Positions 1 to 64,000 of a stretch of 64,000 bases of DNA are shown in pieces; positions within the stretch are counted from its first letter, which is position 1, and the number at the start of each line of letters is the position of its first letter. The DNA is from Acidobacteriota bacterium (GTDB lineage: Bacteria > Acidobacteriota > Terriglobia > Terriglobales > Acidobacteriaceae). The stretch covers positions 868,001 through 932,000 of the forward strand of contig JACPYL010000010.1 of NCBI GenBank assembly GCA_016196065.1, in the 5' to 3' direction. Both the position numbers and the translations under genes were made by a program. Under the pieces are notes generated by a model. That model was not told the origin of the DNA, did no database searches, and worked only from the letters and a program-made list of their open reading frames with translations.

Positions 1-169
1 CGAATTCCCAGCACAGAGCCTAATGAGTAGCTTAGGGCGGTTATATCACGGAACACATCGCTGTAAAAGCCCGAAACCCTTGGGAACACAGTAAGAACTA
101 GGTACCTCCCCCATTGGAGTCATGAAGATAGCGGGTGCCGAGGGTTCTGGGACGGGTGGGACACCGAGC
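1..169. other. Non-coding stretch downstream of the ligase gene
   Basis: No convincing gene, RNA or terminator is visible. This stretch is the 3' flank of the leftward operon that ends at 170. Short open frames here have no recognisable protein features. Confidence 0.5.
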
Positions 170-1528
170 CTAAGATTCGATGTGCCGGGGCTTCGGTTCG
201 AGAATCAGATTGTGACGCCGCACTCGGCGGCGCTGGGATTCCGGAAATGGGGCAGCTGCGGCGACGGCGCACAGGACATAGAACAGAGCGGCGTTGGCGG
301 GAATCTGGAGATTGAAGTCAAGAAAGCTGTGGATCAATATCCCCCCGCAGCCGAGCAGTGCCGCAACCGTAAGGGTGCCGTTGACGGTGTCCGTCCAGTT
401 TTTCAGTTTGGCTCTCGCACGGCGGAACGTGAGGAACAGGAACCAGATCGCAATCGCGAAGCCGGGGATCCCAGTCTCCACCAGCAGTTGTAAGTAGTCG
501 TTGTGGGCCTGATTCACAAAAAAGCTGGTGTAGAAGCTTCGGAATTGCGGGTACACAACGGGAAACGTTCCCAGCCCCCATCCGAGGAATGGTCGCTCGC
601 GCAACATGCGGAGGCAGTCGCGATCGATGGTCACGCGGACCCCGCCGGTGAGCTCCTGCCGCGTCTCACTCTCGATGCTGGCCATGCGGTGAGAGAGTTT
701 GTTTCCGCCCAGCCAAATCAGAAAGCCTATGACAACAGCCAGAAAAAGTCCGAGGGCGACGTGCTGTTTCCAATCCCCACGTTTGCGCAGCAGTATTGCC
801 AGTACGATCATCTCCGCAGCGAAGGCGAGCATGCCGCCGCGCGACCCTGAGAGAAAAATTGTTCCCGCCATCAGTGCGCCGATCCCGGCCACGACCAGCT
901 TGCGATTGCCCTCGGTGTGGCGCGACAAGGCCAACACCAGCGGGAAGGGAACGAGCATCTCCATGAGTCCAGCGTAGTGATTGTGGTTGACGTAGGGACC
1001 GTAGATCAGGCCACCCTGCTCCAGCGGCCAGATCCAATAGAGCTTGCCGTTGGGGGCGATTCCTTGCAGCAAGGAAAAAGAGGCGACCACCAGTCCGTAG
1101 CCGCAGATGATTTTGGCGAGAGATCTGGCTTGCGAGGATCGTTTTAGATTTTGCGTGGCGACAAAAACCAGCATTCCAAAGCTGGCATAAAGGAGGAGAA
1201 GCGAGTAGGTGATGTGGCGGTAAGCAGTGCTCCCCGTGATCCATTGCAGAGCCACAAGCGCGGCGAAGGCCAGCATGGGAGCATACAACGGGTGCCACTC
1301 GACCTTGATCTCCTGATGGTTCCACTGAAGGAGCCCCCACGCTATGAACAGCGCAGCAGCGCAGGATTCCAGCGAGAAGATGGCCCAGGGTTGGACCGCA
1401 CCGAAAGCCAGGGGAGCCGCAAGCAATACGACGACAGTGCCAGCCAAGAGCGCGGAACTGGATGCGCTCACGCTCAAGCGCGAAACGGACGGTTCAGGAA
1501 TGGGCGGACGTGCCAAGGCGGAACTCAT
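170..1528 (-). CDS. O-antigen ligase / Wzy-type membrane protein
   Basis: This 452-residue polytopic inner-membrane protein has about ten or more hydrophobic segments. It carries the Wzy_C/WaaL-family pattern: NHNHYAG at 181-187, SGSRGG at 227-232, and an AHNDYLQLL motif near 343 in the large periplasmic loop. Family members join undecaprenyl-linked glycan repeat units to each other (polymerase) or to an acceptor (ligase); sequence alone does not tell which. Its start overlaps the stop of the upstream TPR gene by 4 bp (ATGA), so the two are probably translationally coupled. It is the last gene of the leftward BY-kinase/TPR/ligase operon. A second Wzy-like protein lies at 24897-26312, so the two may divide polymerisation and ligation between them. 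Confidence 0.85.
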   Translation of the reverse strand: MSSALARPPIPEPSVSRLSVSASSSALLAGTVVVLLAAPLAFGAVQPWAIFSLESCAAALFIAWGLLQWNHQEIKVEWHPLYAPMLAFAALVALQWITGSTAYRHITYSLLLLYASFGMLVFVATQNLKRSSQARSLAKIICGYGLVVASFSLLQGIAPNGKLYWIWPLEQGGLIYGPYVNHNHYAGLMEMLVPFPLVLALSRHTEGNRKLVVAGIGALMAGTIFLSGSRGGMLAFAAEMIVLAILLRKRGDWKQHVALGLFLAVVIGFLIWLGGNKLSHRMASIESETRQELTGGVRVTIDRDCLRMLRERPFLGWGLGTFPVVYPQFRSFYTSFFVNQAHNDYLQLLVETGIPGFAIAIWFLFLTFRRARAKLKNWTDTVNGTLTVAALLGCGGILIHSFLDFNLQIPANAALFYVLCAVAAAAPFPESQRRRVRRHNLILEPKPRHIES

Positions 1529-2787
1529 GGCTGAGCCGCCGCAGCTTCAGGAGTCAACTGGAAATCATCGAGCCATAGCTTGCCGCGAATCGGGCTGCCA
1601 GCCGGAATGCGTTCCACATTCAAGACCAGCAGGCTGGTGGTGGGAGCCGTAGTGAAACGGGAATGCACGGCTTTCCAGAAGTCAGCTCCGTTGAGAGGGT
1701 CGCTGGTGTAGACCGCTTGTCCCGTATAGACGTCGCGCAAGACAATCTGCGGTCCACCCGCACCTTGAAACTCGGATGACTTGTAGTACGCGGTGAATTC
1801 GTAATTGGTAGCGGCGCGAACCGGAATCCATTGGTGGATTCCCGAGTCGGAGATCCCGGGACCTTCGAAGGTGACGGATAAAGAGCGTTGTCCTTCGTGG
1901 ACGTCGCTGGCGTCGAGCAGCAAGTTCACTCCGGGCTGCGTTTGGTAGGACCAGTCGAAACCTCCGTTGAGAATGGGGAGGCTGAAATCGCCGTTCACGA
2001 TCAAGTTGTCGGGTGTTGGTAGATATCCCGGCAGGTACAGCACGCTCGCAGCCTGCTCCCATGCCGCCACCGCAGCTTCAGGACGTCGTTCGCGAATCAG
2101 AAATCGAACGTAGTCCAGCAGATAATTCGTCTCGAATCTTTGATGGAGCTGGATGAGTTGGTTCCACGCCTTGATCGCAGCCTCGGTTTCAGTTCTGGAC
2201 TGGAGAATGGTTAAGAATGCGAGCAGCGAGTCCGGGCGGTGCGGAACCACGTCGCGGAGCAGAGCGTCAACGTCCGGACGAGCGCGCCAGCAAGTTTGCA
2301 GTGCCAGGCTCGGCAGATAGGGGTCATTCTCAATCACCACGCGAAATTCGCGAAGCGCGCGGTCGGTATCGCCCGCCACCAGGAAAAAATTGGCCGCCTC
2401 CCAGGCAACATCGGGCGCGGTGGGTTCTGCTTGCACAGCGTGCTCGAGTGCGGAACGCTGACCGTCAGTATTGCCAGCCACTTGATACGCGGCAGCCAAG
2501 TCGAACCAGTAACGGGCCTGATGGGGATTGAGGCGAGTGGCTGCCTCATAGCCCGCAAGCGCGGCTTGCGGATTGCCGGCGACAAACGCGAAATATCGTC
2601 CCAGGTGATGCTGGTATTCGGCGTTGCCGGGAGACAAGCGGACTGCTCGTTCGAGGCTGGGCAGGTCGGGCCGGACGCTGAAACGGCTCGCGGCAAACTC
2701 CTTGGTAGCTAAAAGCAAGTACGCGAGCGTCAGTAGAAATGACCCGGCGATCAGCCGGCGTTGGCGGCCAGAGAAAGAAATGTCCAT
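1525..2787 (-). CDS. TPR protein with C-terminal carbohydrate-binding-like domain
   Basis: This 420-residue protein has one N-terminal membrane anchor (about residues 11-33). Next come TPR-like helical repeats (about 45-250), for example LSPGNAEYQHHLGRYF and RLNPHQARYWFDLAAAY. The C-terminal part (about 262-412) begins NLIVNGDFSLP and ends KLWLDDFQLTP, the usual frame of a galactose-binding/CBM-like jelly roll. The likely role is a periplasmic scaffold that binds the nascent glycan, working with the ligase with which it overlaps by 4 bp. TPR proteins are common next to Wzy ligases and in PEP-CTERM/EPS loci. The function is inferred from architecture and position; I do not recognise a named family. 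Confidence 0.7.
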   Translation of the reverse strand: MDISFSGRQRRLIAGSFLLTLAYLLLATKEFAASRFSVRPDLPSLERAVRLSPGNAEYQHHLGRYFAFVAGNPQAALAGYEAATRLNPHQARYWFDLAAAYQVAGNTDGQRSALEHAVQAEPTAPDVAWEAANFFLVAGDTDRALREFRVVIENDPYLPSLALQTCWRARPDVDALLRDVVPHRPDSLLAFLTILQSRTETEAAIKAWNQLIQLHQRFETNYLLDYVRFLIRERRPEAAVAAWEQAASVLYLPGYLPTPDNLIVNGDFSLPILNGGFDWSYQTQPGVNLLLDASDVHEGQRSLSVTFEGPGISDSGIHQWIPVRAATNYEFTAYYKSSEFQGAGGPQIVLRDVYTGQAVYTSDPLNGADFWKAVHSRFTTAPTTSLLVLNVERIPAGSPIRGKLWLDDFQLTPEAAAAQP

Positions 2788-2822
2788 CGTGATCGAACCC
2801 GAGCCCTGGTCAATGCAGTCGT

Positions 2823-5165
2823 TCAGGCGCCAGAGGCTGCCCGCGGTTGCTCCTGTGTTTCAGCGGGCGGTTCGGGTGGATCTTCCTGATAGTAGTGACT
2901 GTATTTACCCTGGTACTCGTAGTAGTAGTAATAATCGGGCGACGTCAGGTCCACGGCATTGAGCAGAACGCCGGTGACATGAGCATTGACCTGCATCAGA
3001 ATGTCACGCGCTCGGCGGAGTGCCTGTTTGGTGGTCTGACCTGAACGGATCACGAGAATAATCGCGTCCACCCGAGGTGACAGCACAACCGCGTCGGTCA
3101 CCGAAAGCGTAGGTGGAGTGTCAATCACCACGTGATCAAACTGTTCGCGCAACTCTTTCAAAACATCTCGCATATTCGCCGAAGCCAGCAGTTCCGCCGG
3201 GTTGGGCGGCGGCGAACCCGCGGCCAGAATAAAGAGGTTCGGCAGGATCGGAGAGACGGTGATCGCCTGCTCGAGCGTGGCGTTTCCGGTCAGCACGTTG
3301 CTGAGACCGCTGCGCGGACCCATGCCCAGTGTCTTATGCACGCTAGGACGGCGCAAGTCTGCATCGACCAGCAGCACGCGCACACCTTTTTGCGCCAAGA
3401 CGATGGCAGTGTTGATCGAGGTGGTGGTCTTGCCCTCCTGCGGACGGGCACTCGTGATCATGACGACCTTGGGCGGCGCTCCCAGGCTGGATAGCAACAG
3501 GGAGGTACGCAAGGCACGATACGATTCTGCCATCTGCGACTGGGGTCGGACTTGCGTAACCAGTTCGAAGACTTCACGGGACGAAGTCAAGGAGAGACGC
3601 TTCGCTCCGGCATTTGCGTTGCTTGACTTGGAGCCGAGCGGAATCATTCCAAGCGACGGCAACGCCGAAATCATCTGCGCCTGCTCGGTGGTACGCACGG
3701 TATTGTCCATGCCCTCCAGGAGAAAAGCGAGGCCGATGCCAGAGGTGATTCCGAGGACGAGGGCAAATGCAAGATTGCGTGGAATGTTTGGTTCCACGGG
3801 AGCACCCGGCGGACGCGCGGGGTCGAGGATGCGGAAATTGGTGGACTTCAGGCTGGCAGTAACACCCGCCTCCTTCAGCTTTTCCAAAAGACCTTCGTAA
3901 AGCTGGCGGTTGGAATCGACATCGCGCTTGAGCAGGGTGTATTCGATGGCGTTTTCGTTCAGCCGATTGGCTTCCTGCTTCTGCTTGTCGAGAGCTTCGC
4001 GCAACATGCTTTGCCGCTGCACCGCGGTTTGATAGTCCCCGCGCAGGTGATCGACTGCTTTGTGCGTTTCGGCCTGGACCTGCCGCTCGATTTCCTTGCT
4101 CTGATTATTGAGCTGCGCAACTTTTGGATAGGCAGGGCCAAATTGCGTGCTGAGTTCGGCGATTTGAATTTTGAGGTCGGCTTGTTGCTGGTGCAATTTC
4201 TCCAGAAGGGGAGACGTGCCCGTTCCTCCGAGCGTCGCTACCGGCACGGAAGAGATGGCGGTGGCAATCGTGTCCGGGTCGCCATTCTGCGTCATCCGGT
4301 AGATGGCTTCCTTCTGCATGCGGTCTGACTCCGCGGCAGTCAGTTCCTTATTGAGCTCGTCGAGCTTCTGCGTGATGATGTTCTGCTTTTCGTCGATTCC
4401 GAAGATTTCGTGTTCTTTCTGGTAGCGGACGAGTTTTTCCTGCGAGGTCTCTACGTTCATCTGCAAGTCGACGAGTTTCTTTTTGAGCCATTCCGAAGCC
4501 TGCATGGTGGAATCGTATTTTGTCTTGAAATTCTGCTCAACGTAAGTGGCCGCCAGGACATTCACCGCGCTCGAAGCCAGTGCGGGATCGGTGCTGCGGT
4601 AGTGAATTTCAATAATGCGGGTATTTGGAATCAGCGAAACCTTGAGATTTCCCTTGAACCCGCCCAGCAATGCAGTCGTACGCTTGGAGTCGTCCTGCAG
4701 GGGATCGGCGACAAGGTTCGGTTGCTTGGGCGTAGGTTGTGCACCGAACTCCGGGCGCTTGTCGAGATTCAGTTGACGGATAACCTGCAAGGCAATCAAA
4801 TCGCTTTGCAGAATCCTGACTTCGGTGTCCAAGTCGGTCGGGTCATAGTAGTCCATGACCGGAACGGAATCCTTGAAGGCGACGAGGTTAGAATCGGCTT
4901 TATTGACGGCAATGCGGCCGACCGCTTCGTAGACTGGAGTCTGGCGGAGGCTGGCAATTGCGACTGCGGCGAAAATTCCTGCCGCGCAGGCGATGACGAT
5001 CCATTTCCGCTTGATAAGGACGCGCATGTACTCGCGCAAGGCTGAATCCTGCGAGGGGAGCACATTGTAGAGTCCTGGTCCAACCTGCTTGAAAATTTCA
5101 GAGGGATCGGCAGGCTGTAAGTCGCGATACCCATTGTTTTGTGGAACCAAGGGCCCTGATGCCAT
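2823..5165 (-). CDS. Chain-length determinant fused to BY-kinase (Wzz/Wzc-type)
   Basis: This 780-residue polysaccharide co-polymerase has its tyrosine kinase in the same chain. Transmembrane segments lie near 53-72 and 464-484 and flank a periplasmic Wzz/GNVR region rich in coiled coil (about 220-430). The cytoplasmic BY-kinase follows, with Walker A ARPQEGKT at 573-580, Walker A' LLVDADLRR at 598-606 and Walker B VVIDTPP at 679-685. The C-terminal autophosphorylation cluster (745-759) starts with five consecutive tyrosines and holds nine in all. Such proteins set glycan chain length through cycles of phosphorylation and oligomerisation, together with a Wza-type outer-membrane channel. It heads the leftward operon. 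A good ribosome site (AAGGAG) lies six bases before the ATG, and a strong promoter candidate sits at 5270-5297. Confidence 0.93.
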   Translation of the reverse strand: MASGPLVPQNNGYRDLQPADPSEIFKQVGPGLYNVLPSQDSALREYMRVLIKRKWIVIACAAGIFAAVAIASLRQTPVYEAVGRIAVNKADSNLVAFKDSVPVMDYYDPTDLDTEVRILQSDLIALQVIRQLNLDKRPEFGAQPTPKQPNLVADPLQDDSKRTTALLGGFKGNLKVSLIPNTRIIEIHYRSTDPALASSAVNVLAATYVEQNFKTKYDSTMQASEWLKKKLVDLQMNVETSQEKLVRYQKEHEIFGIDEKQNIITQKLDELNKELTAAESDRMQKEAIYRMTQNGDPDTIATAISSVPVATLGGTGTSPLLEKLHQQQADLKIQIAELSTQFGPAYPKVAQLNNQSKEIERQVQAETHKAVDHLRGDYQTAVQRQSMLREALDKQKQEANRLNENAIEYTLLKRDVDSNRQLYEGLLEKLKEAGVTASLKSTNFRILDPARPPGAPVEPNIPRNLAFALVLGITSGIGLAFLLEGMDNTVRTTEQAQMISALPSLGMIPLGSKSSNANAGAKRLSLTSSREVFELVTQVRPQSQMAESYRALRTSLLLSSLGAPPKVVMITSARPQEGKTTTSINTAIVLAQKGVRVLLVDADLRRPSVHKTLGMGPRSGLSNVLTGNATLEQAITVSPILPNLFILAAGSPPPNPAELLASANMRDVLKELREQFDHVVIDTPPTLSVTDAVVLSPRVDAIILVIRSGQTTKQALRRARDILMQVNAHVTGVLLNAVDLTSPDYYYYYEYQGKYSHYYQEDPPEPPAETQEQPRAASGA

Positions 5166-5269
5166 CGTTACTCCTTAACGTTCACGACCGAACTGAGCGG
5201 CGCGCTGCTCCCGCCCATCTCGTTTCCACCCGTAGGCGGATGGCGGTGACATGTTCTGGGAATCGGTTG

Positions 5270-5297
5270 ATTCTAGCATCACTGGAAATACTCTCAA
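5270..5297 (-). promoter_or_regulatory. Sigma70-type promoter candidate for the BY-kinase operon
   Basis: Read leftward: TTGAGA (5292-5297), a 16-base spacer, then TAGAAT (5270-5275). Each hexamer matches consensus at five of six positions. The implied leader is roughly 95 bases before the ATG at 5165. Confidence 0.55.
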
Positions 5298-5401
5298 GCC
5301 AATAATTGCACTTACGGCATGTTCTATTTCTGGAAGGGTCGCGGGGCAATTGCTGGGCCGAGCAGGTGATGGCAGTGAGGACTCACCCGAGACTCCTCCG
5401 C

Positions 5402-5407
5402 TATACT
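5402..5407 (+). promoter_or_regulatory. -10-like TATACT upstream of pseB
   Basis: TATACT lies 48 bases before the pseB start in the divergent intergenic region (5166-5455). No good -35 hexamer is visible at the right spacing. A weaker alternative is TTGATT (5267-5272), 16 bases, TACTCT (5289-5294). Confidence 0.3.
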
Positions 5408-5455
5408 AGGCAGCACAAGAACTTCGCCCGACAAAGGTCACTACAAAAGGAAACC

Positions 5456-6466
5456 ATGGTGAATTGGTCGCAGGAATCGGTGCTGGTAACGGGCGGCACG
5501 GGGTCCTTTGGGAAAAAATTCGTTGACATCATGTTGCGTGACTACCAGCCTCGCCGGTTGGTGATTTTCAGCCGCGACGAACTCAAACAGCACGAGATGC
5601 GGGAGTCCGGCTTCCAGCATCCCAGCTTGCGTTACTTCATCGGTGACGTCCGGGACGTCGATCGCTTGAAACGGGCCATGTCCGGGATCACGATGGTGAT
5701 TCACGCCGCCGCGCTGAAGCAGGTGCCGGCCTGTGAATACAATCCGTTTGAAGCCATCCAGACGAACATCATGGGTGGTCGCAACGTAATCGACGCCGCC
5801 ATCGATACGGGTGTGCGCCAGATTTTGGCCCTCAGCACGGACAAGGCCGTGAATCCGATTAATCTCTACGGTGCAACCAAGCTGTGCGCGGAAAAGATGT
5901 TTGTCCAGGCGAACGCTTATGCCGGTGCGCAGAACACGCGCTTCAGTTGTGCGCGCTACGGCAACGTCGTGGGCAGCCGGGGCAGTGTGATCCCGATTTT
6001 TATCGAACAGCGGAAGCGCGGCAAGATCACGATTACCGACCAGCGCATGACGCGCTTCTGGCTAACGCTCGATCACGGAGTGAAATTTGTGATCAGTTGT
6101 CTGGAGCAGATGCACGGCGGCGAGATCTTCGTCCCGAAGATTCCCAGCATGCGATTACTCGATCTGGCGGAGACGATCGCGCCGGGCTGTGGGATCGAGA
6201 CGATTGGCATTCGCCCGGGCGAAAAGTTGCACGAAGTATTGGTTTCGGAAGACGAGTCTCGCAACACGTTGGAGACGGAAGAAATGTACGTGATTCAACC
6301 GTCGCATCCCTGGTGGACGTCGGCAAACTGGGCGCAAGGCAAGAAATTGCCGGAGGGATTCCGCTATTCCAGCGACAACAATAGCCAGTGGCTGACGCGG
6401 CGCGAACTGGAAGACCTGGTTGCGCCGGACTTGAACGCCGCAGAAGCGCTGCCGACCTCGGCCTAG
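5456..6466 (+). CDS. pseB: UDP-GlcNAc 4,6-dehydratase (inverting), PseB
   Basis: This 336-residue short-chain dehydrogenase-fold enzyme carries out the first step of pseudaminic-acid-type synthesis. It converts UDP-GlcNAc to UDP-2-acetamido-2,6-dideoxy-L-arabino-hexos-4-ulose by 4,6-dehydration with C5 inversion. The NAD(P)-binding TGGTGSFG motif is at 12-19, STDK at 127-130, and the catalytic YxxxK pair is Y138/K142. The open frame extends upstream to 5306. I chose the ATG at 5456 because AAAAGG sits five bases before it and the protein then starts just ahead of the Rossmann strand, as in the family. pseC follows after a 3-base gap. This is the first gene of the long rightward operon. Confidence 0.93.
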   Translation: MVNWSQESVLVTGGTGSFGKKFVDIMLRDYQPRRLVIFSRDELKQHEMRESGFQHPSLRYFIGDVRDVDRLKRAMSGITMVIHAAALKQVPACEYNPFEAIQTNIMGGRNVIDAAIDTGVRQILALSTDKAVNPINLYGATKLCAEKMFVQANAYAGAQNTRFSCARYGNVVGSRGSVIPIFIEQRKRGKITITDQRMTRFWLTLDHGVKFVISCLEQMHGGEIFVPKIPSMRLLDLAETIAPGCGIETIGIRPGEKLHEVLVSEDESRNTLETEEMYVIQPSHPWWTSANWAQGKKLPEGFRYSSDNNSQWLTRRELEDLVAPDLNAAEALPTSA

Positions 6467-6469
6467 GAC

Positions 6470-7681
6470 ATGAGCACCACACCCACAAAACTTGGTCCGC
6501 TGGCCATCCATGGGGGAACTCCTGTGCGGGAGACGTTCCTGCCCTACGGGCGGCAGAGTCTGGACGAGGAAGACATCCAGGCCGTCGTGGACGTGCTGAA
6601 GTCGGACTGGCTAACGACCGGACCGAAGGTCGGAGAATTCGAGGAACAGTTCGCGGCCTGGGTAGGAGCAAAGCACGCCGTCAGTTTCAGTTCAGGAACG
6701 GCCGCACTGCATGGGGCGGCGTTTGCCGCAGGCCTAAAGGCGGGCGACGAAGCGATCACGACTCCGATGACGTTCTGCGCGACCGCAAATTGCGTTCTGT
6801 ACCAGGAGGCGACTCCGGTCTTTGCAGATGTTACCCAAGACACGCTCAATCTTGATCCCGAAGAAGTTTCCAGAAAGATTTCTCCGCGAACGAAAGCGAT
6901 TATTGCAGTGGACTACGCAGGCCATCCCGCAGATCTGGCGCCGTTGCGGGAACTCACCGCGAGGCACGGACTGCTGCTGATCGAGGATGCATGTCACGCG
7001 CTCGGTGCCGAGTATCGCGGCCAGCGTGTCGGCGGGATTGCCGACATGACGGCGTTCAGCTTTCATCCCGTGAAGCACCTGACCACTGGCGAAGGTGGCA
7101 TGGTGACCACCAACGATCCGAAACTCGCCGAGACGCTGCGTCGCTTTCGCAATCATGGCATCAGCAGCGATGCCAGACAGCGTCAGCAAAGCGGCCAGTG
7201 GTTCTATGAGATGGTCCTCCTCGGTTTCAACTACCGGCTGACGGATATCGCTTGCGCGCTCGGACTATCGCAGCTTCAAAAACTCGATGCGAACCTTACT
7301 CGCCGGCGCGAGATTGCAGTTCGCTACACGAGGGCCTTCCATGAGATGCCAGCGGTGATCGTTCCCGCAGTGCGAGACGGGATCGCTCCCGCATGGCATC
7401 TATATCCCATTCGATTGAAGTTGGAAGGGCTGTCGACGGGGCGTACGGAAGTCTTCAGAGCTTTACGAGCCGAGAATCTGGGCGTGAACGTGCACTACAT
7501 TCCCGTGCATCAACATCCGTACTATCGGGAGCGCTTTGGGTACAAAGGCGGCGAGTATCCGGTAGCCGAGGATGCCTATGAGCGGCTAATCAGCCTGCCG
7601 ATGTTTCATTCCATGACGGACCGGGATATTGAAGATGTAATCGCGGCGGTGGGCAAAGTCTGCGAAGCTTATGCCCGGTGA
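6470..7681 (+). CDS. pseC: UDP-4-amino-4,6-dideoxy-N-acetyl-beta-L-altrosamine transaminase, PseC
   Basis: This 403-residue PLP-dependent DegT/DnrJ/EryC1-family sugar aminotransferase adds the C4 amino group to the PseB product. The N-terminus (AIHGGTPVRE) and the FSSGTAALHGA phosphate-binding segment (about 73-83) are typical. D173 in EDACHALGA and the Schiff-base lysine K202 in SFHPVKHLTTGEGG are present. It sits 3 bases after pseB, the usual pseBC pair. The two genes together make the substrate of an acetyltransferase; candidates are the gene just downstream and the GNAT half of the PseG fusion at 13165. Confidence 0.93.
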   Translation: MSTTPTKLGPLAIHGGTPVRETFLPYGRQSLDEEDIQAVVDVLKSDWLTTGPKVGEFEEQFAAWVGAKHAVSFSSGTAALHGAAFAAGLKAGDEAITTPMTFCATANCVLYQEATPVFADVTQDTLNLDPEEVSRKISPRTKAIIAVDYAGHPADLAPLRELTARHGLLLIEDACHALGAEYRGQRVGGIADMTAFSFHPVKHLTTGEGGMVTTNDPKLAETLRRFRNHGISSDARQRQQSGQWFYEMVLLGFNYRLTDIACALGLSQLQKLDANLTRRREIAVRYTRAFHEMPAVIVPAVRDGIAPAWHLYPIRLKLEGLSTGRTEVFRALRAENLGVNVHYIPVHQHPYYRERFGYKGGEYPVAEDAYERLISLPMFHSMTDRDIEDVIAAVGKVCEAYAR

Positions 7682-7705
7682 AAATTTCGCTGCGGGAGAT
7701 TCAGA

Positions 7706-8275
7706 ATGTCCGATACGGCAGCATTCCTAAAAGGCACGAAGATTTACCTGCGCCCACTTGAGCGCACAGACTTGAACGGAACGTACCTGGGATGGCTGAA
7801 CGACCAAGAGGTCGCTCGGTACCTGGAGACCGGGATATTTCCTACGACTCTGCAAGACCTCGAAAAATTCTACGAGAGGGTCACGGGCTCACCGACGGAA
7901 GTGATCTTTGCCATAGCCGACAAAAAATCGCACCAGCACATCGGCAACGTGAAACTGGGGCCGATCCATTGGGTACACCGGCGCGCCACGCTCGGGATCA
8001 TGATTGGTGCAAAGAAATTCTGGGGTAAGGGTGTTGGTGAAGAAGCGACACGATTGATGGTGGAGTACGGATTCTTCCGGCTGAACCTGCATCGTATCGG
8101 TCTCGGCGTGTTTGAGGAACATGAGTCCGCGGTTCGCTGTTATCAGAAAGTCGGCTTCAAGGTAGAAGGCTGCCTGCGCGAGCAGTTGTTCCAGGCAGGT
8201 GCCTACAAGAATCATCTCTGGATGGGCCTGTTGCGTTCGGAATACCAGCATCTCAAAGCGGGCAAACGCAAATGA
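7706..8275 (+). CDS. GNAT N-acetyltransferase (RimJ/RimL-like), possible PseH role
   Basis: This 189-residue GNAT-fold protein has an N-terminal IYLRPLERTDL strand/helix. Its acetyl-CoA-binding segment FWGKGVGEEATRLMVEYGF lies near 108-126, followed by LHRIGLGVFEEHESAVRCYQKVGF, a typical RimJ/RimL C-terminal half. In this position it could acetylate the 4-amino group made by PseC (the PseH step), or another amine of the sugar. A second GNAT domain is fused to PseG at 13165-14676, so which one does the PseH step is open. It follows pseC closely and overlaps the next gene by 4 bp (ATGA). Confidence 0.8.
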   Translation: MSDTAAFLKGTKIYLRPLERTDLNGTYLGWLNDQEVARYLETGIFPTTLQDLEKFYERVTGSPTEVIFAIADKKSHQHIGNVKLGPIHWVHRRATLGIMIGAKKFWGKGVGEEATRLMVEYGFFRLNLHRIGLGVFEEHESAVRCYQKVGFKVEGCLREQLFQAGAYKNHLWMGLLRSEYQHLKAGKRK

Positions 8276-9279
8276 AGGCGCTGGTTGTAGGCTGCGGTTC
8301 GATCGGTAAGCGCCATCTGCAGAATCTCAAAAGCCTCGGCGTGAGCGAACTCGCTGTGGTGGAGAACGATGATGGGCGCCGCGAGAGAGTCGCCAGTGAA
8401 TTCGGCGTTACATCGTGGTCAAATCTCAAAGATGGTCTCCGCTGGGCTCCGGATTTTGTGGTAATTGCCACTCCCACGCACCTGCATATCGAGCAGGCGC
8501 TGGAGGTCGCGACGGGAGGGTTCGCGCTTTTCGTCGAGAAGCCGCTCTCGCACGCTTCGGCCGGGATATCGGACCTGATTCGAGTCGTGGAGCAACGTCG
8601 TTCTGTTTCCATGGTGGGTTGCAACATGCGTTTTCATCCCGGTCCGCGCAAAGTCAAGGAACTTCTCGAACAAGGACGACTGGGAAAGATTGTGAGTGCA
8701 CGCATTCATGCGGGATCCTATCTACCTTCGTGGCGTCCGGGAACCGACTACCGCACGAATTATTCCGCGCGGACGGAGACCGGCGGTGGCTGCATTCTGG
8801 ACTGCATTCACGAAATAGACCTGGCGCGCTGGTATCTCGGCGATGCGATCAACGTTTCCTGTGTGGCAGGGCACATGAGTTCGCTCGAGATTGCGACTGA
8901 AGATGTGGCGGTATTGGTGTCCCGGCACGAGTCGGGTGCGTTGTCTGAAGTCCACCTTGACTACGTCCAACGCACCTACGAGCGTGGCTGCCAGATCGCG
9001 GGCGAGCATGGGTCGCTCTTCTGGAACTTCCGGGAAAAGCAGGTTCGCTGGTACGACGCAGCGGCGGATCAGTGGACGACATTCGACCAGCCCGCCGGAT
9101 GGCAACTGAACCAGATGTACCTCGACGAAATGCAACACTTTCTGGACAGTGTGCAGCAGCGTACAGCAACAACATTGCCGATCGCGGAAGCGGCGCGCGT
9201 GATGACGCTCGTGTTTGCTGCGAAGTGCTCGGCAAGCGAAGGAAGGGTGGTCGCACTGCGTCAGGAAGGGGCCGCTTGA
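8272..9279 (+). CDS. Gfo/Idh/MocA-family NAD(P)-dependent oxidoreductase
   Basis: This 335-residue sugar-nucleotide-type dehydrogenase has the Rossmann motif GCGSIG at 7-12 and the family EKP signature at 89-91. The C-terminal alpha/beta domain contains GGGCILDCIHEIDLARWYLG. Members oxidise or reduce a hydroxyl or keto group of a cyclitol or nucleotide sugar; the substrate cannot be read from sequence. Within a nonulosonate operon it may modify the nucleotide sugar or a side chain. It is coupled by 4-bp overlaps to the acetyltransferase before it (ATGA) and the fusion protein after it (TTGA). It is not one of the standard Pse enzymes, so its presence points to a variant sugar. Confidence 0.85.
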   Translation: MKALVVGCGSIGKRHLQNLKSLGVSELAVVENDDGRRERVASEFGVTSWSNLKDGLRWAPDFVVIATPTHLHIEQALEVATGGFALFVEKPLSHASAGISDLIRVVEQRRSVSMVGCNMRFHPGPRKVKELLEQGRLGKIVSARIHAGSYLPSWRPGTDYRTNYSARTETGGGCILDCIHEIDLARWYLGDAINVSCVAGHMSSLEIATEDVAVLVSRHESGALSEVHLDYVQRTYERGCQIAGEHGSLFWNFREKQVRWYDAAADQWTTFDQPAGWQLNQMYLDEMQHFLDSVQQRTATTLPIAEAARVMTLVFAAKCSASEGRVVALRQEGAA

Positions 9280-11321
9280 TCGTCGCAATCGTTCAGGCGC
9301 GCATGGGTTCGCAGCGCTTTCCGGGAAAGACTCTTGTGGATTTGCAGGGGCGTCCGATGCTGGCGCGCGTGGTCGATCGAGTGCGCCAATCCCGCATGGT
9401 TGACCGGGTAGTCATTGCCACGAGCAGGGGATCGGCCGACGATCCAATTGCAGAATTTTGCCGAGAAGAAGAGGTAGCGTGTTTCCGCGGTAGTGAGGAC
9501 GATGTCCTGGATCGCTTTTACGAGGCGGCCAAAGAGAACGGCGCGGACGTTGTTGTCCGCATTACTGCAGACTGTCCACTCATTGACGCGGGGGTGATTG
9601 ACCGGGTGATCGAATGTTTCCAGCGCGGAGATTGCGACTATGCTTCAAACGCGTTACGGTACACGTATCCGGATGGTTTGGATACGGAAGTGTTCTCGAT
9701 GGCTGCGCTAAAACAGGCGTGGCGCGAGGCGAGCAAGCAATCGGAACGTGAGCATGTCACGCCGTACTTGCGGGCTGGGAAGTTTCGAGTCGTCAACGTC
9801 GCGAACGACCTTCCACTCGAAAAGAGTCAGCGATGGACGGTGGATCATCCCGCGGATATGGATTTTATTCGGGGAGTGTATTCCACCTTCGGCGGAAAAA
9901 CCGATTTCAGATATGAGGACGTGATGCAGATTTTGAAAGAGAGGCCGGAGTTGGCAGCAACGCAGACTGAGACCATCACCAACGAAGGGTATTACCGCAC
10001 CCTGTATCAGCAGGCGAAGGCTGGGGCTGCTCCGAAGTTGCGGCGTACGAAATCGCAAGACTGGCTGGAGCGTTCGAAGAAGGTAATTCCGGGTTGTGCG
10101 CAAACGTTCAGCAAGGGGTACACGCAGTATGTGCAGGGCGTAGCGCCCATTTTTCTAGAACATGGCGAGGGCTGCCGCGCATGGGATGTGGACGGCAATT
10201 CGTACATTGACTACGTGCAAGGGCTGTTGCCTAACATTCTGGGTTACGCGCATCCCGAAGTGAATCGCGCGGCCGCGGAGCAACTGGCGCGCGGTCACAG
10301 TTTTTCTTTGCCGAATCCGCTGGAAGTGGAATTAGCGGAGCGTTTGACCCGACTGATTCCGTGCGCGGAGATGGTACGCTTCGGCAAGAACGGTTCCGAT
10401 GCCACGTCGGGGGCGGTGCGCGCGGCGCGGGCGTTTACCAATCGTGAACGCGTGGCGTGTTGTGGATACCACGGATGGCAAGACTGGTGTATCGGTACGA
10501 CGACCCGCAACGCGGGAGTTCCAAAAGCGGTGCGGGAACTGTCGCAACCGTTCACGTATAACGACCTGTCCAGCCTGGACAAGGTACTGAGTTCGCATCC
10601 GGGAGAATTCGCCGCGGTCATCATGGAGCCGTTTAATTTCGTGGAGCCGGCCCCAGGATTTCTTGCAGGCGTGAAAGACCTGGCACACAAGCATGGCGCG
10701 TTATTCATCTTCGACGAAATATGCAGTGGGTTTCACTTCGGATTAGGAGGGACACAAAAACTTTTTGGAGTGATCCCGGACATGGCGTGCTTCGGGAAGG
10801 CGATGGGGAACGGATTCCCGATCGCTTGCGTGGTGGGGCGTTCCGACATCATGCAGGTCTTCGAAGAGATTTTCTTCAGTTTCACGTTCGCTGGGGAGGC
10901 TGCTTCGATGGCAGCGGCGATGAAGGTGCTCGATATCCTGGAACAGACCGACGCACTGGCGCGCATCGAATCCGGCGGGCGAACGTTGGCAGAGGGGCTG
11001 AAGACTCTCGCGAAGGAAGCCGGTCTCACCGGCCGCATTGACCTGGTGGGGCGGCCGCAGTGGTCCTTGCTCAAGTTCCGCAATGCTGATGGCTCGGATA
11101 GTGCAGTTCTGAAGAATTTGTTTCAGCAGGAAGTTGTTAAACGGGGCATCCTGCTCCTGGCAACCCACAATGTGACGGCAGCGCACGATGCAGGAGCGAT
11201 TGAAGCGACGTTGGCATCGTACGCGGAAGTTGTGAAGACCCTTGCCGGATGGCTGAATGAGTCTGATCCTACTCAATTCTTGGAGGGCGCGATGGCCCAA
11301 CCGGTGTTCAAGGTTCGCTAG
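9276..11321 (+). CDS. SpsF-like cytidylyltransferase fused to class III (GSA-type) aminotransferase
   Basis: This is a 681-residue two-domain protein. Residues 1-240 are an SpsF/PseF-like nucleotidyltransferase, with VQARMGSQRFPGK near the N-terminus, ITADCP at 96-101, and a Y-x-D-G-L-D-x-E segment. Residues 262-670 are a PLP-dependent aminotransferase like glutamate-1-semialdehyde aminomutase: GSDATSGAVRAAR at 373-385, FDEICSGFHFG with D480, and the lysine K508 in CFGKAMGNGFP. The first domain is the best candidate for making CMP-pseudaminate (the PseF step). The second could transaminate a keto sugar or side chain. I chose TTG at 9276: it overlaps the previous stop by 4 bp, has AGGAAGGGG upstream, and starts directly at the nucleotide-binding strand. 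An upstream ATG at 9072 lies deep inside the previous gene. Confidence 0.85.
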   Translation: MIVAIVQARMGSQRFPGKTLVDLQGRPMLARVVDRVRQSRMVDRVVIATSRGSADDPIAEFCREEEVACFRGSEDDVLDRFYEAAKENGADVVVRITADCPLIDAGVIDRVIECFQRGDCDYASNALRYTYPDGLDTEVFSMAALKQAWREASKQSEREHVTPYLRAGKFRVVNVANDLPLEKSQRWTVDHPADMDFIRGVYSTFGGKTDFRYEDVMQILKERPELAATQTETITNEGYYRTLYQQAKAGAAPKLRRTKSQDWLERSKKVIPGCAQTFSKGYTQYVQGVAPIFLEHGEGCRAWDVDGNSYIDYVQGLLPNILGYAHPEVNRAAAEQLARGHSFSLPNPLEVELAERLTRLIPCAEMVRFGKNGSDATSGAVRAARAFTNRERVACCGYHGWQDWCIGTTTRNAGVPKAVRELSQPFTYNDLSSLDKVLSSHPGEFAAVIMEPFNFVEPAPGFLAGVKDLAHKHGALFIFDEICSGFHFGLGGTQKLFGVIPDMACFGKAMGNGFPIACVVGRSDIMQVFEEIFFSFTFAGEAASMAAAMKVLDILEQTDALARIESGGRTLAEGLKTLAKEAGLTGRIDLVGRPQWSLLKFRNADGSDSAVLKNLFQQEVVKRGILLLATHNVTAAHDAGAIEATLASYAEVVKTLAGWLNESDPTQFLEGAMAQPVFKVR

Positions 11322-11419
11322 CGGGAAATGCAAGAGTGTTGAGAGCACTCTGCGCCACCTGATCCGAATTCCTCGCGCCTGACTGCTACAATTTCGGTCA
11401 GAGAAAGACCGCCATCCGC

Positions 11420-13165
11420 ATGAAAATCTTACTCTTGCACTCCGAGGACTCTCCTCTTGCAGGTCCCTGGACTGGCGAGCGATGGGATGTTGTGTATGAC
11501 TTGGGGCGGAGCGGCTGGCCAGCTTGTGAGCGTTGGAGCCGTGCCTTCGGTTGTCCCGTGAAGCCGATTGACGGACTTCGAGATGGACTCGCAGAGATCC
11601 AAAAGGTGCGGGAGTTGTTGCAACTAGGCCTCGGGCGTCTGGTCGATCGCGAGGGCCTGGACTGGTGGGAACTGACTGCTATTTTGGTCCACGATCAACT
11701 GGAGACCGTGGTTGTCCTCCGCAAGTTGGCGAATGGCCTTCCCGATGACGCGGAAGTATGGATTACACGGGATGGTTTCCATGCGAACGCGTTGCGGCAG
11801 TTGCTGGGTGCACGCCTGCACGTCATTCCGTCGCCTGCGGTTCGGTCGCGAAATGGTGTTGCGCACTACGTGAATCGCCTGCGACAGCTCCCGGCTGCGC
11901 AGGTGGTACAGATCCTGGGCGACAAATTTGACGTCAGGTATCGTCTTCGCCGTCATCTTCATGGGCGCTCCGATCGCAGCTCTGCGCCAGTCGTACTGGT
12001 TCCGTCGTCGTACGTGAATGTTTCCCTGATGGCAAATGCGTTTGCGCAGACAACCCCCGCCAGCGAATTCCTGTTGGTATCGACGCGCTCTAGCGGGCGC
12101 CTGAAAAAAGTTGCGGGTAACGTTCGACAGGAGTGGCTGGCTTCGTATGTGGATCATTCCGGTTTGGAGGAATTGCCGGAACTGCTGCGGCGCTGGGAAG
12201 CGTTAAAGCAAGAGATTAACTTAGTGCCGGAGTTTGCAGCACTGGCTCACCTTGGATATGTGGATGATTTTCCGCGACGCTTTGCCGATGGGCTGGCGAT
12301 CCGAGATGCGTGGCTGGGCGTACTGAAGCGCGAGCCGGTCTTCGCCGTGCTTTGTTGTGACGACAGCAATCCGCATCTTCACATCGCGTTGCTGCTGGCT
12401 CAGAAGCGCGGCTTGCCGTCGATGGCATGTCACCACGGTGCGCTGGACGGACGCTACCTGATCAAGACCTGCCACGCTGACGTGCTCTTGGCGAAGGGGC
12501 GAATGGAAGCCGACTACCTGGTCAATACATGCGGCGTGGACGCGTCCGTGGTTGAGATTGGTGCTCCCGTCTCTGCCCCTCGTCGCGAAAAAACTCGGGT
12601 GGATAAAGGTGACTGGATCGTATTTTTCTCTGAACCCTATGAGCTGATCGCGGAAAGGGCGGAAGAGATTTATCGCGACATCCTTCCGGGGCTTGTTGAT
12701 CTTGCCGCGCGAACCGGGAAGAAACTGATTGTGAAGTTGCATCCTTCGGAAAATCTGAGCGCCCGGCAGAGTCTTGCAGAGATGCTGCTTCCAAAAGGGC
12801 AGGCAGGCGCGATCGAGTGGGTCACGGGTCAACTGAATCCAGAGTTGCTGCGGCGCATGTGGTTTGGTGTGACGGTCCAGTCGTCGGTGGTGGTGGAGTG
12901 CGCAGTTCTTGGGTTCCCATGTTTCTTATGTGAATGGCTGGATATGTGGCCTTACGGATATGTAGCGCAGTATCGAAAATTCGGCGTGGGGATAGGCTTG
13001 GTCTCGCCGAACGATATCGCCCAGATCCCGGAGAAGCTGGCTGCGTGGCGTCCAAGCAAACAAGTGGCGGATGATTGTTGGCAGACGCTAGAGCAGGGAA
13101 GGTTCGAAGACATGCTGGCAGGAAAAACGGCCACGCCTAGTCCGCTGGGGATGCAGCGATCCTGA
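11420..13165 (+). CDS. Putative GT-B glycosyltransferase/glycerophosphotransferase-like surface carbohydrate protein
   Basis: This 581-residue protein has two Rossmann-like halves. The C-terminal half contains ACHHGALDGRYLIKTCHAD, GKKLIVKLHPSE and ECAVLGFPCFLCEW. That pattern resembles CDP-glycerol glycerophosphotransferases and CMP-sugar-using GT-B enzymes. Since it lies between the cytidylyltransferase and PseG/PseI genes, it is a candidate transferase for the CMP-nonulosonate; this is inference. A 98-base gap before it contains a -10-like TACAAT (11387-11392) but no clear -35, so an internal promoter is possible. The next gene starts inside its stop codon (TGATG). Confidence 0.6.
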   Translation: MKILLLHSEDSPLAGPWTGERWDVVYDLGRSGWPACERWSRAFGCPVKPIDGLRDGLAEIQKVRELLQLGLGRLVDREGLDWWELTAILVHDQLETVVVLRKLANGLPDDAEVWITRDGFHANALRQLLGARLHVIPSPAVRSRNGVAHYVNRLRQLPAAQVVQILGDKFDVRYRLRRHLHGRSDRSSAPVVLVPSSYVNVSLMANAFAQTTPASEFLLVSTRSSGRLKKVAGNVRQEWLASYVDHSGLEELPELLRRWEALKQEINLVPEFAALAHLGYVDDFPRRFADGLAIRDAWLGVLKREPVFAVLCCDDSNPHLHIALLLAQKRGLPSMACHHGALDGRYLIKTCHADVLLAKGRMEADYLVNTCGVDASVVEIGAPVSAPRREKTRVDKGDWIVFFSEPYELIAERAEEIYRDILPGLVDLAARTGKKLIVKLHPSENLSARQSLAEMLLPKGQAGAIEWVTGQLNPELLRRMWFGVTVQSSVVVECAVLGFPCFLCEWLDMWPYGYVAQYRKFGVGIGLVSPNDIAQIPEKLAAWRPSKQVADDCWQTLEQGRFEDMLAGKTATPSPLGMQRS

Positions 13166-14676
13166 TGAATCCCGGCACACTTCTGATTCGAGCCGATGCC
13201 ACTCCTGAAATGGGCAGTGGGCATGTGATGCGTTGCCTGGCACTGGCGCAGGGCTGGCGGGAAGCGGGAGGCAACGTCGTGTTTGCGATGGCGCTTTCAA
13301 CTCCGGCCGTGAATCGAAGGCTAGCGGAAGAGAATTGCCGGATCGTGGAGATGTCAGTACCGGCCGGAAGTTCCGACGACATCGCAGCCACGCGGGAAGT
13401 TCTGCGAGTGGAATTGCCGTCGTGGGTTGTGCTGGACGGCTACCACTTCGACTCTGCATACCGGGAGGCGATTGGACGCGCAGGCGTGCGATGCATGATT
13501 GTCGACGACAATGGCGGCCCGGGAAATTTTTCCGCGGAATTGGTCGTGAATCAGAACGTGCATGCTGACGCAGCTCTCTATCCGCAACAGGGTCGGCATA
13601 CGTGGCTATTGTTGGGGCCGCGCTATGCGATGTTAAGAAGAGAGTTTGCGGACCGGGCCGGATCGGCGCGAAAAGTTCCGGACGTGAGTAGAAAACTTCT
13701 GGTCACCATGGGAGGCAGCGATCCCAATGAATTTGCGCCGCGGCTGCTGCCGTCTCTCATTGAGGGACTCGATCGGGAAGTAGAAATCGTCGTCGTGGTG
13801 GGTGGCAGTGCCAGTGGTTCCAATGCAATGAAGATCAAGGCATCGTCCCTTCCGGCACGGGTGCGAGTGATGCAAGATGTGCGGAACATGGCAGAGTTGA
13901 TGGTGTGGGCGGACCTGGCGATTGCGGCGGCCGGTACGACCTGCTGGGAATTGTGTTGCATGGGACTCCCGTCCATTGTGGTTGAGGCAGCCGAGAATCA
14001 GCGATTGCTTGCTCGAACTCTGGATACGATCGGGAGCGCCGTGAATGCGGGGCCGGTGCAGGACATCGACTGTGATGCTCTGGCCGAGCTGACTGGAAAA
14101 TTGCTCCGCGATCCATTGCGCCGCAGCGAACTATCCCACAGAGCAAAGAAGCTGGTGGACGGGCATGGCGTCAGGCGCGTAGTGACGCTGATGACTGCAA
14201 AACTTAAAACTCGCGCGGCGGAAGCCCGCGATTGTCGTGTGCTGTTCGAATGGGCCAATGATCCGGTCGTTCGCGCGGCGTCATTCACTCCAGACCCGAT
14301 CCCGTGGGAGAGCCATCAGCGTTGGTTTGAAGGTCAATTGGGAAATGCCGGTGCGCGTATCTTTCTCTTCGAGGGTGAATCGGGACAACCGGTGGGGCAG
14401 GTGCGCTACCAGATCGAGGGACGCCGTGCCACGTTGTCAGTCAACGTGGATCCGAGCCTGCGCGGCCAGGGGCTGGGAGCAAAGGTTCTCCTGCTGGGAG
14501 TCGAAGAATTTTTCAATACGACGTCTGTGGATATGATCGACGCTTTCGTGAAACCATCCAACGAACGTTCTCTCATGCTGTTTCGAACAGCTGGCTTCGA
14601 AGAGAAGGGCGTGAGCCAATTGCGCGGGCAGGATGCCGTGTGGTTTGTGTTGCAGCGATGGGGGACAAGCAAGTGA
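13165..14676 (+). CDS. pseG: PseG UDP-sugar hydrolase fused to GNAT acetyltransferase
   Basis: This is a 503-residue bifunctional protein. Residues 1-340 match PseG/SpsG, which removes UDP from UDP-2,4-diacetamido-2,4,6-trideoxy-L-altropyranose. The glycine-rich loop with the catalytic histidine is ADATPEMGSGH (H20), with TMGGSDPNE at 181-189 and GTTCWELCCMGLPS at 258-270. Residues 348-500 are a GNAT domain with the acetyl-CoA loop RGQGLGA at 433-439, likely the PseH activity that works one step earlier. Fusion of consecutive steps would allow channelling. The start overlaps the previous stop by one base, and pseI starts 4 bp before its end. Confidence 0.9.
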   Translation: MNPGTLLIRADATPEMGSGHVMRCLALAQGWREAGGNVVFAMALSTPAVNRRLAEENCRIVEMSVPAGSSDDIAATREVLRVELPSWVVLDGYHFDSAYREAIGRAGVRCMIVDDNGGPGNFSAELVVNQNVHADAALYPQQGRHTWLLLGPRYAMLRREFADRAGSARKVPDVSRKLLVTMGGSDPNEFAPRLLPSLIEGLDREVEIVVVVGGSASGSNAMKIKASSLPARVRVMQDVRNMAELMVWADLAIAAAGTTCWELCCMGLPSIVVEAAENQRLLARTLDTIGSAVNAGPVQDIDCDALAELTGKLLRDPLRRSELSHRAKKLVDGHGVRRVVTLMTAKLKTRAAEARDCRVLFEWANDPVVRAASFTPDPIPWESHQRWFEGQLGNAGARIFLFEGESGQPVGQVRYQIEGRRATLSVNVDPSLRGQGLGAKVLLLGVEEFFNTTSVDMIDAFVKPSNERSLMLFRTAGFEEKGVSQLRGQDAVWFVLQRWGTSK

Positions 14677-15731
14677 GCGAGACGATTTACATCGGTGGTC
14701 GCGAGATTGGTGCCGGGTGCCCGGTATACATCGTCGCGGAGGTGTCTGCGAACCACAACGGCAGGTTCGAGCAGGCCGAGAAAATTGTTGAAGCTGCAAA
14801 GGAAGCGGGCGCGGACGCCGTCAAATTGCAAACCTACACCGCAGACACCATCACCATCGCTTGCGATCGCGAGCCCTTTCAAATTGGGGGCGGAACGCTG
14901 TGGGACGGCAAGACATTGCATGAGTTGTATCAGGAAGCCTGCATGCCGTGGGAATGGCAGCCGAAATTGAAGAGCGCCGCCGAAGCTTTGGGTATGCAGT
15001 GTTTTTCGAGCGCGTTTGATTCAACCGCCGTTACATTCCTGGAGACCCTGAACGTTCCCGCTCACAAATTGGCTTCGTTCGAACTGGTCGATTTGGCGCT
15101 CATTCAGAAAATGGCGTCCACAGGCAAACCGCTGATCATGTCCACGGGCATGGCCACTCTTGAGGAAATTGAAGAGGCCGTAACGGTTGCGCGCACTGCT
15201 GGTGCGAAGCAGATCGCTCTGCTGAAGTGCACGAGTGCCTATCCTGCGCCGGCGGAAGAAATGAATTTGCGGACGATTCCGGAACTGGCACGGCGGTTCG
15301 ATGTTCCGGTGGGACTGTCGGATCACACGATGGGAGTCGCGGTTCCGGTCGCGGCGGTGAGTTTGGGCGCCTGCATCATCGAGAAGCACTTGACGCTTTC
15401 GAGGGCGGATGGAGGCCCGGATAGCGGATTCTCGCTGGAGCCGGCTGAATTCAAATTGATGGTGGAAGCGGTGCGCACGGCTGAACGAGCCCTGGGGGAT
15501 GTTCATTTTGGTGTCAGTGAACGCGAAGCCCGCAGCCGCGTGTTCCGGCGCTCCCTGTTTGTCGTGCGCGACCTTAAGGCAGGCGAGATTTTTACGGAAG
15601 AAAATGTCCGCTCGATTCGTCCCGGCCACGGATTGCATACGCGCCACCTGATCGAGATCCTCGGCAAGAGAGCGGCCGTCGATATTGTGCGCGGCACTCC
15701 TTTGCGCTGGGATCTGGTGGCCGAAAAGTGA
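14673..15731 (+). CDS. pseI: Pseudaminic acid synthase, PseI (NeuB family)
   Basis: This 352-residue enzyme condenses phosphoenolpyruvate with the 6-deoxy-hexose from PseG to give pseudaminic acid or a close relative. It has the NeuB-family barrel (AEVSANHNG near the N-terminus, KCTSAYP, LSDHTMG) and EKHLTLSRADGGPDSGFSLEP. The GGxDSxFSL version is typical of PseI rather than sialate synthases. A C-terminal SAF (antifreeze-like) domain begins at about residue 290 (RRSLFVVRDLKAGEIF). I chose GTG at 14673, which overlaps the PseG stop by 4 bp, with GGGGGA eight bases upstream. An in-frame ATG at 14658 and GTG at 14640 are possible but would add non-conserved residues. Confidence 0.9.
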   Translation: MSETIYIGGREIGAGCPVYIVAEVSANHNGRFEQAEKIVEAAKEAGADAVKLQTYTADTITIACDREPFQIGGGTLWDGKTLHELYQEACMPWEWQPKLKSAAEALGMQCFSSAFDSTAVTFLETLNVPAHKLASFELVDLALIQKMASTGKPLIMSTGMATLEEIEEAVTVARTAGAKQIALLKCTSAYPAPAEEMNLRTIPELARRFDVPVGLSDHTMGVAVPVAAVSLGACIIEKHLTLSRADGGPDSGFSLEPAEFKLMVEAVRTAERALGDVHFGVSEREARSRVFRRSLFVVRDLKAGEIFTEENVRSIRPGHGLHTRHLIEILGKRAAVDIVRGTPLRWDLVAEK

Positions 15732-16828
15732 TTGCGGTCAGTTCACTTCTGCGGCGCGTGGTCTATCCGGCGATGTCCCGCGCGAACCTGTTCTCGCATC
15801 GGATCGGCGATGGAGAGGTGGGCGTTGTCACGTATCACGGCATACTGCCGGCGGGTTGCACGCAGGGAGCGTCTCCGATCGAGGGCGCGCTGCTGACCGC
15901 CACGCAATTTCGGCAACATTTACGATTTCTGAAGACGCGTTACCATCTGATTTCACCGGATCTGTTTCGGGCGTGGCTGAAGGATGGTGCGTCGCTTCCG
16001 CCGCGCGCTGTGCTGCTGACTTGTGATGACGGACTGCTCAATGTCCTGACGGATATGATTCCCATTCTTCTGGAGGAAGGGGCACGGTGTCTTTTTTTTG
16101 TGACCGGCCGCTCACTCGAAGACCGGGCAGAGTGTCTGTGGTATGAAGAGCTCTATCGCATGCTCGATGACGCTCCTGCGAATATATCCGTCGTGGTCGG
16201 AGCGAAGACGGAATGCAAGGCTTCATGGACGTCGAAGGACTTATCCGGAATATGGTGGAGGCTGGTGCAGGAATATTCGGTCCTCAACATGAATGACCGC
16301 GTGAACTTGCTTCGCTCGTTGAGAAAGGAATGGCATCTCGCCGATGATTGGGGACGTTCTGAAGATGAGCTGTCGGCACGACGCTACCATTTGCTGACTA
16401 GCCGGGAATTGAAGCAACTTGCAGCCCAAGGAATGACCATAGGCGCACATACGCTGAGTCACCCTTTGCTGTCACAGATGCCTGCAGAATTTGCTGAACA
16501 GGAGATTCGCGAGTGCAAGACGCGCCTGGAGTCCTATTTGCAACAGGACGTCTGGGCACTGGCTTATCCTTTTGGACATGAAGGGTCGGCTGGTGCGCGA
16601 GAGATGACGATGGCCGAGACATCTGGATACGATTGTGCTTTCCTGAACTGTGGCGGTGGAGTGGTCCAGAAAGCGAGTGCCCGGTTTGGTTTGCCGCGTG
16701 CCCATGTGTCGTCGCAAATGAGCCGGTCCGAGGTGGAAGCTCATTTGTCGGGGTTTCACCACTCGCTCCAACGAGGTTTCCGCGGCGATGGTGGGGCAAG
16801 CTTATCCAATCCTGGGCAGGGTAGATGA
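15728..16828 (+). CDS. Polysaccharide deacetylase (NodB-homology) family protein
   Basis: This 366-residue protein has NodB motifs: LLTCDDG (the TFDDG-like motif) near 97-103, GAHTLSHP (the HxxxH metal-binding pair) near 237-244, and an LAYPFG segment near 278-283. About 130 residues lie between the first two motifs, far more than in compact deacetylases, a layout seen in EPS-locus members. The likely role is N- or O-deacetylation of the glycan or its lipid-linked precursor. There is no clear signal peptide, so a cytoplasmic or membrane-associated site is possible. The GTG start overlaps the pseI stop by 4 bp (GTGA). Confidence 0.82.
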   Translation: MIAVSSLLRRVVYPAMSRANLFSHRIGDGEVGVVTYHGILPAGCTQGASPIEGALLTATQFRQHLRFLKTRYHLISPDLFRAWLKDGASLPPRAVLLTCDDGLLNVLTDMIPILLEEGARCLFFVTGRSLEDRAECLWYEELYRMLDDAPANISVVVGAKTECKASWTSKDLSGIWWRLVQEYSVLNMNDRVNLLRSLRKEWHLADDWGRSEDELSARRYHLLTSRELKQLAAQGMTIGAHTLSHPLLSQMPAEFAEQEIRECKTRLESYLQQDVWALAYPFGHEGSAGAREMTMAETSGYDCAFLNCGGGVVQKASARFGLPRAHVSSQMSRSEVEAHLSGFHHSLQRGFRGDGGASLSNPGQGR

Positions 16829-16892
16829 AGATTTTCAATCGAAAGCGAGTGCGTTGCGGGGCTGCAGACGCTAAAGAGAAGGCGAGCCGTAC

Positions 16893-18623
16893 ATGCGCCT
16901 GACCTGGATGAATGCTGTCCCAGAACAGCCGGAGATTCGCGAGCAGTGGAATGCCCTGGTTTTTCAAATGGAAACGCCCGAGGTCTTCTATACGTGGGAG
17001 TGGATGGCGGCATTCACGCGGGCGTACCAGGGCAGTGTTCAGCCCTGGATTGCAATCGCCTACGAGGGCGACGAACTTGTGGGCATCGCAGCGCTGGTCC
17101 GGTCGTCGGAAACGGAAGCATCCTTTCTGGCAGGGACTACTGCGGACTATTGCGATTTCATTTCGCGTCCGGAAAAGCGTAAGGAGTTGGTTGCTCAGGT
17201 ACTGCGAGAAGTACAGGAAGCGGGCGTCCATACGCTGCTGCTTGCGAATCTCCCCGGAGACTCGGCGACCGTTGCTGAGATCAAGGGAAACAAATCGTTC
17301 AAGAGTTTTCTGCGGACGGGATACATTTGCGCGCAGGTTCAGATGGGGTCGGAGGAGGATCGCCGGGTTCTGAGCAACACGGTTCTGAAAAAGAAGATGC
17401 TGCGACGGTCTCTCAACACCCTGCGGCGAATCGGGCCGGTTACTTTGCAGCACGATACCAGCGCTGGATCAAAGAAGAGCGTGATCGAAAGATTTTGCGG
17501 CACACATGTGGCGCGTTTTCTGGCCACCGACCGGATCAGCAATCTGGTGAGCGCGCAACGCCGGAATTTTCTGGTTGAACTGGCGCAGCTGCTCGGGGAT
17601 CAGGGCTGGTTTGACTTGATGGTGTTGCGGGCCGGCAGTTGGGTGCTCGCACTCAACTACGGATTTCGGTTCCACGGGAGTTGGTTCTGGTACCAACCCA
17701 CCATCATCAACAAGTATGAGGAACTGTCTCCGGGGTATTGCATGCTGGCGAAGATTGTCGAGGACGCGTGCCGCAATCCCGAGGCTCGAGTAGTGGACCT
17801 CGGGTTGGGGGCGGAAGGCTACAAGGAACGCTTCTTCAATGCGGAGCGGACGACACTGTATGCGACGTTGGCGAGCAGTGGCAAAGATCTGTGGAAGGTA
17901 AGAGCCAGGTACTACGCGGCGCAAGCAGTCAAGCACTCGCCCCGCCTCGAAGCGTCCGCGCGGAGGTTGGAAAAGGCGATTCGAAACATCCGAAAGCGCG
18001 TTGCCGAGGATGGGTGGGCGAGCGTGCTCGGCTGGGCTGGACAACGATTGCAGAGGTCGTTCGCCAGCGACGATGAAGTTCTTTTTTTTCAGTGGGGCAA
18101 CGGAGCCGACGATCCTGCTAAGCGCGGGGGATTGGTGCCGATTACATGGGAGATTTTGTCAGCGGCAGCAATGCAATATTCCGAAGACCAGGAGACGCTT
18201 GACTATCTGTTGCGATCGGCCACGCGCTTTCGCGCGAATCAGAGCCGTGGGTATGCATTGTTGGCAGCGGATGGAGTCGTTCAGCATTTCGCATGGGCCG
18301 GTCCCTACGAGGGATTTGCGATGGCCGAACTGGGAGAGACCCTGCGGGCGCCTTCCACGACCAGTGTCATGATCTTTGATTGCTGGACACCGCGCGCACT
18401 GCGTGGACAGGGACTATACGCTCGAGCGATCACGCAGTTGGCGGGACTTCTCTCCGCCGAAGGTAAGGATGTTTGGATCTTCAGCGCGGCAGCCAATCAG
18501 GGTTCCATGGCCGGAATCCAGAAGGCTGGGTTCCAAAGGCAAGCTTCTCACTTCAGGCGCAAGATTTTGTGGTGGGCGAAAACTCGGCAGGAAACCACGG
18601 TCGTATCAGCGCGGGCAGCCTGA
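16893..18623 (+). CDS. CelD/BcsL-type acyltransferase fused to a second GNAT domain
   Basis: This is a 576-residue protein with two acyltransferase-like parts. Residues 1-350 fit the CelD/FemAB-like family: FYTWEWMAAFTRAY near 32-45, AIAYEGDELVGIAAL, a central WFDLMVLRAGSWVLALNYGF core and DLGLGAEGYKERF. Residues 400-560 form a more ordinary GNAT domain with the acetyl-CoA loop RALRGQGLYARAI and NQGSMAGIQKAGF. Such proteins are common in EPS loci and are thought to acylate glycan or amino-sugar groups. Two catalytic-looking modules in one chain suggest two substrates or one regulatory domain. A 64-base gap separates it from the deacetylase. Confidence 0.75.
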   Translation: MRLTWMNAVPEQPEIREQWNALVFQMETPEVFYTWEWMAAFTRAYQGSVQPWIAIAYEGDELVGIAALVRSSETEASFLAGTTADYCDFISRPEKRKELVAQVLREVQEAGVHTLLLANLPGDSATVAEIKGNKSFKSFLRTGYICAQVQMGSEEDRRVLSNTVLKKKMLRRSLNTLRRIGPVTLQHDTSAGSKKSVIERFCGTHVARFLATDRISNLVSAQRRNFLVELAQLLGDQGWFDLMVLRAGSWVLALNYGFRFHGSWFWYQPTIINKYEELSPGYCMLAKIVEDACRNPEARVVDLGLGAEGYKERFFNAERTTLYATLASSGKDLWKVRARYYAAQAVKHSPRLEASARRLEKAIRNIRKRVAEDGWASVLGWAGQRLQRSFASDDEVLFFQWGNGADDPAKRGGLVPITWEILSAAAMQYSEDQETLDYLLRSATRFRANQSRGYALLAADGVVQHFAWAGPYEGFAMAELGETLRAPSTTSVMIFDCWTPRALRGQGLYARAITQLAGLLSAEGKDVWIFSAAANQGSMAGIQKAGFQRQASHFRRKILWWAKTRQETTVVSARAA

Positions 18624-18648
18624 CGCGCTTTCGAAGATTACGCTGACT

Positions 18649-18861
18649 ATGGACAACGACACCAACTCGCAACGCGACATTCGACTACCCGCGAAACTTC
18701 TTGAGGCCGCCGAAAGGCTGATCCAGGGAACGCGGTTCAAGTCCGCGGAGGAGTTCCTTTCCTTCGTACTGCAGGAGTTGACTTCCGTTGACAGTGCACC
18801 CTCCGACGAACGAGAGCGAAAGTTAATCGAGGAGCGACTGCGTGACCTGGGGTATCTGTGA
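18649..18861 (+). CDS. Small ribbon-helix-helix-like protein, function unknown
   Basis: This 70-residue acidic protein starts with a ribbon-like RDIRLPAKLLEAAERLI, followed by two predicted helices (FKSAEEFLSFVLQEL), and resembles CopG/RHH-type DNA-binding folds. It ends EERLRDLGYL. From memory (family knowledge, not checked here), that tail also ends proteins in AlkP/sulfatase-like neighbourhoods. The ATG at 18649 is chosen because upstream codons in this frame overlap the previous gene. The next gene overlaps it by 4 bp (GTGA). It may regulate the deacetylase/AlkP pair or associate with them. The fold call is tentative. Confidence 0.6.
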   Translation: MDNDTNSQRDIRLPAKLLEAAERLIQGTRFKSAEEFLSFVLQELTSVDSAPSDERERKLIEERLRDLGYL

Positions 18862-20006
18862 GCAGACTCGGGTTGCTGCGGAAACTCCGGCAAGAGATAT
18901 CGCTCGACCTGCGATTCAGCCGTCCGCTGATTTTGTTGCAAAGCGATGACTGGGGTCGGGTCGGAGTGCGCGATGCGGAAGGCCGGGAAGACCTTCAGGC
19001 TGCGGGAATCCATCTTGGTGAGCGCCCGTACGATTTGTATTCGCTGGAAACTTCCGAAGATGTTCACGAACTAACTGGAATGCTGCAATCCCTGCGGGAT
19101 TCAGTTGGCGAGCCGCCAAGCCTCGAAATGAATTTCCTCGTGGCCAATGTGGATTTTCAAGCAAGCGCGGCGGCGGGTTTCCGCGACATCGTGCTCAAGC
19201 CGCTGGTCAAGGGACTGCCTGGCAGATGGACTCGGCCGGGTCTGTTGGAGGCCTACCGCGACGGGATTCGAGCCGGAGTCCTTGTGCCCGCGATGCACGG
19301 AACCACCCATTTCTGTCAGCAGGCGGTTGCCCATGCCCTGACGAGCGGCGGCGAACGAGAGGAACTCTTGCGAACCCTGTGGAAAGCCGAGACCCCTTAT
19401 ATTCATTGGCGAATGCCGTGGGTGGGCTACGAATATTGGGATCCGGAGAAGGATGCCACGGAACGATTCATTTCGGAAAAAGAACAGAAACATTGGATAG
19501 AGTGGGCTGCTGCGTCCTATCGAGAACTTTTCGTAGAGAACGCGGTGTCTGTATGTGCCCCAGGGTATCGCGCTGCGTCGTCAACTCATCGTCTCTGGAA
19601 AGAGCAGGGCATTCGCATTGCACAAAATGGTCCAGGCAAATTGCGAGCCCCGCATTGGGATGAGCATGGGCTGCTCCACACTTATCGATCGATGGATTTT
19701 GAGCCTGCAGTGAATGTTGAGTTGCGGTGGGAAGAATGTGTCAAGGACGCGGCCAGGTGGTTCGGCCGGGGATTGCCGCTGATTGTCTCCGTGCACTCCA
19801 TTAATTTTCATTCCACGCTGGCCCCGTTTCGACAGAAGACATTGCCCGTGCTACGGGAGTTTCTGAGTGCGCTGCATAAGAGTTTTCCAGATCTGCTGTA
19901 CGTAAACAGCAGGCAGCTATTGGAGATTGTCGAGACTGGAAGCTACCAGAGCGAGAATGGCAGAGTCGCGGTGACGACGAAGGGCAAACCAGGAGTACGA
20001 CCGTGA
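18858..20006 (+). CDS. NodB-like/polysaccharide-deacetylase-superfamily protein, uncharacterised
   Basis: This 382-residue protein has the marks of a metal-dependent beta/alpha-barrel deacetylase but not the classic motifs. An early aspartate pair lies in LQSDDWGRVG (about 28-37), a histidine in AMHGTTHF (about 144-151), and paired histidines in IVSVHSINFHS near the C-terminus. No signal peptide is evident. It starts with GTG and is coupled by 4-bp overlaps both to the small RHH-like gene before it and to the AlkP-type gene after it. A role in glycan modification is inferred from context. I do not recognise a named subfamily. Confidence 0.55.
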   Translation: MSRLGLLRKLRQEISLDLRFSRPLILLQSDDWGRVGVRDAEGREDLQAAGIHLGERPYDLYSLETSEDVHELTGMLQSLRDSVGEPPSLEMNFLVANVDFQASAAAGFRDIVLKPLVKGLPGRWTRPGLLEAYRDGIRAGVLVPAMHGTTHFCQQAVAHALTSGGEREELLRTLWKAETPYIHWRMPWVGYEYWDPEKDATERFISEKEQKHWIEWAAASYRELFVENAVSVCAPGYRAASSTHRLWKEQGIRIAQNGPGKLRAPHWDEHGLLHTYRSMDFEPAVNVELRWEECVKDAARWFGRGLPLIVSVHSINFHSTLAPFRQKTLPVLREFLSALHKSFPDLLYVNSRQLLEIVETGSYQSENGRVAVTTKGKPGVRP

Positions 20007-21496
20007 ACGCACGCAAGTCGCTCATCTTGATTACGGTGGACTGTCTGCGCGCCGACCACTGCGGATTCGCGGGATATCCGCAGGCAACGACGCCGTTTCT
20101 CGATCGTCTCGCGCAAGAGAGCTTTGTCTTTCCAAAGGCAATTGCGGTCGGCGTCCCCACTTATTATTCGTTTCCCGGAATCATGGCATCACGGTTTCCG
20201 CTGGCTCTGGGTCGTGAAGTCGTCGGCATTGCTCCGGGAGAGCCGACTCTGGCGAGTGTCTTGCGAAGCGCGGGATATCGGACGGCGGCTTATGTCGCAG
20301 GAAATCCCTATCTCGCGAGCCGGTCTGCATATAGTCAGGGATTCGAAGTCTTCCGTGATCATTTGTTCGATGAAACTCCACGGACGAGTGCTCAAACCAC
20401 TGCAACCGTTACGGCCCATGGGCGTCTGACGGCTTTGAATCTACAGATCGCCGAAGCGGCACATCGGTCTCGCCCGCTCGGGAAGCTGTATGACGCGCTT
20501 TATTTTCAGTATCGACTGAAATTTGCAGCTCCAAAAGCGCAGAGTTTTGATCGTCTGCGATGTTTCCCACCGGCCAACGTGCTGGTTGATGAAGCATGCG
20601 AGTGGTTGGGATCCGTAGGGCACCAGCCGTTTTTTCTTTGGATTCACTTCATGGACCCGCACGCTCCTTATTACCCCGTTGAAGAAGCGCTGTCGGCGAT
20701 GGGCGAGCACATCAGTCCCGATCGCGGGCGGTACCTGAATGCGGCATGGGTAGAGATGAGCGCCAAGGCGATCCGCAGGTATCGTGCGGAGATCGTGCGC
20801 TTGCACGACGCGGGAATTCGCTGGGTTGACACCCAGGTGGAGCGATTGGTTGAGACATTGCGCCGACAATCACTCCGGGACTCTTCCGTCCTGGCTCTAA
20901 CCGCGGATCATGGCGAGGAATTTCTTGACCACGGGGGGCGCTTGCATTTTTCCTCCAGTGCGTATCAGGAGATGCTGCAGGTGCCGCTCCTGATGCGAGT
21001 GCCGGGCGCGCGGAAGGTTGCGCTGTCGGATGCTCCATTCAGTCAACTGCATCTGGCGCCGACGGTTCTGGATGCCATAGGCGTTTCCGCCCCCAAGGAG
21101 TTTCAAGGTCGCAGCTACTGGAGCGAAATGCAGCACGGGGGAAATTGGGATCATGCACTGTCGGAGTCGATCGGATCGTGTACGAATCCGGCGGACGCCA
21201 GCAGGCGCATCGGCGGCCGCGTTCTGGTAGTCCTGGACCAGCGATACAAACTCGTGCTGGACTTCGACCATCATCGAGAAGAGTTATTCGATCTGGTAAG
21301 CGATCCGCGCGAACTACACGCACTCCCTATCGACGCGTACAAGCCGGAGCGCGCGCGGTTGCTGGCCATTCTGTTGCGGCATGTTTCATCAAACGTGCGC
21401 GAGGCCAATCGGGAAATGACGCTGCGAGCCAGACTCCACGAGATTGGACTAGAATGGAAACACTCCAAAATGGATTCTAAAACTCTGGCGTCTTGA
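20003..21496 (+). CDS. Alkaline-phosphatase-superfamily (sulfatase-like) enzyme with a threonine at the nucleophile site
   Basis: This 497-residue cytoplasmic-looking protein has the sulfatase/AlkP frame: LITVDCLRADH with D13, HFMDPHAPYYP, TADHGEEFLDHGG and a C-terminal FDLVSDPRELH. The usual C/S-x-P-S-R formylglycine motif is absent. The aligned segment is PTYYSFPGIMASR, which puts T53 where the formylglycine cysteine would be and has no proline or arginine. A threonine nucleophile is seen in phosphoglycerol and phosphoethanolamine transferases and in phosphodiesterases of the superfamily. I infer a phosphoryl-group hydrolase or transferase acting on the glycan rather than a sulfatase. The GTG start overlaps the previous stop by 4 bp, with AGGAG seven bases upstream. 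Confidence 0.8.
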   Translation: MNARKSLILITVDCLRADHCGFAGYPQATTPFLDRLAQESFVFPKAIAVGVPTYYSFPGIMASRFPLALGREVVGIAPGEPTLASVLRSAGYRTAAYVAGNPYLASRSAYSQGFEVFRDHLFDETPRTSAQTTATVTAHGRLTALNLQIAEAAHRSRPLGKLYDALYFQYRLKFAAPKAQSFDRLRCFPPANVLVDEACEWLGSVGHQPFFLWIHFMDPHAPYYPVEEALSAMGEHISPDRGRYLNAAWVEMSAKAIRRYRAEIVRLHDAGIRWVDTQVERLVETLRRQSLRDSSVLALTADHGEEFLDHGGRLHFSSSAYQEMLQVPLLMRVPGARKVALSDAPFSQLHLAPTVLDAIGVSAPKEFQGRSYWSEMQHGGNWDHALSESIGSCTNPADASRRIGGRVLVVLDQRYKLVLDFDHHREELFDLVSDPRELHALPIDAYKPERARLLAILLRHVSSNVREANREMTLRARLHEIGLEWKHSKMDSKTLAS

Positions 21497-21510
21497 TCGA
21501 CAGAAGGTCC

Positions 21511-22581
21511 ATGCCGCGCGCTCCCCGGCTCATCAAAGTGTTTACGCCGTCCTTCGCAGACGACGGGGACACGAACGCTCAGAATTTGACGGCGAAGGAA
21601 GTTGTCGCCCGTCTTGATCCGGAACGCTATCGGGTCACAATGTTTTTCGAACAGGATCCCGATCCGCGGATTGCAGCTCGCCCAAACACCATTTTGTGGA
21701 AATGGCGGAAGCGCGCGAATTCCGCCAGCACGCTTCTACGGATGCTCGTCGATGTCCCTGACGTATATTTTTTCCCGCGCGAAGGCCCTCTGGACGACAG
21801 CTTCTTTCTAGCGCGCCGGCGGTTGCGCTGGCATACCAAAGTGGTGACCTATATTGTGTCGGGAGGTCTGGACCAAGTCGGTCCCCGTCCGGGGCAGCTA
21901 CGAAATTTGCGGCAAGCCGACGCAGCCTTCGGCAATAGTCGATACATTACGCACCTGCTCAACGACAAATTGGGTTTTTTGGCGGACACGATCTATGACG
22001 GAGTCGATCGGCGCTACTACTTTCCGGCGGAGTCGAAAAAAGTCGAGTCGACACGTGGCTTAGTTGTGCTGTGTGCCGGATCTTTTCGACCCCGCAAGAG
22101 ATTTGACTTGGTCATTCGGCAGGCAGCACGTTGGCCGCAGGTGAGATTCCGGCTTGCGGGGTGTGGCGAAGAGGAAGAGTCGTGCCGGCGATTGGCATCC
22201 GAACTGAACTGTAAGAATGTAGAGTTTCTTGGCCATCTGGGACAGGCTGGCCTGGGGGACGAAATGCGTCGTGCCGATGTCTTTCTTTTTCCCAGCGACC
22301 TCGAGGGTCATCCCCAGGTGCTATTGCAGGCGACCGCGTGTGGGCTGCCATGTGTCGCGATGAAATCGTATCAACCCGATGCCGTGGTCGATGGCGAAAC
22401 TGGGTTTCTGGCGTCGGACGCAGAGGATCTGGCGCAGAAGTTCGACAAGCTTGTCACGAGTGATGCTCTGCGCATGGCGATGTCGACTGCGGCTGTACGG
22501 CACGGCGCGCTGTTCGATTGGGACCGGGTAACAGAGCAGTGGGCGCAAGCGTTCGAAAAGGTCATCGGAGTTGGCGCGTGA
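21511..22581 (+). CDS. GT4-like glycosyltransferase
   Basis: This 356-residue GT-B enzyme has a C-terminal nucleotide-sugar-binding half with CAGSFRPRKRFDLVIRQA and FPSDLEGHPQVLLQATACGLP, the GT4 EX7E-type region with some divergence. It adds a sugar to the lipid-linked repeat unit in the cytoplasm; donor and acceptor are unknown. Two starts are possible: TTG at 21493, overlapping the previous stop, has no ribosome site; ATG at 21511 has AGAAGG three bases upstream, so I use the ATG. The next gene overlaps its stop by 4 bp. Confidence 0.85.
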   Translation: MPRAPRLIKVFTPSFADDGDTNAQNLTAKEVVARLDPERYRVTMFFEQDPDPRIAARPNTILWKWRKRANSASTLLRMLVDVPDVYFFPREGPLDDSFFLARRRLRWHTKVVTYIVSGGLDQVGPRPGQLRNLRQADAAFGNSRYITHLLNDKLGFLADTIYDGVDRRYYFPAESKKVESTRGLVVLCAGSFRPRKRFDLVIRQAARWPQVRFRLAGCGEEEESCRRLASELNCKNVEFLGHLGQAGLGDEMRRADVFLFPSDLEGHPQVLLQATACGLPCVAMKSYQPDAVVDGETGFLASDAEDLAQKFDKLVTSDALRMAMSTAAVRHGALFDWDRVTEQWAQAFEKVIGVGA

Positions 22582-23756
22582 CATCCGCGAGCAATGATCC
22601 CGGCCGCGCGCGCCCGTTGCATGTTCTGACGATTACTCCGTTCTATCCAAAGCTTGGAAACGAGAGCGCGGGTTGCTTCGTGGCGGAACCAATTGCGGAG
22701 TTGGCGAAATTAGGAGTGCAATCGACGGTCTTGGCAGTCGAACCGTTCTATCGGCCGCGTTCAGGCAAAGCCCCGTCGGCACCGGACGCGCAGTGGTATC
22801 GATACCCGGCGTTGCCCGGAGGAGTTGGTCTGGCGAGTGCGGGAACGGGGCTTCTCATGCGGTTGCGGGGCCCTCTTCAACGTCTGCACGCGAGTAGACC
22901 AATCGATGTGATCCACGCGCACGGGGCGCTACCGTGTGGGCATGCTGCTGCGTTGCTTAGCGGCCAGTTCGGAATTCCTTTTGTGGTGACGGTGCACGGG
23001 CTCGATGCTTTTTCCACGCGCCAGGTTTCGGGAAGTTCAGGAGATGCGTGCGCGCGAGTTTCACGGCGTGTGTACTCGGCAGCGCAGCGCGTTCTTGGCG
23101 TGAGCCAACACGTTTGTGCTGAAGTGCAGCGCGGGATGAATGAGTCTGTGTCGGTGTCGGCTGTTTATAACGGGGTCGATCCGGGCAGATTCGCCCCGGG
23201 CGAGGAGCCAGCACAACCAGTGGTGCTCAGTGTCGGAAACCTGATCCCCACCAAGGGTCACGAGTTGATGGTCCGTGTGTTGGCCGTGCTTCTGCCGGAA
23301 TTTCCAACTCTGATATGGGAAGTGATTGGGGATGGCCCAGAACTGAATCGCGTTTTCGCGCTGGCTGAGCAGTTGGGTGTTCTCGCCAGCATCCGGTTCC
23401 GAGGTCGACAGGACCGTGCAGCAGTGGCGGAGGCCTGCCGAAACTGCACTCTATTTGCTTTGCCCAGCAGCTACGAGGGTTTGGGCTGTGTGTATCTCGA
23501 AGCGATGGCGTCGGGCAAGGTTGCCGTAGGGTGTGTCGGGCAGGGAATCGAGGAGGTCATTCGGCACGGAGAGAACGGCTGGCTCGTACGTCCCGACGGC
23601 ATCGCGGAACTTGAAGAAGGGTTACGAGTCTTACTTCGGGACCAAGCCCAACGCACGGCGATTGGGGCCGCGGCCCGGCAAACGATTTTGCAGTCATTCA
23701 CGTTGGCACAGCAGGCGCGACACCTGTATTCAGCTTATGAGGAGTGTCTCGCTTGA
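22578..23756 (+). CDS. GT4 family glycosyltransferase
   Basis: This 392-residue retaining GT-B glycosyltransferase has an N-terminal acceptor-binding half with TITPFYPKLGNESAGCFV and HAHGALPCGHAAALL. Its C-terminal half has NGVDPGRFAPGE, SVGNLIPTKGHELMVRVL and LPSSYEGLGCVYLEAMASGK (the EX7E motif). I chose GTG at 22578 because it overlaps the previous stop by 4 bp (GTGA), with GGAG upstream. The longer frame to 22518 would lie inside the previous gene. It is one of four consecutive GT4-like genes interrupted by a Wzy-like gene. Confidence 0.9.
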   Translation: MTSASNDPGRARPLHVLTITPFYPKLGNESAGCFVAEPIAELAKLGVQSTVLAVEPFYRPRSGKAPSAPDAQWYRYPALPGGVGLASAGTGLLMRLRGPLQRLHASRPIDVIHAHGALPCGHAAALLSGQFGIPFVVTVHGLDAFSTRQVSGSSGDACARVSRRVYSAAQRVLGVSQHVCAEVQRGMNESVSVSAVYNGVDPGRFAPGEEPAQPVVLSVGNLIPTKGHELMVRVLAVLLPEFPTLIWEVIGDGPELNRVFALAEQLGVLASIRFRGRQDRAAVAEACRNCTLFALPSSYEGLGCVYLEAMASGKVAVGCVGQGIEEVIRHGENGWLVRPDGIAELEEGLRVLLRDQAQRTAIGAAARQTILQSFTLAQQARHLYSAYEECLA

Positions 23757-24904
23757 AGCGGCGTGTCGTTATCCTGACCGAGATCATCGCGCCCTACCGG
23801 ATTCCGGTGTTCAATGCCTTGGCGGCGCGAACAGAAGTGGATCTCCACGTAATTTTTCTTTCCGAGACAGATCCGGGATTGCGAAAATGGCAGGTATATC
23901 GGGATGAACTCCAATTTTCTTCGCAAGTGCTGACCTCGTATCGCGCCCGCCTGGGACGATTCAGTCTCCTGTTGACGCGCGGAGTGGTCGATGCTCTGCG
24001 AGCTGCAGATCCCGAGATCATCGTTTGCGGAGGCTACAACTACTTCGCCATGTGGCAGGCGCAGCGGTGGGCGCGCCGGCGCGGTATCCCATTTCTTCTT
24101 TGGTCAGAAAGCAACGCCGTGGATGAGCGAAACAACTTCCGTCTCGTCGAAGCCGCCAAGAGGAGGTTCATCCGGGCGTGCCAAGGCTACGTGGTGCCGG
24201 GAGAATCCGCGGCTGCCTACCTGAAGACTTTCGGGCTCGCGGCCGATAAAATATTCCTTGCGCCGAATGCGGTTGACGTCGCGCGCTTCGTGCGCGGCGC
24301 TGAGCAAGCTCGCCAGGACCAGGGAGTTCGCAATCGGTTGGGACTACCGCAACGCTATCTGCTATACGTTGGAAGGTTCGTGCGCAGCAAGGGAGTTTTG
24401 GATTTGCTTGCTGCCTATGCGACACTGCCGGAGTCTACTCGCCGGGAAGTTGGACTGGTGATGGCCGGTGACGGAGAAGAACGGGACGAGTTAGTCCGTC
24501 GTAGCCGAGCGATTCAACCCGGCACAGTGCTCTTTCCAGGATTCCTGCAGCGCGATCAACTGCCTGCGTTTTACGCTCTATCAGAGGCTCTGGTACTGCC
24601 GACGCATAGCGATCCCTGGGGGCTGGTTGTGAACGAAGCGCTGGCCTGCGGGCGTCCGGTGATCGTCACCGATGTGGCGGGTTGCGTTGCCGACTTGGTA
24701 CAAGACGGAGAGAATGGTTATGTGGTTCCGCCGGGCGCCCCGGCGAAGTTGGCCGCCGCAATGATGCGGATGCTAAGTGCTACAGAGTTACGAGTTCAAA
24801 TGGGAGATCGCAGTTTGCAAATGAGTTCGCAGTTTACACCGGAGATGTGGGCGCACGGAGTGGTCCGCGCGGTCGAAGGCACCTTGGGAGAGAACCGTGG
24901 ATAG
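23753..24904 (+). CDS. GT4 family glycosyltransferase
   Basis: This 383-residue GT-B protein starts RRVVILTEIIAPYRIPVFNAL. Its C-terminal half carries YVGRFVRSKGVLDLLAAYA and LPTHSDPWGLVVNEALACGRPVIVTD (the EX7E motif). PYRIPVFNAL is common in transferases that act on the first sugars of EPS units. TTG at 23753 overlaps the previous stop by 4 bp, and GAGGAG lies eight to nine bases upstream. GTG at 23744 would sit on that ribosome site and is less likely. The next gene starts 8 bp before its end. Confidence 0.9.
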   Translation: MKRRVVILTEIIAPYRIPVFNALAARTEVDLHVIFLSETDPGLRKWQVYRDELQFSSQVLTSYRARLGRFSLLLTRGVVDALRAADPEIIVCGGYNYFAMWQAQRWARRRGIPFLLWSESNAVDERNNFRLVEAAKRRFIRACQGYVVPGESAAAYLKTFGLAADKIFLAPNAVDVARFVRGAEQARQDQGVRNRLGLPQRYLLYVGRFVRSKGVLDLLAAYATLPESTRREVGLVMAGDGEERDELVRRSRAIQPGTVLFPGFLQRDQLPAFYALSEALVLPTHSDPWGLVVNEALACGRPVIVTDVAGCVADLVQDGENGYVVPPGAPAKLAAAMMRMLSATELRVQMGDRSLQMSSQFTPEMWAHGVVRAVEGTLGENRG

Positions 24905-26312
24905 GTTCACGCGCATCGTGGTGGCGGGGTTGCCGGTCATGCTGGTTGTGGCCCTGGTTGTCCTGGGGCGGACGGTACCGGGCTACTTCAATAACCAGCA
25001 GTATCTGGCTGCCTTCGTCTTTCTCCAAATCCTGCTGGCGGCGTTGTGGTTTTATGATCGGTTCTTTTTCCCGTTTCTGATGATTGCGTTTTTTTGGGCC
25101 GGGATGGATCTGCCCTTCAACCAGTCCTGGACCATGGGTCGCTGGATTGTTCTAGGGGCAGGTGCAATAGTCGGGTTTGCGCGCGCCATGCGGATGGGAG
25201 TGCACCGGTACCATCCATTTCATCTGGCCGCTATGTTCTGTGTGGGGAGCGCGTTTGTTTCGGCGATGGTGTCGGTGATACCGCAGTTTGCGTTGATGAA
25301 GGCTCTCAGCCTGATGATGTTGTTCCTGTATGGAGCTTCCGGTGCACGGCTGGTGATGAAGAATCCGGACCGCTTTTTTCGAGGCCTCTTGTTTGCCTGC
25401 GAAATCAGCGTCTACGGCAGTGCGTTTGCGTATCTCGTGCTGGGTTCGGAAATCTGGGGCAATGGAAACTCGCTGGGTGCGGTGGAAGGGGTAGCGGCCG
25501 CTCCGATCCTGCTGTGGGGTGCCTTGGTCGCACCGGCGGGAAATCTGCGCTTGCGGCGGGCGATAGGCTGCGTGGGCGCGCTCTACCTGGTGTATTTCTC
25601 GGTCTCGCGCGCGGCTATGATGGCGGCACTTCTCTCCATGCTTGTTTTGCTGGTCAGCCTGCGGCGAAATCGCTTGATCGTGCAGGGCCTGGTTGGAGTG
25701 GGCTGCGTGATTGCCATTACTGCGATCGGTGCTCCACGACACTTTGACGACATAAAGACGTCTTTTGTAGAGGGAGTCATCTACAAGGGACATCAGGACC
25801 AGGGATTGCTCGGATCCCGGTTGCCTCCCTGGCAGGAAGCAGTTCAGATTATCGGGGACAATCCTTATTTCGGCAGCGGTTTCGGCACCAGTACAACGGG
25901 CGATAAGCCCTTTGGGGAAGGTGGACGGTTCAGTTCGGATTCTTTAACGAATCGGGAACACGGCAGTAGCTATCTGGCGATTACCGAATGGGTCGGACTG
26001 CTGGGCATCATACCGTTTCTGATATTGCTTGTGTTTACGGTGCAAGCCGTTGCGCGAGTCTGCCGTTATCTGCGCAGGACCGGAAACGTCTCTCACTATT
26101 CAGCTCCGCTCATGATGGTGATGATCTCTGGTTTGTTCCACGCAGGGTTTGAAGATTGGCTATTTGCGGTGGGCTACTATCTCACCGTCTTCTTCTGGGT
26201 GCTGGCATTTATTCTGATCGACGTAGCACCGGATCTATCCGCTCAGCAGACGGCGTTTGTCCATGGCATGCGATTCCGTTACGCTGCCGACCCGGCACCG
26301 ATCCAGCACTGA
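24897..26312 (+). CDS. O-antigen polymerase/ligase-like membrane protein (Wzy-like)
   Basis: This 471-residue polytopic protein has about 11-12 hydrophobic segments. The large periplasmic loop contains NPYFGSGFGTST and NREHGSSYLAITEWVGLLGIIPF, the pattern of the Wzy_C/O-antigen ligase superfamily. It probably polymerises repeat units at the periplasmic face. It is the second such protein in the window; the other is at 170-1528. The GTG start lies within the last codons of the previous GT gene, with GGGAG upstream. A GT4 gene follows after six bases. Confidence 0.83.
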   Translation: MDRFTRIVVAGLPVMLVVALVVLGRTVPGYFNNQQYLAAFVFLQILLAALWFYDRFFFPFLMIAFFWAGMDLPFNQSWTMGRWIVLGAGAIVGFARAMRMGVHRYHPFHLAAMFCVGSAFVSAMVSVIPQFALMKALSLMMLFLYGASGARLVMKNPDRFFRGLLFACEISVYGSAFAYLVLGSEIWGNGNSLGAVEGVAAAPILLWGALVAPAGNLRLRRAIGCVGALYLVYFSVSRAAMMAALLSMLVLLVSLRRNRLIVQGLVGVGCVIAITAIGAPRHFDDIKTSFVEGVIYKGHQDQGLLGSRLPPWQEAVQIIGDNPYFGSGFGTSTTGDKPFGEGGRFSSDSLTNREHGSSYLAITEWVGLLGIIPFLILLVFTVQAVARVCRYLRRTGNVSHYSAPLMMVMISGLFHAGFEDWLFAVGYYLTVFFWVLAFILIDVAPDLSAQQTAFVHGMRFRYAADPAPIQH

Positions 26313-26318
26313 CCCGGT

Positions 26319-27494
26319 ATGCGACTCTTCATCCATGCCCTCGGCGCGTCAGCGGGGGGCGGTTTGACCTATTTACGAAACATGCTTCCGGAACTGGCGG
26401 GCCGACGCGATGTTAGCGTCACCGTGCTGGCAGGCGAGGCCGCGGACGGACTGATTCCTCCCGCGGACAACATCAAGATACTGGTAGGGAGTACACAAGG
26501 ACGCGGCGTGCTCTCCCGCTTCTGGTGGGAACAGAAAGAAATTCCAAAACTCATCCGGCAAGCGGGTGCGGATGTCCTGCTGTCGGCGGGCAACTTCGCA
26601 GTATGGAATTCCCCGGTACCGCAGATTCTTCTGAGTCGTAATTCGCTCTATCTCTCGCCTGATTTCAGCCTCGATTTGCGCCACCGCGGCGAATACCGCA
26701 TGTGGGCGGACACGAAACTCAAGGGTTTGATCGCGCGCCAGTCAATTCTGCGTGCTCAATTGACGTTGGCGCCGAGCGATGCGTTCGCCCGTGAACTCCG
26801 AAGTTGGACAGGGCATGAAGTGGCGGTATTGCATCATGGCTTTGGTCGCGACCATTTTGTCCGAGACGCGACGCCGTTGCCGCCGGAAATCCAGGAGAGG
26901 CTTGCGCAGGCTGAGCAAGGAACGCGCCTGCTGTTTGTCAGTCACTACAACTACTACCGGAATTTCGAGACGCTGCTGCGGGCAGTCGCGCTTTTGAAGC
27001 AGAGTCGGCGCTCAGCAGGCATTCGGCTCTTCTTGACGTGCGAGTTGGCGCCTGGCAAAAATCCTGGCAGTTACCGTACGGATAAAGCGCAAGCGCTACT
27101 CCAGGAATTGCAAATCGAAGAATGTGTCGTACAGTTGGGCGCAATCCCCTATCAGCAATTGCACCACCTCTATCGCGCCTGTGATGTCTATGTCAGTCCC
27201 GCGTACACGGAAACCTTTGCTCACCCGTTGCTTGAGGCCATGGCCTGCGGGCTTCCGATCGTGGCTTCCGATCTGCCTGTCCACAGGGAAATAACGAATG
27301 GCGCGGCGCTTTTCTTCGAGAGGAACTCGCCTTCCGAGCTTGCCGCACGCGTTGCACAGTTGCTGGACTCTCCGACTTTGCGATCCGACCTGCGCGAACA
27401 GGGGCTGCGTCGCGCCGAAAATTTCAGTTGGAAAGACCACGCCGACGGCCTCCTTTCGATGGCGACCCGCCTTTTGCAAGAGACCTCACGGTAG
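26319..27494 (+). CDS. GT4 family glycosyltransferase
   Basis: This 391-residue GT-B enzyme has LHALGASAGGGLTYLRNMLPEL-type N-terminal features, a DRHRGEY-like acceptor region, LFVSHYNYYRNFETLLRAV, and VSPAYTETFAHPLLEAMACGLP (the EX7E motif). It is the last gene of the rightward operon that begins with pseB. A leftward membrane-protein gene converges on it after 66 bases. No strong terminator hairpin is visible between them. Confidence 0.88.
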   Translation: MRLFIHALGASAGGGLTYLRNMLPELAGRRDVSVTVLAGEAADGLIPPADNIKILVGSTQGRGVLSRFWWEQKEIPKLIRQAGADVLLSAGNFAVWNSPVPQILLSRNSLYLSPDFSLDLRHRGEYRMWADTKLKGLIARQSILRAQLTLAPSDAFARELRSWTGHEVAVLHHGFGRDHFVRDATPLPPEIQERLAQAEQGTRLLFVSHYNYYRNFETLLRAVALLKQSRRSAGIRLFLTCELAPGKNPGSYRTDKAQALLQELQIEECVVQLGAIPYQQLHHLYRACDVYVSPAYTETFAHPLLEAMACGLPIVASDLPVHREITNGAALFFERNSPSELAARVAQLLDSPTLRSDLREQGLRRAENFSWKDHADGLLSMATRLLQETSR

Positions 27495-27560
27495 GAGCAA
27501 TTCTCCATCCCAGATAAGGTTCGTCGCGCCCAAAGGCTTCTTGGATTTACCGGTGCAAGC

Positions 27561-28697
27561 TCAGGGCCAGAATTTGCTTCCAAGAAGATGAACGACATTG
27601 CGGATTCCGATGGCGGAACTTGCTGCTGCAACGGCCATGACGGGAGCCAAAGCCCATAGCACGCGACGGTCTTTGGGAAACCAGCGAAAAAGAGCCAGCA
27701 AGACGAAAGGAATGATTGGAATTGCAAAACGCGGGAAACTACCGCGCGCCCAGTACGGATAGTTGTAGCAGTAGAGCGACAGGAGGTAAGGCGCCGCGAA
27801 TACAATCTCCGCTACATGATCGCGGGAGTACTGGCGGAACTGTTTCGTACGTAGCATGGCGGCCGCCGCAATCAGTACCAGGAAAATCCAGCCAAAACTC
27901 AGCACCAGATTGGTAAGCGGGGCCGGATAGAGAATGGTGCCCTTAATGATCGCATAGAAGGGAATACCAAAAAGTGGTCCGGTGGCCGCCGCATCGGTCG
28001 ATTCGTAGCTGTGTACGGTCGCGAGTGGATCATGAAAATAGCTTGCGAGGGGAATCGCATAGAGTATTCCTATTGACAGGCCGACTGAGGTGGCGAGGGC
28101 AAGTTGTTTCCAGTCGCGACGACGCAGCAATACCAATCCGATTCCCAGCAATAGAAATACTCCGAGCGGTCGCGTTACGGTTGCGAGCGAGGCGAGAAGG
28201 GCGGCCACGACCCAACGTTCCCGGCGGATCGCAAGGAAGGATCCGAAAATCAGCGCTACGAACAGCGGTTCCGACCCGCCCAGACAGGATCGCTGAAGCC
28301 AGTCCAAATCGATGACTGCAAAAGCACTGGAGATCCAGCCGCCCCACAGTCGATAGGCCAGAACGACGGCAATTAACGACGGTGCAAGCGCCATCACCAG
28401 CAGAGCCGTCCGGTCAGCGGTGCCTGTCAATTTGGAAAATGCGGCCATGAAATAAGGTAGCCCCCAGAATTGCTTGATCAGCAATCCTTGAAAGCTCCAA
28501 TGGCGGATCGCTGCTGCGATCGACATATAGGAGAGGCTGTCTCCGAAGTCGTCGACCAAAGGCAAATAGGGAACCAGCGCAGAGACGCAGGCAATAAAGA
28601 TCGCATTCGACAACACGGAGATGGCAGCCGCCTCTCGCAACGATGGTTCGGATTTCCAATGTGCCGCGCGATGCTCGCTGGTTGTCGGTAGAGACAT
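27561..28697 (-). CDS. GT-C-like polytopic membrane protein
   Basis: This 378-residue protein has eight or more transmembrane segments. An acidic loop after the first segment contains LVDDFGDSLSYM, the place where GT-C glycosyltransferases carry their catalytic aspartates. WLQRSCLGGSEPLFVALIF and a VTRPLG segment resemble mannosyltransferase/PIG-V-like families. It could transfer a sugar from a polyprenyl-phosphate donor at the periplasmic face. It is the only leftward gene in the middle of the locus and has no recognisable ribosome site. It is not a Wzx flippase by appearance. Confidence 0.6.
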   Translation of the reverse strand: MSLPTTSEHRAAHWKSEPSLREAAAISVLSNAIFIACVSALVPYLPLVDDFGDSLSYMSIAAAIRHWSFQGLLIKQFWGLPYFMAAFSKLTGTADRTALLVMALAPSLIAVVLAYRLWGGWISSAFAVIDLDWLQRSCLGGSEPLFVALIFGSFLAIRRERWVVAALLASLATVTRPLGVFLLLGIGLVLLRRRDWKQLALATSVGLSIGILYAIPLASYFHDPLATVHSYESTDAAATGPLFGIPFYAIIKGTILYPAPLTNLVLSFGWIFLVLIAAAAMLRTKQFRQYSRDHVAEIVFAAPYLLSLYCYNYPYWARGSFPRFAIPIIPFVLLALFRWFPKDRRVLWALAPVMAVAAASSAIGIRNVVHLLGSKFWP

Positions 28698-28788
28698 AGA
28701 GGAGGGATACGAGTAACAAAAATCGTATCATGGCTCCCGGCAGTCGGAGGTCACGTTATGATTGCTGAGTCTTCAGCGCTTGCAAATT

Positions 28789-30687
28789 ATGTGTGGAATT
28801 TTCGGCGTGATGGTTCGCGATGGTTCAATCTCTCCCGAAATGCTGGAGAGAGCCGTAAGCAGCCTCGCACATCGCGGCCCCGACGACTCCGGTACTGTAG
28901 TCATTTCTGCGAGCGCACCTAGCGGCCAGATTGGATTTGCTCACACTCGACTCTCCATTCTTGATCTCTCGCCGCTGGGGCATCAGCCCATGCAGGATCC
29001 TTGCACCGGAAACTGGATTGTGTTCAACGGCGAGATTTACAACTTTCGCGATCTTCGACGCGAGTTGGCAATCGCCGGGGCGGAGTTTCGGAGTCAGTCA
29101 GACACTGAGGTCATCCTGGCTGCATATCGGGTTTGGGGCGATGATTTTTTGTCGCGATTGCACGGCATGTTCGCGCTCGCGCTGTGGGACGCTCCCCGTC
29201 AGCGGCTGGTACTGGCTCGAGATCCGCTGGGAATCAAACCACTGTATTACTACCAGGCGGAAACGAAGTTTCTCTTTAGCTCGGAAGTGCGAACCCTGCT
29301 TCAGACCGATCTGGTGCCGCGAAAAATCGATTCGACAGGAGTTCTGAGCTACCTTGCTTTCGGCTCCGTCTACGAGCCTTGGACGATCGTGGAAGGAGTG
29401 CGTGCGCTTGCGGCCGGGAGCGTCCTCACGGTCGAGCGCGGCGTCGTGAGCATATCGCAGTACTGGAGCCCACTTCACTCCGCAAACGGCAATTCTGTAC
29501 GAGATGAAGCTGGGCAGAATGGAACCAGTTCCTGTGATTTGCCGACGGTTCTGAGGCAGGCAGTGTTGTCCCACCTCGTGAGTGATGTTCCTGTGGGTGT
29601 ATTTCTTTCTGGTGGAATCGATTCAAGCAGCCTGGTTGCGGTGATGACTAAGAACGGCGTTCGGGCGAATACCTTCTCGCTTGTATTTCGTGAAGAGGAG
29701 TTCAATGAAGCCCCTTACTCACGCGAAGTGGCGCGCCGCTTTGGGACGGAGCATCATGAAATCCAGGTCTCGCAGCAGGACACTCTCGCGTTGCTTCCGG
29801 AAGCATTGCGGGCCATGGACCAGCCGAGCATTGACGGGATCAATACCTATCTCATCTCCGCCAAGACGCGCGCGGCGGGGGTGAAGGTCGCGCTTACCGG
29901 CCTGGGAGCGGACGAGATGTTTGCCGGATATTCGAACTTTCTTCGAGTTCCGAGGATGGAACGGTTGGCCGCGCGCTTAGGAACGCTGCCTGCCATAGCC
30001 CGGCGGGTGTTGGCCAGTTCCCTGACCATGGTCGCGGGCAAGGGCGATCGCAACCGCAAACTCGCGCAGTTGGCAGCGAATGGGGAATCGTTTGTGCATC
30101 CCTATTTCCTGTTGCGCGCTCTTTTCGGAAATGCAGAACAAATGTCCTTGTTCCCGTCGGATGGATACGAGGTGGCAAAAGACGAACTCGATGCCGTCCT
30201 GCAAGCGTCGGTGGCTGCAAGTTCGCGGTTGGATCCAGTCAACCGTGTTTCCTATCTCGAATCGCACTGGTACATGACGAACACACTGCTGCGTGATTCC
30301 GATTCGATGAGCATGGCGCATGGACTTGAATTGCGGGTTCCGTTTTTGGACCGGTCGCTGGTCGAAGCTTGCTTCCGGATCCCGGGTCGCAAGAAAATGG
30401 AAGGGACCTCTCCCAAGAGCATGCTGCTGGCGAACCTGGGAGTTGAGTTGCCTGACGAGATCGTGCATCGCCCGAAACGGGGATTTACGCTGCCCTTCGA
30501 GCGCTGGCTGCGCGGAGAAATGAGGCCTGTGGTCGAGGAAGCCTTGTTGAGCGATCGTTCTAATCAGGCTCTGCTCCATCCCAAAGCAATGCGCGGAGTG
30601 TGGCAACATTTTCTTGCCGGGAAGACTTCCTGGTCACGGCCGTGGGCGTTGTTTGTGTTGCAGCGATGGTGCGAGGAAAATTTCTAG
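28789..30687 (+). CDS. asnB: Asparagine-synthetase-type glutamine amidotransferase (paralogue 1)
   Basis: This 632-residue class II amidotransferase has C2 as N-terminal nucleophile, so the start must be ATG at 28789 rather than upstream. The glutaminase domain (1-210) has HRGPDDSG, FNGEIYNF and SDTEVIL. The synthetase domain has the ATP pyrophosphatase loop SGGIDSS at 274-280 and LTGLGADEMFAGY. In glycan loci such enzymes amidate uronic acids or other carboxylates (WbpS-like) rather than aspartate; that role is inferred from context. TATGAT at 28757-28762 is a possible -10. No ribosome site is visible before the ATG. Confidence 0.9.
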   Translation: MCGIFGVMVRDGSISPEMLERAVSSLAHRGPDDSGTVVISASAPSGQIGFAHTRLSILDLSPLGHQPMQDPCTGNWIVFNGEIYNFRDLRRELAIAGAEFRSQSDTEVILAAYRVWGDDFLSRLHGMFALALWDAPRQRLVLARDPLGIKPLYYYQAETKFLFSSEVRTLLQTDLVPRKIDSTGVLSYLAFGSVYEPWTIVEGVRALAAGSVLTVERGVVSISQYWSPLHSANGNSVRDEAGQNGTSSCDLPTVLRQAVLSHLVSDVPVGVFLSGGIDSSSLVAVMTKNGVRANTFSLVFREEEFNEAPYSREVARRFGTEHHEIQVSQQDTLALLPEALRAMDQPSIDGINTYLISAKTRAAGVKVALTGLGADEMFAGYSNFLRVPRMERLAARLGTLPAIARRVLASSLTMVAGKGDRNRKLAQLAANGESFVHPYFLLRALFGNAEQMSLFPSDGYEVAKDELDAVLQASVAASSRLDPVNRVSYLESHWYMTNTLLRDSDSMSMAHGLELRVPFLDRSLVEACFRIPGRKKMEGTSPKSMLLANLGVELPDEIVHRPKRGFTLPFERWLRGEMRPVVEEALLSDRSNQALLHPKAMRGVWQHFLAGKTSWSRPWALFVLQRWCEENF

Positions 30688-30724
30688 GGTCGCCCCACCG
30701 TCAGCTAGAAGTGCCGGTTACCGC

Positions 30725-30744
30725 GAGGCGGTTATAATCGCCTC
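30725..30744. promoter_or_regulatory. 20-bp palindrome covering a TATAAT box
   Basis: GAGGCG and CGCCTC (30725-30730, 30739-30744) flank a centre containing TTATAA. Only one of ten base pairs is mismatched, and a perfect TATAAT lies at 30733-30738. An 8-base direct repeat, TCAGCTAG, flanks it at 30701-30708 and 30747-30754. It lies 20 bases before the methyltransferase start. It could be a repressor operator over a promoter, or the terminator of the amidotransferase gene. Confidence 0.45.
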
Positions 30745-30764
30745 AATCAGCTAGGGAGAAGGGT

Positions 30765-31418
30765 TTGCTTCATCAGCGTTACAAGAACATTGCTTTCTGG
30801 GCTATTTCCAAAGCCACTGTGCCCAACTATGTCGCCCGCAGGAGCCTGGCCGCGATGCGGCGGGGCGGGGGACCACAACATCTCCACCTCGGATCCGGCT
30901 CGAAGTACATTTCGGGATTCGTTAATGTAGATGGCAATCCATTTAACCGGCTCGATGTGTGGCTGGATGTGCGGAATGGCCTTCCTTTCCGCACGGGGTC
31001 GGTGGATTCGATCTATTCCACACACGTGTTTGAGCACTTTTACGGAGATGAACTGAAAAAATTGCTGCAGGAGTGCTACCGAGTCCTGAGGCCGGGAGCG
31101 GGAGTGCGGTTGGTGGTCCCCAGCCTGGCCAATGCCATTGCCGCCTACTCCCAGAAACGGGCGGACTGGTTCAGTGGTTTCCCACGAAAATTCGATTCGT
31201 TGGGAGGCCGGTTCTCAAATTTCGTGTTTTGCGACGGGCAGCACCGCACTGCTTTTGACCTGAGCTACATGTCGGAGGTGCTTCGCTCGGCCGGATTCAG
31301 CGAGGTCGAAGAATCCGGCGAAGGAAAGAGCCGATTGTATGGCGACCGGGTTCCTCCTTACGAGCCAGGCGATTCCCAGGAACTGCCACACTCCCTCTAC
31401 GTCGAGGCATTCAAATAA
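30765..31418 (+). CDS. SAM-dependent methyltransferase (type 11)
   Basis: This 217-residue class I methyltransferase has motif I HLHLGSGSKYISGFVNVD (about 40-57), LPFRTGSVDSIYSTHVFEHF, and LLQECYRVLRPGAGVRLVVP. The substrate is probably a sugar hydroxyl or carboxyl of the glycan, given its neighbours. The start is TTG at 30765 with a strong GGGAGAAGGG site just upstream. Expression may be controlled by the palindromic TATAAT element at 30725-30744. Confidence 0.87.
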   Translation: MLHQRYKNIAFWAISKATVPNYVARRSLAAMRRGGGPQHLHLGSGSKYISGFVNVDGNPFNRLDVWLDVRNGLPFRTGSVDSIYSTHVFEHFYGDELKKLLQECYRVLRPGAGVRLVVPSLANAIAAYSQKRADWFSGFPRKFDSLGGRFSNFVFCDGQHRTAFDLSYMSEVLRSAGFSEVEESGEGKSRLYGDRVPPYEPGDSQELPHSLYVEAFK

Positions 31419-31421
31419 GCT

Positions 31422-31459
31422 GGCCCCACAGCGAAATCGGGGCCGGGCGGCGTTTTCGC
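31422..31459 (+). terminator. Possible weak terminator after the methyltransferase
   Basis: GGCCCC (31422-31427) pairs with GGGGCC (31439-31444). An overlapping GCGAAA/TTTCGC pair (31431-31436, 31454-31459) offers an alternative stem. Only four T residues follow. Confidence 0.3.
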
Positions 31460-31533
31460 AAGTCAACGGATGTTCATGAAGTTGCAGATTTCGGCTAACA
31501 TAGTGTTACTCCTTGCCTGCCATCGGAACCAAT

Positions 31534-32439
31534 GTGATCGAAACGAAGACGGAAGCTGAGACGTCGAATTCGCGCGCCGCCGCATTGGACTTGCTGCCTG
31601 TTACGGTCATTATTCCGGTTCGCAATGAAGCTCGAAATCTTCCGCGGTGCCTGGAATCCTTGCGAAATGTTGGCGAAGTGTACGTTATCGATTCCCAAAG
31701 TACGGACCAGACGTGTGCGATCGCGGAGTCTTTCGGAGCCAAGGTCGTGCAGTTCCGTTATCCCGGAGGCTGGCCCAAGAAGCGGCAATGGGCAATGGAT
31801 ACACTTCCGATTGCTTATGACTGGATCTTCCTGCTCGATGCCGATGAGGTCGTCACGGAGCAATTGGCCGCCGAGATTCGGCGGGCGATTCAGAATTCGC
31901 AAATGGCGGGCTATCGTATTTGCCTGCAGATGTATTTTCTGGGCAAGCTACTGCGGCATTGTGATGCCAGCTTCTGGAAGCTTTCTCTGTTTCGCAAAGG
32001 GCAAGCGCGATTTGAGTGCCGCTTGAAAGATCAGGACGCCTCCATGGCGGACATGGAAGTTCACGAGCACATGATCGCGGACGGGCCGACTTCGGAGTTG
32101 CACAATCCCATTGTTCACCACAACGTGGAATCGCTGTCCCGCTACATTCAGAAGCATGATGAATATTCCAACTGGGAATCGCGAGTGCTGGCGGGCAGAG
32201 AAGAGAACTCCGAGGCCATGCGCGGATCCCTCATGGGAACGCAAGCCCAGCGCCGGCGGTGGCTCAAGAGAAAGCTCTATCGAGTGCCGGGCGCACCCGT
32301 GTTGTTATTTCTGTACCGATACATTTTCCGTTTCGGGTTTCTCGACGGCGTCCCCGGGCTAGTCTATTGCTCGTTTCAGGCTGTCCAGATGTTCCATACC
32401 AAAGCAAAAATCTATGAGTTGCGGAACGCGAGGAACTGA
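31534..32439 (+). CDS. GT2 family glycosyltransferase (WaaE-like)
   Basis: This 301-residue GT-A enzyme has LPVTVIIPVRNEARNLPRCLESL, the nucleotide-binding IDSQSTDQT segment, and a catalytic/metal-binding FLLDADE near 108-114. RYPGGWPKKRQWAMD and the C-terminal RYIFRFGFLDGVPGLVYC match the WaaE/KdtX-like subgroup. It transfers a sugar in the cytoplasm. The start is uncertain: GTG at 31534 has GGAA upstream, while TTG at 31513 has no ribosome site. The amidotransferase gene follows after 5 bases. Confidence 0.88.
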   Translation: MIETKTEAETSNSRAAALDLLPVTVIIPVRNEARNLPRCLESLRNVGEVYVIDSQSTDQTCAIAESFGAKVVQFRYPGGWPKKRQWAMDTLPIAYDWIFLLDADEVVTEQLAAEIRRAIQNSQMAGYRICLQMYFLGKLLRHCDASFWKLSLFRKGQARFECRLKDQDASMADMEVHEHMIADGPTSELHNPIVHHNVESLSRYIQKHDEYSNWESRVLAGREENSEAMRGSLMGTQAQRRRWLKRKLYRVPGAPVLLFLYRYIFRFGFLDGVPGLVYCSFQAVQMFHTKAKIYELRNARN

Positions 32440-32444
32440 AGCCG

Positions 32445-34421
32445 ATGTGCGGCATCAACGGACTCGCGAACTGGGGTAATGCGGAAGCACTTGCGCGCAT
32501 GACGCATGTGCAGACGCATCGCGGCCCCGACGACTCCGGCCTGTGGGAGCGCCGTTTTCCCGATGGCGGTTACATCGGCCTTGGGAGCCGCCGGCTGGCA
32601 ATTCTCGATCTCTCTCCCGGCGGCCACATGCCAATGAGCAACGAAGACGGCTTGCTATGGATTACCTACAACGGAGAGATCTATAACTTCGCTGACCTGC
32701 GTCGCGAACTTGAAGGCAAGGGGCACCGGCTTCGTTCGCACACGGACACGGAAGTCGTCGTCCACCTTTACGAAGAATACGGAGTTGATTGCGTTAACCG
32801 GCTGAACGGCATGTTCGCGTTTGCGATCTGCGATCTGCGCGGCTCCACGCCCAAGCTGTTTCTTGCTCGCGATCATTTTGGAATCAAGCCGTTGTATTAC
32901 TGCGATCGTGACGGGAAGCTGGCCTTCGCGTCGGAGATCAAAGCGTTGCTGGAAGTGCCGGGAATCGAAGCGCGGATCGACCGCGACGCGCTGGATCAGT
33001 ATCTGACGTTTTTGTGGGTGCCCGATCCGATGACGATGTTCGAGGGCATCCGCAAACTCCCGGCGGCACACTATGCAGTCTGGCAGGCTGGGCAATTCGA
33101 GATCACACCGTACTGGGACCTGACATTTCCGCCAGCGGGTCACCACTTCCAAGCCAGGGAAGGTGATCTCGCGCACGAAATCCGCGAGCGATTTTGTGCG
33201 TCTGTGGAACAGCAGATGGTCAGTGATGTTCCCATCGGCGCTTTCCTCAGCGCCGGGCTGGATTCATCGAGCATTGTTGCCGCGATGGCACGCAAACAGC
33301 CAGTTCGTACCTACACGATTACGTTTCCCAGGAAATATCGCGTCGGAGAATCCACCATCGACGATCCGGCTGTTCCGCAGCGCCTGGCTGACAAGCTGGG
33401 CTGCGAGCATCACGAGATCGTGGTGGAACCGGATGTGGTTGGCTTGCTACAGAAGTTGACGTGGCACATGGATGAACCGACGGCCGATCCTGCCATCATC
33501 ACGGCCTATCTCGTTTGTCGTGAGGCTCGCAAGCAGGCAACCGTACTTCTGTCGGGTGTAGGCGGTGATGAGTTGTTTGCCGGATATCGGAAGCATGTTG
33601 CGCATGCCTGGACTGAGGAGTATCAGCGAGTCCCTGGCTTCGCGCGCTCCGCGGCTGAGAGCGCTCTGCTGGCGCTGCCTGGTTTTCGTGGATCGCGAAT
33701 GAAGGGCCCAGTCCGGCTGGCGAAAAAAATGGCCCGGAGTGCCGCGCTTCGTCCGGCAGAGGCATTTATCCGGAACGGAACCTACTTCGACGCGGAGCAG
33801 AGATCGACGCTCTATGTGGACGAATCCCCGGTGAGCGAAAATCCTGCGCGTACGCATCTCGCGGCGTTCGATCGAGTCCGCCATGCTGACTTCCTCAACC
33901 AGATGCTCTATCTCGACACTAAAATATTCATGACCACGCTGAACCTCACCTACAACGACAAGATGAGTATGGCGTCGTCGGTGGAAGTTCGTGTTCCGTT
34001 TCTGGATCGTGAGTTAGCGGAATTTGTGGCGTGGAATGTTCGTCCCGAGTGGAAGCTCAAGGGAAAATGGCGTCCGGTGACCAAGTACATCTTCCGTGAA
34101 GCCATGCGTAGTATGCTGCCAGAGGAAGTTTTGCGGCAGCCGAAGGCAGGTTTCGCAGCACCCGTAGACTACTGGCTGGCCAACGACTTGCGCCCCATGG
34201 TCGATGAACTCCTTTCGGAGAGCCAGGTTCGGAGGCGCGGGTTGTTTCGTCCCGAGACGGTGCGCCGCCTGGTGGACGAACATCGCCGTGGCGATCAGGA
34301 TTGGTCCATGCAGATATGGCAGCTGCTGACACTGGAAATCTGGATGCAACTATTCATTGATGGCGATGCGCGCACGTTCGCCCAACAACAGATCGGCACA
34401 GCACAACTCTCGATCGCATGA
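32445..34421 (+). CDS. asnB: Asparagine-synthetase-type glutamine amidotransferase (paralogue 2)
   Basis: This 658-residue class II amidotransferase has C2 directly after the ATG, TYNGEIYNF and SHTDTEVVV in the glutaminase domain, and LLSGVGGDELFAGY in the synthetase domain. Its pyrophosphatase loop at 269-275 reads SAGLDSS, with alanine replacing the usual second residue glycine. It differs clearly from paralogue 1 at 28789, so the two probably amidate different acceptors. It overlaps the next gene, the two-domain dehydrogenase, by 4 bp (ATGA). Confidence 0.9.
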   Translation: MCGINGLANWGNAEALARMTHVQTHRGPDDSGLWERRFPDGGYIGLGSRRLAILDLSPGGHMPMSNEDGLLWITYNGEIYNFADLRRELEGKGHRLRSHTDTEVVVHLYEEYGVDCVNRLNGMFAFAICDLRGSTPKLFLARDHFGIKPLYYCDRDGKLAFASEIKALLEVPGIEARIDRDALDQYLTFLWVPDPMTMFEGIRKLPAAHYAVWQAGQFEITPYWDLTFPPAGHHFQAREGDLAHEIRERFCASVEQQMVSDVPIGAFLSAGLDSSSIVAAMARKQPVRTYTITFPRKYRVGESTIDDPAVPQRLADKLGCEHHEIVVEPDVVGLLQKLTWHMDEPTADPAIITAYLVCREARKQATVLLSGVGGDELFAGYRKHVAHAWTEEYQRVPGFARSAAESALLALPGFRGSRMKGPVRLAKKMARSAALRPAEAFIRNGTYFDAEQRSTLYVDESPVSENPARTHLAAFDRVRHADFLNQMLYLDTKIFMTTLNLTYNDKMSMASSVEVRVPFLDRELAEFVAWNVRPEWKLKGKWRPVTKYIFREAMRSMLPEEVLRQPKAGFAAPVDYWLANDLRPMVDELLSESQVRRRGLFRPETVRRLVDEHRRGDQDWSMQIWQLLTLEIWMQLFIDGDARTFAQQQIGTAQLSIA

Positions 34422-36652
34422 AGCAGCTCTTACAAGACGCACGCACCGGCGACCTCGCGGTTGCGGAGGTTCCGCCGCCGCAATTGCTGCCGGGTTGCGT
34501 CCTGGTGCAAGTGGCGGCCTCGCTTGTCTCCGCCGGCACGGAGCGCGCGTCATCGGAATTCGCAAGCAAGAGCCTGCTCGCAAAAGCGAAAGCGCGGCCT
34601 GACCTGGTGCGCGATGTGGTTGCCAAGCTGCGACGTGACGGATTGTTTTCCACGATGCAGGCTGTGCGTTCTCGCCTGGATCAGCCGCAGTCCGTTGGGT
34701 ACAGCAGTTCCGGCGTTGTGATTGCCGTCGGCGACGGCGTGAGCGACGTCAATGTTGGAGACCGCGTGGCCTGCGCGGGTGCGGGATATGCCGTGCATGC
34801 GGAACTGGCGTGCGTCCCCCGTCTGTTGCTGGCCAATATTCCTCAGGGTGCTGAAGTCTCGTTCGACGAAGCTGCATTCGGGACCGTAGGAGCGATTTGC
34901 TTGCACGGAATCCGCACCGCTGGCGTCACGCTCGGCGATACGGTTGCGGTCATCGGGCTTGGTCTGCTGGGACAGATCACGGTGCAACTGCTGCGCGCTG
35001 CCGGTTGCCGCGTGGTGGGGACGGATCTTGTTCGGGAGCGTGTCGACCTCGCGATCCTCAGGGGCGCGGAAGGGGCATGTGTTTCGGCGGATGAATTTCG
35101 CGACCTTTGTTTCCAGAAAACTGGCGGCAGAGGCGTAGATTCGGTGCTCATCACGGCTGAGACACCGAGCAGTGCGCCGGTCAACCTGGCCGCTGAAGTC
35201 GCTCGCGATCGCGCGACCGTGGTTGCCGTCGGCACGGTCGGCATGGATATTGATCGCAAGCTCTACTTCGGCAAGGAAATCGAGTTCCGCGTATCGCGGT
35301 CGTATGGTCCTGGCCGATACGACACGGCATATGAACAGAAAGGGCGCGATTATCCGATCGGGCATGTGCGCTGGACGGAGACTCGCAACCTGGAAGCGTT
35401 TCTGCAATTGCTCGCAGAACGAAAATTGGATTTGGCACCGCTGATTACGCATCGCTTTCCTCTGCAAGAGGCGACGCGCGCCTACGACTTGATTACCGGA
35501 AGAACCGCCGATCCATTTCTTGGCGTGTTGCTCTCTTACCCGGACGCGCAGGTTCGACGAGCATTCCCCGGCAAAATTCCGATCAATGCCACGGCGACCT
35601 CCGCAGGCTCGGTAGGAATCGGAGTTCTCGGAGCGGGACAGTTTGCGCGGTCGATGCTGTTACCGGCGTTGAAGTCGCTCCCGCATGTTTCATTCGTGGG
35701 GGTATGCAATGCGACTGGTCCTCGCAGTCGCAGCGCGGCAGAAAAATTCGGATTTCAATACTGTGCGGATTCGGACGAGGAGATTCTTGCCGATCCGAAA
35801 GTTCATGCGGTGCTGATCGCGTCGCGCCATCATTTGCATGCGGCTCAAGTGCGTGCTGCCATCGGCGCGGGGAAAGCGGTGTTCTGCGAGAAGCCGTTGT
35901 GCCTCACCGAAGAAGAGCTGGCTTCGATTGTGCGCGCCTACTCGACCCAGGCGAGCCCGCCGGCGCTGATGGTTGGCTTTAATCGCCGATTCGCGTCGAT
36001 GGCGGGGCAGCTCAAGAAATTTCTCTCCAGCATCAAAGAGCCGCTTGCGATCCATTACCGCGTCAATGCTGGTTTTATTCCTGCCGATCACTGGGTCAAC
36101 GATCTCGAGCAGGGAGGCGGGAGGATATTGGGCGAGGTCTGTCATTTTGTGGATTTCGTTTCTTTCCTCGCGGGCGCGTGTCCCATTGAGGTCGAGTGCC
36201 GAGGCCTCGGCAACCCGGGACAATACAGCAACGACAACGTCATCGCATCGCTGAAATTTGCGGATGGAACGCTGGGCACGATCACCTATCTCGCAAATGG
36301 CGACAAGTCCGCTTCCAAGGAGCGCGTCGAAATCTTTGGGGGAGGATCGGTTGCAGTCCTCGATGATTTCCGCACTCTCGAACTGGTGCGCCATGGCCGC
36401 AAGCAAGTCACTCGAGCCCGCTGGCGGCAGGACAAAGGACACCAGCAGGAAATGAAGCTGTTTCTCGATGCCGTGCGAGGAACTGCGAACGCACCAATTC
36501 CATTTGAGCAAGTCGTTGGCTCCACACTCGCCACACTGCGATTGCAGAATGCCTGCCAGACTGGCTATCCGCAGACTGTCGCGTTGAGCGAATTTGTAGC
36601 GTCTGCCCTGCAAGCAATGCCGGTCATTGAAAAAGAAGAGGACTCCCAGTAA
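34418..36652 (+). CDS. Bi-domain oxidoreductase: MDR alcohol dehydrogenase + Gfo/Idh/MocA
   Basis: This 744-residue fusion has an MDR (zinc-type alcohol/threonine dehydrogenase-like) half at about 1-370. It shows LVSAGTERA, GYSSSGVVIAVG and the Rossmann GLGLLG. Residues 390-720 are a Gfo/Idh/MocA half with GVLGAGQFA and CEKPLCLTEEE. Bi-domain oxidoreductases of this kind recur in bacterial EPS loci beside glycosyltransferases and modifying enzymes. They are thought to oxidise or epimerise a sugar-linked hydroxyl. The carbamoyltransferase gene starts immediately after its stop. Confidence 0.85.
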   Translation: MKQLLQDARTGDLAVAEVPPPQLLPGCVLVQVAASLVSAGTERASSEFASKSLLAKAKARPDLVRDVVAKLRRDGLFSTMQAVRSRLDQPQSVGYSSSGVVIAVGDGVSDVNVGDRVACAGAGYAVHAELACVPRLLLANIPQGAEVSFDEAAFGTVGAICLHGIRTAGVTLGDTVAVIGLGLLGQITVQLLRAAGCRVVGTDLVRERVDLAILRGAEGACVSADEFRDLCFQKTGGRGVDSVLITAETPSSAPVNLAAEVARDRATVVAVGTVGMDIDRKLYFGKEIEFRVSRSYGPGRYDTAYEQKGRDYPIGHVRWTETRNLEAFLQLLAERKLDLAPLITHRFPLQEATRAYDLITGRTADPFLGVLLSYPDAQVRRAFPGKIPINATATSAGSVGIGVLGAGQFARSMLLPALKSLPHVSFVGVCNATGPRSRSAAEKFGFQYCADSDEEILADPKVHAVLIASRHHLHAAQVRAAIGAGKAVFCEKPLCLTEEELASIVRAYSTQASPPALMVGFNRRFASMAGQLKKFLSSIKEPLAIHYRVNAGFIPADHWVNDLEQGGGRILGEVCHFVDFVSFLAGACPIEVECRGLGNPGQYSNDNVIASLKFADGTLGTITYLANGDKSASKERVEIFGGGSVAVLDDFRTLELVRHGRKQVTRARWRQDKGHQQEMKLFLDAVRGTANAPIPFEQVVGSTLATLRLQNACQTGYPQTVALSEFVASALQAMPVIEKEEDSQ

Positions 36653-38386
36653 ATGTTGATTTTGGGCCTGAATATGTTTCACGCCGACGCGTCGGCGGCG
36701 ATCATTGACGACGGCAAGATTCTTTTTGCAGTGGCCGAGGAGCGGCTTAATCGACGCAAGCATTACGGCGGGTTCCCCTCACTGGCCGTGAAGGCGTGTC
36801 TTGACGCCGTGGGTGCAAAGATCACAGACGTTGCCCATGTGGCGGTGGGACAGGACAGCGACGCGCACCTCGCGAAGAAGATCCAGTACGCGCTTGCCAA
36901 TCCCGCAAAGATTCTGAACTTGCTTAAAATGCGCCTGCGCAAAGAGGGCATGCGCGACGTTCGATCGCTACTGGCGAAGGCGCTCGACGTAGATGCCTCC
37001 ACGCTCAAATTTCAGGAGCATCATCTCGAACACCATATCGCCCATATCGCGAGTTCGTACTACTGCTCGCCTTGGGAGAAGGCTGCCGGGTTCAGCTACG
37101 ACGGCTCCGGTGATTTCGTGTCGACGATGAAGGTGCGTTGCGAGGGAAACGATATCGAGGTGCTCGAGCGCGTATTCCTTCCGCATTCGCTGGGTAGCTT
37201 CTACACCATGATCTGCGAGTTCATCGGCTACAAGAAATATGGCGATGAAGGCAAAGTGATGGGCCTCGCGCCTTATGGAAAAGATACCTACGTCGAACAG
37301 ATCGAGAAGATTCTGACGCTCAAGAACGGAACGTTTCAACTCGATCTGGATTACTTCATGCCGCTGGGCAGCAATCAGGGAATGGAAGTTCTGGCCGACG
37401 GAACGGTTCGCCTGGCGAGGCATTTCTCAGACAAGATGGAAAAGCTGTACGGCGCGCCGCGAGAATCGCATGCCGAAATTACGCAGCGCGACATGGACCT
37501 CTCGTACGCGATGCAGCATTGCTTCGAGGAAATATTCTTCCACCTGTTAAATGACCTCCACCACCGCGTGCCGGAAGAAAATTTAGCCATGGCCGGCGGG
37601 TGCGCGCTGAACAGTGTTGCGAATGGCAAGCTCTTCTCGCGAACGCCATTTCGTCGTACATGGATTCAACCCGCTGCCGGAGATGAAGGGCTGGCAATCG
37701 GTGCAGCCTTGCATACCTACCATTCGGTCCTGAAACAGCCACGGCGTGAGCACATGAATCATGCTTACCTGGGACCTGAGTTTTCGGAAGCCCAGATCGC
37801 GTCAGATTTGGCGGCTGCCGGAGTGAAGTATGAGAAGTGTGAGCGCGGGCCGCTGCTCGACGCCGTTTCCGATGAGATGGTGAAGGGCAACGTGGTGGGA
37901 TGGTTTCAGGGGCGCATGGAATGGGGCCCTCGCGCGCTGGGCAATCGTTCCATCGTGACGCATCCGGGCCTGCCCAACATGAAGGATGTACTCAATGCGC
38001 GGATCAAGCATCGCGAATGGTTTCGTCCTTTTGCGCCGGCAATTCTTGCGGAAGCGCAGCATGAATATTTCGAGCACGATCATCCGTCGCCCTACATGAT
38101 GCATGTGTACAAAATTCGCCCCGACAAGCGAAAACATTTGTGTGCGGTGAATCACGTCGATGACACAGGGCGGTTGCAGACGGTGACGCGTGAGGAGAAC
38201 GCGCTCTACTACGACTTGATCCGGACCTTCGGCAAGAAGACGGGCGTGCCGGTAATTCTGAACACCAGTTTCAACGAAAACGAGCCAATCGTGTGCACGC
38301 CGAAGGAAGCGATCGACTGCTTCCAGCGAACGAAAATGGATGTTCTTGCGATCGGCCCGTTTGTTGCGCGAAAAATCAGCGACTGA
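36653..38386 (+). CDS. NodU/CmcH-family carbamoyltransferase
   Basis: This 577-residue enzyme transfers a carbamoyl group from carbamoyl phosphate, through carbamoyl-adenylate, to a sugar hydroxyl. The N-terminal Kae1-like domain has LGLNMFHADASAA and the metal-binding EHHLEHHIAHIASSYY near 120-135. The YRDC-like C-terminal half has GRMEWGPRALGNRSI, KHREWFRPFAPAI and NTSFNENEPIV. It has the usual family length. It starts directly after the previous stop with GAGGA upstream. It probably carbamoylates a glycan residue. Confidence 0.9.
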   Translation: MLILGLNMFHADASAAIIDDGKILFAVAEERLNRRKHYGGFPSLAVKACLDAVGAKITDVAHVAVGQDSDAHLAKKIQYALANPAKILNLLKMRLRKEGMRDVRSLLAKALDVDASTLKFQEHHLEHHIAHIASSYYCSPWEKAAGFSYDGSGDFVSTMKVRCEGNDIEVLERVFLPHSLGSFYTMICEFIGYKKYGDEGKVMGLAPYGKDTYVEQIEKILTLKNGTFQLDLDYFMPLGSNQGMEVLADGTVRLARHFSDKMEKLYGAPRESHAEITQRDMDLSYAMQHCFEEIFFHLLNDLHHRVPEENLAMAGGCALNSVANGKLFSRTPFRRTWIQPAAGDEGLAIGAALHTYHSVLKQPRREHMNHAYLGPEFSEAQIASDLAAAGVKYEKCERGPLLDAVSDEMVKGNVVGWFQGRMEWGPRALGNRSIVTHPGLPNMKDVLNARIKHREWFRPFAPAILAEAQHEYFEHDHPSPYMMHVYKIRPDKRKHLCAVNHVDDTGRLQTVTREENALYYDLIRTFGKKTGVPVILNTSFNENEPIVCTPKEAIDCFQRTKMDVLAIGPFVARKISD

Positions 38387-38413
38387 CATTTGGCACTCAG
38401 CAATCGGTCCGCT

Positions 38414-39475
38414 ATGACAGTGCCCGGAAGTTCCGCAAATTCGCAGCCGCCTCGACTTCAGCGTCAGCGGACTTATCGCGGCATTCGTATCCTCGCGTGG
38501 GACGGTGACGTCCTGTACGCCTGTCGGGGTTATGAAATTGTTCGGCTCCGTTCGAACGGGCAAGACTGGGAAACGGTCGCGCGGTTCCATCCTGCATGGT
38601 GGCGCCATGTCACGTCGCAGACGAATCTGACCTACCGCCTGGTGCGGGACGGGTTCCACGCGGTGGTTGTTCTGCGTGACGGAACGATGATCGGCGCGGT
38701 TCCCGGCGGCATCGTAACCTGCAAAGGACAAAGCGGAAACTTTGCGGTCACGCATCGAATCGTCCGAGGGACGCGCCCCTTGCACATTGCTGCGACACCG
38801 TCAGGAAAACTATTCTGGGGCGAATACTTCGACAATCGGGAACGCGCGGAAGTTCATATCTATGCTTCCGATGACCAGGGCGAGACATGGGAAGTTGCGT
38901 ACACGTTTGCGTCCGGCAGCGTCCGGCACGTACACAACGTCGTCTACGATCGCTGGGCTGACTGTTTGTGGATACTGACTGGCGACGAAGGTGCGGAGTG
39001 CAAAGTTCTCCGAGCATCGAGTGATCTACGTTCGATCGAGACGGTGCTTGAAGGCAATCAGCAAACTCGCGCGGTTGCCGCAATTCCAACCGAGGGCGCG
39101 TTGTATCTTGCCACCGACACCCCCTCGGAGAGTAACCATGTTTACCGCTTTGACCGTTCGGGAAAGATCGACCGGGTGGGCGATCTGAACAGTTCGTCAA
39201 TTTACGGTTGCCGGGTTGCCGATGCAATATTTTTCTCCACGATGGTCGAGCCGAGTGCGGTGAACACAGACCGAAAAGTGCAAATCGCAGGAGCGAGAGA
39301 GGGAAGCGATTGGCACACATTGGCACAGTGGAAGAAAGACAATTTGCCGATGCGCTATTTTCAATACGGCAATGCGATTCTCCCCGACGGCGAAAATTCT
39401 ACTCGAATCCTCGCGGCCACTACGATTGCAGTCGAGGATGGCGATCTCACCACCACACTCTGGGATGTTGAATAA
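38414..39475 (+). CDS. Beta-propeller (BNR-like) protein, function unknown
   Basis: This 353-residue protein has repeated short strands of sialidase-like/BNR type, for example YASDDQGETWEVAYTF near 165. The repeats suggest a propeller without recognisable catalytic residues. No signal peptide or membrane anchor is visible. The start is uncertain: ATG at 38414 is used, although TTG at 38390 is in frame and neither has a good ribosome site. It lies between the carbamoyltransferase and the C5-epimerase-like gene, so a role in binding or modifying the glycan is possible. Confidence 0.5.
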   Translation: MTVPGSSANSQPPRLQRQRTYRGIRILAWDGDVLYACRGYEIVRLRSNGQDWETVARFHPAWWRHVTSQTNLTYRLVRDGFHAVVVLRDGTMIGAVPGGIVTCKGQSGNFAVTHRIVRGTRPLHIAATPSGKLFWGEYFDNRERAEVHIYASDDQGETWEVAYTFASGSVRHVHNVVYDRWADCLWILTGDEGAECKVLRASSDLRSIETVLEGNQQTRAVAAIPTEGALYLATDTPSESNHVYRFDRSGKIDRVGDLNSSSIYGCRVADAIFFSTMVEPSAVNTDRKVQIAGAREGSDWHTLAQWKKDNLPMRYFQYGNAILPDGENSTRILAATTIAVEDGDLTTTLWDVE

Positions 39476-39510
39476 CGCGTGAATGCTATAGTGCGGAGGC
39501 ATCGAACCCC

Positions 39511-40491
39511 ATGAGCTTCCGCACTCGCTGGCACTACTACCGCCGTATTTTCAGCGCATATCTTGGCTCTGGCCGAAGCCAATTGACTTTCTGGCATGAG
39601 GTGCCGGAGGCTAACCCGCGGGCCAGCCGCGACCGGCTCGGTGAGTACTACATGTTGTTCCGAGAAAAAGCCGACTACGCCGGACACCACGATGCGGACG
39701 GTGTTCCGATGCTCGACTATCACGGAACGATCGGCCTGCGGTACAACCCGATCGCAATCGCGCAGTGGGGATTGGGAAATTACAACCTGCTTTCCGAGGC
39801 GCAATTTGAAAGCCGATGGCAAAAAGCAAAGGCGGCCGCGGATTGGTTGTGCAAGAACCTTCAGCAAAACTCTCAGGGCCTGTGGGTTTGGAATCATCAT
39901 TTCGACTGGGAATATCGCGACACTCTGAAGGCACCGTGGTACTCGGGACTGGCGCAGGGGCAGGGAATTTCTCTGCTCCTGCGAGTTCACGCTCATTCCG
40001 GAGAAGAAAAATATCGTGAGGCGGCACAGCGAGCGTTCATTCCGCTGACAAAAGATGTTGGCTCGGGCGGAGTGCTTTTCGAAGACCAGAACAAGAATAT
40101 CTGGATCGAAGAATATCTCGTCAACCCGCCGACCCACATCCTCAACGGCTTCATGTGGGCTCTGTGGGGAGTGTTTGACTATTGGATTGTCAGCCAGGAA
40201 ACAGAGGTGAGAGAGCTGTTCAATCGCGGTGCATCAACGGTTCTGGCAAACCTCGCGCACTACGACACTGGCTATTGGTCGCTCTATGAGCAATCGGGAA
40301 CGCGGCTGAAGATGCTGGCCAGCCCGTTTTATCATCGACTGCACATCGTGCAGTTGCGAATCATGACGATGCTGACAGGCAGCAGTCTGTTTAACGACGT
40401 TGCGAACCGGTGGGAAGGCTATCTGCGATCCCCCGCAAATCGCAGGCGGGCGCTGGTTGGAAAAGCGCTATTCAAGTTGTTGTATTACTGA
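39511..40491 (+). CDS. D-glucuronyl C5-epimerase-like protein
   Basis: This 326-residue protein resembles the catalytic C-terminal domain of heparan-sulfate glucuronyl C5-epimerase. The (alpha/alpha) toroid motifs are visible: KAPWYSGLAQGQGISLLLR, THILNGFMWALWGVFDYW and YDTGYWSLYEQSG. Related enzymes change D-glucuronate to L-iduronate in a polymer. No signal peptide is evident, so it may act on lipid-linked units in the cytoplasm. ATG at 39511 is preceded by GGAGG eleven bases upstream. A WbuB-like GT4 follows after 2 bases. Confidence 0.75.
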   Translation: MSFRTRWHYYRRIFSAYLGSGRSQLTFWHEVPEANPRASRDRLGEYYMLFREKADYAGHHDADGVPMLDYHGTIGLRYNPIAIAQWGLGNYNLLSEAQFESRWQKAKAAADWLCKNLQQNSQGLWVWNHHFDWEYRDTLKAPWYSGLAQGQGISLLLRVHAHSGEEKYREAAQRAFIPLTKDVGSGGVLFEDQNKNIWIEEYLVNPPTHILNGFMWALWGVFDYWIVSQETEVRELFNRGASTVLANLAHYDTGYWSLYEQSGTRLKMLASPFYHRLHIVQLRIMTMLTGSSLFNDVANRWEGYLRSPANRRRALVGKALFKLLYY

Positions 40492-40493
40492 CC

Positions 40494-41720
40494 GTGAAGA
40501 TTCTCTACGTATCGCAATATTTTCCTCCGGAGATGGGAGCGCCTGCGGCGCGGGCGTCGGAGTTGTCCCGCCATTGGGCGCGGATGGGGCACGAAGTGAC
40601 TGTGCTTACCGGTTTTCCAAATCATCCGACCGGAGTGGTTCCAGCCGAATGGCGTGCGCGTTTGCGAAGGCTCATCCACAAAGAAGTTGTCGATGGAGTC
40701 CAAGTAGTGCGCACATGGCTGTGGCCTTTACCCAATCGGAAAGCGCATGAGCGGATACGGAACTACGCATCGTTCTGGCTGTCGGCATCGCTCAGTGGAT
40801 TGAGTCTGCAGAAGCCTGACGTTGTCATCGGCAGTTCGCCACAATTGCTTGCCGCGCTCGCGGGATGGTGGATTGCCTACTGGAAGCGGGTGCCGTTTGT
40901 TTTTGAAGTCCGTGATTTGTGGCCAGAGTCACTGGCTGCGGTCGGAGCCGGCGGCGAAGGCTCCGTGCTCCATCGCTCGCTGGGAGTGATTGCGGGATTT
41001 CTCTACCGGCGAAGTCGTCACATTGCGGTCGTGACGCCTGCTTTCAAGGATCACCTGATTCAGCACTGGAGGGTTCCCGCCGAGAAAATTTCAATTGTTG
41101 AAAACGGAGTCGAAACGGAACTCTTCCGTCCGTGTCCGCCGGGAACTGTTCCCGGCACCGAAGGCCGATTCGTAGTTTGCTACATCGGCACGATGGGTAT
41201 GGCGCACGGTCTGGAGACTCTGATTGCTGCTGCCGAACAACTCCGCGACAGATTTCCGGAGGCGGTCTTTCTGATGATCGGCGAAGGTGCGGAGAAAGAG
41301 CACATCGTAGAACTCGCACGAGCCCGTGAGTTGACGAATATTGTCTTCCTAGACCAGCAACCGCGCGAGCATATCCCCGCGTACATTGCGGGTTCTGATG
41401 TTTGCCTGGTCATGCTCAAGAAAACGGACCTATTCAAGACGGTGATCCCAACCAAGCTACTGGAGTACATGGCATGCGAGAAGCCGGTGCTTGTCGCGGT
41501 GGATGGTCAGGCTCGTCAGGTTGTTGAAGAGGCGAAAGCGGGCGTGTTTGTGGAGCCTGACGACGCCGAGGCACTCGTCCAGGCAATCCTGTCTCTGGCG
41601 GCGGATCCAGACGGGAGGAGGCAGATGGGTATCAGAGGACGCCAATATATCGTCAGCCGGCTCTCGCGGGAGCAAACCGCACGGACATACATCACTGTCC
41701 TGGACAGGCTGCACAGCTGA
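40494..41720 (+). CDS. GT4 glycosyltransferase, WbuB-like
   Basis: This 408-residue GT-B enzyme has YVSQYFPPEMGAPAARASELSRHW at its start. It also has FEVRDLWPESL, the EKISIVENGVETELF region, YIGTMGMAHGLETL and the IPTKLLEYMACEKPV motif. These features match WbuB/WbuL-type transferases that add an N-acetyl-fucosamine-type sugar to polyprenyl-linked units. I chose GTG at 40494, two bases after the previous stop; the longer frame to 40410 would lie inside the C5-epimerase-like gene. It is the last gene of this rightward block. Confidence 0.88.
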   Translation: MKILYVSQYFPPEMGAPAARASELSRHWARMGHEVTVLTGFPNHPTGVVPAEWRARLRRLIHKEVVDGVQVVRTWLWPLPNRKAHERIRNYASFWLSASLSGLSLQKPDVVIGSSPQLLAALAGWWIAYWKRVPFVFEVRDLWPESLAAVGAGGEGSVLHRSLGVIAGFLYRRSRHIAVVTPAFKDHLIQHWRVPAEKISIVENGVETELFRPCPPGTVPGTEGRFVVCYIGTMGMAHGLETLIAAAEQLRDRFPEAVFLMIGEGAEKEHIVELARARELTNIVFLDQQPREHIPAYIAGSDVCLVMLKKTDLFKTVIPTKLLEYMACEKPVLVAVDGQARQVVEEAKAGVFVEPDDAEALVQAILSLAADPDGRRQMGIRGRQYIVSRLSREQTARTYITVLDRLHS

Positions 41721-41740
41721 TCCGCGCTGAGTGATGGAAA

Positions 41741-42730
41741 TCAGCGAATCGCGATCACGGCCAAAGCGGACGTCATGGAGAAGGCCGCTTCTGCGCTGCG
41801 ATAGGCGAGCGCCTTGCCTGCGCTGCCCGGCACGAACAACACATCGCCTTTCAGCATCGCGACATCCGGAGATTTTGCACGCAGTACTTTCTGGAGCGGT
41901 ACCGGTATCTCTTTCACTCCGTCCGGAGTCTGGCGCAGAATCTTGGATCCGTTCAAAGAGGCAGTGCGTGTGCCCCCGCCGGCCAGGGCGAGAGCCTTGA
42001 GAACCGTCAGCGAGTTGTCTTCGATCATGAAGCCGCTCGGCCGCGCCACATCGCCTACAACATACACAATTCCTGCGCGGGACACGACGATCGTGTCACC
42101 TGCATTGATGGCCACGTTGTTGTCGGTGTCCTCGGCAAGGTTCGAGGGAAGATGCAGTTCCATTTTTTGATCGGGATTCTGACGATGAATGATTGTGACG
42201 TTTCGGCCAGCCTTTTCCGTTAATCCACCCGCCGCAGAGATCAGGTCGAAAAGGTGGCGATCGCCGATCACGGGATACGCTCCAGGGTGCGCGACTTCGC
42301 CCATCATGTTGACCGCTTGCGATGCCGATTCATTCACAAAAATACTGACATGAGGATTGCGGACAAACCCACCATCCTCGAGACGTTTCTGGACCAGATC
42401 CTGGGCTTCGTCCACGGTAAGGTCGGCGATGTGCACGTAGTCGACCAAGGGAAGATACACATCTCCGCCACTACCGATGCGTGCCTTGGTGCTGAGATCG
42501 GGAACTCCAAACACCGTCAGCTCAATCAAGTCGCCCGCACTCAGTTTTGCGGTGGGACTGAACGGTGAGCGCAGACCGGTCTGGGGAGCCGTGCCCGCGG
42601 TTGACGCTGCAGTAGATAGCGGCGCGGCCGCATCGGGAGCCGGGGTTTGGGCGAGCGCGGACACGCTCAGCACACTAAGAATCAGCAGGCACAACGGTTG
42701 CGAATAAGAGCGGCGAGTCTGCCGAAACAT
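41741..42730 (-). CDS. Polysaccharide export protein (Wza-like, SLBB domains)
   Basis: This 329-residue periplasmic/outer-membrane export protein has a signal peptide (about 1-27, cleaved near SALAQ) and no lipobox cysteine, unlike E. coli Wza. The Poly_export domain contains AGDLIELTVFGVPDLS and VYLPLVDYVHI. Two SLBB repeats follow (about 140-310), with VMMGEVAHPGAYP-like and VVGDVARPSGF segments. It forms or gates the export channel opposite the Wzz/BY-kinase encoded 37 kb away. GAGGAG lies seven bases before the ATG. It is transcribed convergently with the WbuB-like gene. Confidence 0.9.
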   Translation of the reverse strand: MFRQTRRSYSQPLCLLILSVLSVSALAQTPAPDAAAPLSTAASTAGTAPQTGLRSPFSPTAKLSAGDLIELTVFGVPDLSTKARIGSGGDVYLPLVDYVHIADLTVDEAQDLVQKRLEDGGFVRNPHVSIFVNESASQAVNMMGEVAHPGAYPVIGDRHLFDLISAAGGLTEKAGRNVTIIHRQNPDQKMELHLPSNLAEDTDNNVAINAGDTIVVSRAGIVYVVGDVARPSGFMIEDNSLTVLKALALAGGGTRTASLNGSKILRQTPDGVKEIPVPLQKVLRAKSPDVAMLKGDVLFVPGSAGKALAYRSAEAAFSMTSALAVIAIR

Positions 42731-42807
42731 ACGGGGCTCCTCAGATCGATGCGTGTGCCATCGAGTCTAGCACAGCCAAAAGAGTGACTAGACCGGTTCC
42801 CTATGTG

Positions 42808-42835
42808 TTGACAGGAGGCTGCAGAGGGATAGAGT
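42808..42835 (+). promoter_or_regulatory. Sigma70-type promoter candidate upstream of the WecA-like gene (distal)
   Basis: A perfect TTGACA (42808-42813), a 16-base spacer and TAGAGT (42830-42835) lie in the 257-bp divergent gap. Confidence 0.5.
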
Positions 42836-42853
42836 TTTCCACAGGGTGATCCA

Positions 42854-42883
42854 TTGCTCGCGCTTAACCCTGAGTTGTATACT
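42854..42883 (+). promoter_or_regulatory. Sigma70-type promoter candidate upstream of the WecA-like gene (proximal)
   Basis: TTGCTC (42854-42859), an 18-base spacer and TATACT (42878-42883) lie 105 bases before the start at 42988. With the distal candidate this suggests tandem promoters. Confidence 0.45.
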
Positions 42884-42987
42884 GCTGAGATCGAAAATAT
42901 TCCCATTTTAGGAAGCAGCGCAAGTTTTTGCGTCGAGACGACCGGTTTGCAACCTAACAGAGTTCTGGCCGGAAGGATTGCCGGATT

Positions 42988-44529
42988 TTGACTTTGCTAT
43001 TTTTAGGGATATTCGTAGTTTCCTTGGTGGTGTCCTTCGCCGCGACACGCCAAGTGCGCGACGTGGCCAATCGTCGCGGGTGGATCTCAGTCCCAAAAGA
43101 CGGGCGTCATGTTCATCAGACTGCGCTTCCGCGTCTGGGTGGCGTAGCGATCTTCCTGGCGTTTTCCTTAAGTCTGATCCTGTGGCTGGGCCTATCTCTT
43201 GTCTATCCAAATCTACTGAAGGGTCTGGCTCCGGAAACTCTTCTGCGGATCTACGTTCCTGCCTGCCTGATCTTCTGTCTCGGGATCTACGATGATTTGC
43301 ACGGTGCCGGCCCGTATCTGAAGTTTTCCGTTCAGGTGATTGCGGCCACGATGTTGTTTATCGGCGGGATGCGGATCCTCGATCTGCCGGTTTTGTTCGG
43401 CGCGCACAGCTTGCCCTGGTTCGTGGGTTTGCCACTGACGGTCTTGTGGGTGGTAGCGATCACAAATGCGTTCAATCTGATTGACGGGTTGGACGGATTG
43501 GCGGCAGGTTCGGCGCTGTTCTCTACCGTAGTGTTTTTTATCGTCGCTCTGGTGAATGAGTCCTGGCTGGGTTCGCTGATGAGCGTGGCGTTGGCGGGAG
43601 CGATTCTTGGTTTCCTGCGCTTCAATTTCAATCCAGCAACGATTTTTCTGGGAGACTCGGGCAGCCTCTTCATCGGTTTTGTTCTCAGCGCGCTGGCGTT
43701 GGCCGGAGCGCAAAAAGCACCCACACTGGTTGCGGTAGCAATTCCGGTGGTTTCCTTCGGCCTGCCGATTCTGGAAACGGCCCTTTCGATTTTGCGGCGA
43801 CTGATTAGTGGGCGGCCGATTTTCACTGCCGATCGAGAACACATCCATCACAAACTGCTCGAGATGGGTTTTTCGCACCGGCAAGTAGTTATCGTGCTGT
43901 ATGCCGTGTCGGCATTGTTTGCGATGTTGAGCCTGTTTTTGCTCTGGCCTACGGGAAGCACGTTGGGGTTGGTTCTGGCGGTGGTTGGTACTGGGGTGTG
44001 GCTCGGCGTCCAGCACTTGAATTACTTGGAGTTCGGAGAACTCCGGCGAGTGGCCCTACGCACGATCGAACAACGTCAGATCGTCATCAACAATCTCGCG
44101 ATCCGCCGGGCTGTCGAAGAACTGAAAGTTGCGACCAGCTACGATCAAGTCCGAAGCGTTCTGCTGGCTGCTTTCGAGGGCAACGATTTTGACGCGTTTG
44201 AGCTACAACTGAAGGCCCTGTCGGGCGATCAGGGGAGCTTCGTGGAGATGAATAAACCCTTTCATTGGACGAAGATCCCGCACATTGTTTCAATTTCAAC
44301 TATGCCTTCCTGGAAACTGACCTTGGAACTGGTCACGACCACGAACCGGCGTCGCGGATCGCTGGTTGTTTATCGCGTCTATAGCCAAAGAGGTCTGCAA
44401 CTGGATGTCAACCTGATCACGTCCGCATTCCCGGTTGCCCTGGCTGATGCTCTGGACCGAGTTTTTGCCACAGCTGAGGTTCTGACGACAGCCCCCGGTG
44501 AAGTGCAATATCTTGCAGCTAACCTCTAA
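42988..44529 (+). CDS. WecA/MraY-family undecaprenyl-phosphate sugar-1-phosphate transferase with C-terminal extension
   Basis: This 513-residue polytopic glycan-initiating enzyme has the family motifs: GIYDDLHG near 97-104, NAFNLIDGLDGLAAG near 155-169, NPATIFLGDSGSLF near 213-226, and the His motif REHIHHKLL near 281-289. It attaches a sugar-1-phosphate, probably GlcNAc-1-P, to undecaprenyl phosphate on the cytoplasmic side. WecA-family members usually end near residue 350. This one has about 160 extra, mostly soluble residues of unknown function (QRQIVINNLAIRRAVEELK onward). The start is TTG at 42988, with AAGGA ten bases upstream. Two promoter candidates precede it. Confidence 0.87.
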   Translation: MTLLFLGIFVVSLVVSFAATRQVRDVANRRGWISVPKDGRHVHQTALPRLGGVAIFLAFSLSLILWLGLSLVYPNLLKGLAPETLLRIYVPACLIFCLGIYDDLHGAGPYLKFSVQVIAATMLFIGGMRILDLPVLFGAHSLPWFVGLPLTVLWVVAITNAFNLIDGLDGLAAGSALFSTVVFFIVALVNESWLGSLMSVALAGAILGFLRFNFNPATIFLGDSGSLFIGFVLSALALAGAQKAPTLVAVAIPVVSFGLPILETALSILRRLISGRPIFTADREHIHHKLLEMGFSHRQVVIVLYAVSALFAMLSLFLLWPTGSTLGLVLAVVGTGVWLGVQHLNYLEFGELRRVALRTIEQRQIVINNLAIRRAVEELKVATSYDQVRSVLLAAFEGNDFDAFELQLKALSGDQGSFVEMNKPFHWTKIPHIVSISTMPSWKLTLELVTTTNRRRGSLVVYRVYSQRGLQLDVNLITSAFPVALADALDRVFATAEVLTTAPGEVQYLAANL

Positions 44530-44606
44530 GCGTATTTTTCGCACCTTTTTCCTTCGATTGACCATTGGGGTAATATGGTTGCGTCCGCGACCATGGATCG
44601 GGCCCC

Positions 44607-46289
44607 ATGGAATTGAGCCTCATCAAACTGCAGGAATCGTCACTTGGTCGCCTGTACGGCGAACGCAGGCGACGCATTCGCCACAAACTCCATTCTCCGG
44701 TCTACGCAAGTTTCAACGGTCCAAACGCGGGCATGGTGCTCGACCTGAATGAACTCCTGGATTTGAGTGAAGATGGTTTTGCAGTGCAGACGAATACTCG
44801 GTTAGAGGTCAACCGATCCCTTACTCTTTCGCTCGACCTTCCTGAAACCAAAGCATATGTCCACGGCGATGGGCAAGTTGTGTGGAATGATTCCACCGGT
44901 CGCGCGGGGATACGATTTTCTGGGCTTACCGAGCAATCGCAGAAAGTTCTCAAAGAATGGCTGCTGGTGAATCTGCTGGTTGCGAGCATGAAGAATCAGG
45001 CTCGCACCGCTCCCAGTACTGCGGTCGCGGAGAAGCGGCTTCCCGTACCGGGTCTGGTCCCGCCGCCGGCGTCACCTGTGGCAGTTCCGGACCTGAGCGG
45101 AATGTTGTCGGCGGTGGAAGCGGTGCGCCGCGAAGTGCGTGCGAAAGCCGATGACTTTAACGCAGCACTCCATCTCATCGCAGAACGCGCTTTGAGTTTG
45201 ACTGGAGCCACCGGCGCTGCGCTGGCATTTCTTACAGACGACAAGATGAGCTGCCGCGCGAGCGTCGGCGATCCTGCGCTGCCGTTGGGTACTGCGGTCG
45301 ACGTAAAACAGGGAATCACAGGTGAATGCATTCGCGCGGGCCGGATGGTGGCTTGCGAGGACGTGGAGACGGATTCGCGCGTGGATCGTGAGATCTGCCA
45401 GGAGATGGGAATTGGCTCGATCCTGGCGACGCCGATCGTGGCTGATTTCAAGGTGGTCGGTCTGTTGGAAGTTTTCTCTCCTCTTCCCCATGCATTCACT
45501 CATGTCCACGAGACAGCATTGGACAGGTTGGTCGAGCTTGTTCCCAAGTCTTCTTCGCCAGCTCTTCCCGCACTGAGTCCGGTGGCACAAGTTGCTGTGC
45601 CGGCTGTCGTCGAGTCCTATCCCGAGTCCTATCCAACGACCGGCACTGTCCGCGGCGCGGTTTGGGAGCAGGAGAGGGAAGCGCAGGAGCCTCTGCGAGG
45701 AGTGCCTGTACGACGATCGCAAATCTACCTGCTGGGCTTGGTGGCTCTGACACTAGCCATGTTGGCATTGGTTTCGGGAGTTTTTGTGGCTCGTAGGTAC
45801 GGCGCCCAAATTGAGAAATGGTGGCCCGGCATGTCAGCCGCGGGTACGCAAATTGCGGTCGGAGGCGGCCCGGTCAAGGCGGCCTCCAGACAAATTACTC
45901 CCGCTATGCCTTTTGGCGAACTGCAGAGGCTCGCCGAGCAGGGCGAAGAGGATGCGCAATATGAATTGGGCGTGCGCTACCGCAATGGTGATGGCATCCC
46001 CCAAGACCACGCTCAGGCGGCGAAATGGATTGAACGGGCGGCGGAGCAAGGGCACCTGAGCTCGCAAAGAGCGATGGGTTCTACTTACTGGGCCGGACGA
46101 GGAGTTCCCCGAAATCTGTCGAAGGCGTATTTCTGGTCCGCTCTGGCTGCCAGGCAAGGGGATGACATTAGCTTGTCTCAAATGCAAGGGTTGGTTCTCC
46201 AGATGACTCCAGCGCAAGTTGCGGAAGCGCAGAGTCAAGCCGACAACTGGCTTAATGAGCATCACGTGGCCAGAGCGGCAACGAAGTAG
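44607..46289 (+). CDS. PilZ-GAF-TM-Sel1 membrane protein
   Basis: This 560-residue protein has four modules. A PilZ domain lies at about 18-125, with the RxxxR-type arginine cluster ERRRRIRHK and DLSEDG. A GAF domain lies at about 183-312, a single membrane segment at about 372-395, and Sel1/TPR-like repeats at about 440-515 (QYELGVRYRNGDGIPQDHAQA). N-terminal sensing in the cytoplasm and periplasmic repeats are the likely topology. The architecture suggests c-di-GMP and small-molecule control of a periplasmic assembly; no partner is known. Its GAF domain resembles that of the amidase at 54625-56931. A -10-like TAATAT lies at 44571-44576. Confidence 0.8.
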   Translation: MELSLIKLQESSLGRLYGERRRRIRHKLHSPVYASFNGPNAGMVLDLNELLDLSEDGFAVQTNTRLEVNRSLTLSLDLPETKAYVHGDGQVVWNDSTGRAGIRFSGLTEQSQKVLKEWLLVNLLVASMKNQARTAPSTAVAEKRLPVPGLVPPPASPVAVPDLSGMLSAVEAVRREVRAKADDFNAALHLIAERALSLTGATGAALAFLTDDKMSCRASVGDPALPLGTAVDVKQGITGECIRAGRMVACEDVETDSRVDREICQEMGIGSILATPIVADFKVVGLLEVFSPLPHAFTHVHETALDRLVELVPKSSSPALPALSPVAQVAVPAVVESYPESYPTTGTVRGAVWEQEREAQEPLRGVPVRRSQIYLLGLVALTLAMLALVSGVFVARRYGAQIEKWWPGMSAAGTQIAVGGGPVKAASRQITPAMPFGELQRLAEQGEEDAQYELGVRYRNGDGIPQDHAQAAKWIERAAEQGHLSSQRAMGSTYWAGRGVPRNLSKAYFWSALAARQGDDISLSQMQGLVLQMTPAQVAEAQSQADNWLNEHHVARAATK

Positions 46290-46321
46290 AACGTAGAACA
46301 GGTCGACGATCGCTGATTGGT

Positions 46322-46327
46322 TAGAAT
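46322..46327 (+). promoter_or_regulatory. -10-like TAGAAT placed for leaderless transcription of amrS
   Basis: TAGAAT ends 6 bases before the GTG start at 46334, and no ribosome site is visible. The spacing fits transcription starting at or near the start codon. Confidence 0.4.
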
Positions 46328-46333
46328 AAAGTT

Positions 46334-47470
46334 GTGGCCACCCTCCGCGACCTCCTCGATGTGCGCGTTCGAGAGGCCGATTCCCACCTGGTTGAGAAGC
46401 TTGATCGCAATCGCGTGCGCTGTTACGCGTGCGGACATTGTTGCCCGATCCCCGAGGGACACCCTGGCGTCTGCAAAGTTCGCTTTAATCGCGGTGGCAC
46501 TCTCTACGTGCCGTGGGGATATGTGGGCGGAGTACAGTGTGATCCGATTGAGAAAAAGCCATTCTTTCATGCGTATCCCGGAGCGCTCGCCTACAGCTTC
46601 GGCATGTTGGGATGCGATCTGCATTGTTCCTACTGTCAGAATTGGGTGACCTCGCAGGCGTTACGAGATCCGAATGCGGTTTCCCCGCCGCTCACAGCGA
46701 CTCCTGAAATGCTCGTGCAGGATGCCCTGGAACAGGGCGCGAAGGTGCTGGTCAGCACCTACAACGAACCGCTCATTACGAGCGAGTGGGCGGCCGCAAT
46801 TTTTCGTGCGGCCCGCGAGGCCGGACTGGTGACCGGATTCGTTTCGAATGGGAATGGCACGCCGCAGGTGCTGGAATACCTGGGTCCGTGGATTGATCTC
46901 TACAAGGTCGACCTGAAGAGCTTTGACGATCGTCACTATCGCCAGCTCGGCGGGCGCCTGCAACCGATTCTCGACACGATTCGCCGGCTCTACGAAATGG
47001 GTATCTGGCTCGAGATTGTGACGCTGCTTATCCCTGGCTTCAACGACAGCGATGACGAGCTACGGCGACTGGCGGAATTTGTGACCAGCGTCTCGCCGGA
47101 TATTCCGTGGCATGTGACTGCATTTCACAAGGACTACAAGATGACATCGCCGGACGATACGCGCGCGGAAGACCTGCTGCGCGCCGCGGCGATCGGGGAT
47201 GAAGCTGGTTTGCGATATGTGTATGCCGGCAACCTTTCCGGGCAGGTCGAGGATCTGGAAAACACCTGTTGCCCCGGCTGCGGCGAAATGCTGATTCAGC
47301 GCGATGGATACCTGATCGAGGAATATCACCTGACGCCGGAAGGGAATTGCCCATTTTGCCACGTGGCGATTCCCGGTCGCTGGTCTCCCCAGTTTGATGG
47401 CCAGATTGCGGACCGTCCTTTTCTTCCACGCCGGAGGACGCAATTGGTTAAAATCCTCACTCGACCTTAA
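46334..47470 (+). CDS. amrS: AmmeMemoRadiSam-system radical SAM enzyme, AmrS
   Basis: This 378-residue radical SAM protein has the CxxxCxxC cluster C94/C98/C101 (LGCDLHCSYCQNW). The N-terminal cysteine group (YACGHCCPIPEGHPGVCKVRFN) and a C-terminal zinc-ribbon-like group (ENTCCPGCGE...NCPFCH) match AmrS, PflA-related proteins linked to AMMECR1 and Memo homologues. The system's reaction is not established. No AMMECR1 or Memo gene is adjacent here, so partners may be elsewhere. GTG start with a -10 box immediately upstream. Confidence 0.85.
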   Translation: MATLRDLLDVRVREADSHLVEKLDRNRVRCYACGHCCPIPEGHPGVCKVRFNRGGTLYVPWGYVGGVQCDPIEKKPFFHAYPGALAYSFGMLGCDLHCSYCQNWVTSQALRDPNAVSPPLTATPEMLVQDALEQGAKVLVSTYNEPLITSEWAAAIFRAAREAGLVTGFVSNGNGTPQVLEYLGPWIDLYKVDLKSFDDRHYRQLGGRLQPILDTIRRLYEMGIWLEIVTLLIPGFNDSDDELRRLAEFVTSVSPDIPWHVTAFHKDYKMTSPDDTRAEDLLRAAAIGDEAGLRYVYAGNLSGQVEDLENTCCPGCGEMLIQRDGYLIEEYHLTPEGNCPFCHVAIPGRWSPQFDGQIADRPFLPRRRTQLVKILTRP

Positions 47471-47497
47471 TCGGCCGACGTTCACTGCTTGCCGCCC

Positions 47498-48097
47498 ATG
47501 GGGATTTCTAGAGCATTTCTACTAACGATCGTGTTGAGCCTGTTAGTGGCCTGTTCTCCGCGCGATTTTCTCACGCGGCGACTGGCCGACGATTTGATCT
47601 CCGCTTCCGACTCGTTTCGGGCACCGCAAGTATTCTGGCTTAAGACAGGCATAGTTTCGAACAAGGAATTCAACTCCCCCGATTCGCTCGTACTGCAACG
47701 CCATGGATGGATTATCGGGACACAGCAGAAATGCCCTGCTGATGTCGATCCGCCACCTTGCTGGGATGTGATCTTGTCGCCGCACGGGGTGGATGCGTTC
47801 AAGTCGCTGATTTCTGAATCGACGCATGGCGGTACTCTGATGCCGATTACGGTGGCACGGCGCGAAGTTGTGGACATCACCGGCATCAGCAAGTCGGGCA
47901 ACGTCGCAGAAGTGGAATTCCTTTGGCACTGGGTAGCCATGAACGACGTGGGCAGCGCGCTCTACGACAGTGGAGTGCGCTATCGGTCGACGGTTGGTTT
48001 TCGCAGTTACGACGACGGCTGGCGCGTGCTAACCGAAGCCACGCATAGCAATCAGCCGATTGATGACGCTCTGCGTGGCGCGCAACCGGTGCCGTAA
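47498..48097 (+). CDS. Hypothetical lipoprotein
   Basis: This protein of about 199 residues starts GISRAFLLTIVLSLLVACS, a signal peptide with lipobox LVAC, so it should be lipid-modified and exported. The mature part has paired WDVI and VDITGI-type strands and ends with YRSTVGFRSYDDGWRVLTEA, typical of small beta-rich proteins. I do not recognise its family. ATG at 47498 is preferred over TTG at 47489. It lies between amrS and the DUF885 gene. Confidence 0.6.
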   Translation: MGISRAFLLTIVLSLLVACSPRDFLTRRLADDLISASDSFRAPQVFWLKTGIVSNKEFNSPDSLVLQRHGWIIGTQQKCPADVDPPPCWDVILSPHGVDAFKSLISESTHGGTLMPITVARREVVDITGISKSGNVAEVEFLWHWVAMNDVGSALYDSGVRYRSTVGFRSYDDGWRVLTEATHSNQPIDDALRGAQPVP

Positions 48098-48133
48098 GGA
48101 ACCCTGAAAAACGAAAGAGGAAAAGCTCTGAAC

Positions 48134-49819
48134 ATGAAAACGCCTCGCCTGCTGTGGATTGCGTTACTGGCCATCTCGTTTGCACCTGTGGCGCATGCCG
48201 ACGTGCTCGACGATCTAGCCCGAGATTTCTGGGCTTGGCGCGCCGTCGAGATGCCAGTTTCCACCGACGACATTCCACGTCTTGAACGGCCGGTGGCGTG
48301 GGTTCCGGACTGGTCTCCATCCAAGGTTGCGTTGTATCGCAAGCAGGCCGCGGAATTTGAGAGCCGATGGAAACAGATCGACGCCTCTAACTGGCCGGTG
48401 CCGCGCCAGGTGGACTATCGCTTGATCGGTTCTGCAATCGCCCGGGCGCATTGGGAATTGGAAGTGTTGCGCAGTTGGCAGCGCAATCCTCGTTTTTATG
48501 TCGATCAAACGGTAGGCGCGTACTTCGATCACATCCTGCAACCACCGCCGTTCAGTGCTGATCGCGGAGCTAGCATTGTAGCCATCCTCAAGGCGACGCC
48601 GGCCACGCTCGATAATGCTCGCAAGAATCTGACAGGGACTGTGCGGCCCTTTGCCGAACTGTCGGTAAATGCGCTGAACGATGTAAGGCCTAGCGTGCTC
48701 GCCTCGGTCCGCGAACTGAAGCCGCTGCTGGATGCGAATTCCCAGCAGCAGATCGACGCGGCTGCCGAATCTGCCGTGCAGGCGCTGGAACAATTCCGCG
48801 AGTGGCTCGGCGGAAACCTGCCGTCAATGTCAACACAGACAGCGGTCGGCGCGGCAGAGTACGTCTATTTCCTGAAGAACGTCGCCCTGCTTCCGTATAC
48901 GCCGCAGCAACTCCTCGACATTGGCAAGAATGAGTGGGCCCGGTCCGTGTCGTTCCAGACCTATGAGGAGCATCGCAATCAGGTCGCAGCGGACATGCCG
49001 CTCATTCCGACCATTGAAGCGGAAATTGCGCACGAAAGGCAAGATGAAGAGTCCATTCGGCAGTATCTGCAAGACAAGCACATCTTGTCGGTCCCCGCAT
49101 GGCTGCAGCACTACACCTACCAGGCGATGCCCGCGTACATGAAGCCGTTGGAAGACGCCGGCGAGGCCGATGATTTCACTGGACCGAGCCGCCTGAAAGA
49201 GAATTGCGTTCGGTACATGAATCCGCCGAGCAAGGATCTCGGATATTTTTCCCTGGCGGATGCCAAAGATCCGCGTATCGGGATTGTTCACGAGGGCGTG
49301 CCGGGGCACTATTTTCAGCTCGCGATTTCGTGGGCGCATCCTGATCCTATTCGACGCCACTACTACGATTCCGGCGCGAACGAGGGCATCGGATTCTATT
49401 CGGAGGAGATGCTGCTTGATGCGGGATTGTTTGATAACAGCCCACGTTCGCGCGAGATTGTGTACAACATGGTCCGTTTACGGGCGTTGCGCGTTGAAGT
49501 GGACGTGAAGCTGGCTCTCGGCGAATTCACGATTGCGCAGGGCGCGGAGTATTTGCAGAAGACCGTTCCGATGGATTCACACACAGCACATGCCGAAGCG
49601 GCTTTCTTCGCATCGTCACCCGGGCAAGCGATTTCCTATCAGATTGGGAAAACGCAAATTCTGCGATTTCTAGCGGAGGCGCGTCGGCAACAGGGTGAAA
49701 AGTTCGACTTGCAGGCGTTTCACGACTTTGTGTGGCTCAATGGCAACGTGCCGATCGCGCTGCAGCGCTGGGAGTATCTGGGGCTGAAAGACGATCTGGA
49801 CGCGGCGGCCCGACAATAG
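48134..49819 (+). CDS. DUF885 family protein, probable metallo-carboxypeptidase-like enzyme
   Basis: This 561-residue exported protein has a signal peptide ending near HADVL. It has the DUF885 zinc-binding HEGVPGH at residues 386-392 (HExxxGH pattern) and the downstream glutamate region SGANEGIGFYSEEM. The family is abundant in Acidobacteria and Proteobacteria and is predicted to be metal-dependent peptidases acting in the periplasm; individual substrates are unknown. A GAGGA-type site lies upstream of the ATG. A short palindromic repeat (49832-49909) separates it from the S9 peptidase gene. Confidence 0.85.
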   Translation: MKTPRLLWIALLAISFAPVAHADVLDDLARDFWAWRAVEMPVSTDDIPRLERPVAWVPDWSPSKVALYRKQAAEFESRWKQIDASNWPVPRQVDYRLIGSAIARAHWELEVLRSWQRNPRFYVDQTVGAYFDHILQPPPFSADRGASIVAILKATPATLDNARKNLTGTVRPFAELSVNALNDVRPSVLASVRELKPLLDANSQQQIDAAAESAVQALEQFREWLGGNLPSMSTQTAVGAAEYVYFLKNVALLPYTPQQLLDIGKNEWARSVSFQTYEEHRNQVAADMPLIPTIEAEIAHERQDEESIRQYLQDKHILSVPAWLQHYTYQAMPAYMKPLEDAGEADDFTGPSRLKENCVRYMNPPSKDLGYFSLADAKDPRIGIVHEGVPGHYFQLAISWAHPDPIRRHYYDSGANEGIGFYSEEMLLDAGLFDNSPRSREIVYNMVRLRALRVEVDVKLALGEFTIAQGAEYLQKTVPMDSHTAHAEAAFFASSPGQAISYQIGKTQILRFLAEARRQQGEKFDLQAFHDFVWLNGNVPIALQRWEYLGLKDDLDAAARQ

Positions 49820-49831
49820 TGCAAAGCGTCA

Positions 49832-49909
49832 TTCGTCCTTCGCCGTTCGCAATGCCTGCTACCCGACACGCGAAATGCGAGCGACGAACGACGAATCGCG
49901 AAGGACGAA
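49832..49909. repeat. Inverted-repeat element between the DUF885 and S9 genes
   Basis: A perfect 12-bp pair, TTCGTCCTTCGC (49832-49843) and GCGAAGGACGAA (49898-49909), encloses a shorter CGTTCG/CGAACG pair (49844-49849, 49885-49890). It may be a dispersed REP-like element or act in transcript termination. Confidence 0.5.
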
Positions 49910-49967
49910 CTTGTGCCCGTTTGCCACACATGCTGCGCGCAGTGTATACCTCTCTTCTCTCAACTTT

Positions 49968-52079
49968 ATGCGCACATCAATTCTTGTCCTCGGGTCACTC
50001 CTGGCGTCAGTCCTGCTGTTCGGGCAGGACGCAAAACCAAAGCTCACGTTCGATGAATTCTTCAATTCGGTCAGCTTTAATTCGGTCAGAGTATCTCCGG
50101 ATGGCAACGCGGTTGCCTTCGAAACCGACAAAGCCGACTGGGACCAGCAGATCTACCGATCCGAATTGTGGCTCTACCGCATCAACGGCAACGGAGGCAC
50201 GCTGATCCAGTTGACGCAGTCCGGTCATGACAGCTCGCCGCAATGGTCTCCCGACGGCCAGTGGATCGCGTTTGTCTCCGAGCGAAAGATCGGTGGCGGG
50301 AAAGACGCTGAGGGCGACGACAAAGAAAAAGAAATTTCGCAGTTGTATTTGATTTCGCCCAATGGCGGCGAATCATTTGCAGTCACGTCCAGCGAAGAGG
50401 AAGTGCACGCGTTTGCCTGGGCGCCGGACTCGAAAGCCATTTACTTCTCCACCCGAGAACCGTGGACGAAGGATCAGACTGACGCGCACAAGAAGGATTG
50501 GAAGGACGTCGTTCGCTATCGGGGTGACGAACGCGGTGATGTGATCTTCCGCATTGGTATCGAGGAAGCCCTGGCTCGCCACGCCGCGCTCGGCGTCAAA
50601 GAGACGAAAGACAGCGACAAAGACTCCGGCGCAACGCCGGGAGCGGTAGTGGTGGCACGATCACCATGGCGAACCGGCCAGATCGTGATCGCTCGGGACG
50701 GAAGCAAGCTGGCATTTCTTGGAACGTCAGTCTCGGAGCGAAACGAAAAGGTTGAAGACTACGAAATCTATCTGGTCAACCTGGGCGGCAACGGGGAGAC
50801 GACGCCCAGTCGATTGACGCACAACGAATCGGTTGAGACGAGTCTGGATTGGGCGGCAGACAGCAGGCATCTGTTTTTCCACTCCTCTCTGGGCGCCGTC
50901 GAGGGAAAGTATCAGGATCCTCAGCCGCGCCTTTATTGGGTGGATAGTGCGTCCGGCGAGGTCCAACGCTGGTTTGGCGACTACAAAGGCGAGGTTGTGC
51001 AATATACGCCGATGCCCGACGGATCCGTCCTCTGTGCATGCCGCATCGGAACGGAAGTGCAGTTGCAATCGCAAGCAAATCCGAAAGCAGCGATTGTGAA
51101 GCGCGACGGATGGGCTGGCACATACGGCGATCCCGCTACGGCGCGCCAATCGCAGCGCATTGCATTTTTGTACTCGGCAATTGAGCGTCCGACGGAAGTG
51201 TATGTCGCGGATGGTCCCGACAAACTGGCGCAGGCTCGTCCCATTACCGCGTTCAACAAACTGTTTACCGAGCGCGACCTGCCGAAAGCGAAGCCGTATC
51301 GTTGGACCTCGGACGATGGTACGCAGATCGAAGGCATGTTGATGTATCCGCCGGGCAAGTTCGAAGCGAAGAACCTGCCGATGTTCACGTTAATTCATGG
51401 CGGACCGCAGGATGCCGACGGCAATCATTTTGAAGCCGACTGGTATCAATGGGATCGCCTGGCGGCGACGCAAGGATGGCTGGTATTTGAACCCAACTAT
51501 CGCGGATCAACCGGCTATGGCGATAAGTTCGCGTTGGATATTTCGCCGGAAATCGTTTCGAAGCCAGGCCGCGATATATTGACCGGTGTCGATGCGCTGG
51601 TGAAAGACGGCATCGCCGATGCAAACCGTCTGGCCGTCGGCGGCTACAGCTACGGCGGGTACGTGACGAACTGGCTGATCACGCAGACCACGCGTTTCAA
51701 AGCCGCGGTGACTGGCGCCGGAGCCGTCGAACACGTCGCAAACTGGGGCAATGACGACACCGGGTTTGACGACGTCTGGTACTTAGGGGGACACGCGTGG
51801 GAAGTCCCTGACCGCTACCGCAGCGAAGCCGCGATCTATCTGATCGACAAAGTCCGGACGCCCACGCACATGGTGGGTGGCTCGGACGATATCCGCGTCG
51901 CAGTGTCGGAGAATTATCTGCTTGATCGTGCCTTGCACGAACTCAATGTCCCCAGTGACCTGTTGATCTTCCCCGGCGAGGGCCATAGCCTCAGCAAGAA
52001 TCCCTGGCACGGCAAAATCAAGGTGCGGGAAGAACTGAAGTGGCTGACGAAGTACGGCGGCGTGGGCGACGCGAAATAG
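49968..52079 (+). CDS. S9 family prolyl-oligopeptidase-type peptidase
   Basis: This 703-residue exported peptidase has a signal peptide at about 1-20 (SILVLGSLLASVLLFGQ). The N-terminal beta-propeller has repeated DGQWIAFVSER-type blades, and the C-terminal alpha/beta-hydrolase has catalytic S561 (GGYSYGG), D641 (GGSDDIRV) and H673 (GEGHSL). It cleaves oligopeptides in the periplasm. ATG at 49968 is chosen because it begins the signal peptide; the longer frame from 49875 runs through the intergenic repeat. No ribosome site is visible. Confidence 0.9.
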   Translation: MRTSILVLGSLLASVLLFGQDAKPKLTFDEFFNSVSFNSVRVSPDGNAVAFETDKADWDQQIYRSELWLYRINGNGGTLIQLTQSGHDSSPQWSPDGQWIAFVSERKIGGGKDAEGDDKEKEISQLYLISPNGGESFAVTSSEEEVHAFAWAPDSKAIYFSTREPWTKDQTDAHKKDWKDVVRYRGDERGDVIFRIGIEEALARHAALGVKETKDSDKDSGATPGAVVVARSPWRTGQIVIARDGSKLAFLGTSVSERNEKVEDYEIYLVNLGGNGETTPSRLTHNESVETSLDWAADSRHLFFHSSLGAVEGKYQDPQPRLYWVDSASGEVQRWFGDYKGEVVQYTPMPDGSVLCACRIGTEVQLQSQANPKAAIVKRDGWAGTYGDPATARQSQRIAFLYSAIERPTEVYVADGPDKLAQARPITAFNKLFTERDLPKAKPYRWTSDDGTQIEGMLMYPPGKFEAKNLPMFTLIHGGPQDADGNHFEADWYQWDRLAATQGWLVFEPNYRGSTGYGDKFALDISPEIVSKPGRDILTGVDALVKDGIADANRLAVGGYSYGGYVTNWLITQTTRFKAAVTGAGAVEHVANWGNDDTGFDDVWYLGGHAWEVPDRYRSEAAIYLIDKVRTPTHMVGGSDDIRVAVSENYLLDRALHELNVPSDLLIFPGEGHSLSKNPWHGKIKVREELKWLTKYGGVGDAK

Positions 52080-52124
52080 AGCGTAGTCGTCACGTCACCC
52101 GGTTCGTCACCGCCCAGTCCGATG

Positions 52125-54437
52125 CTATTCCGTCAGACGAAATTCGCCATGCAGTTTGGCGGTTGAATCTCCGCCTGCCCACACGTCGAACTGTTCGGGT
52201 TCAACTACCCATTTCTTTGACACGGGACTCCAGAACTGAAGTTCGTCGGGACCGAGTGTGAAATGGAGCGTCTGTTTTGCGCCGGCCGCGAGGTTCACTC
52301 GCTGGAAGCCCTTTAATTGGCGAACCGGACGTGATGCACTCCCGGCACGCTGGTGAATGTAGAGTTGCGCGACCGCATCTCCGGCGCGGTTGCTGGTGTT
52401 CGTCACATCCACCGAAACTTCGATTTTGCTTCCAACCTTAGCGCTGGACTGGCTTAGCTTCAGATTGTCGTATGAGAAGGTCGTGTAGCTGAGGCCATAT
52501 CCGAATGGATAGAGCGGAGTGCTTGGGATGTCCCAATAGCGAGAAGTGAATTCTGGATCATCTTCGGGATTCTGGGTGCGATTGTGATTGTAGTAAATAG
52601 GAACCTGCCCGGTGCTGCGCGGCCAGCTGACGGGTAGGTGTCCGGCAGGGTTGGCGTCTCCGAAGAGAACGTCGGCAATGCCGTTTCCACCTTGGCTTCC
52701 GGGATACCAGGCCTCAAGAATTGCTGGTACGTGCTCCGCGGCCCAGGAGATGTCGAGTGGCCGTCCGTTAACGAGCACGAGCACCACGGGTTTGCCGGTT
52801 GCGGAGACCGCTTCCAGTAGTTCCTGTTGTCCGCCCGAGAGTCTGAGCGAAGACCGCGACGCAGATTCGGCGCTCATCAGATCAATCTCGCCCAACACCA
52901 GCACGGCCAGATCACTTCGCCTGGCAAGCGCCACTGCGTCATCGATGGACTTCTTAATCTCGTCGTCTTTCTGTGCAGGCTGTTCCTTCATCTCCGACAT
53001 CGGCAGGTTTTCAAATGGCGAGGGAATCGCGCGGTGAAGGTTTGGTCCATGCGCAAATTCCACATGAATGGCGCTTCCGGCTTTGTCAGAGATCCCTTTT
53101 AGAAGACTGACCGTGGGGCCGGGCTTGGCTATCGCTCCCCACATTGAGAGCAAATCAGTTTCCGCATCGGCGAGCGGGCCGATGACGGCAATCGACTTGA
53201 TCTGGGCGCCGCTCTTGTCGAGCGGGAGAAGGTTGTCTTGGTTGCGCAACAGCACCACCGACCGCTGTACGGCGAGGCGCGCCTGTTGGGCGTGGTCGGG
53301 AGTGTTCAGGGCCTGATCGATGCGGGACTCATCCACGTAGGGATGCTCGAACAATCCCAGGCGGATCTTGGCCTCGAGAATGGGCAGAACGGCATCGTCG
53401 ATCTCCTTCGTCGAAATGCGCTTTTTCTGGACTTCATCAGCCATAAATTTCAGATAGGTTCCGCTGGCCATGTCCATATTGAGGCCGGCAGAAAATGCCC
53501 TGTAGGTGGCATCCTGCCCATCGCGGGCATAGCCGTGCGTGATCAGGCTATGAACGGCAAACGCGTCGCTGACTACGAAGCCTTTGAAGTTCCATGCCTC
53601 GCGCAATACGTCATGGAGCAGCCAGCGGTTTCCGCTCGCAGGCACGTCATTCAGATCCATGTAGGCGCTCATCACGGTTCCCGCGCCTGCGTCGAGGGCC
53701 GCCTTAAACGGAGGCAGATACAGGTTCCACATCAGTTCTTCTGGTATGTACGACGAGTCGTAGTCGCGCCCGCCATCCGCGGCCCCGTAGCCGGCGAAGT
53801 GCTTCACGGAGGTCAGTACCCGATCGAGCGCGCCGAGTTGCGTGCCCTGAAAACCGAGAACCTGCGCTCGCGCCATTGCTGCACCAAGATACGGATCCTC
53901 CCCTGCGCCTTCGACCATGCGGCCCCAGCGGGCGTCGCGCGCGATGTCGACCATGGGAGCGAAGGTCCACTGAATGCCAACGGCGCGGGCATCCCGGGCA
54001 GCAATCGTCTGCACGGCCTCAACCATTTTCGGATCCCAAGACGAAGCCATCGCGAGCGGGGCCGGAAAGATCGTGTGATAACCGTGGATCACGTCCAGTC
54101 CAAACAGGATTGGAATATGCAGGCGCGATTCATCGACCGCGATGTGCTGCCAGCGGTTGATTTCCTTGGCGTCGGGTAGCCATAGGACCGATCCAGCCCC
54201 GTATTTTCGGACAATGGCCTCGGGTGATTCGTTGAGCGTCTGCTCGAAGCCCGGCATCGGAAAGCCCGGCAACTGGGAAAGTTGCGCGATCTTCTCCTGG
54301 AGTGTCATCTGCTTCAGCAGGTCCTGAGCCTTCGGCGCCTTCTGCCCAAACGACAAGGGAAGGGTCAATAACGCGAGTAGGGAAACAATAATTAAGCGCG
54401 CAACGAAGGACGACCTGGATTCGCAAGGCAGACGCAT
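52125..54437 (-). CDS. GH3 beta-glucosidase (BglX-like, periplasmic)
   Basis: This 770-residue glycoside hydrolase has a signal peptide (about 1-31). The GH3 N-terminal barrel has KHFAGYG at 212-218 and the nucleophile D291 in GFVVSDAFAVHSL. The C-terminal alpha/beta domain has the acid/base region and IYYNHNRTQNPEDDP, and a fibronectin-III-like tail follows. This is the usual BglX length and order. I start at ATG 54437, which has AGGAGAG seven bases upstream and begins the signal peptide; the open frame extends to 54572. It likely hydrolyses beta-linked oligosaccharides. It converges with the S9 gene. Confidence 0.92.
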   Translation of the reverse strand: MRLPCESRSSFVARLIIVSLLALLTLPLSFGQKAPKAQDLLKQMTLQEKIAQLSQLPGFPMPGFEQTLNESPEAIVRKYGAGSVLWLPDAKEINRWQHIAVDESRLHIPILFGLDVIHGYHTIFPAPLAMASSWDPKMVEAVQTIAARDARAVGIQWTFAPMVDIARDARWGRMVEGAGEDPYLGAAMARAQVLGFQGTQLGALDRVLTSVKHFAGYGAADGGRDYDSSYIPEELMWNLYLPPFKAALDAGAGTVMSAYMDLNDVPASGNRWLLHDVLREAWNFKGFVVSDAFAVHSLITHGYARDGQDATYRAFSAGLNMDMASGTYLKFMADEVQKKRISTKEIDDAVLPILEAKIRLGLFEHPYVDESRIDQALNTPDHAQQARLAVQRSVVLLRNQDNLLPLDKSGAQIKSIAVIGPLADAETDLLSMWGAIAKPGPTVSLLKGISDKAGSAIHVEFAHGPNLHRAIPSPFENLPMSEMKEQPAQKDDEIKKSIDDAVALARRSDLAVLVLGEIDLMSAESASRSSLRLSGGQQELLEAVSATGKPVVLVLVNGRPLDISWAAEHVPAILEAWYPGSQGGNGIADVLFGDANPAGHLPVSWPRSTGQVPIYYNHNRTQNPEDDPEFTSRYWDIPSTPLYPFGYGLSYTTFSYDNLKLSQSSAKVGSKIEVSVDVTNTSNRAGDAVAQLYIHQRAGSASRPVRQLKGFQRVNLAAGAKQTLHFTLGPDELQFWSPVSKKWVVEPEQFDVWAGGDSTAKLHGEFRLTE

Positions 54438-54624
54438 TTCACTCTCCTGAATGTGATTCAACGGGTGCATGGTGCTGCGCAGAGGAGATCGTGACCGACC
54501 ACTCCATGGCGCCTGCATTAGCGCAAATGAGTGTACTCTTCCGGCAGCCCAAGCGCCGTGACGTTCAACCATGAGAGGAGTGGTATGCGTTTGGAAAAAG
54601 GCGGCCAGGGATGGACGGTTCGTA

Positions 54625-56931
54625 TTATCGTCGGGCAGCGCTGGTTCGGACTTCCGCCATCTTCACATGATGCGAAGCCTCTTCGTAGCGGGCGATGCCC
54701 TTGTAGAGAGCTTCTGCGATCTGCTGGCGATAGGCGTCGCTTTGCAGGTTGCGTTCGTCGGCGGGGCTGCTAACGAAGGATATTTCAGTCAGGATCGACG
54801 GCATGGTGGTGCCGGTCAACACGAGGAATTGAGAGTCTTTCACGCCCCGATCGCGAATGCCGGGACTGTTGGCTGCCAGAGTAGCGTGCAGAGACCGCTG
54901 GATGCTGGCGGCCAGTCGTCGTGACTCGTCAACTTTCTCTCGTAATTCTCCGGCAGAGAGTGCGACCTGGGTCAGTTGCGGCGCGTTTGCACCTTCGCGC
55001 TTTTCCAGTTCTTTCGATCCAGGCGCCACGAAGGAGTTTGTGTAGTAGGTTTCCACGCCGCGCGCGGCAGCAGAACTGCTGTAGTTCGCATGGACGGAAA
55101 CGAACAAGTCAGCCTGGGCCTGATTTGCAAAATTGGCGCGCTGATCGAGCGGCAGGTAGTCGTCGGTATTGCGTGTGAAAATGACCTCAGACCCGAGTCG
55201 CGATTGCAGAAGCCTGCCAAGGCGCCGCGTAACGTCCAGCACCAGGTCTTTTTCCAGGAGGCCCTTGCGGCCAACTGTCCCGAGATCCCAGCCACCGTGT
55301 CCGGCATCGAGCGCGATACGGAACTTGCCAGTCTTGGCGCGAAGTTGTTCGTCCCCTGGCTTGATGGTTAGCGAAGCCAACGTTTTCGGAGAAGTTGTCG
55401 CAGCACCTGGCGTTGAGTTGGGCCGGTTCGTCGCCAGCGCGCGGTCGCTTTGGCGGAGTTCGACCACCATCCGATTGGGATTGGATTCCATGCTGACCGA
55501 GAAGTTTGAGCCGTCACGAGTATCGAGCACGATGCGGGTCACGCCCGCGACGGGCTGTGCGACTCGAACACGAGTCAGCGAGATATCTCCGATGTCGATC
55601 GTCTTGCCTTCCAATTCCGGTGCGAGCGCCGTGTCGTGGAGATCGAAATAAATTCGCTCGGGCGACATCAGGCGATGCACTTCGTAGGGCGCCTGGTCCT
55701 GCATATCAATTACAACGGTGCTCCCCATGGGCGTGGACCAGTGGCGAACTCCGGTGATCTTCGGCAGCACGGCCAACTTATTTTCCGCGGAAGAAGGCAG
55801 AGACGGCGCTTCAGTGCCCGACCTGACGGGGTCCATCAGATGATCGGAAACTTGTGTCGTACTTACGGGAGAGGGAATTTGCGCGACTGCAGGCGCTAAC
55901 GTACGCGACTCTTGCGGAGCCTGCTTGTCGCGATTGCGCATGCCGAACCACACACCGGCCGAAAAAAGACCTGCGACTGCGACCAGTACCATGACGACAC
56001 TCAATCCCGGATGCGTCGTGCGCTTCGTGTGCAGATTCGGCAGGAAGGTGGGAGCATCGATTTCCTGTGGTACATCTGTAGTGATATCCGTGGTCGACAG
56101 GTTTTTGCCGGCCGCGCTGTCATGGGCCAGATCGCTGGTGAGGATCGATAGAGAAGTTCCCTCGGCGCGATAGGGCGGCGGCGCGGTGAAACCATCAACC
56201 TTGTTTTCAGTGGTGGTTGCCTTCGCTGGGACGGACGGTTTGGTTACCAGGACTTCTTCGACGACATTCGAGAGCCAGTTGATCCGCCGGTCCTGATCTT
56301 CAGGCCTGAGCGCGGAAAGTACGAGTTCGGCGAAGAGGTCAAAACAGCGCACATCATCGTCGCTGAACGCATACGGCACCATGGAGAATGCTTGCAGGAC
56401 TCCCAAGCGGGACCGCTGACCGTGGAGCGGGACGAGAACAGTGGCACGGGCTCCGATCTGCCTGGAGAGGTCGAGATCGACGCGGGCGTCAACGTCGCAA
56501 TCATCGCAATGCAGCAGGCGTCCGGAATCGAGGCAGTCTTGCAGGAATTCGGAGTCGCATGACAACTGCATGCCGCGATCGGCGACGAGTGTTCCCGCAG
56601 CGGCGCGGCAGACGAGTTTCGATCCTTCATTCAATGCGATCAAAACGGCGTCGGCCTGCGTGATGGCCAATGCGCGATCGCAAATCAATTGCAACACTTC
56701 GTCGAGGACGAAGCCCTCGGTTTGAAAAAGCTCGAGATCAGAAGAGGAGGCGGAGCCTTCCGCGCGGCGGGTACGAATCCGCTCGTGCAGGTCGGAGAAC
56801 GCAAGCAGCGCTCCGAGTGATTCCTTGCGCGTGAGGGATTCGAGCACGCGGTTTCCGGCCTGCAGCGGAAATCCGGACTCGGCAGCGCTCGACGGCGCTC
56901 CCCAGTCAACCCGGGTTGGATTGGCACTCAT
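54625..56931 (-). CDS. GAF-TM-AMIN-Amidase_3 N-acetylmuramoyl-L-alanine amidase
   Basis: This 768-residue peptidoglycan amidase has an unusual front. A cytoplasmic GAF domain lies at about 74-205, a single TM at 310-330, an AMIN domain at about 390-495, and a zinc-dependent Amidase_3 domain at about 536-750. Zinc and catalytic residues are visible: LDAGHGG with H545, E560, SVHANYSS and LTEISFVSSPADE. AMIN domains localise amidases to the septum. Ordinary AmiC proteins have a signal peptide rather than a GAF sensor, so this one may be controlled from the cytoplasm. A promoter candidate lies at 56966-56993. Confidence 0.88.
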   Translation of the reverse strand: MSANPTRVDWGAPSSAAESGFPLQAGNRVLESLTRKESLGALLAFSDLHERIRTRRAEGSASSSDLELFQTEGFVLDEVLQLICDRALAITQADAVLIALNEGSKLVCRAAAGTLVADRGMQLSCDSEFLQDCLDSGRLLHCDDCDVDARVDLDLSRQIGARATVLVPLHGQRSRLGVLQAFSMVPYAFSDDDVRCFDLFAELVLSALRPEDQDRRINWLSNVVEEVLVTKPSVPAKATTTENKVDGFTAPPPYRAEGTSLSILTSDLAHDSAAGKNLSTTDITTDVPQEIDAPTFLPNLHTKRTTHPGLSVVMVLVAVAGLFSAGVWFGMRNRDKQAPQESRTLAPAVAQIPSPVSTTQVSDHLMDPVRSGTEAPSLPSSAENKLAVLPKITGVRHWSTPMGSTVVIDMQDQAPYEVHRLMSPERIYFDLHDTALAPELEGKTIDIGDISLTRVRVAQPVAGVTRIVLDTRDGSNFSVSMESNPNRMVVELRQSDRALATNRPNSTPGAATTSPKTLASLTIKPGDEQLRAKTGKFRIALDAGHGGWDLGTVGRKGLLEKDLVLDVTRRLGRLLQSRLGSEVIFTRNTDDYLPLDQRANFANQAQADLFVSVHANYSSSAAARGVETYYTNSFVAPGSKELEKREGANAPQLTQVALSAGELREKVDESRRLAASIQRSLHATLAANSPGIRDRGVKDSQFLVLTGTTMPSILTEISFVSSPADERNLQSDAYRQQIAEALYKGIARYEEASHHVKMAEVRTSAARR

Positions 56932-56965
56932 GCCTGGAAATACTGGGAGAGCGTGCTACTTATTC

Positions 56966-56993
56966 ATGGTATTTGAGGTCAGCCGGCTGTCAA
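56966..56993 (-). promoter_or_regulatory. Sigma70-type promoter candidate for the amidase gene
   Basis: Read leftward: a perfect TTGACA (56988-56993), a 16-base spacer and TACCAT (56966-56971), 34 bases before the ATG at 56931. Confidence 0.5.
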
Positions 56994-57119
56994 TCGGACT
57001 CGTTGTTGCCCATGGTCGTCCGGCCTGATCACGCACTCTAGTTCTAAGGGTAATGTCCTCCTGCACATAGCGCAATGTCCGATGGTACAGGGGTAGGTAG
57101 CACTTTTGGGTAGTTGGAT

Positions 57120-57148
57120 TTGATCTGGCGGCCTTTTCGTCCTATGCT
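57120..57148 (+). promoter_or_regulatory. Sigma70-type promoter candidate for the small CxxC gene
   Basis: TTGATC (57120-57125), a 17-base spacer and TATGCT (57143-57148) lie before the GTG start at 57171. The -10 overlaps the upstream ATG at 57144, which supports the GTG start. Confidence 0.5.
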
Positions 57149-57170
57149 TGAAACAGGAAGTAGGAGTTCT

Positions 57171-57521
57171 GTGGCGGATCCCGAAGAGCAGATTCAAGAG
57201 CAGGAAAGACCCGAAAAATCCAGGCGATCAAGCTGGTTGTGGCCTGCCGGAGCCGTGGCGACTGGTCTGGCTGGGGCTGCGTTGTTGTTGTTGCGGGGCT
57301 GCTGGCACCGCCGCATGAGTTGGCCGGTACGCGCCGAAGGGCATTCGTACCAGGTTTGCCTCGGATGCGGAGTGAAGCGACTGTTTGACGAGCAAAACTT
57401 CCGCTCGTATGGCCCCTTCCATATCGATCTCAACGAGTTGATTGCGTGGGAGACGGCACGGCGTGCGGAGCCCCCCGTTGCATCTCCAGAAATTCCCAAG
57501 GAGCACCGTCCGGCATCGTAG
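57171..57521 (+). CDS. Small membrane protein with CxxC motif, unknown function
   Basis: This 116-residue protein has one transmembrane segment (about WLWPAGAVATGLAGAALLLL) followed by a soluble part with CLGCGVKRLFDEQNFRSYGPF. The CxxC could bind metal or form a disulfide. GTG at 57171 has AGGAG four bases upstream and a promoter just before; ATG at 57144 would sit on the -10. A good terminator follows at 57538-57564, so it is probably a single-gene unit. I do not recognise a family. Confidence 0.6.
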   Translation: MADPEEQIQEQERPEKSRRSSWLWPAGAVATGLAGAALLLLRGCWHRRMSWPVRAEGHSYQVCLGCGVKRLFDEQNFRSYGPFHIDLNELIAWETARRAEPPVASPEIPKEHRPAS

Positions 57522-57537
57522 TGTTGAACACGGCCAG

Positions 57538-57564
57538 CCGCGTCTCTACGCGGTGTTTTCTTTT
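57538..57564 (+). terminator. Rho-independent terminator after the small CxxC gene
   Basis: CCGCGT-CTCT-ACGCGG forms a 6-bp stem with a 4-base loop, followed by TGTTTTCTTTT. Confidence 0.6.
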
Positions 57565-57583
57565 GGTGCCCCGTCCAAGGTTC

Positions 57584-58540
57584 TTAGGCTCCCGCCTTGC
57601 TCGCCTCACTGCGATACCACTCGACGGTCTTCCGCAAGCCTTCCTCGAAATTCACCAGCGGTTTGTATCCCAGATGCTTTTGCGCCAGCGTGATGTCGGC
57701 GAGGGAGTGTTTGATATCCCCGCCGCGCTCCGGACCGTAGTTCAAAGTGCCCTTGAAGCCGGTGAGGGGCTTCAATAGCTCGAAAGTCTCATTGAGAGTC
57801 GAGCGCCGTCCCGTGGCGACGTTGAAAACGCGGCCAGCGCATTCACTAGCTGGCGCGGCTGCCGCGAGCAAGTTGGCGGAGACGGCATTGTCGATGTAAT
57901 TGAAGTCGCGGCTCTGTTCACCATCGCCGAATACCGTGGGCTGCTCGCCCTTCAACATCTGCAAGCTGAACTTCGCCAGCACTCCTGAGTATGGGGAAGA
58001 TGGATCCTGCCGCGGTCCAAAGATATTGAAGTAGCGCAGGCAGACCGTTTCCAAGCCATAGCAGCGGAAGAACGAGATCATGTAGTACTCGCTCGTGAGC
58101 TTGGCAACCGCGTATGGCGATATGGGATTCGGAGTCATCGCTTCGTGCTTGGGCAGGGTGGGTGTATCTCCATAGGCGGAGGAGGAAGCGGCGTAGATCA
58201 CGCGCTTCACTTTCGCGTCACGCGCCGCGACCAGCACGTTGACGGTGCCGTCGACGTTGGCGCGATTGCTGGCGAGCGGGTCGAGCAGCGACTTTGGAAC
58301 CGAAGGGAGAGCAGCCTCGTGAAATATGTAATCGATGCCCGCGCACGCTTCGTGCATGGCGTCGAGGTCGAGAATGTCGACCTGGCGGAAGTCGATGCGC
58401 TTGATGATGTCGTGCAGGTTTTCGCGTCGGCCGGTGGAGAGGTTGTCGATACCCCGGACTTCGTCGCCTCGATCGAGCAGGGCCCGCACCAGGGACGATC
58501 CTATGAATCCGGCAGCGCCGGTTACTAGATATTTAGCCAT
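57584..58540 (-). CDS. NAD-dependent sugar-nucleotide epimerase (WbpP/GalE-like)
   Basis: This 318-residue extended SDR has GAAGFIG at about 8-14, ASSSAYGDTPTLPKHE and the catalytic YAVAK. The SVPKSLLDPL segment and ASSSAYGD region match WbpP-type UDP-N-acetylglucosamine C4-epimerases more than classic GalE. It would make UDP-GalNAc or a related sugar for surface glycans, so it may feed the EPS locus although it lies 14 kb from it. TATGAT at 58549-58554 is only 8 bases from the ATG, and no ribosome site is visible. Confidence 0.85.
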   Translation of the reverse strand: MAKYLVTGAAGFIGSSLVRALLDRGDEVRGIDNLSTGRRENLHDIIKRIDFRQVDILDLDAMHEACAGIDYIFHEAALPSVPKSLLDPLASNRANVDGTVNVLVAARDAKVKRVIYAASSSAYGDTPTLPKHEAMTPNPISPYAVAKLTSEYYMISFFRCYGLETVCLRYFNIFGPRQDPSSPYSGVLAKFSLQMLKGEQPTVFGDGEQSRDFNYIDNAVSANLLAAAAPASECAGRVFNVATGRRSTLNETFELLKPLTGFKGTLNYGPERGGDIKHSLADITLAQKHLGYKPLVNFEEGLRKTVEWYRSEASKAGA

Positions 58541-58548
58541 ATGCTTTT

Positions 58549-58554
58549 ATCATA
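58549..58554 (-). promoter_or_regulatory. -10-like TATGAT close to the epimerase start
   Basis: Read leftward, TATGAT ends 8 bases before the ATG at 58540 with no ribosome site, compatible with a very short or absent leader. Confidence 0.35.
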
Positions 58555-58626
58555 GCGGATCAATTTGCGAAGGACGGCGAGCCGGAACCCAATGTTGTCA
58601 TGAGAGTAACGGGGAGAGGGAGTCGT

Positions 58627-59271
58627 TCAGGTGCGCTGGCAACGCGCGGCGATGCGCAGGAATTCCTCACGGGAGAGAGCGCCGTTTTTGTCGAAAAATC
58701 GCCGAATTTCGTCGAGCAGAGTGATCGGCTCGGCGGCCGCAACCACGTCGGCCGCGGTATTCTCCTTTGCGCTCAGTGGGTTAGCGACGGTGGTAGCCTG
58801 AGCCAGGGTGGCGAGCAGTTGTTCGAGAAAGGCTCTCTGTTCGGGCGCCATATCCGTGATCAGGATGCCCATCCCCAGAAACGGGTACGAGATACGGACG
58901 CTGCCGATCGCGCGGAAGCGGATGTTCAGGGCATCGATCACCATGTCCACTCTGGTGTCGACGGGGAAGGTCGTGCTGATTTCGACGTAAAGCCCACGCA
59001 GACTGATGTCGGTTAACGTTCCCCACATGCGTACCTGGCTACCTTCAGCGGTAAATGCCACGCTACCATGGCAAACGTAGCGCGGACTGCGCCGACGGTC
59101 CTTTCCATAGTCACGGGCAGGAGAGGGTCCCGTGACCGTCGATGATGTGACGGGAAGGGTGGTTTCAGGTTTGGTTTCGGCTTTCAGACGGCGAAGATAA
59201 TTGACGCTGTTGTCGTTTTCTCCACGGTCTGGAGTGATACCTGATGATTCGGCATGGATATTAGGATCCAC
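58627..59271 (-). CDS. PilZ domain protein with degenerate EF-hand-like tail
   Basis: This 214-residue soluble protein has a PilZ domain at about 55-150, with the c-di-GMP-binding RRRSPR arginine motif followed by DISLRG. The C-terminal segment FFDKNGALSREEFLRIA resembles one EF-hand loop but lacks the first aspartate, so calcium binding is doubtful. It probably responds to c-di-GMP. GTG start with GGAGG seven bases upstream. Confidence 0.85.
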   Translation of the reverse strand: MDPNIHAESSGITPDRGENDNSVNYLRRLKAETKPETTLPVTSSTVTGPSPARDYGKDRRRSPRYVCHGSVAFTAEGSQVRMWGTLTDISLRGLYVEISTTFPVDTRVDMVIDALNIRFRAIGSVRISYPFLGMGILITDMAPEQRAFLEQLLATLAQATTVANPLSAKENTAADVVAAAEPITLLDEIRRFFDKNGALSREEFLRIAARCQRT

Positions 59272-59339
59272 GACTTGCCTCCGGACGATGCTCTCCGTTG
59301 GTCTGATCGGCTCTTTAGGCGGGAAACTTTAGGGGATAT

Positions 59340-59942
59340 CTAGACAGTTGGAGCTTTCGATACCGCGTCCCGGATTGCATTCCAGACCTCATCTTTGCCG
59401 TTACCGGTCTTTGCTGAAAAGGGAAGAATCGTTGAATCAGCATATTTTTCACGCAGAGCCTTCAGCGCGCGCGGGAGTTCATTGCCCGAAAGGCGATCGC
59501 ATTTCGTCGCGATCAGGACATGCGGACGTTGTGCCGCCTTGAGAAACTCGATGAGCTGGTAGTCGGAGTCTTGCGGAGGAACATTTGAATCCACCAGCGC
59601 AAAACACAAGGCTAGGCTGGACCGCTGGTGCAGATAGGGATCGACGAAGCGTGCCCAGTCCTGCGAGATTTCGCGGGAGATTTTCGCATAGCCGTATCCA
59701 GGCAGGTCAGTGAAGAGCATTTCCGGCTTGGGTTGTCCGGCGCGGCGGACTTCGAAGAAGTTGATGCTGCGGGTGCGTCCGGGAGTGTTGCTGGTCCGTG
59801 CCAGTTTGGTTCCAAGAAGCGCATTGATGACGCTCGACTTGCCAACATTCGAGCGGCCCAGGAAGGCGATCTCCGGCAGCAAAGGAGAAGGGAAATGCGC
59901 GGCGTCCGAGGCCGAGAGCATGAATCGGGAGAGGATTCGCAT
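59340..59942 (-). CDS. engB: Ribosome biogenesis GTP-binding protein YsxC/EngB
   Basis: This 200-residue TRAFAC GTPase has G1 GRSNVGKSS at 29-37, G3 DLPGYGYA starting at D79 and G4 TKCD at 146-149. The conserved FLGRSNVGKSSVINALLG and TSNTPGRT are typical of EngB, which assists assembly of the large ribosomal subunit. It has full family length. Confidence 0.95.
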   Translation of the reverse strand: MRILSRFMLSASDAAHFPSPLLPEIAFLGRSNVGKSSVINALLGTKLARTSNTPGRTRSINFFEVRRAGQPKPEMLFTDLPGYGYAKISREISQDWARFVDPYLHQRSSLALCFALVDSNVPPQDSDYQLIEFLKAAQRPHVLIATKCDRLSGNELPRALKALREKYADSTILPFSAKTGNGKDEVWNAIRDAVSKAPTV

Positions 59943-60062
59943 GAGTTGACGTTCTGGTTAGTATCTTGGCAGGGGTGGCCGAGGATGCGCAAGTCAGGGC
60001 TACCCTGGATTCGCCGTTCGCTTGTCTAGGTGTCGGTCACCACTGAGAACTGGGAACTGAAC

Positions 60063-60269
60063 TTACAGTCCCAGCGGCCTCTTGTTCTCCACTTCCACGT
60101 CTTTGATCGGATGCGTCCGATACCACCAGGTGAGGCCGCCCGCGATGACCAGTCCGATGAGCACGCTGATCCCGAAGAACAGGCGATAGGCTGGAAATTC
60201 CACCAGCAACAGCGCCACGACAACCACTGCGACTAGCAAGCCGGTCGTCCCTTTGAGCCGGATAACCAT
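60063..60269 (-). CDS. Small two-TM membrane protein
   Basis: This 68-residue protein has two hydrophobic segments (about 10-26 and 31-50) and a charged C-terminal tail ending KRPLGL. It lies between engB and lon. TAAAAT at 60276-60281 is 6 bases from the ATG with no ribosome site, so the transcript may be leaderless. I do not recognise a family; it could be a spurious gene, though the hydrophobic pattern is regular. Confidence 0.5.
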   Translation of the reverse strand: MVIRLKGTTGLLVAVVVVALLLVEFPAYRLFFGISVLIGLVIAGGLTWWYRTHPIKDVEVENKRPLGL

Positions 60270-60275
60270 AGAGAC

Positions 60276-60281
60276 ATTTTA
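60276..60281 (-). promoter_or_regulatory. -10-like TAAAAT placed for leaderless transcription
   Basis: Read leftward, TAAAAT ends 6 bases before the ATG at 60269, the same spacing as at amrS. Confidence 0.35.
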
Positions 60282-60324
60282 GCGCGGCTAGGCGACCTAG
60301 AAGAAGCCACTTCCAAGGCAGTTT

Positions 60325-60428
60325 GGTTTTGGGTGGCGCAGCGGTTCACCGCTGCGATCAACCTCAGTGGCTAAAGCCAAACTCAAAGTGCAAGATTAAC
60401 CGCAGCGGTGAACCGCTGCGCCACCCAA
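60325..60428. repeat. Composite palindromic repeat, 30-bp inverted arms
   Basis: Two perfect 30-bp arms (60325-60354 and 60399-60428) are inverted relative to each other around a 44-base loop. Each arm is itself a hairpin, GCAGCGGT-TC-ACCGCTGC or its complement. The loop contains a smaller hairpin, TGGC-TAAA-GCCA (60366-60377). The nested symmetry is typical of REP/BIME-type elements. Confidence 0.75.
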
Positions 60429-60455
60429 AATCAAAGGGCACGGCGGAAGCCGTGC
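60425..60455 (-). terminator. Intrinsic terminator of lon
   Basis: Read leftward, a 9-bp GC-rich stem closes a 4-base loop (60434-60455) and is followed by TTTGATTTT. It lies just downstream of the lon stop and abuts the palindromic repeat. Confidence 0.75.
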
Positions 60456-60481
60456 CCTGTCAAAACTGACTCTTGTTGGAC

Positions 60482-62896
60482 TCACTGCCTCGCTGCTGGT
60501 ATGTCGCCTGCCTGGGGCGCTGGAGGTGTGATCGACGCGATCGTCTCCGCCTCGGTCGCGATCTGGGGCAAGGGCGATTCCAGAGCTACGGCTAGTACTT
60601 GGTCCATGTTTTCGACGAAATGCATCTTCATTGCCGTGCGCAGGTTCTCCGGAACCTCGGCAACGTCCTTCTCGTTTTCCTTGGGGAGAATGACTTCGAA
60701 CAATCCAGCACGGTGAGCGGCCAGAAGTTTCTCTTTCAATCCGCCGATGGGCAGCACTTTGCCACGTAACGTGATTTCGCCGGTCATGGCGAGATCGCGG
60801 CGGACCGGAATGCGGCTCAGGGCGCTGGCAATTGCGGTGGCAATTGTGATGCCTGCGGAAGGTCCATCTTTCGGAATCGCACCTTCTGGTACGTGGATGT
60901 GGACGTCGATGTTGCGATAGAAATCACGCGGCAATCCCAGTCGGACGGCTCGCGAACGGATGTAGGACATCGCCGCTTGCGCGGATTCCTGCATGACGTC
61001 GCCGAGTTTGCCGGTCAGGGTCAACTTGCCTTTGCCGTCGACTACGCTGGCTTCCGTACTCAGGATCGATCCGCCGACTTCGGTCCAGGCCAGACCAGTG
61101 ACGAGTCCGACTTCGCTCTTCTCGTGAGCAAGGGTGTCGCGGAATTTCATTACGCCGAGGAACTCGTGGACGGTTTCGGCAGTGAGGGCGACGGTGTAGT
61201 TCTCGCCTTCCTTGACGACTTTGCGGGCAACTTTGCGGCAGACGTTGCCAATCTCCCGCTCCAGATTACGCACGCCGGCTTCGCGGGTGTACGAGCGAAT
61301 AATCTCTTTGACGGCTTCGTCGTTAAATTGCAGATTCTTGCCAGTCAGGCCAGCCTGTTCCATCTGCTTGCGGACCAGGAACTGCTTGGCGATTTCGACT
61401 TTTTCCTGCTCCGTGTAACCATGCAGGCGCAATACTTCCATGCGGTCCTGCAGGGCAGGCGGGATGGTGTGCATCACGTTCGCAGTGGCTACGAAGAAGA
61501 CTTGCGAAAGGTCGTATTCGACGTCGAGGTAGTGATCGACGAACATGAAGTTCTGTTCGGGGTCGAGCACTTCGAGCAGCGCGGCGGATGGATCGCCGCG
61601 GAAGTCCATCGACATCTTATCGACTTCGTCGAGCATGAAGACCGGATTCTTGGTGCCGGCCTTTTTCATCATCTGAATGATCTGGCCGGGAAGCGCGCCA
61701 ATATAGGTGCGGCGATGGCCGCGAATTTCCGCTTCATCGCGCACCCCGCCGAGCGACATACGAACAAACTTGCGGCCCGTTGCCTTTGCGATCGACATCC
61801 CCAGTGACGTTTTGCCGACGCCTGGAGGCCCGACGAAGCAGAGAATCGATCCCTTGGGATTCTTCACCAACTGGCGGACAGCGAGAAACTCAAGAATGCG
61901 TTCCTTGATTTTCTCCAGCCCGTAGTGATCTTCGTTCAGAATTTTTTCGGCCCGGGAAATGTTCCGGATTTCCTTGGAGCGTTTCTTCCACGGCACGGCC
62001 AGCAGCCAGTCAAGGTAATTGCGGGAAACGGTCGACTCGGCGGACATGGGCGGCATGGCTTCCAGTTTCTTCAGTTCCTGGAGCGCTTTGTCGCGGACTT
62101 CTTTCGACATGCCGGCGGCTTCGATCTTTTTCTTCAGTTCGTCGAATTCGCTCTTCTCGCCACGGCCCAGTTCTTTCTGGATGGCCTTGATCTTCTCGTT
62201 GAGGTAGTACTCTTTTTGCGCTTTTTCCATCTGGCGCTTGACGCGCGACTGGATGGTGCGGTCCATGTTGAGCTTTTCGATTTCGACGTCAAGCACATCA
62301 CCGATGCGGCTTAAGCGCTCGGCGGGATCGAAGATTTCGAGCAGCGCCTGCTTTTCCTCAATCGAAAGCTGCAGGTTGGCGGAGATCGTGTCGGTCAGCT
62401 TGGCGGGATCTTCCATCCGCACCGCTGCGATCATCGTCTCGTAGTTCAGGGACTGGCACAGCTTTACGTATTGCTCAAACAGGGTCGTAACGCGCTGCAT
62501 GCCCGCTTCGATCTGGGCGTTGGTCTCGGTAGCATAACGGGCGACACGCACCGTCGCCTGCATGAAGCCTTCGGTGTCGACGATTTGCAGGATCTTGCCG
62601 CGTTCAATGCCTTCGACCAGCACTTTGATGTTGCCGTCGGGCAATTTCAGGCTCTGCACGATGTTGACGATGGTGCCGACCTGGAAAATGTCTCCAGACT
62701 TGGGTTCATCGATGCTGGCGTCGTGCTGGGTGGCCAGAAAAATCTTCTTATCTGCGGCGAGAGCTTCTTCCAGGGCGCGTACGCTGGACTCCCGGCCCAC
62801 GACGAACGGCGTCATCATGTACGGAAAGATGACCACGTCCCGAATGGGCATCATGGGTAATTTCTTGCTCTCGAATTTTTCCTTTGGGTTCGACAA
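60482..62896 (-). CDS. lon: ATP-dependent protease Lon
   Basis: This 804-residue LonA protease has an N-terminal LAN domain, a coiled-coil region (about 190-280), an AAA+ module with Walker A GPPGVGKT at 356-363, and the serine-lysine dyad S680 (KDGPSAG) and K721 (GGLKEK). It degrades damaged and regulatory proteins in the cytoplasm. The start is TTG at 62896, with GGGAG seven bases upstream. It is 20 bases from the stop of clpX, so the two form an operon. Confidence 0.95.
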
Positions 62897-62916
62897 ACTC
62901 AGGCTCCCGTCTCCGT

Positions 62917-64000
62917 TTAGCTGGCGGCCTTCTCAATCACGGAAAGCGATACTTCCCGCTTTTCGACCATTTCCCGCGTGACTTCGAACTCCTTGACCTT
63001 CTTCTGACTCGGCAGACTATACATCAGCTCCAGCATCAATTCTTCCAGAATCATGCGCAGCCCACGGGCGCCGACTTTGCGGGCCATGGCCTGCCGCGAG
63101 ATTGCCCGCAGCGCGTCTTCGCTGAACTTCAGGCGGACATTCTCGAATTCGAACAGACGCTGGTACTGCTTCACAATCGCGTTCTTGGGCCGGGTCAGGA
63201 TTTCCACCAGCGCATTTTCGTCCAGATCCTGCAGCACGCCGACGACCGGCAAGCGTCCTACAAATTCAGGGATCAACCCGAACTTGATCAGATCCTCCGG
63301 TTGAACATCGGAAACCATCTCAAAATTCCGCTTGTTGGGCATGGCCGCTGCGGCGGATTCTTTGTCGGAATCTTCGCCTGACTTGAAGCCCAGCGCTTTC
63401 TTGCCCATCCGTCGGGCGATCATCTTTTCGAGGCCGACAAACGCTCCACCGCAGATAAACAAGATGTTCGTCGTATCCACCGGGGTAAATTCCTGGTGGG
63501 GATGCTTGCGGCCACCTTGCGGAGGAACGTTAGCGATGGTTCCTTCCAGAATCTTCAACAACGCCTGCTGGACGCCTTCTCCGGAAACATCGCGGGTAAT
63601 GGAAGGGTTTTCGTCCTTGCGGCCGATCTTGTCAATTTCGTCTATATAGATGATTCCGGTCTGCGTTCGACTCACGTCGCCTTCGGCGGCCTGTAAGAGC
63701 TTGAGAATAATGTTCTCAACGTCTTCGCCGACGTATCCGGCTTCGGTCAGCGTGGTGGCGTCGACGATCGCAAACGGAACGTCGAGCATCCGAGCCAGGG
63801 TCTGGGCCAGCAGGGTCTTACCGGTGCCGGTTGGACCGATCAGCAGGATGTTCGACTTCGCCAGTTCCACACCGTCATTGGTGCGCTGGCGGTTCATATA
63901 AATGCGTTTGTAGTGGTTGTAGACTGCGACCGCCAACTTTTTCTTGGTCTGCTCCTGCCCGATGACGTATTCGTCGAGGAAGGTTTTCACTTCCAGGGGC
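62917..64000 (-). CDS. clpX: ATP-dependent Clp protease ATP-binding subunit ClpX (5' end outside window)
   Basis: The visible 360 residues cover the AAA+ module of ClpX and its C-terminus. Walker A GPTGTGKT, Walker [12 protein letters not shown], the pore/sensor motif [11 protein letters not shown] and sensor-2 RKVGARGLR are present. The zinc-binding N-terminal domain is missing because translation continues past the window edge: codons before the internal GTG read P-L-E, matching the conserved TPxEI/VK stretch. The gene is therefore cut by the window, not truncated. It unfolds substrates for ClpP. Confidence 0.95.

Follow-up and report, generated by a model that had tools for sequence, protein, structure and literature searches.

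The window analysed here, a stretch of 64,000 nucleotides from an Acidobacteriota genome, carries at positions 170–44529 a Wzy-type exopolysaccharide (EPS) locus of a Terriglobia acidobacterium, with 32 main open reading frames (ORFs) (Table 1). Judged by gene content, the locus is a nearly complete predicted gene set for the synthesis and export of one complex surface polysaccharide. It encodes WecA, Wzy (PF04932 occurs in two proteins), a Wzz/kinase and an OPX protein, all of them components of a Wzx/Wzy pathway. GC content is even across the window (0.55–0.60), with no tRNA, no Rfam match and sparse repeats, which argues against origin as a genomic island. Promoter and terminator scans remained at chance level and gave no support for co-transcription.

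Gene content of the locus

The Pfam scan covered 40 of the 44 main ORFs of the window, all but the last four beyond 58627, and the NCBIfam scan covered 30 of the 44. All enzyme classes named in a preliminary description of this region are present where it placed them, two of them in weaker form than claimed. Nonulosonate synthesis is borne out by PseB, PseC, PseG and PseI, each above its NCBIfam equivalog cut-off, and the two amidotransferases by two AsnB-type proteins. The carbamoyltransferase, methyltransferase, alkaline phosphatase (AlkP)-type enzyme, uronate C5-epimerase-like protein and two Gfo/Idh-type dehydrogenases likewise have Pfam support. The weaker cases are the second of two NodB-like proteins (18858–20006), which lacks a Pfam or NCBIfam match though its SDDWG and H..H motifs are kept in five of five aligned copies, and the 'dual acyltransferase' (16893–18623), in which one half matches Acetyltransf_6 and the other has no Pfam support. 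The right boundary had been drawn too short: downstream of WecA, a run of same-strand genes continues with gaps of 18–77 bases, beginning with PilZ/GAF and radical SAM. In all six full-locus relatives that reach there, these two genes also lie 3′ of WecA, at times across a gene-sized gap.

Table 1 Predicted genes of the locus and its immediate right flank
Feature	Position	Strand	Evidence
Wzy_C/O-antigen ligase family membrane protein, left frame	170..1528	-	Pfam PF04932 7.5e-24
TPR protein with CBM_4_9-like domain, left frame	1525..2787	-	Pfam TPR; CBM_4_9 25.6 bits, cut-off 25.9
Wzz chain-length protein fused to BY-kinase	2823..5165	-	Pfam Wzz, GNVR, AAA_31; TIGR01007 above cut-off
PseB	5306..6466	+	TIGR03589 500 bits, cut-off 407.75
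PseC	6470..7681	+	TIGR03588 485 bits, cut-off 423.5
GNAT acetyltransferase, PseH candidate	7706..8275	+	Pfam PF13302; TIGR03585 50.9 bits, cut-off 93.1
Gfo/Idh/MocA dehydrogenase, nonulosonate branch	8272..9279	+	Pfam; fusion in L116
PseF-type cytidylyltransferase fused to class-III aminotransferase	9072..11321	+	Pfam CTP_transf_3 (PF02348 1.6e-35), Aminotran_3
GT-B-fold protein, candidate pseudaminyltransferase	11420..13165	+	AF2 pLDDT 86; Foldseek
PseG fused to GNAT, second PseH candidate	13165..14676	+	TIGR03590 217 bits, cut-off 153.55; TIGR03585 39.3 bits, cut-off 93.1
PseI, pseudaminic acid synthase	14640..15731	+	TIGR03586 500 bits, cut-off 340.25
NodB-type polysaccharide deacetylase	15728..16828	+	PF01522 9.9e-17
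FemAB/CelD-type acyltransferase with second, GNAT-like half	16893..18623	+	PF13480 4e-19, residues 167-312; second half by eye
70-aa conserved protein	18649..18861	+	44-50% to five relatives' loci; no Pfam
NodB-like protein, putative	18858..20006	+	SDDWG and H..H in 5/5 aligned copies; no Pfam/NCBIfam
Alkaline phosphatase/sulfatase superfamily protein, no membrane segment	20003..21496	+	PF00884 1.3e-43
GT4 glycosyltransferase GT4a	21493..22581	+	Pfam
GT4 glycosyltransferase GT4b	22518..23756	+	Pfam
GT4 glycosyltransferase GT4c	23744..24904	+	Pfam
Wzy polymerase	24897..26312	+	PF04932 3.6e-13; 10 hydrophobic segments (simple hydropathy script)
GT4 glycosyltransferase GT4d	26319..27494	+	Pfam
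Membrane protein, GT-C-like	27561..28697	-	NF046093 33 bits, cut-off 150; 8 hydrophobic segments
AsnB-type amidotransferase 1	28762..30687	+	Pfam; TIGR01536 above cut-off; TIGR03108 below cut-off
Methyltransferase	30765..31418	+	PF08241 4.9e-10
GT2 glycosyltransferase, right frame	31513..32439	+	Pfam
AsnB-type amidotransferase 2, right frame	32445..34421	+	Pfam; TIGR01536 above cut-off
Two-domain Zn-ADH + Gfo/Idh dehydrogenase, right frame	34418..36652	+	Pfam
NodU/TobZ-type carbamoyltransferase, right frame	36653..38386	+	Pfam; PDB 7xb6 2.1e-85
Asp-box beta-propeller, 361 aa, no known family	38390..39475	+	AF2 pLDDT 79; Foldseek propeller matches
Compact GlcE-type D-glucuronyl C5-epimerase	39511..40491	+	PF06662 4.4e-44; PDB 6hzz 3.9e-28
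GT4 glycosyltransferase, WcaI-like, GT4e, right frame	40410..41720	+	Pfam; WcaI model below cut-off
Wza-type OPX export protein	41741..42730	-	PF02563 2.1e-17
WecA-type phosphoglycosyltransferase with extra C-terminal region	42988..44529	+	PF00953 9.9e-40; sequence
PilZ-GAF-Sel1 protein, possible c-di-GMP input to locus	44607..46289	+	Pfam; 3′ of WecA in relatives

The pseudaminate cassette follows the known PseB-C-H-G-I-F pathway in its four enzymes above equivalog cut-offs. It departs from that pathway in a PseG–GNAT fusion, a PseF–class-III aminotransferase fusion (its real start, judged by eye, probably lies near 9270) and an additional Gfo/Idh enzyme, and in that both PseH candidates fall below the cut-off. 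We assigned the Gfo/Idh enzyme to the nonulosonate branch because it is fused to the PseF–aminotransferase protein in a related locus (L116), giving a triple fusion. The GT-B-fold protein within the cassette has no Pfam match, and no NCBIfam match among the best 25 of 78. Its Foldseek matches are mostly UDP-GlcNAc 2-epimerases, with polysialyltransferase 5wc6 and TarL also present, at TM scores to the query of about 0.4; these scores and the gene context led us to set aside a 2-epimerase assignment, and the context suggests a candidate pseudaminyltransferase. A literature search returned nothing on Acidobacteria exopolysaccharide together with pseudaminic acid, and one on the aminotransferase with pseudaminic acid returned only a comparative genomics paper on Legionella.

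Among the tailoring enzymes, the carbamoyltransferase resembles NodU/TobZ O-carbamoyltransferases in having both Pfam halves, a length of 577 aa and a PDB match over nearly its full length. For the two-domain dehydrogenase, a literature search on 'bi-domain-containing oxidoreductase' returned only unrelated work, and no paper came up that names four of asparagine synthase, heparinase, oxidoreductase, O-antigen and carbamoyltransferase together. The AlkP-type protein lacks the C/S-x-P/A-x-R formylglycine motif and was therefore rejected as an S1 sulfatase; a Thr aligns at the nucleophile place in all seven copies, as positioned through the weak first stretch of the 7oz8 alignment. Phosphate chemistry by this protein is possible.

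A Wzx gene in the locus is usual for a Wzx/Wzy-dependent pathway, though not strictly required. None was found here: the 40 scanned proteins gave no Pfam match to Wzx, and the Wzx proteins of six relatives gave no tblastn match in the window. All 11 relatives' loci examined contain Wzx, which in relatives precedes the 70-aa protein and is missing at that place in the window. Three PF01943 matches genome-wide indicate that Wzx homologues exist outside the locus; one, on contig C25, has 43–54% to the relatives' locus Wzx, and the other two have 21–26%.

Layout of the locus in relatives

By gene order across relatives, the locus is a mosaic, with apparently fixed frames on the left (WzyC-TPR-Wzz/kinase) and right (GT2-AsnB2-ADH/Gfo-NodU-propeller-C5-epimerase-GT4-Wza-WecA) and a variable centre of pseudaminate cassette, glycosyltransferases, Wzy and deacetylases. 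Conserved flanks and a variable centre are usual in Wzx/Wzy-dependent capsule, O-antigen and EPS loci. The present locus resembles these in its WecA, Wzy, Wzz/BY-kinase, Wza, glycosyltransferase and modification genes, and in the conservation of its frame around a divergent centre. It differs from them in having a block of tailoring genes within the frame and in the absence of Wzx.

Seven relatives with full loci carry the cassette and right frame in one broadly co-linear block, with Wza/WecA at the end where fetched. All seven have PseB, PseC, PseG, PseI (40% in G069), the GT-B protein, GT4a–e, the propeller and the epimerase. Wzy, NodU, ADH/Gfo and GT2 are each present in six, as is AsnB2, one of whose six copies has 35% and lies at another place in the locus. 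The left frame occurs in four of the seven (that side was not fetched for G069), and the NodB-type deacetylase and dual acyltransferase each in two; the first GNAT (7706–8275) has no orthologue in these seven. Relatives from other genera share the gene content and much of its order, so the locus is not a chance assembly. In the closest case, G159, ten of the window's tailoring-type genes recur in nearly identical order. The tailoring set had been described as unusual; the comparison places these genes within co-linear loci, and, since most of them recur in relatives, the set is not exceptional in its lineage.

The propeller and the adjoining epimerase

In its conserved part, the locus pairs an undescribed propeller with a protein related to the heparin-modifying epimerase of animals; the rest varies between relatives. 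The preliminary description mentioned neither the propeller nor the absence of Wzx from the locus. Sequence searches with the propeller against Pfam, NCBIfam and the PDB found no match. Like Asp-box propellers such as sialidases, it has a propeller model and one clear Asp-box motif, SDDQGETW; unlike them, it falls in no sequence family, and no hydrophobic segment was seen in it. Foldseek matches include rhamnose-glucuronate lyase and P. aeruginosa pseudaminidase/neuraminidase, with TM scores to the query of 0.46–0.59. The top matches, to a neuraminidase/pseudaminidase, were not used because their TM scores to the query are 0.46–0.47 and 1190 matches reach E 0.001, and a GH33 sialidase assignment was rejected for want of any such sequence match. 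Eight propeller residues (R83, R86, R129, E145, R152, H182, R227 and D243) are the same in all 48 aligned copies. Its homologues are almost confined to Terriglobia in a contig scan with two short peptide patterns, which pattern-less homologues escape.

Across 47 propeller loci, counted where the flank suffices, the C5-epimerase lies downstream in 41 of 44, GT4e in 36 of 38, Wza in 28 of 32 and WecA in 25 of 29; NodU lies upstream in 27 of 41. Among 150 genomes, eight encode both propeller and epimerase, two the epimerase only, one the propeller only and 139 neither (Fisher p 8e-11, ignoring relatedness, taking only epimerases of at least 57% identity and counting four genomes with distant matches as neither). 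Searches of the open-licence literature gave no description of this pair.

The C5-epim_C domain of the epimerase scores 150.7 bits (cut-off 23.3). Residues E201, Y202, N212, Y259 and Y274, invariant in seven of seven copies, correspond to all five catalytic residues of GlcE, reported as E499, Y500, N510, Y560 and Y578 (PMC13308652); chain and human GlcE numbering differ by an offset of 90, by our own count. In a further alignment, one row (L085) differs at one catalytic column and another (L093) at all five; the latter is probably a wrong-frame extraction, as the five residues are all present when this gene is read as L040. The domain and residues are thus shared with animal GlcE, from which the protein differs in its length of 326 aa, the lack of a hydrophobic segment and the adjoining propeller. 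GlcE chain residues 133–317, looked at for the central beta-sandwich and dimerising hairpin, are unaligned with it in the sequence alignment. According to a 2026 paper, the Bermanella enzyme is the only identified bacterial D-glucuronyl C5-epimerase (PMC13308652). Besides animal GlcE, this Bermanella marisrubri enzyme would be the nearest known counterpart. Two papers by Raedts on bacterial C5-epimerases may already list acidobacterial homologues. Because the five catalytic residues are kept, the polymer is best predicted to contain iduronate or another C5-inverted uronate.

Acidobacteria are abundant in soil, and links from their EPS genes to EPS chemistry are scarce. A published composition analysis of two Acidobacteria EPSs, covering seven neutral and uronic sugars, found glucuronic acid in both; the authors themselves describe the hydrolysis they used as not ideal for uronic acids (PMC5259719). 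The conserved GlcE-type epimerase predicts iduronate in Terriglobia EPS polymers whose loci carry it, the genes of the frame could serve as markers of one Terriglobia EPS type, and the undescribed propeller is open to experimental testing.

Proposed pathway and alternative readings

From these genes, their families, the conserved neighbourhood and the kept catalytic residues, we infer a shared pathway, its step order and chemistry, and the use of a distant Wzx. That the locus encodes one Wzx/Wzy-type heteropolysaccharide pathway is likely, and a polymer with pseudaminic acid, carbamoyl, amide and acyl groups and a C5-epimerised uronate is the best reading of gene families and relatives; phosphate groups are a possibility only. 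WecA would transfer a sugar phosphate to undecaprenyl phosphate; GT4e, GT2 and the four central GT4 enzymes would assemble the repeat unit, and the GT-B protein would add the pseudaminic acid derivative. The uronate would be made from UDP-GlcA provided by genes outside the locus; in the rest of the genome, UDP-sugar dehydrogenase families have six matches above the cut-off. The unit would be modified in the cytoplasm while still lipid-linked: the GlcE-type epimerase, possibly together with the propeller, would invert the uronate at C5, and the unit would also be carbamoylated (NodU), amidated (AsnB1/2), methylated and acylated. The flippase encoded on C25 would export the unit, Wzy would polymerise it, Wzz/kinase would set chain length and Wza would export the polymer; the PilZ protein may couple the pathway to c-di-GMP. 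A more specific proposal is less probable: propeller and compact epimerase may work in the cytoplasm as a two-protein unit, inverting a uronate on the lipid-linked repeat unit and so yielding an iduronate-containing, glycosaminoglycan-like, carbamoylated and pseudaminylated Terriglobia EPS, with the invariant propeller residues as a putative carboxylate-binding site.

We count against a single pathway the absence of Wzx from the locus, the PseH candidates below cut-off, the absence of an upstream NodU in 14 of 41 loci and the separation of cassette and frame in some genomes. Instead, two or more independent pathways could be neighbours here: the left part would make a pseudaminate glycoconjugate, attached for instance to a surface protein, and the right part an EPS. 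G071 and G134 have the cassette on a different contig from the right frame; so do six genomes of a set of 12, on contigs too short to tell split from linked, and two more of the 12 (G150 and G153) keep the propeller without a close PseI. Propeller and GT-B protein share a contig in four of eight genomes having both in the order sample (the GT-B match in G091 being weak). With two Wzy_C proteins present, one could serve the left part as a separate polymerase or ligase. We nevertheless consider such independence improbable, as both parts form one block in the seven co-linear relatives and neither fetched part of the split G071 locus holds a full Wzx, WecA, Wza and Wzz set: 46 kb of C12 carry WzyC, Wzz, Pse genes and Wzx and no Wza or WecA, and 55 kb of C31 carry Wzy, Wza and WecA and no Wzz or orthologue of the locus Wzx. 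These are metagenome-assembled genomes, so the split loci may partly be assembly artefacts. Separate, independently expressed pathways, which the preliminary description had named as the finding that would speak against it, are thereby disfavoured.

As another alternative, the C5-epim_C protein and propeller might catalyse another uronate reaction (lyase or hydrolase) or only bind glycan. The unaligned GlcE segment and the lyase and pseudaminidase/neuraminidase matches of the propeller are in keeping with this, but the five catalytic residues kept in seven of seven copies make it rather unlikely. An exosortase (XrtA/PEP-CTERM)-associated EPS locus is very improbable and was rejected. Both AsnB proteins do match the XrtA amidotransferase model TIGR03108, the locus includes FemAB-like and deacetylase genes, and the genome has two exosortases. 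However, TIGR03108 scores only 441 and 511, with its cut-off at 817, and the models for the XrtA chain-length protein and kinase also stay below theirs, so that no XrtA-system model exceeds its cut-off, and the exosortases lie outside the locus, about 120 and 190 kb away, near other Wzx, Wza or Wzz-like genes.

Locus content and conservation

The glycan region is a real, conserved exopolysaccharide locus of 32 main open reading frames (ORFs) and one 70-aa ORF, in a genome of 5.5 Mb and 29 contigs whose relatives have record titles of Terriglobia or Acidobacteria. Pfam and NCBIfam matches bear out the enzyme list of the preliminary description, with two items weaker than claimed: the first NodB-like protein stands and the second has no family match in either database, and family support for the dual acyltransferase covers one half and not the other. 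Because PseB, PseC, PseG and PseI exceed NCBIfam equivalog cut-offs, the most likely nonulosonate is pseudaminic acid or a compound derived from it.

Seven relatives' loci, complete or almost so (G086, G117, G069, G158, G159, G160 and G161), were compared gene by gene with the window. Where present, right-frame genes are highly conserved (median identity: NodU 84%; AsnB2 79%, taking in a divergent 35% copy of G086; radical SAM 79%; WecA 74%), as are PseB, PseC and Wzz/kinase (77–80%). Identities are lower for the central genes (PseG 38%, GT-B protein 39%, Wzy and AlkP-type 47%, deacetylases 45–53%, GT4a–d 51–55%), several of which are swapped or relocated. The left frame (WzyC, TPR and Wzz/kinase) is present in four of the seven and absent in G086 and G160, whose left sides are covered; that of G069 lies outside the fetched region. 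G069 also lacks GT2, AsnB2, ADH/Gfo and NodU, and approximately 35 kb of other genes precede its propeller. G086 and a further relative, G071, carry AMP-ligase-like (a weak Pfam match) and DUF362 proteins at the AsnB2 position. Capsule and O-antigen loci show this combination of conserved frame and divergent centre; here, a tailoring block additionally forms part of the frame.

Coordinates of features in the window and in related sequences
Feature	Position	Observation
Exopolysaccharide locus	170-44529	
70-aa protein	18649-18861	44–50% identity to five relatives' copies; no Pfam family
Propeller	38390-39475	361 aa
C5-epim_C protein (epimerase)	39511-40491	
WecA-type protein	42988-44529	Extra C-terminal region, ~170 residues
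PilZ-GAF-Sel1 protein	44607-46289	Next after WecA
Radical SAM protein	46334-47470	Right flank; 75–83% identity in 6/6 full-locus relatives extending to there
Inverted repeat	60322-60435	Between ORFs; 43-nt arms (complementarity 91%) around a loop of 28 nt
AMP-ligase-like (weak Pfam match) and DUF362 proteins	L032:3485-6432	At AsnB2 position of a relative's locus
Gfo/Idh–PseF–aminotransferase ORF	L116:8726-11809	1,028 aa, relative's locus
Wzx homologue	C25:95990-97555	Elsewhere in the window's genome

Tailoring enzymes

The tailoring set had been called unusual; judged within its own lineage, it mostly is not. G159 carries a Gfo–PseF–aminotransferase ORF, NodB2, AlkP-type, methyltransferase, AsnB1, AsnB2, ADH/Gfo, NodU, propeller and epimerase genes arranged as in the window with one exception, the methyltransferase coming before AsnB1. 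For the window's first GNAT, none of the seven relatives has an orthologue. The first deacetylase is present in two of the seven, and so is the dual acyltransferase; both recur in G071, G123 and G134. The first Gfo/Idh belongs to the nonulosonate branch, because Pfam places it with a PseF-type cytidylyltransferase and a class-III aminotransferase in a single ORF of L116, and G159 and G161 likewise join the three in one long ORF.

Searching the AlkP-type sequence revealed no formylglycine motif; all seven copies have Thr at that position, a placement that relies on a weak alignment stretch. Since phosphoethanolamine transferases use Thr nucleophiles, phosphate chemistry is possible by analogy.

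The epimerase–propeller pair

The element of the locus with the most novelty is the epimerase–propeller pair. The C5-epim_C protein matches human GlcE by sequence, the region between GlcE chain residues 133 and 317 falling outside the alignment. The five catalytic residues named in PMC13308652 correspond to E201, Y202, N212, Y259 and Y274, invariant in all seven aligned copies. The propeller, immediately upstream, has no family match, and its predicted model is a beta-propeller (pLDDT 79).

Two short peptide patterns, run against 84,980 species genomes, detected 47 propeller loci. Of these, 45 have record titles of Acidobacteria, Terriglobia or taxa within them; one is from Omnitrophota (43%) and one from Gemmatimonadetes (29%). 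Among the 44 loci with enough flank, 41 have the epimerase downstream. NodU is missing from 14 of 41 loci with room, of which 13 keep the epimerase and 11 a downstream GT4e, so these act independently of carbamoylation. The Omnitrophota contig, 9.8 kb long, has the propeller next to ADH/Gfo and a GT4 with no epimerase, which argues against obligate pairing. Two genomes in an order sample have a close epimerase and no propeller match.

A PilZ-GAF-Sel1 homologue is encoded farther downstream in 19 of the 25 propeller loci whose flank is long enough, in some after a gene-sized gap following WecA. By eye, the PilZ motif residues of the window's protein appear intact.

Linkage and the flippase

Whether the genes serve one pathway or several was assessed in 12 propeller-bearing genomes. 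Ten have a close PseI (at least 71%), which shares the propeller's contig in four and lies on a different contig, in many cases a short one, in six; G150 has none, and the best match in G153 is 36%. The loci of G071 and G134 look truly split, barring faulty MAG assembly, because the available contig sequence greatly exceeds the distance normally seen. In G071, contig C12 carries the part from WzyC to Wzx, and C31 the part from the AlkP-type gene as far as WecA. Both parts most likely still work together, because Wza and WecA are absent from the fetched region of C12, and Wzz and any Wzx orthologue from that of C31; the genome's two Wzx-like matches sit on C12 and C33. C31 also encodes a 462-aa membrane protein, MBOAT acyltransferase-like by eye, and two more membrane proteins near its end.

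A Wzx-type protein lies inside the locus in all 11 relatives with the Pse side fetched, identified by Pfam (G086, G069, G071, G123 and G134, with G158 and G160 in another subgroup) or by similarity (G117, G159, G161 and G133). In five relatives the 70-aa gene directly follows Wzx; the window's locus has no Wzx and keeps this gene, with an upstream gap of only 25 bases. We infer that its flippase is supplied from contig C25, whose Wzx homologue has 43–54% identity to the locus Wzx of six relatives; the genome's other two PF01943 matches reach 21–26%. Apart from a distant GH3, the neighbours of the C25 gene have no similarity to glycan-locus genes; the next gene encodes a methyltransferase.
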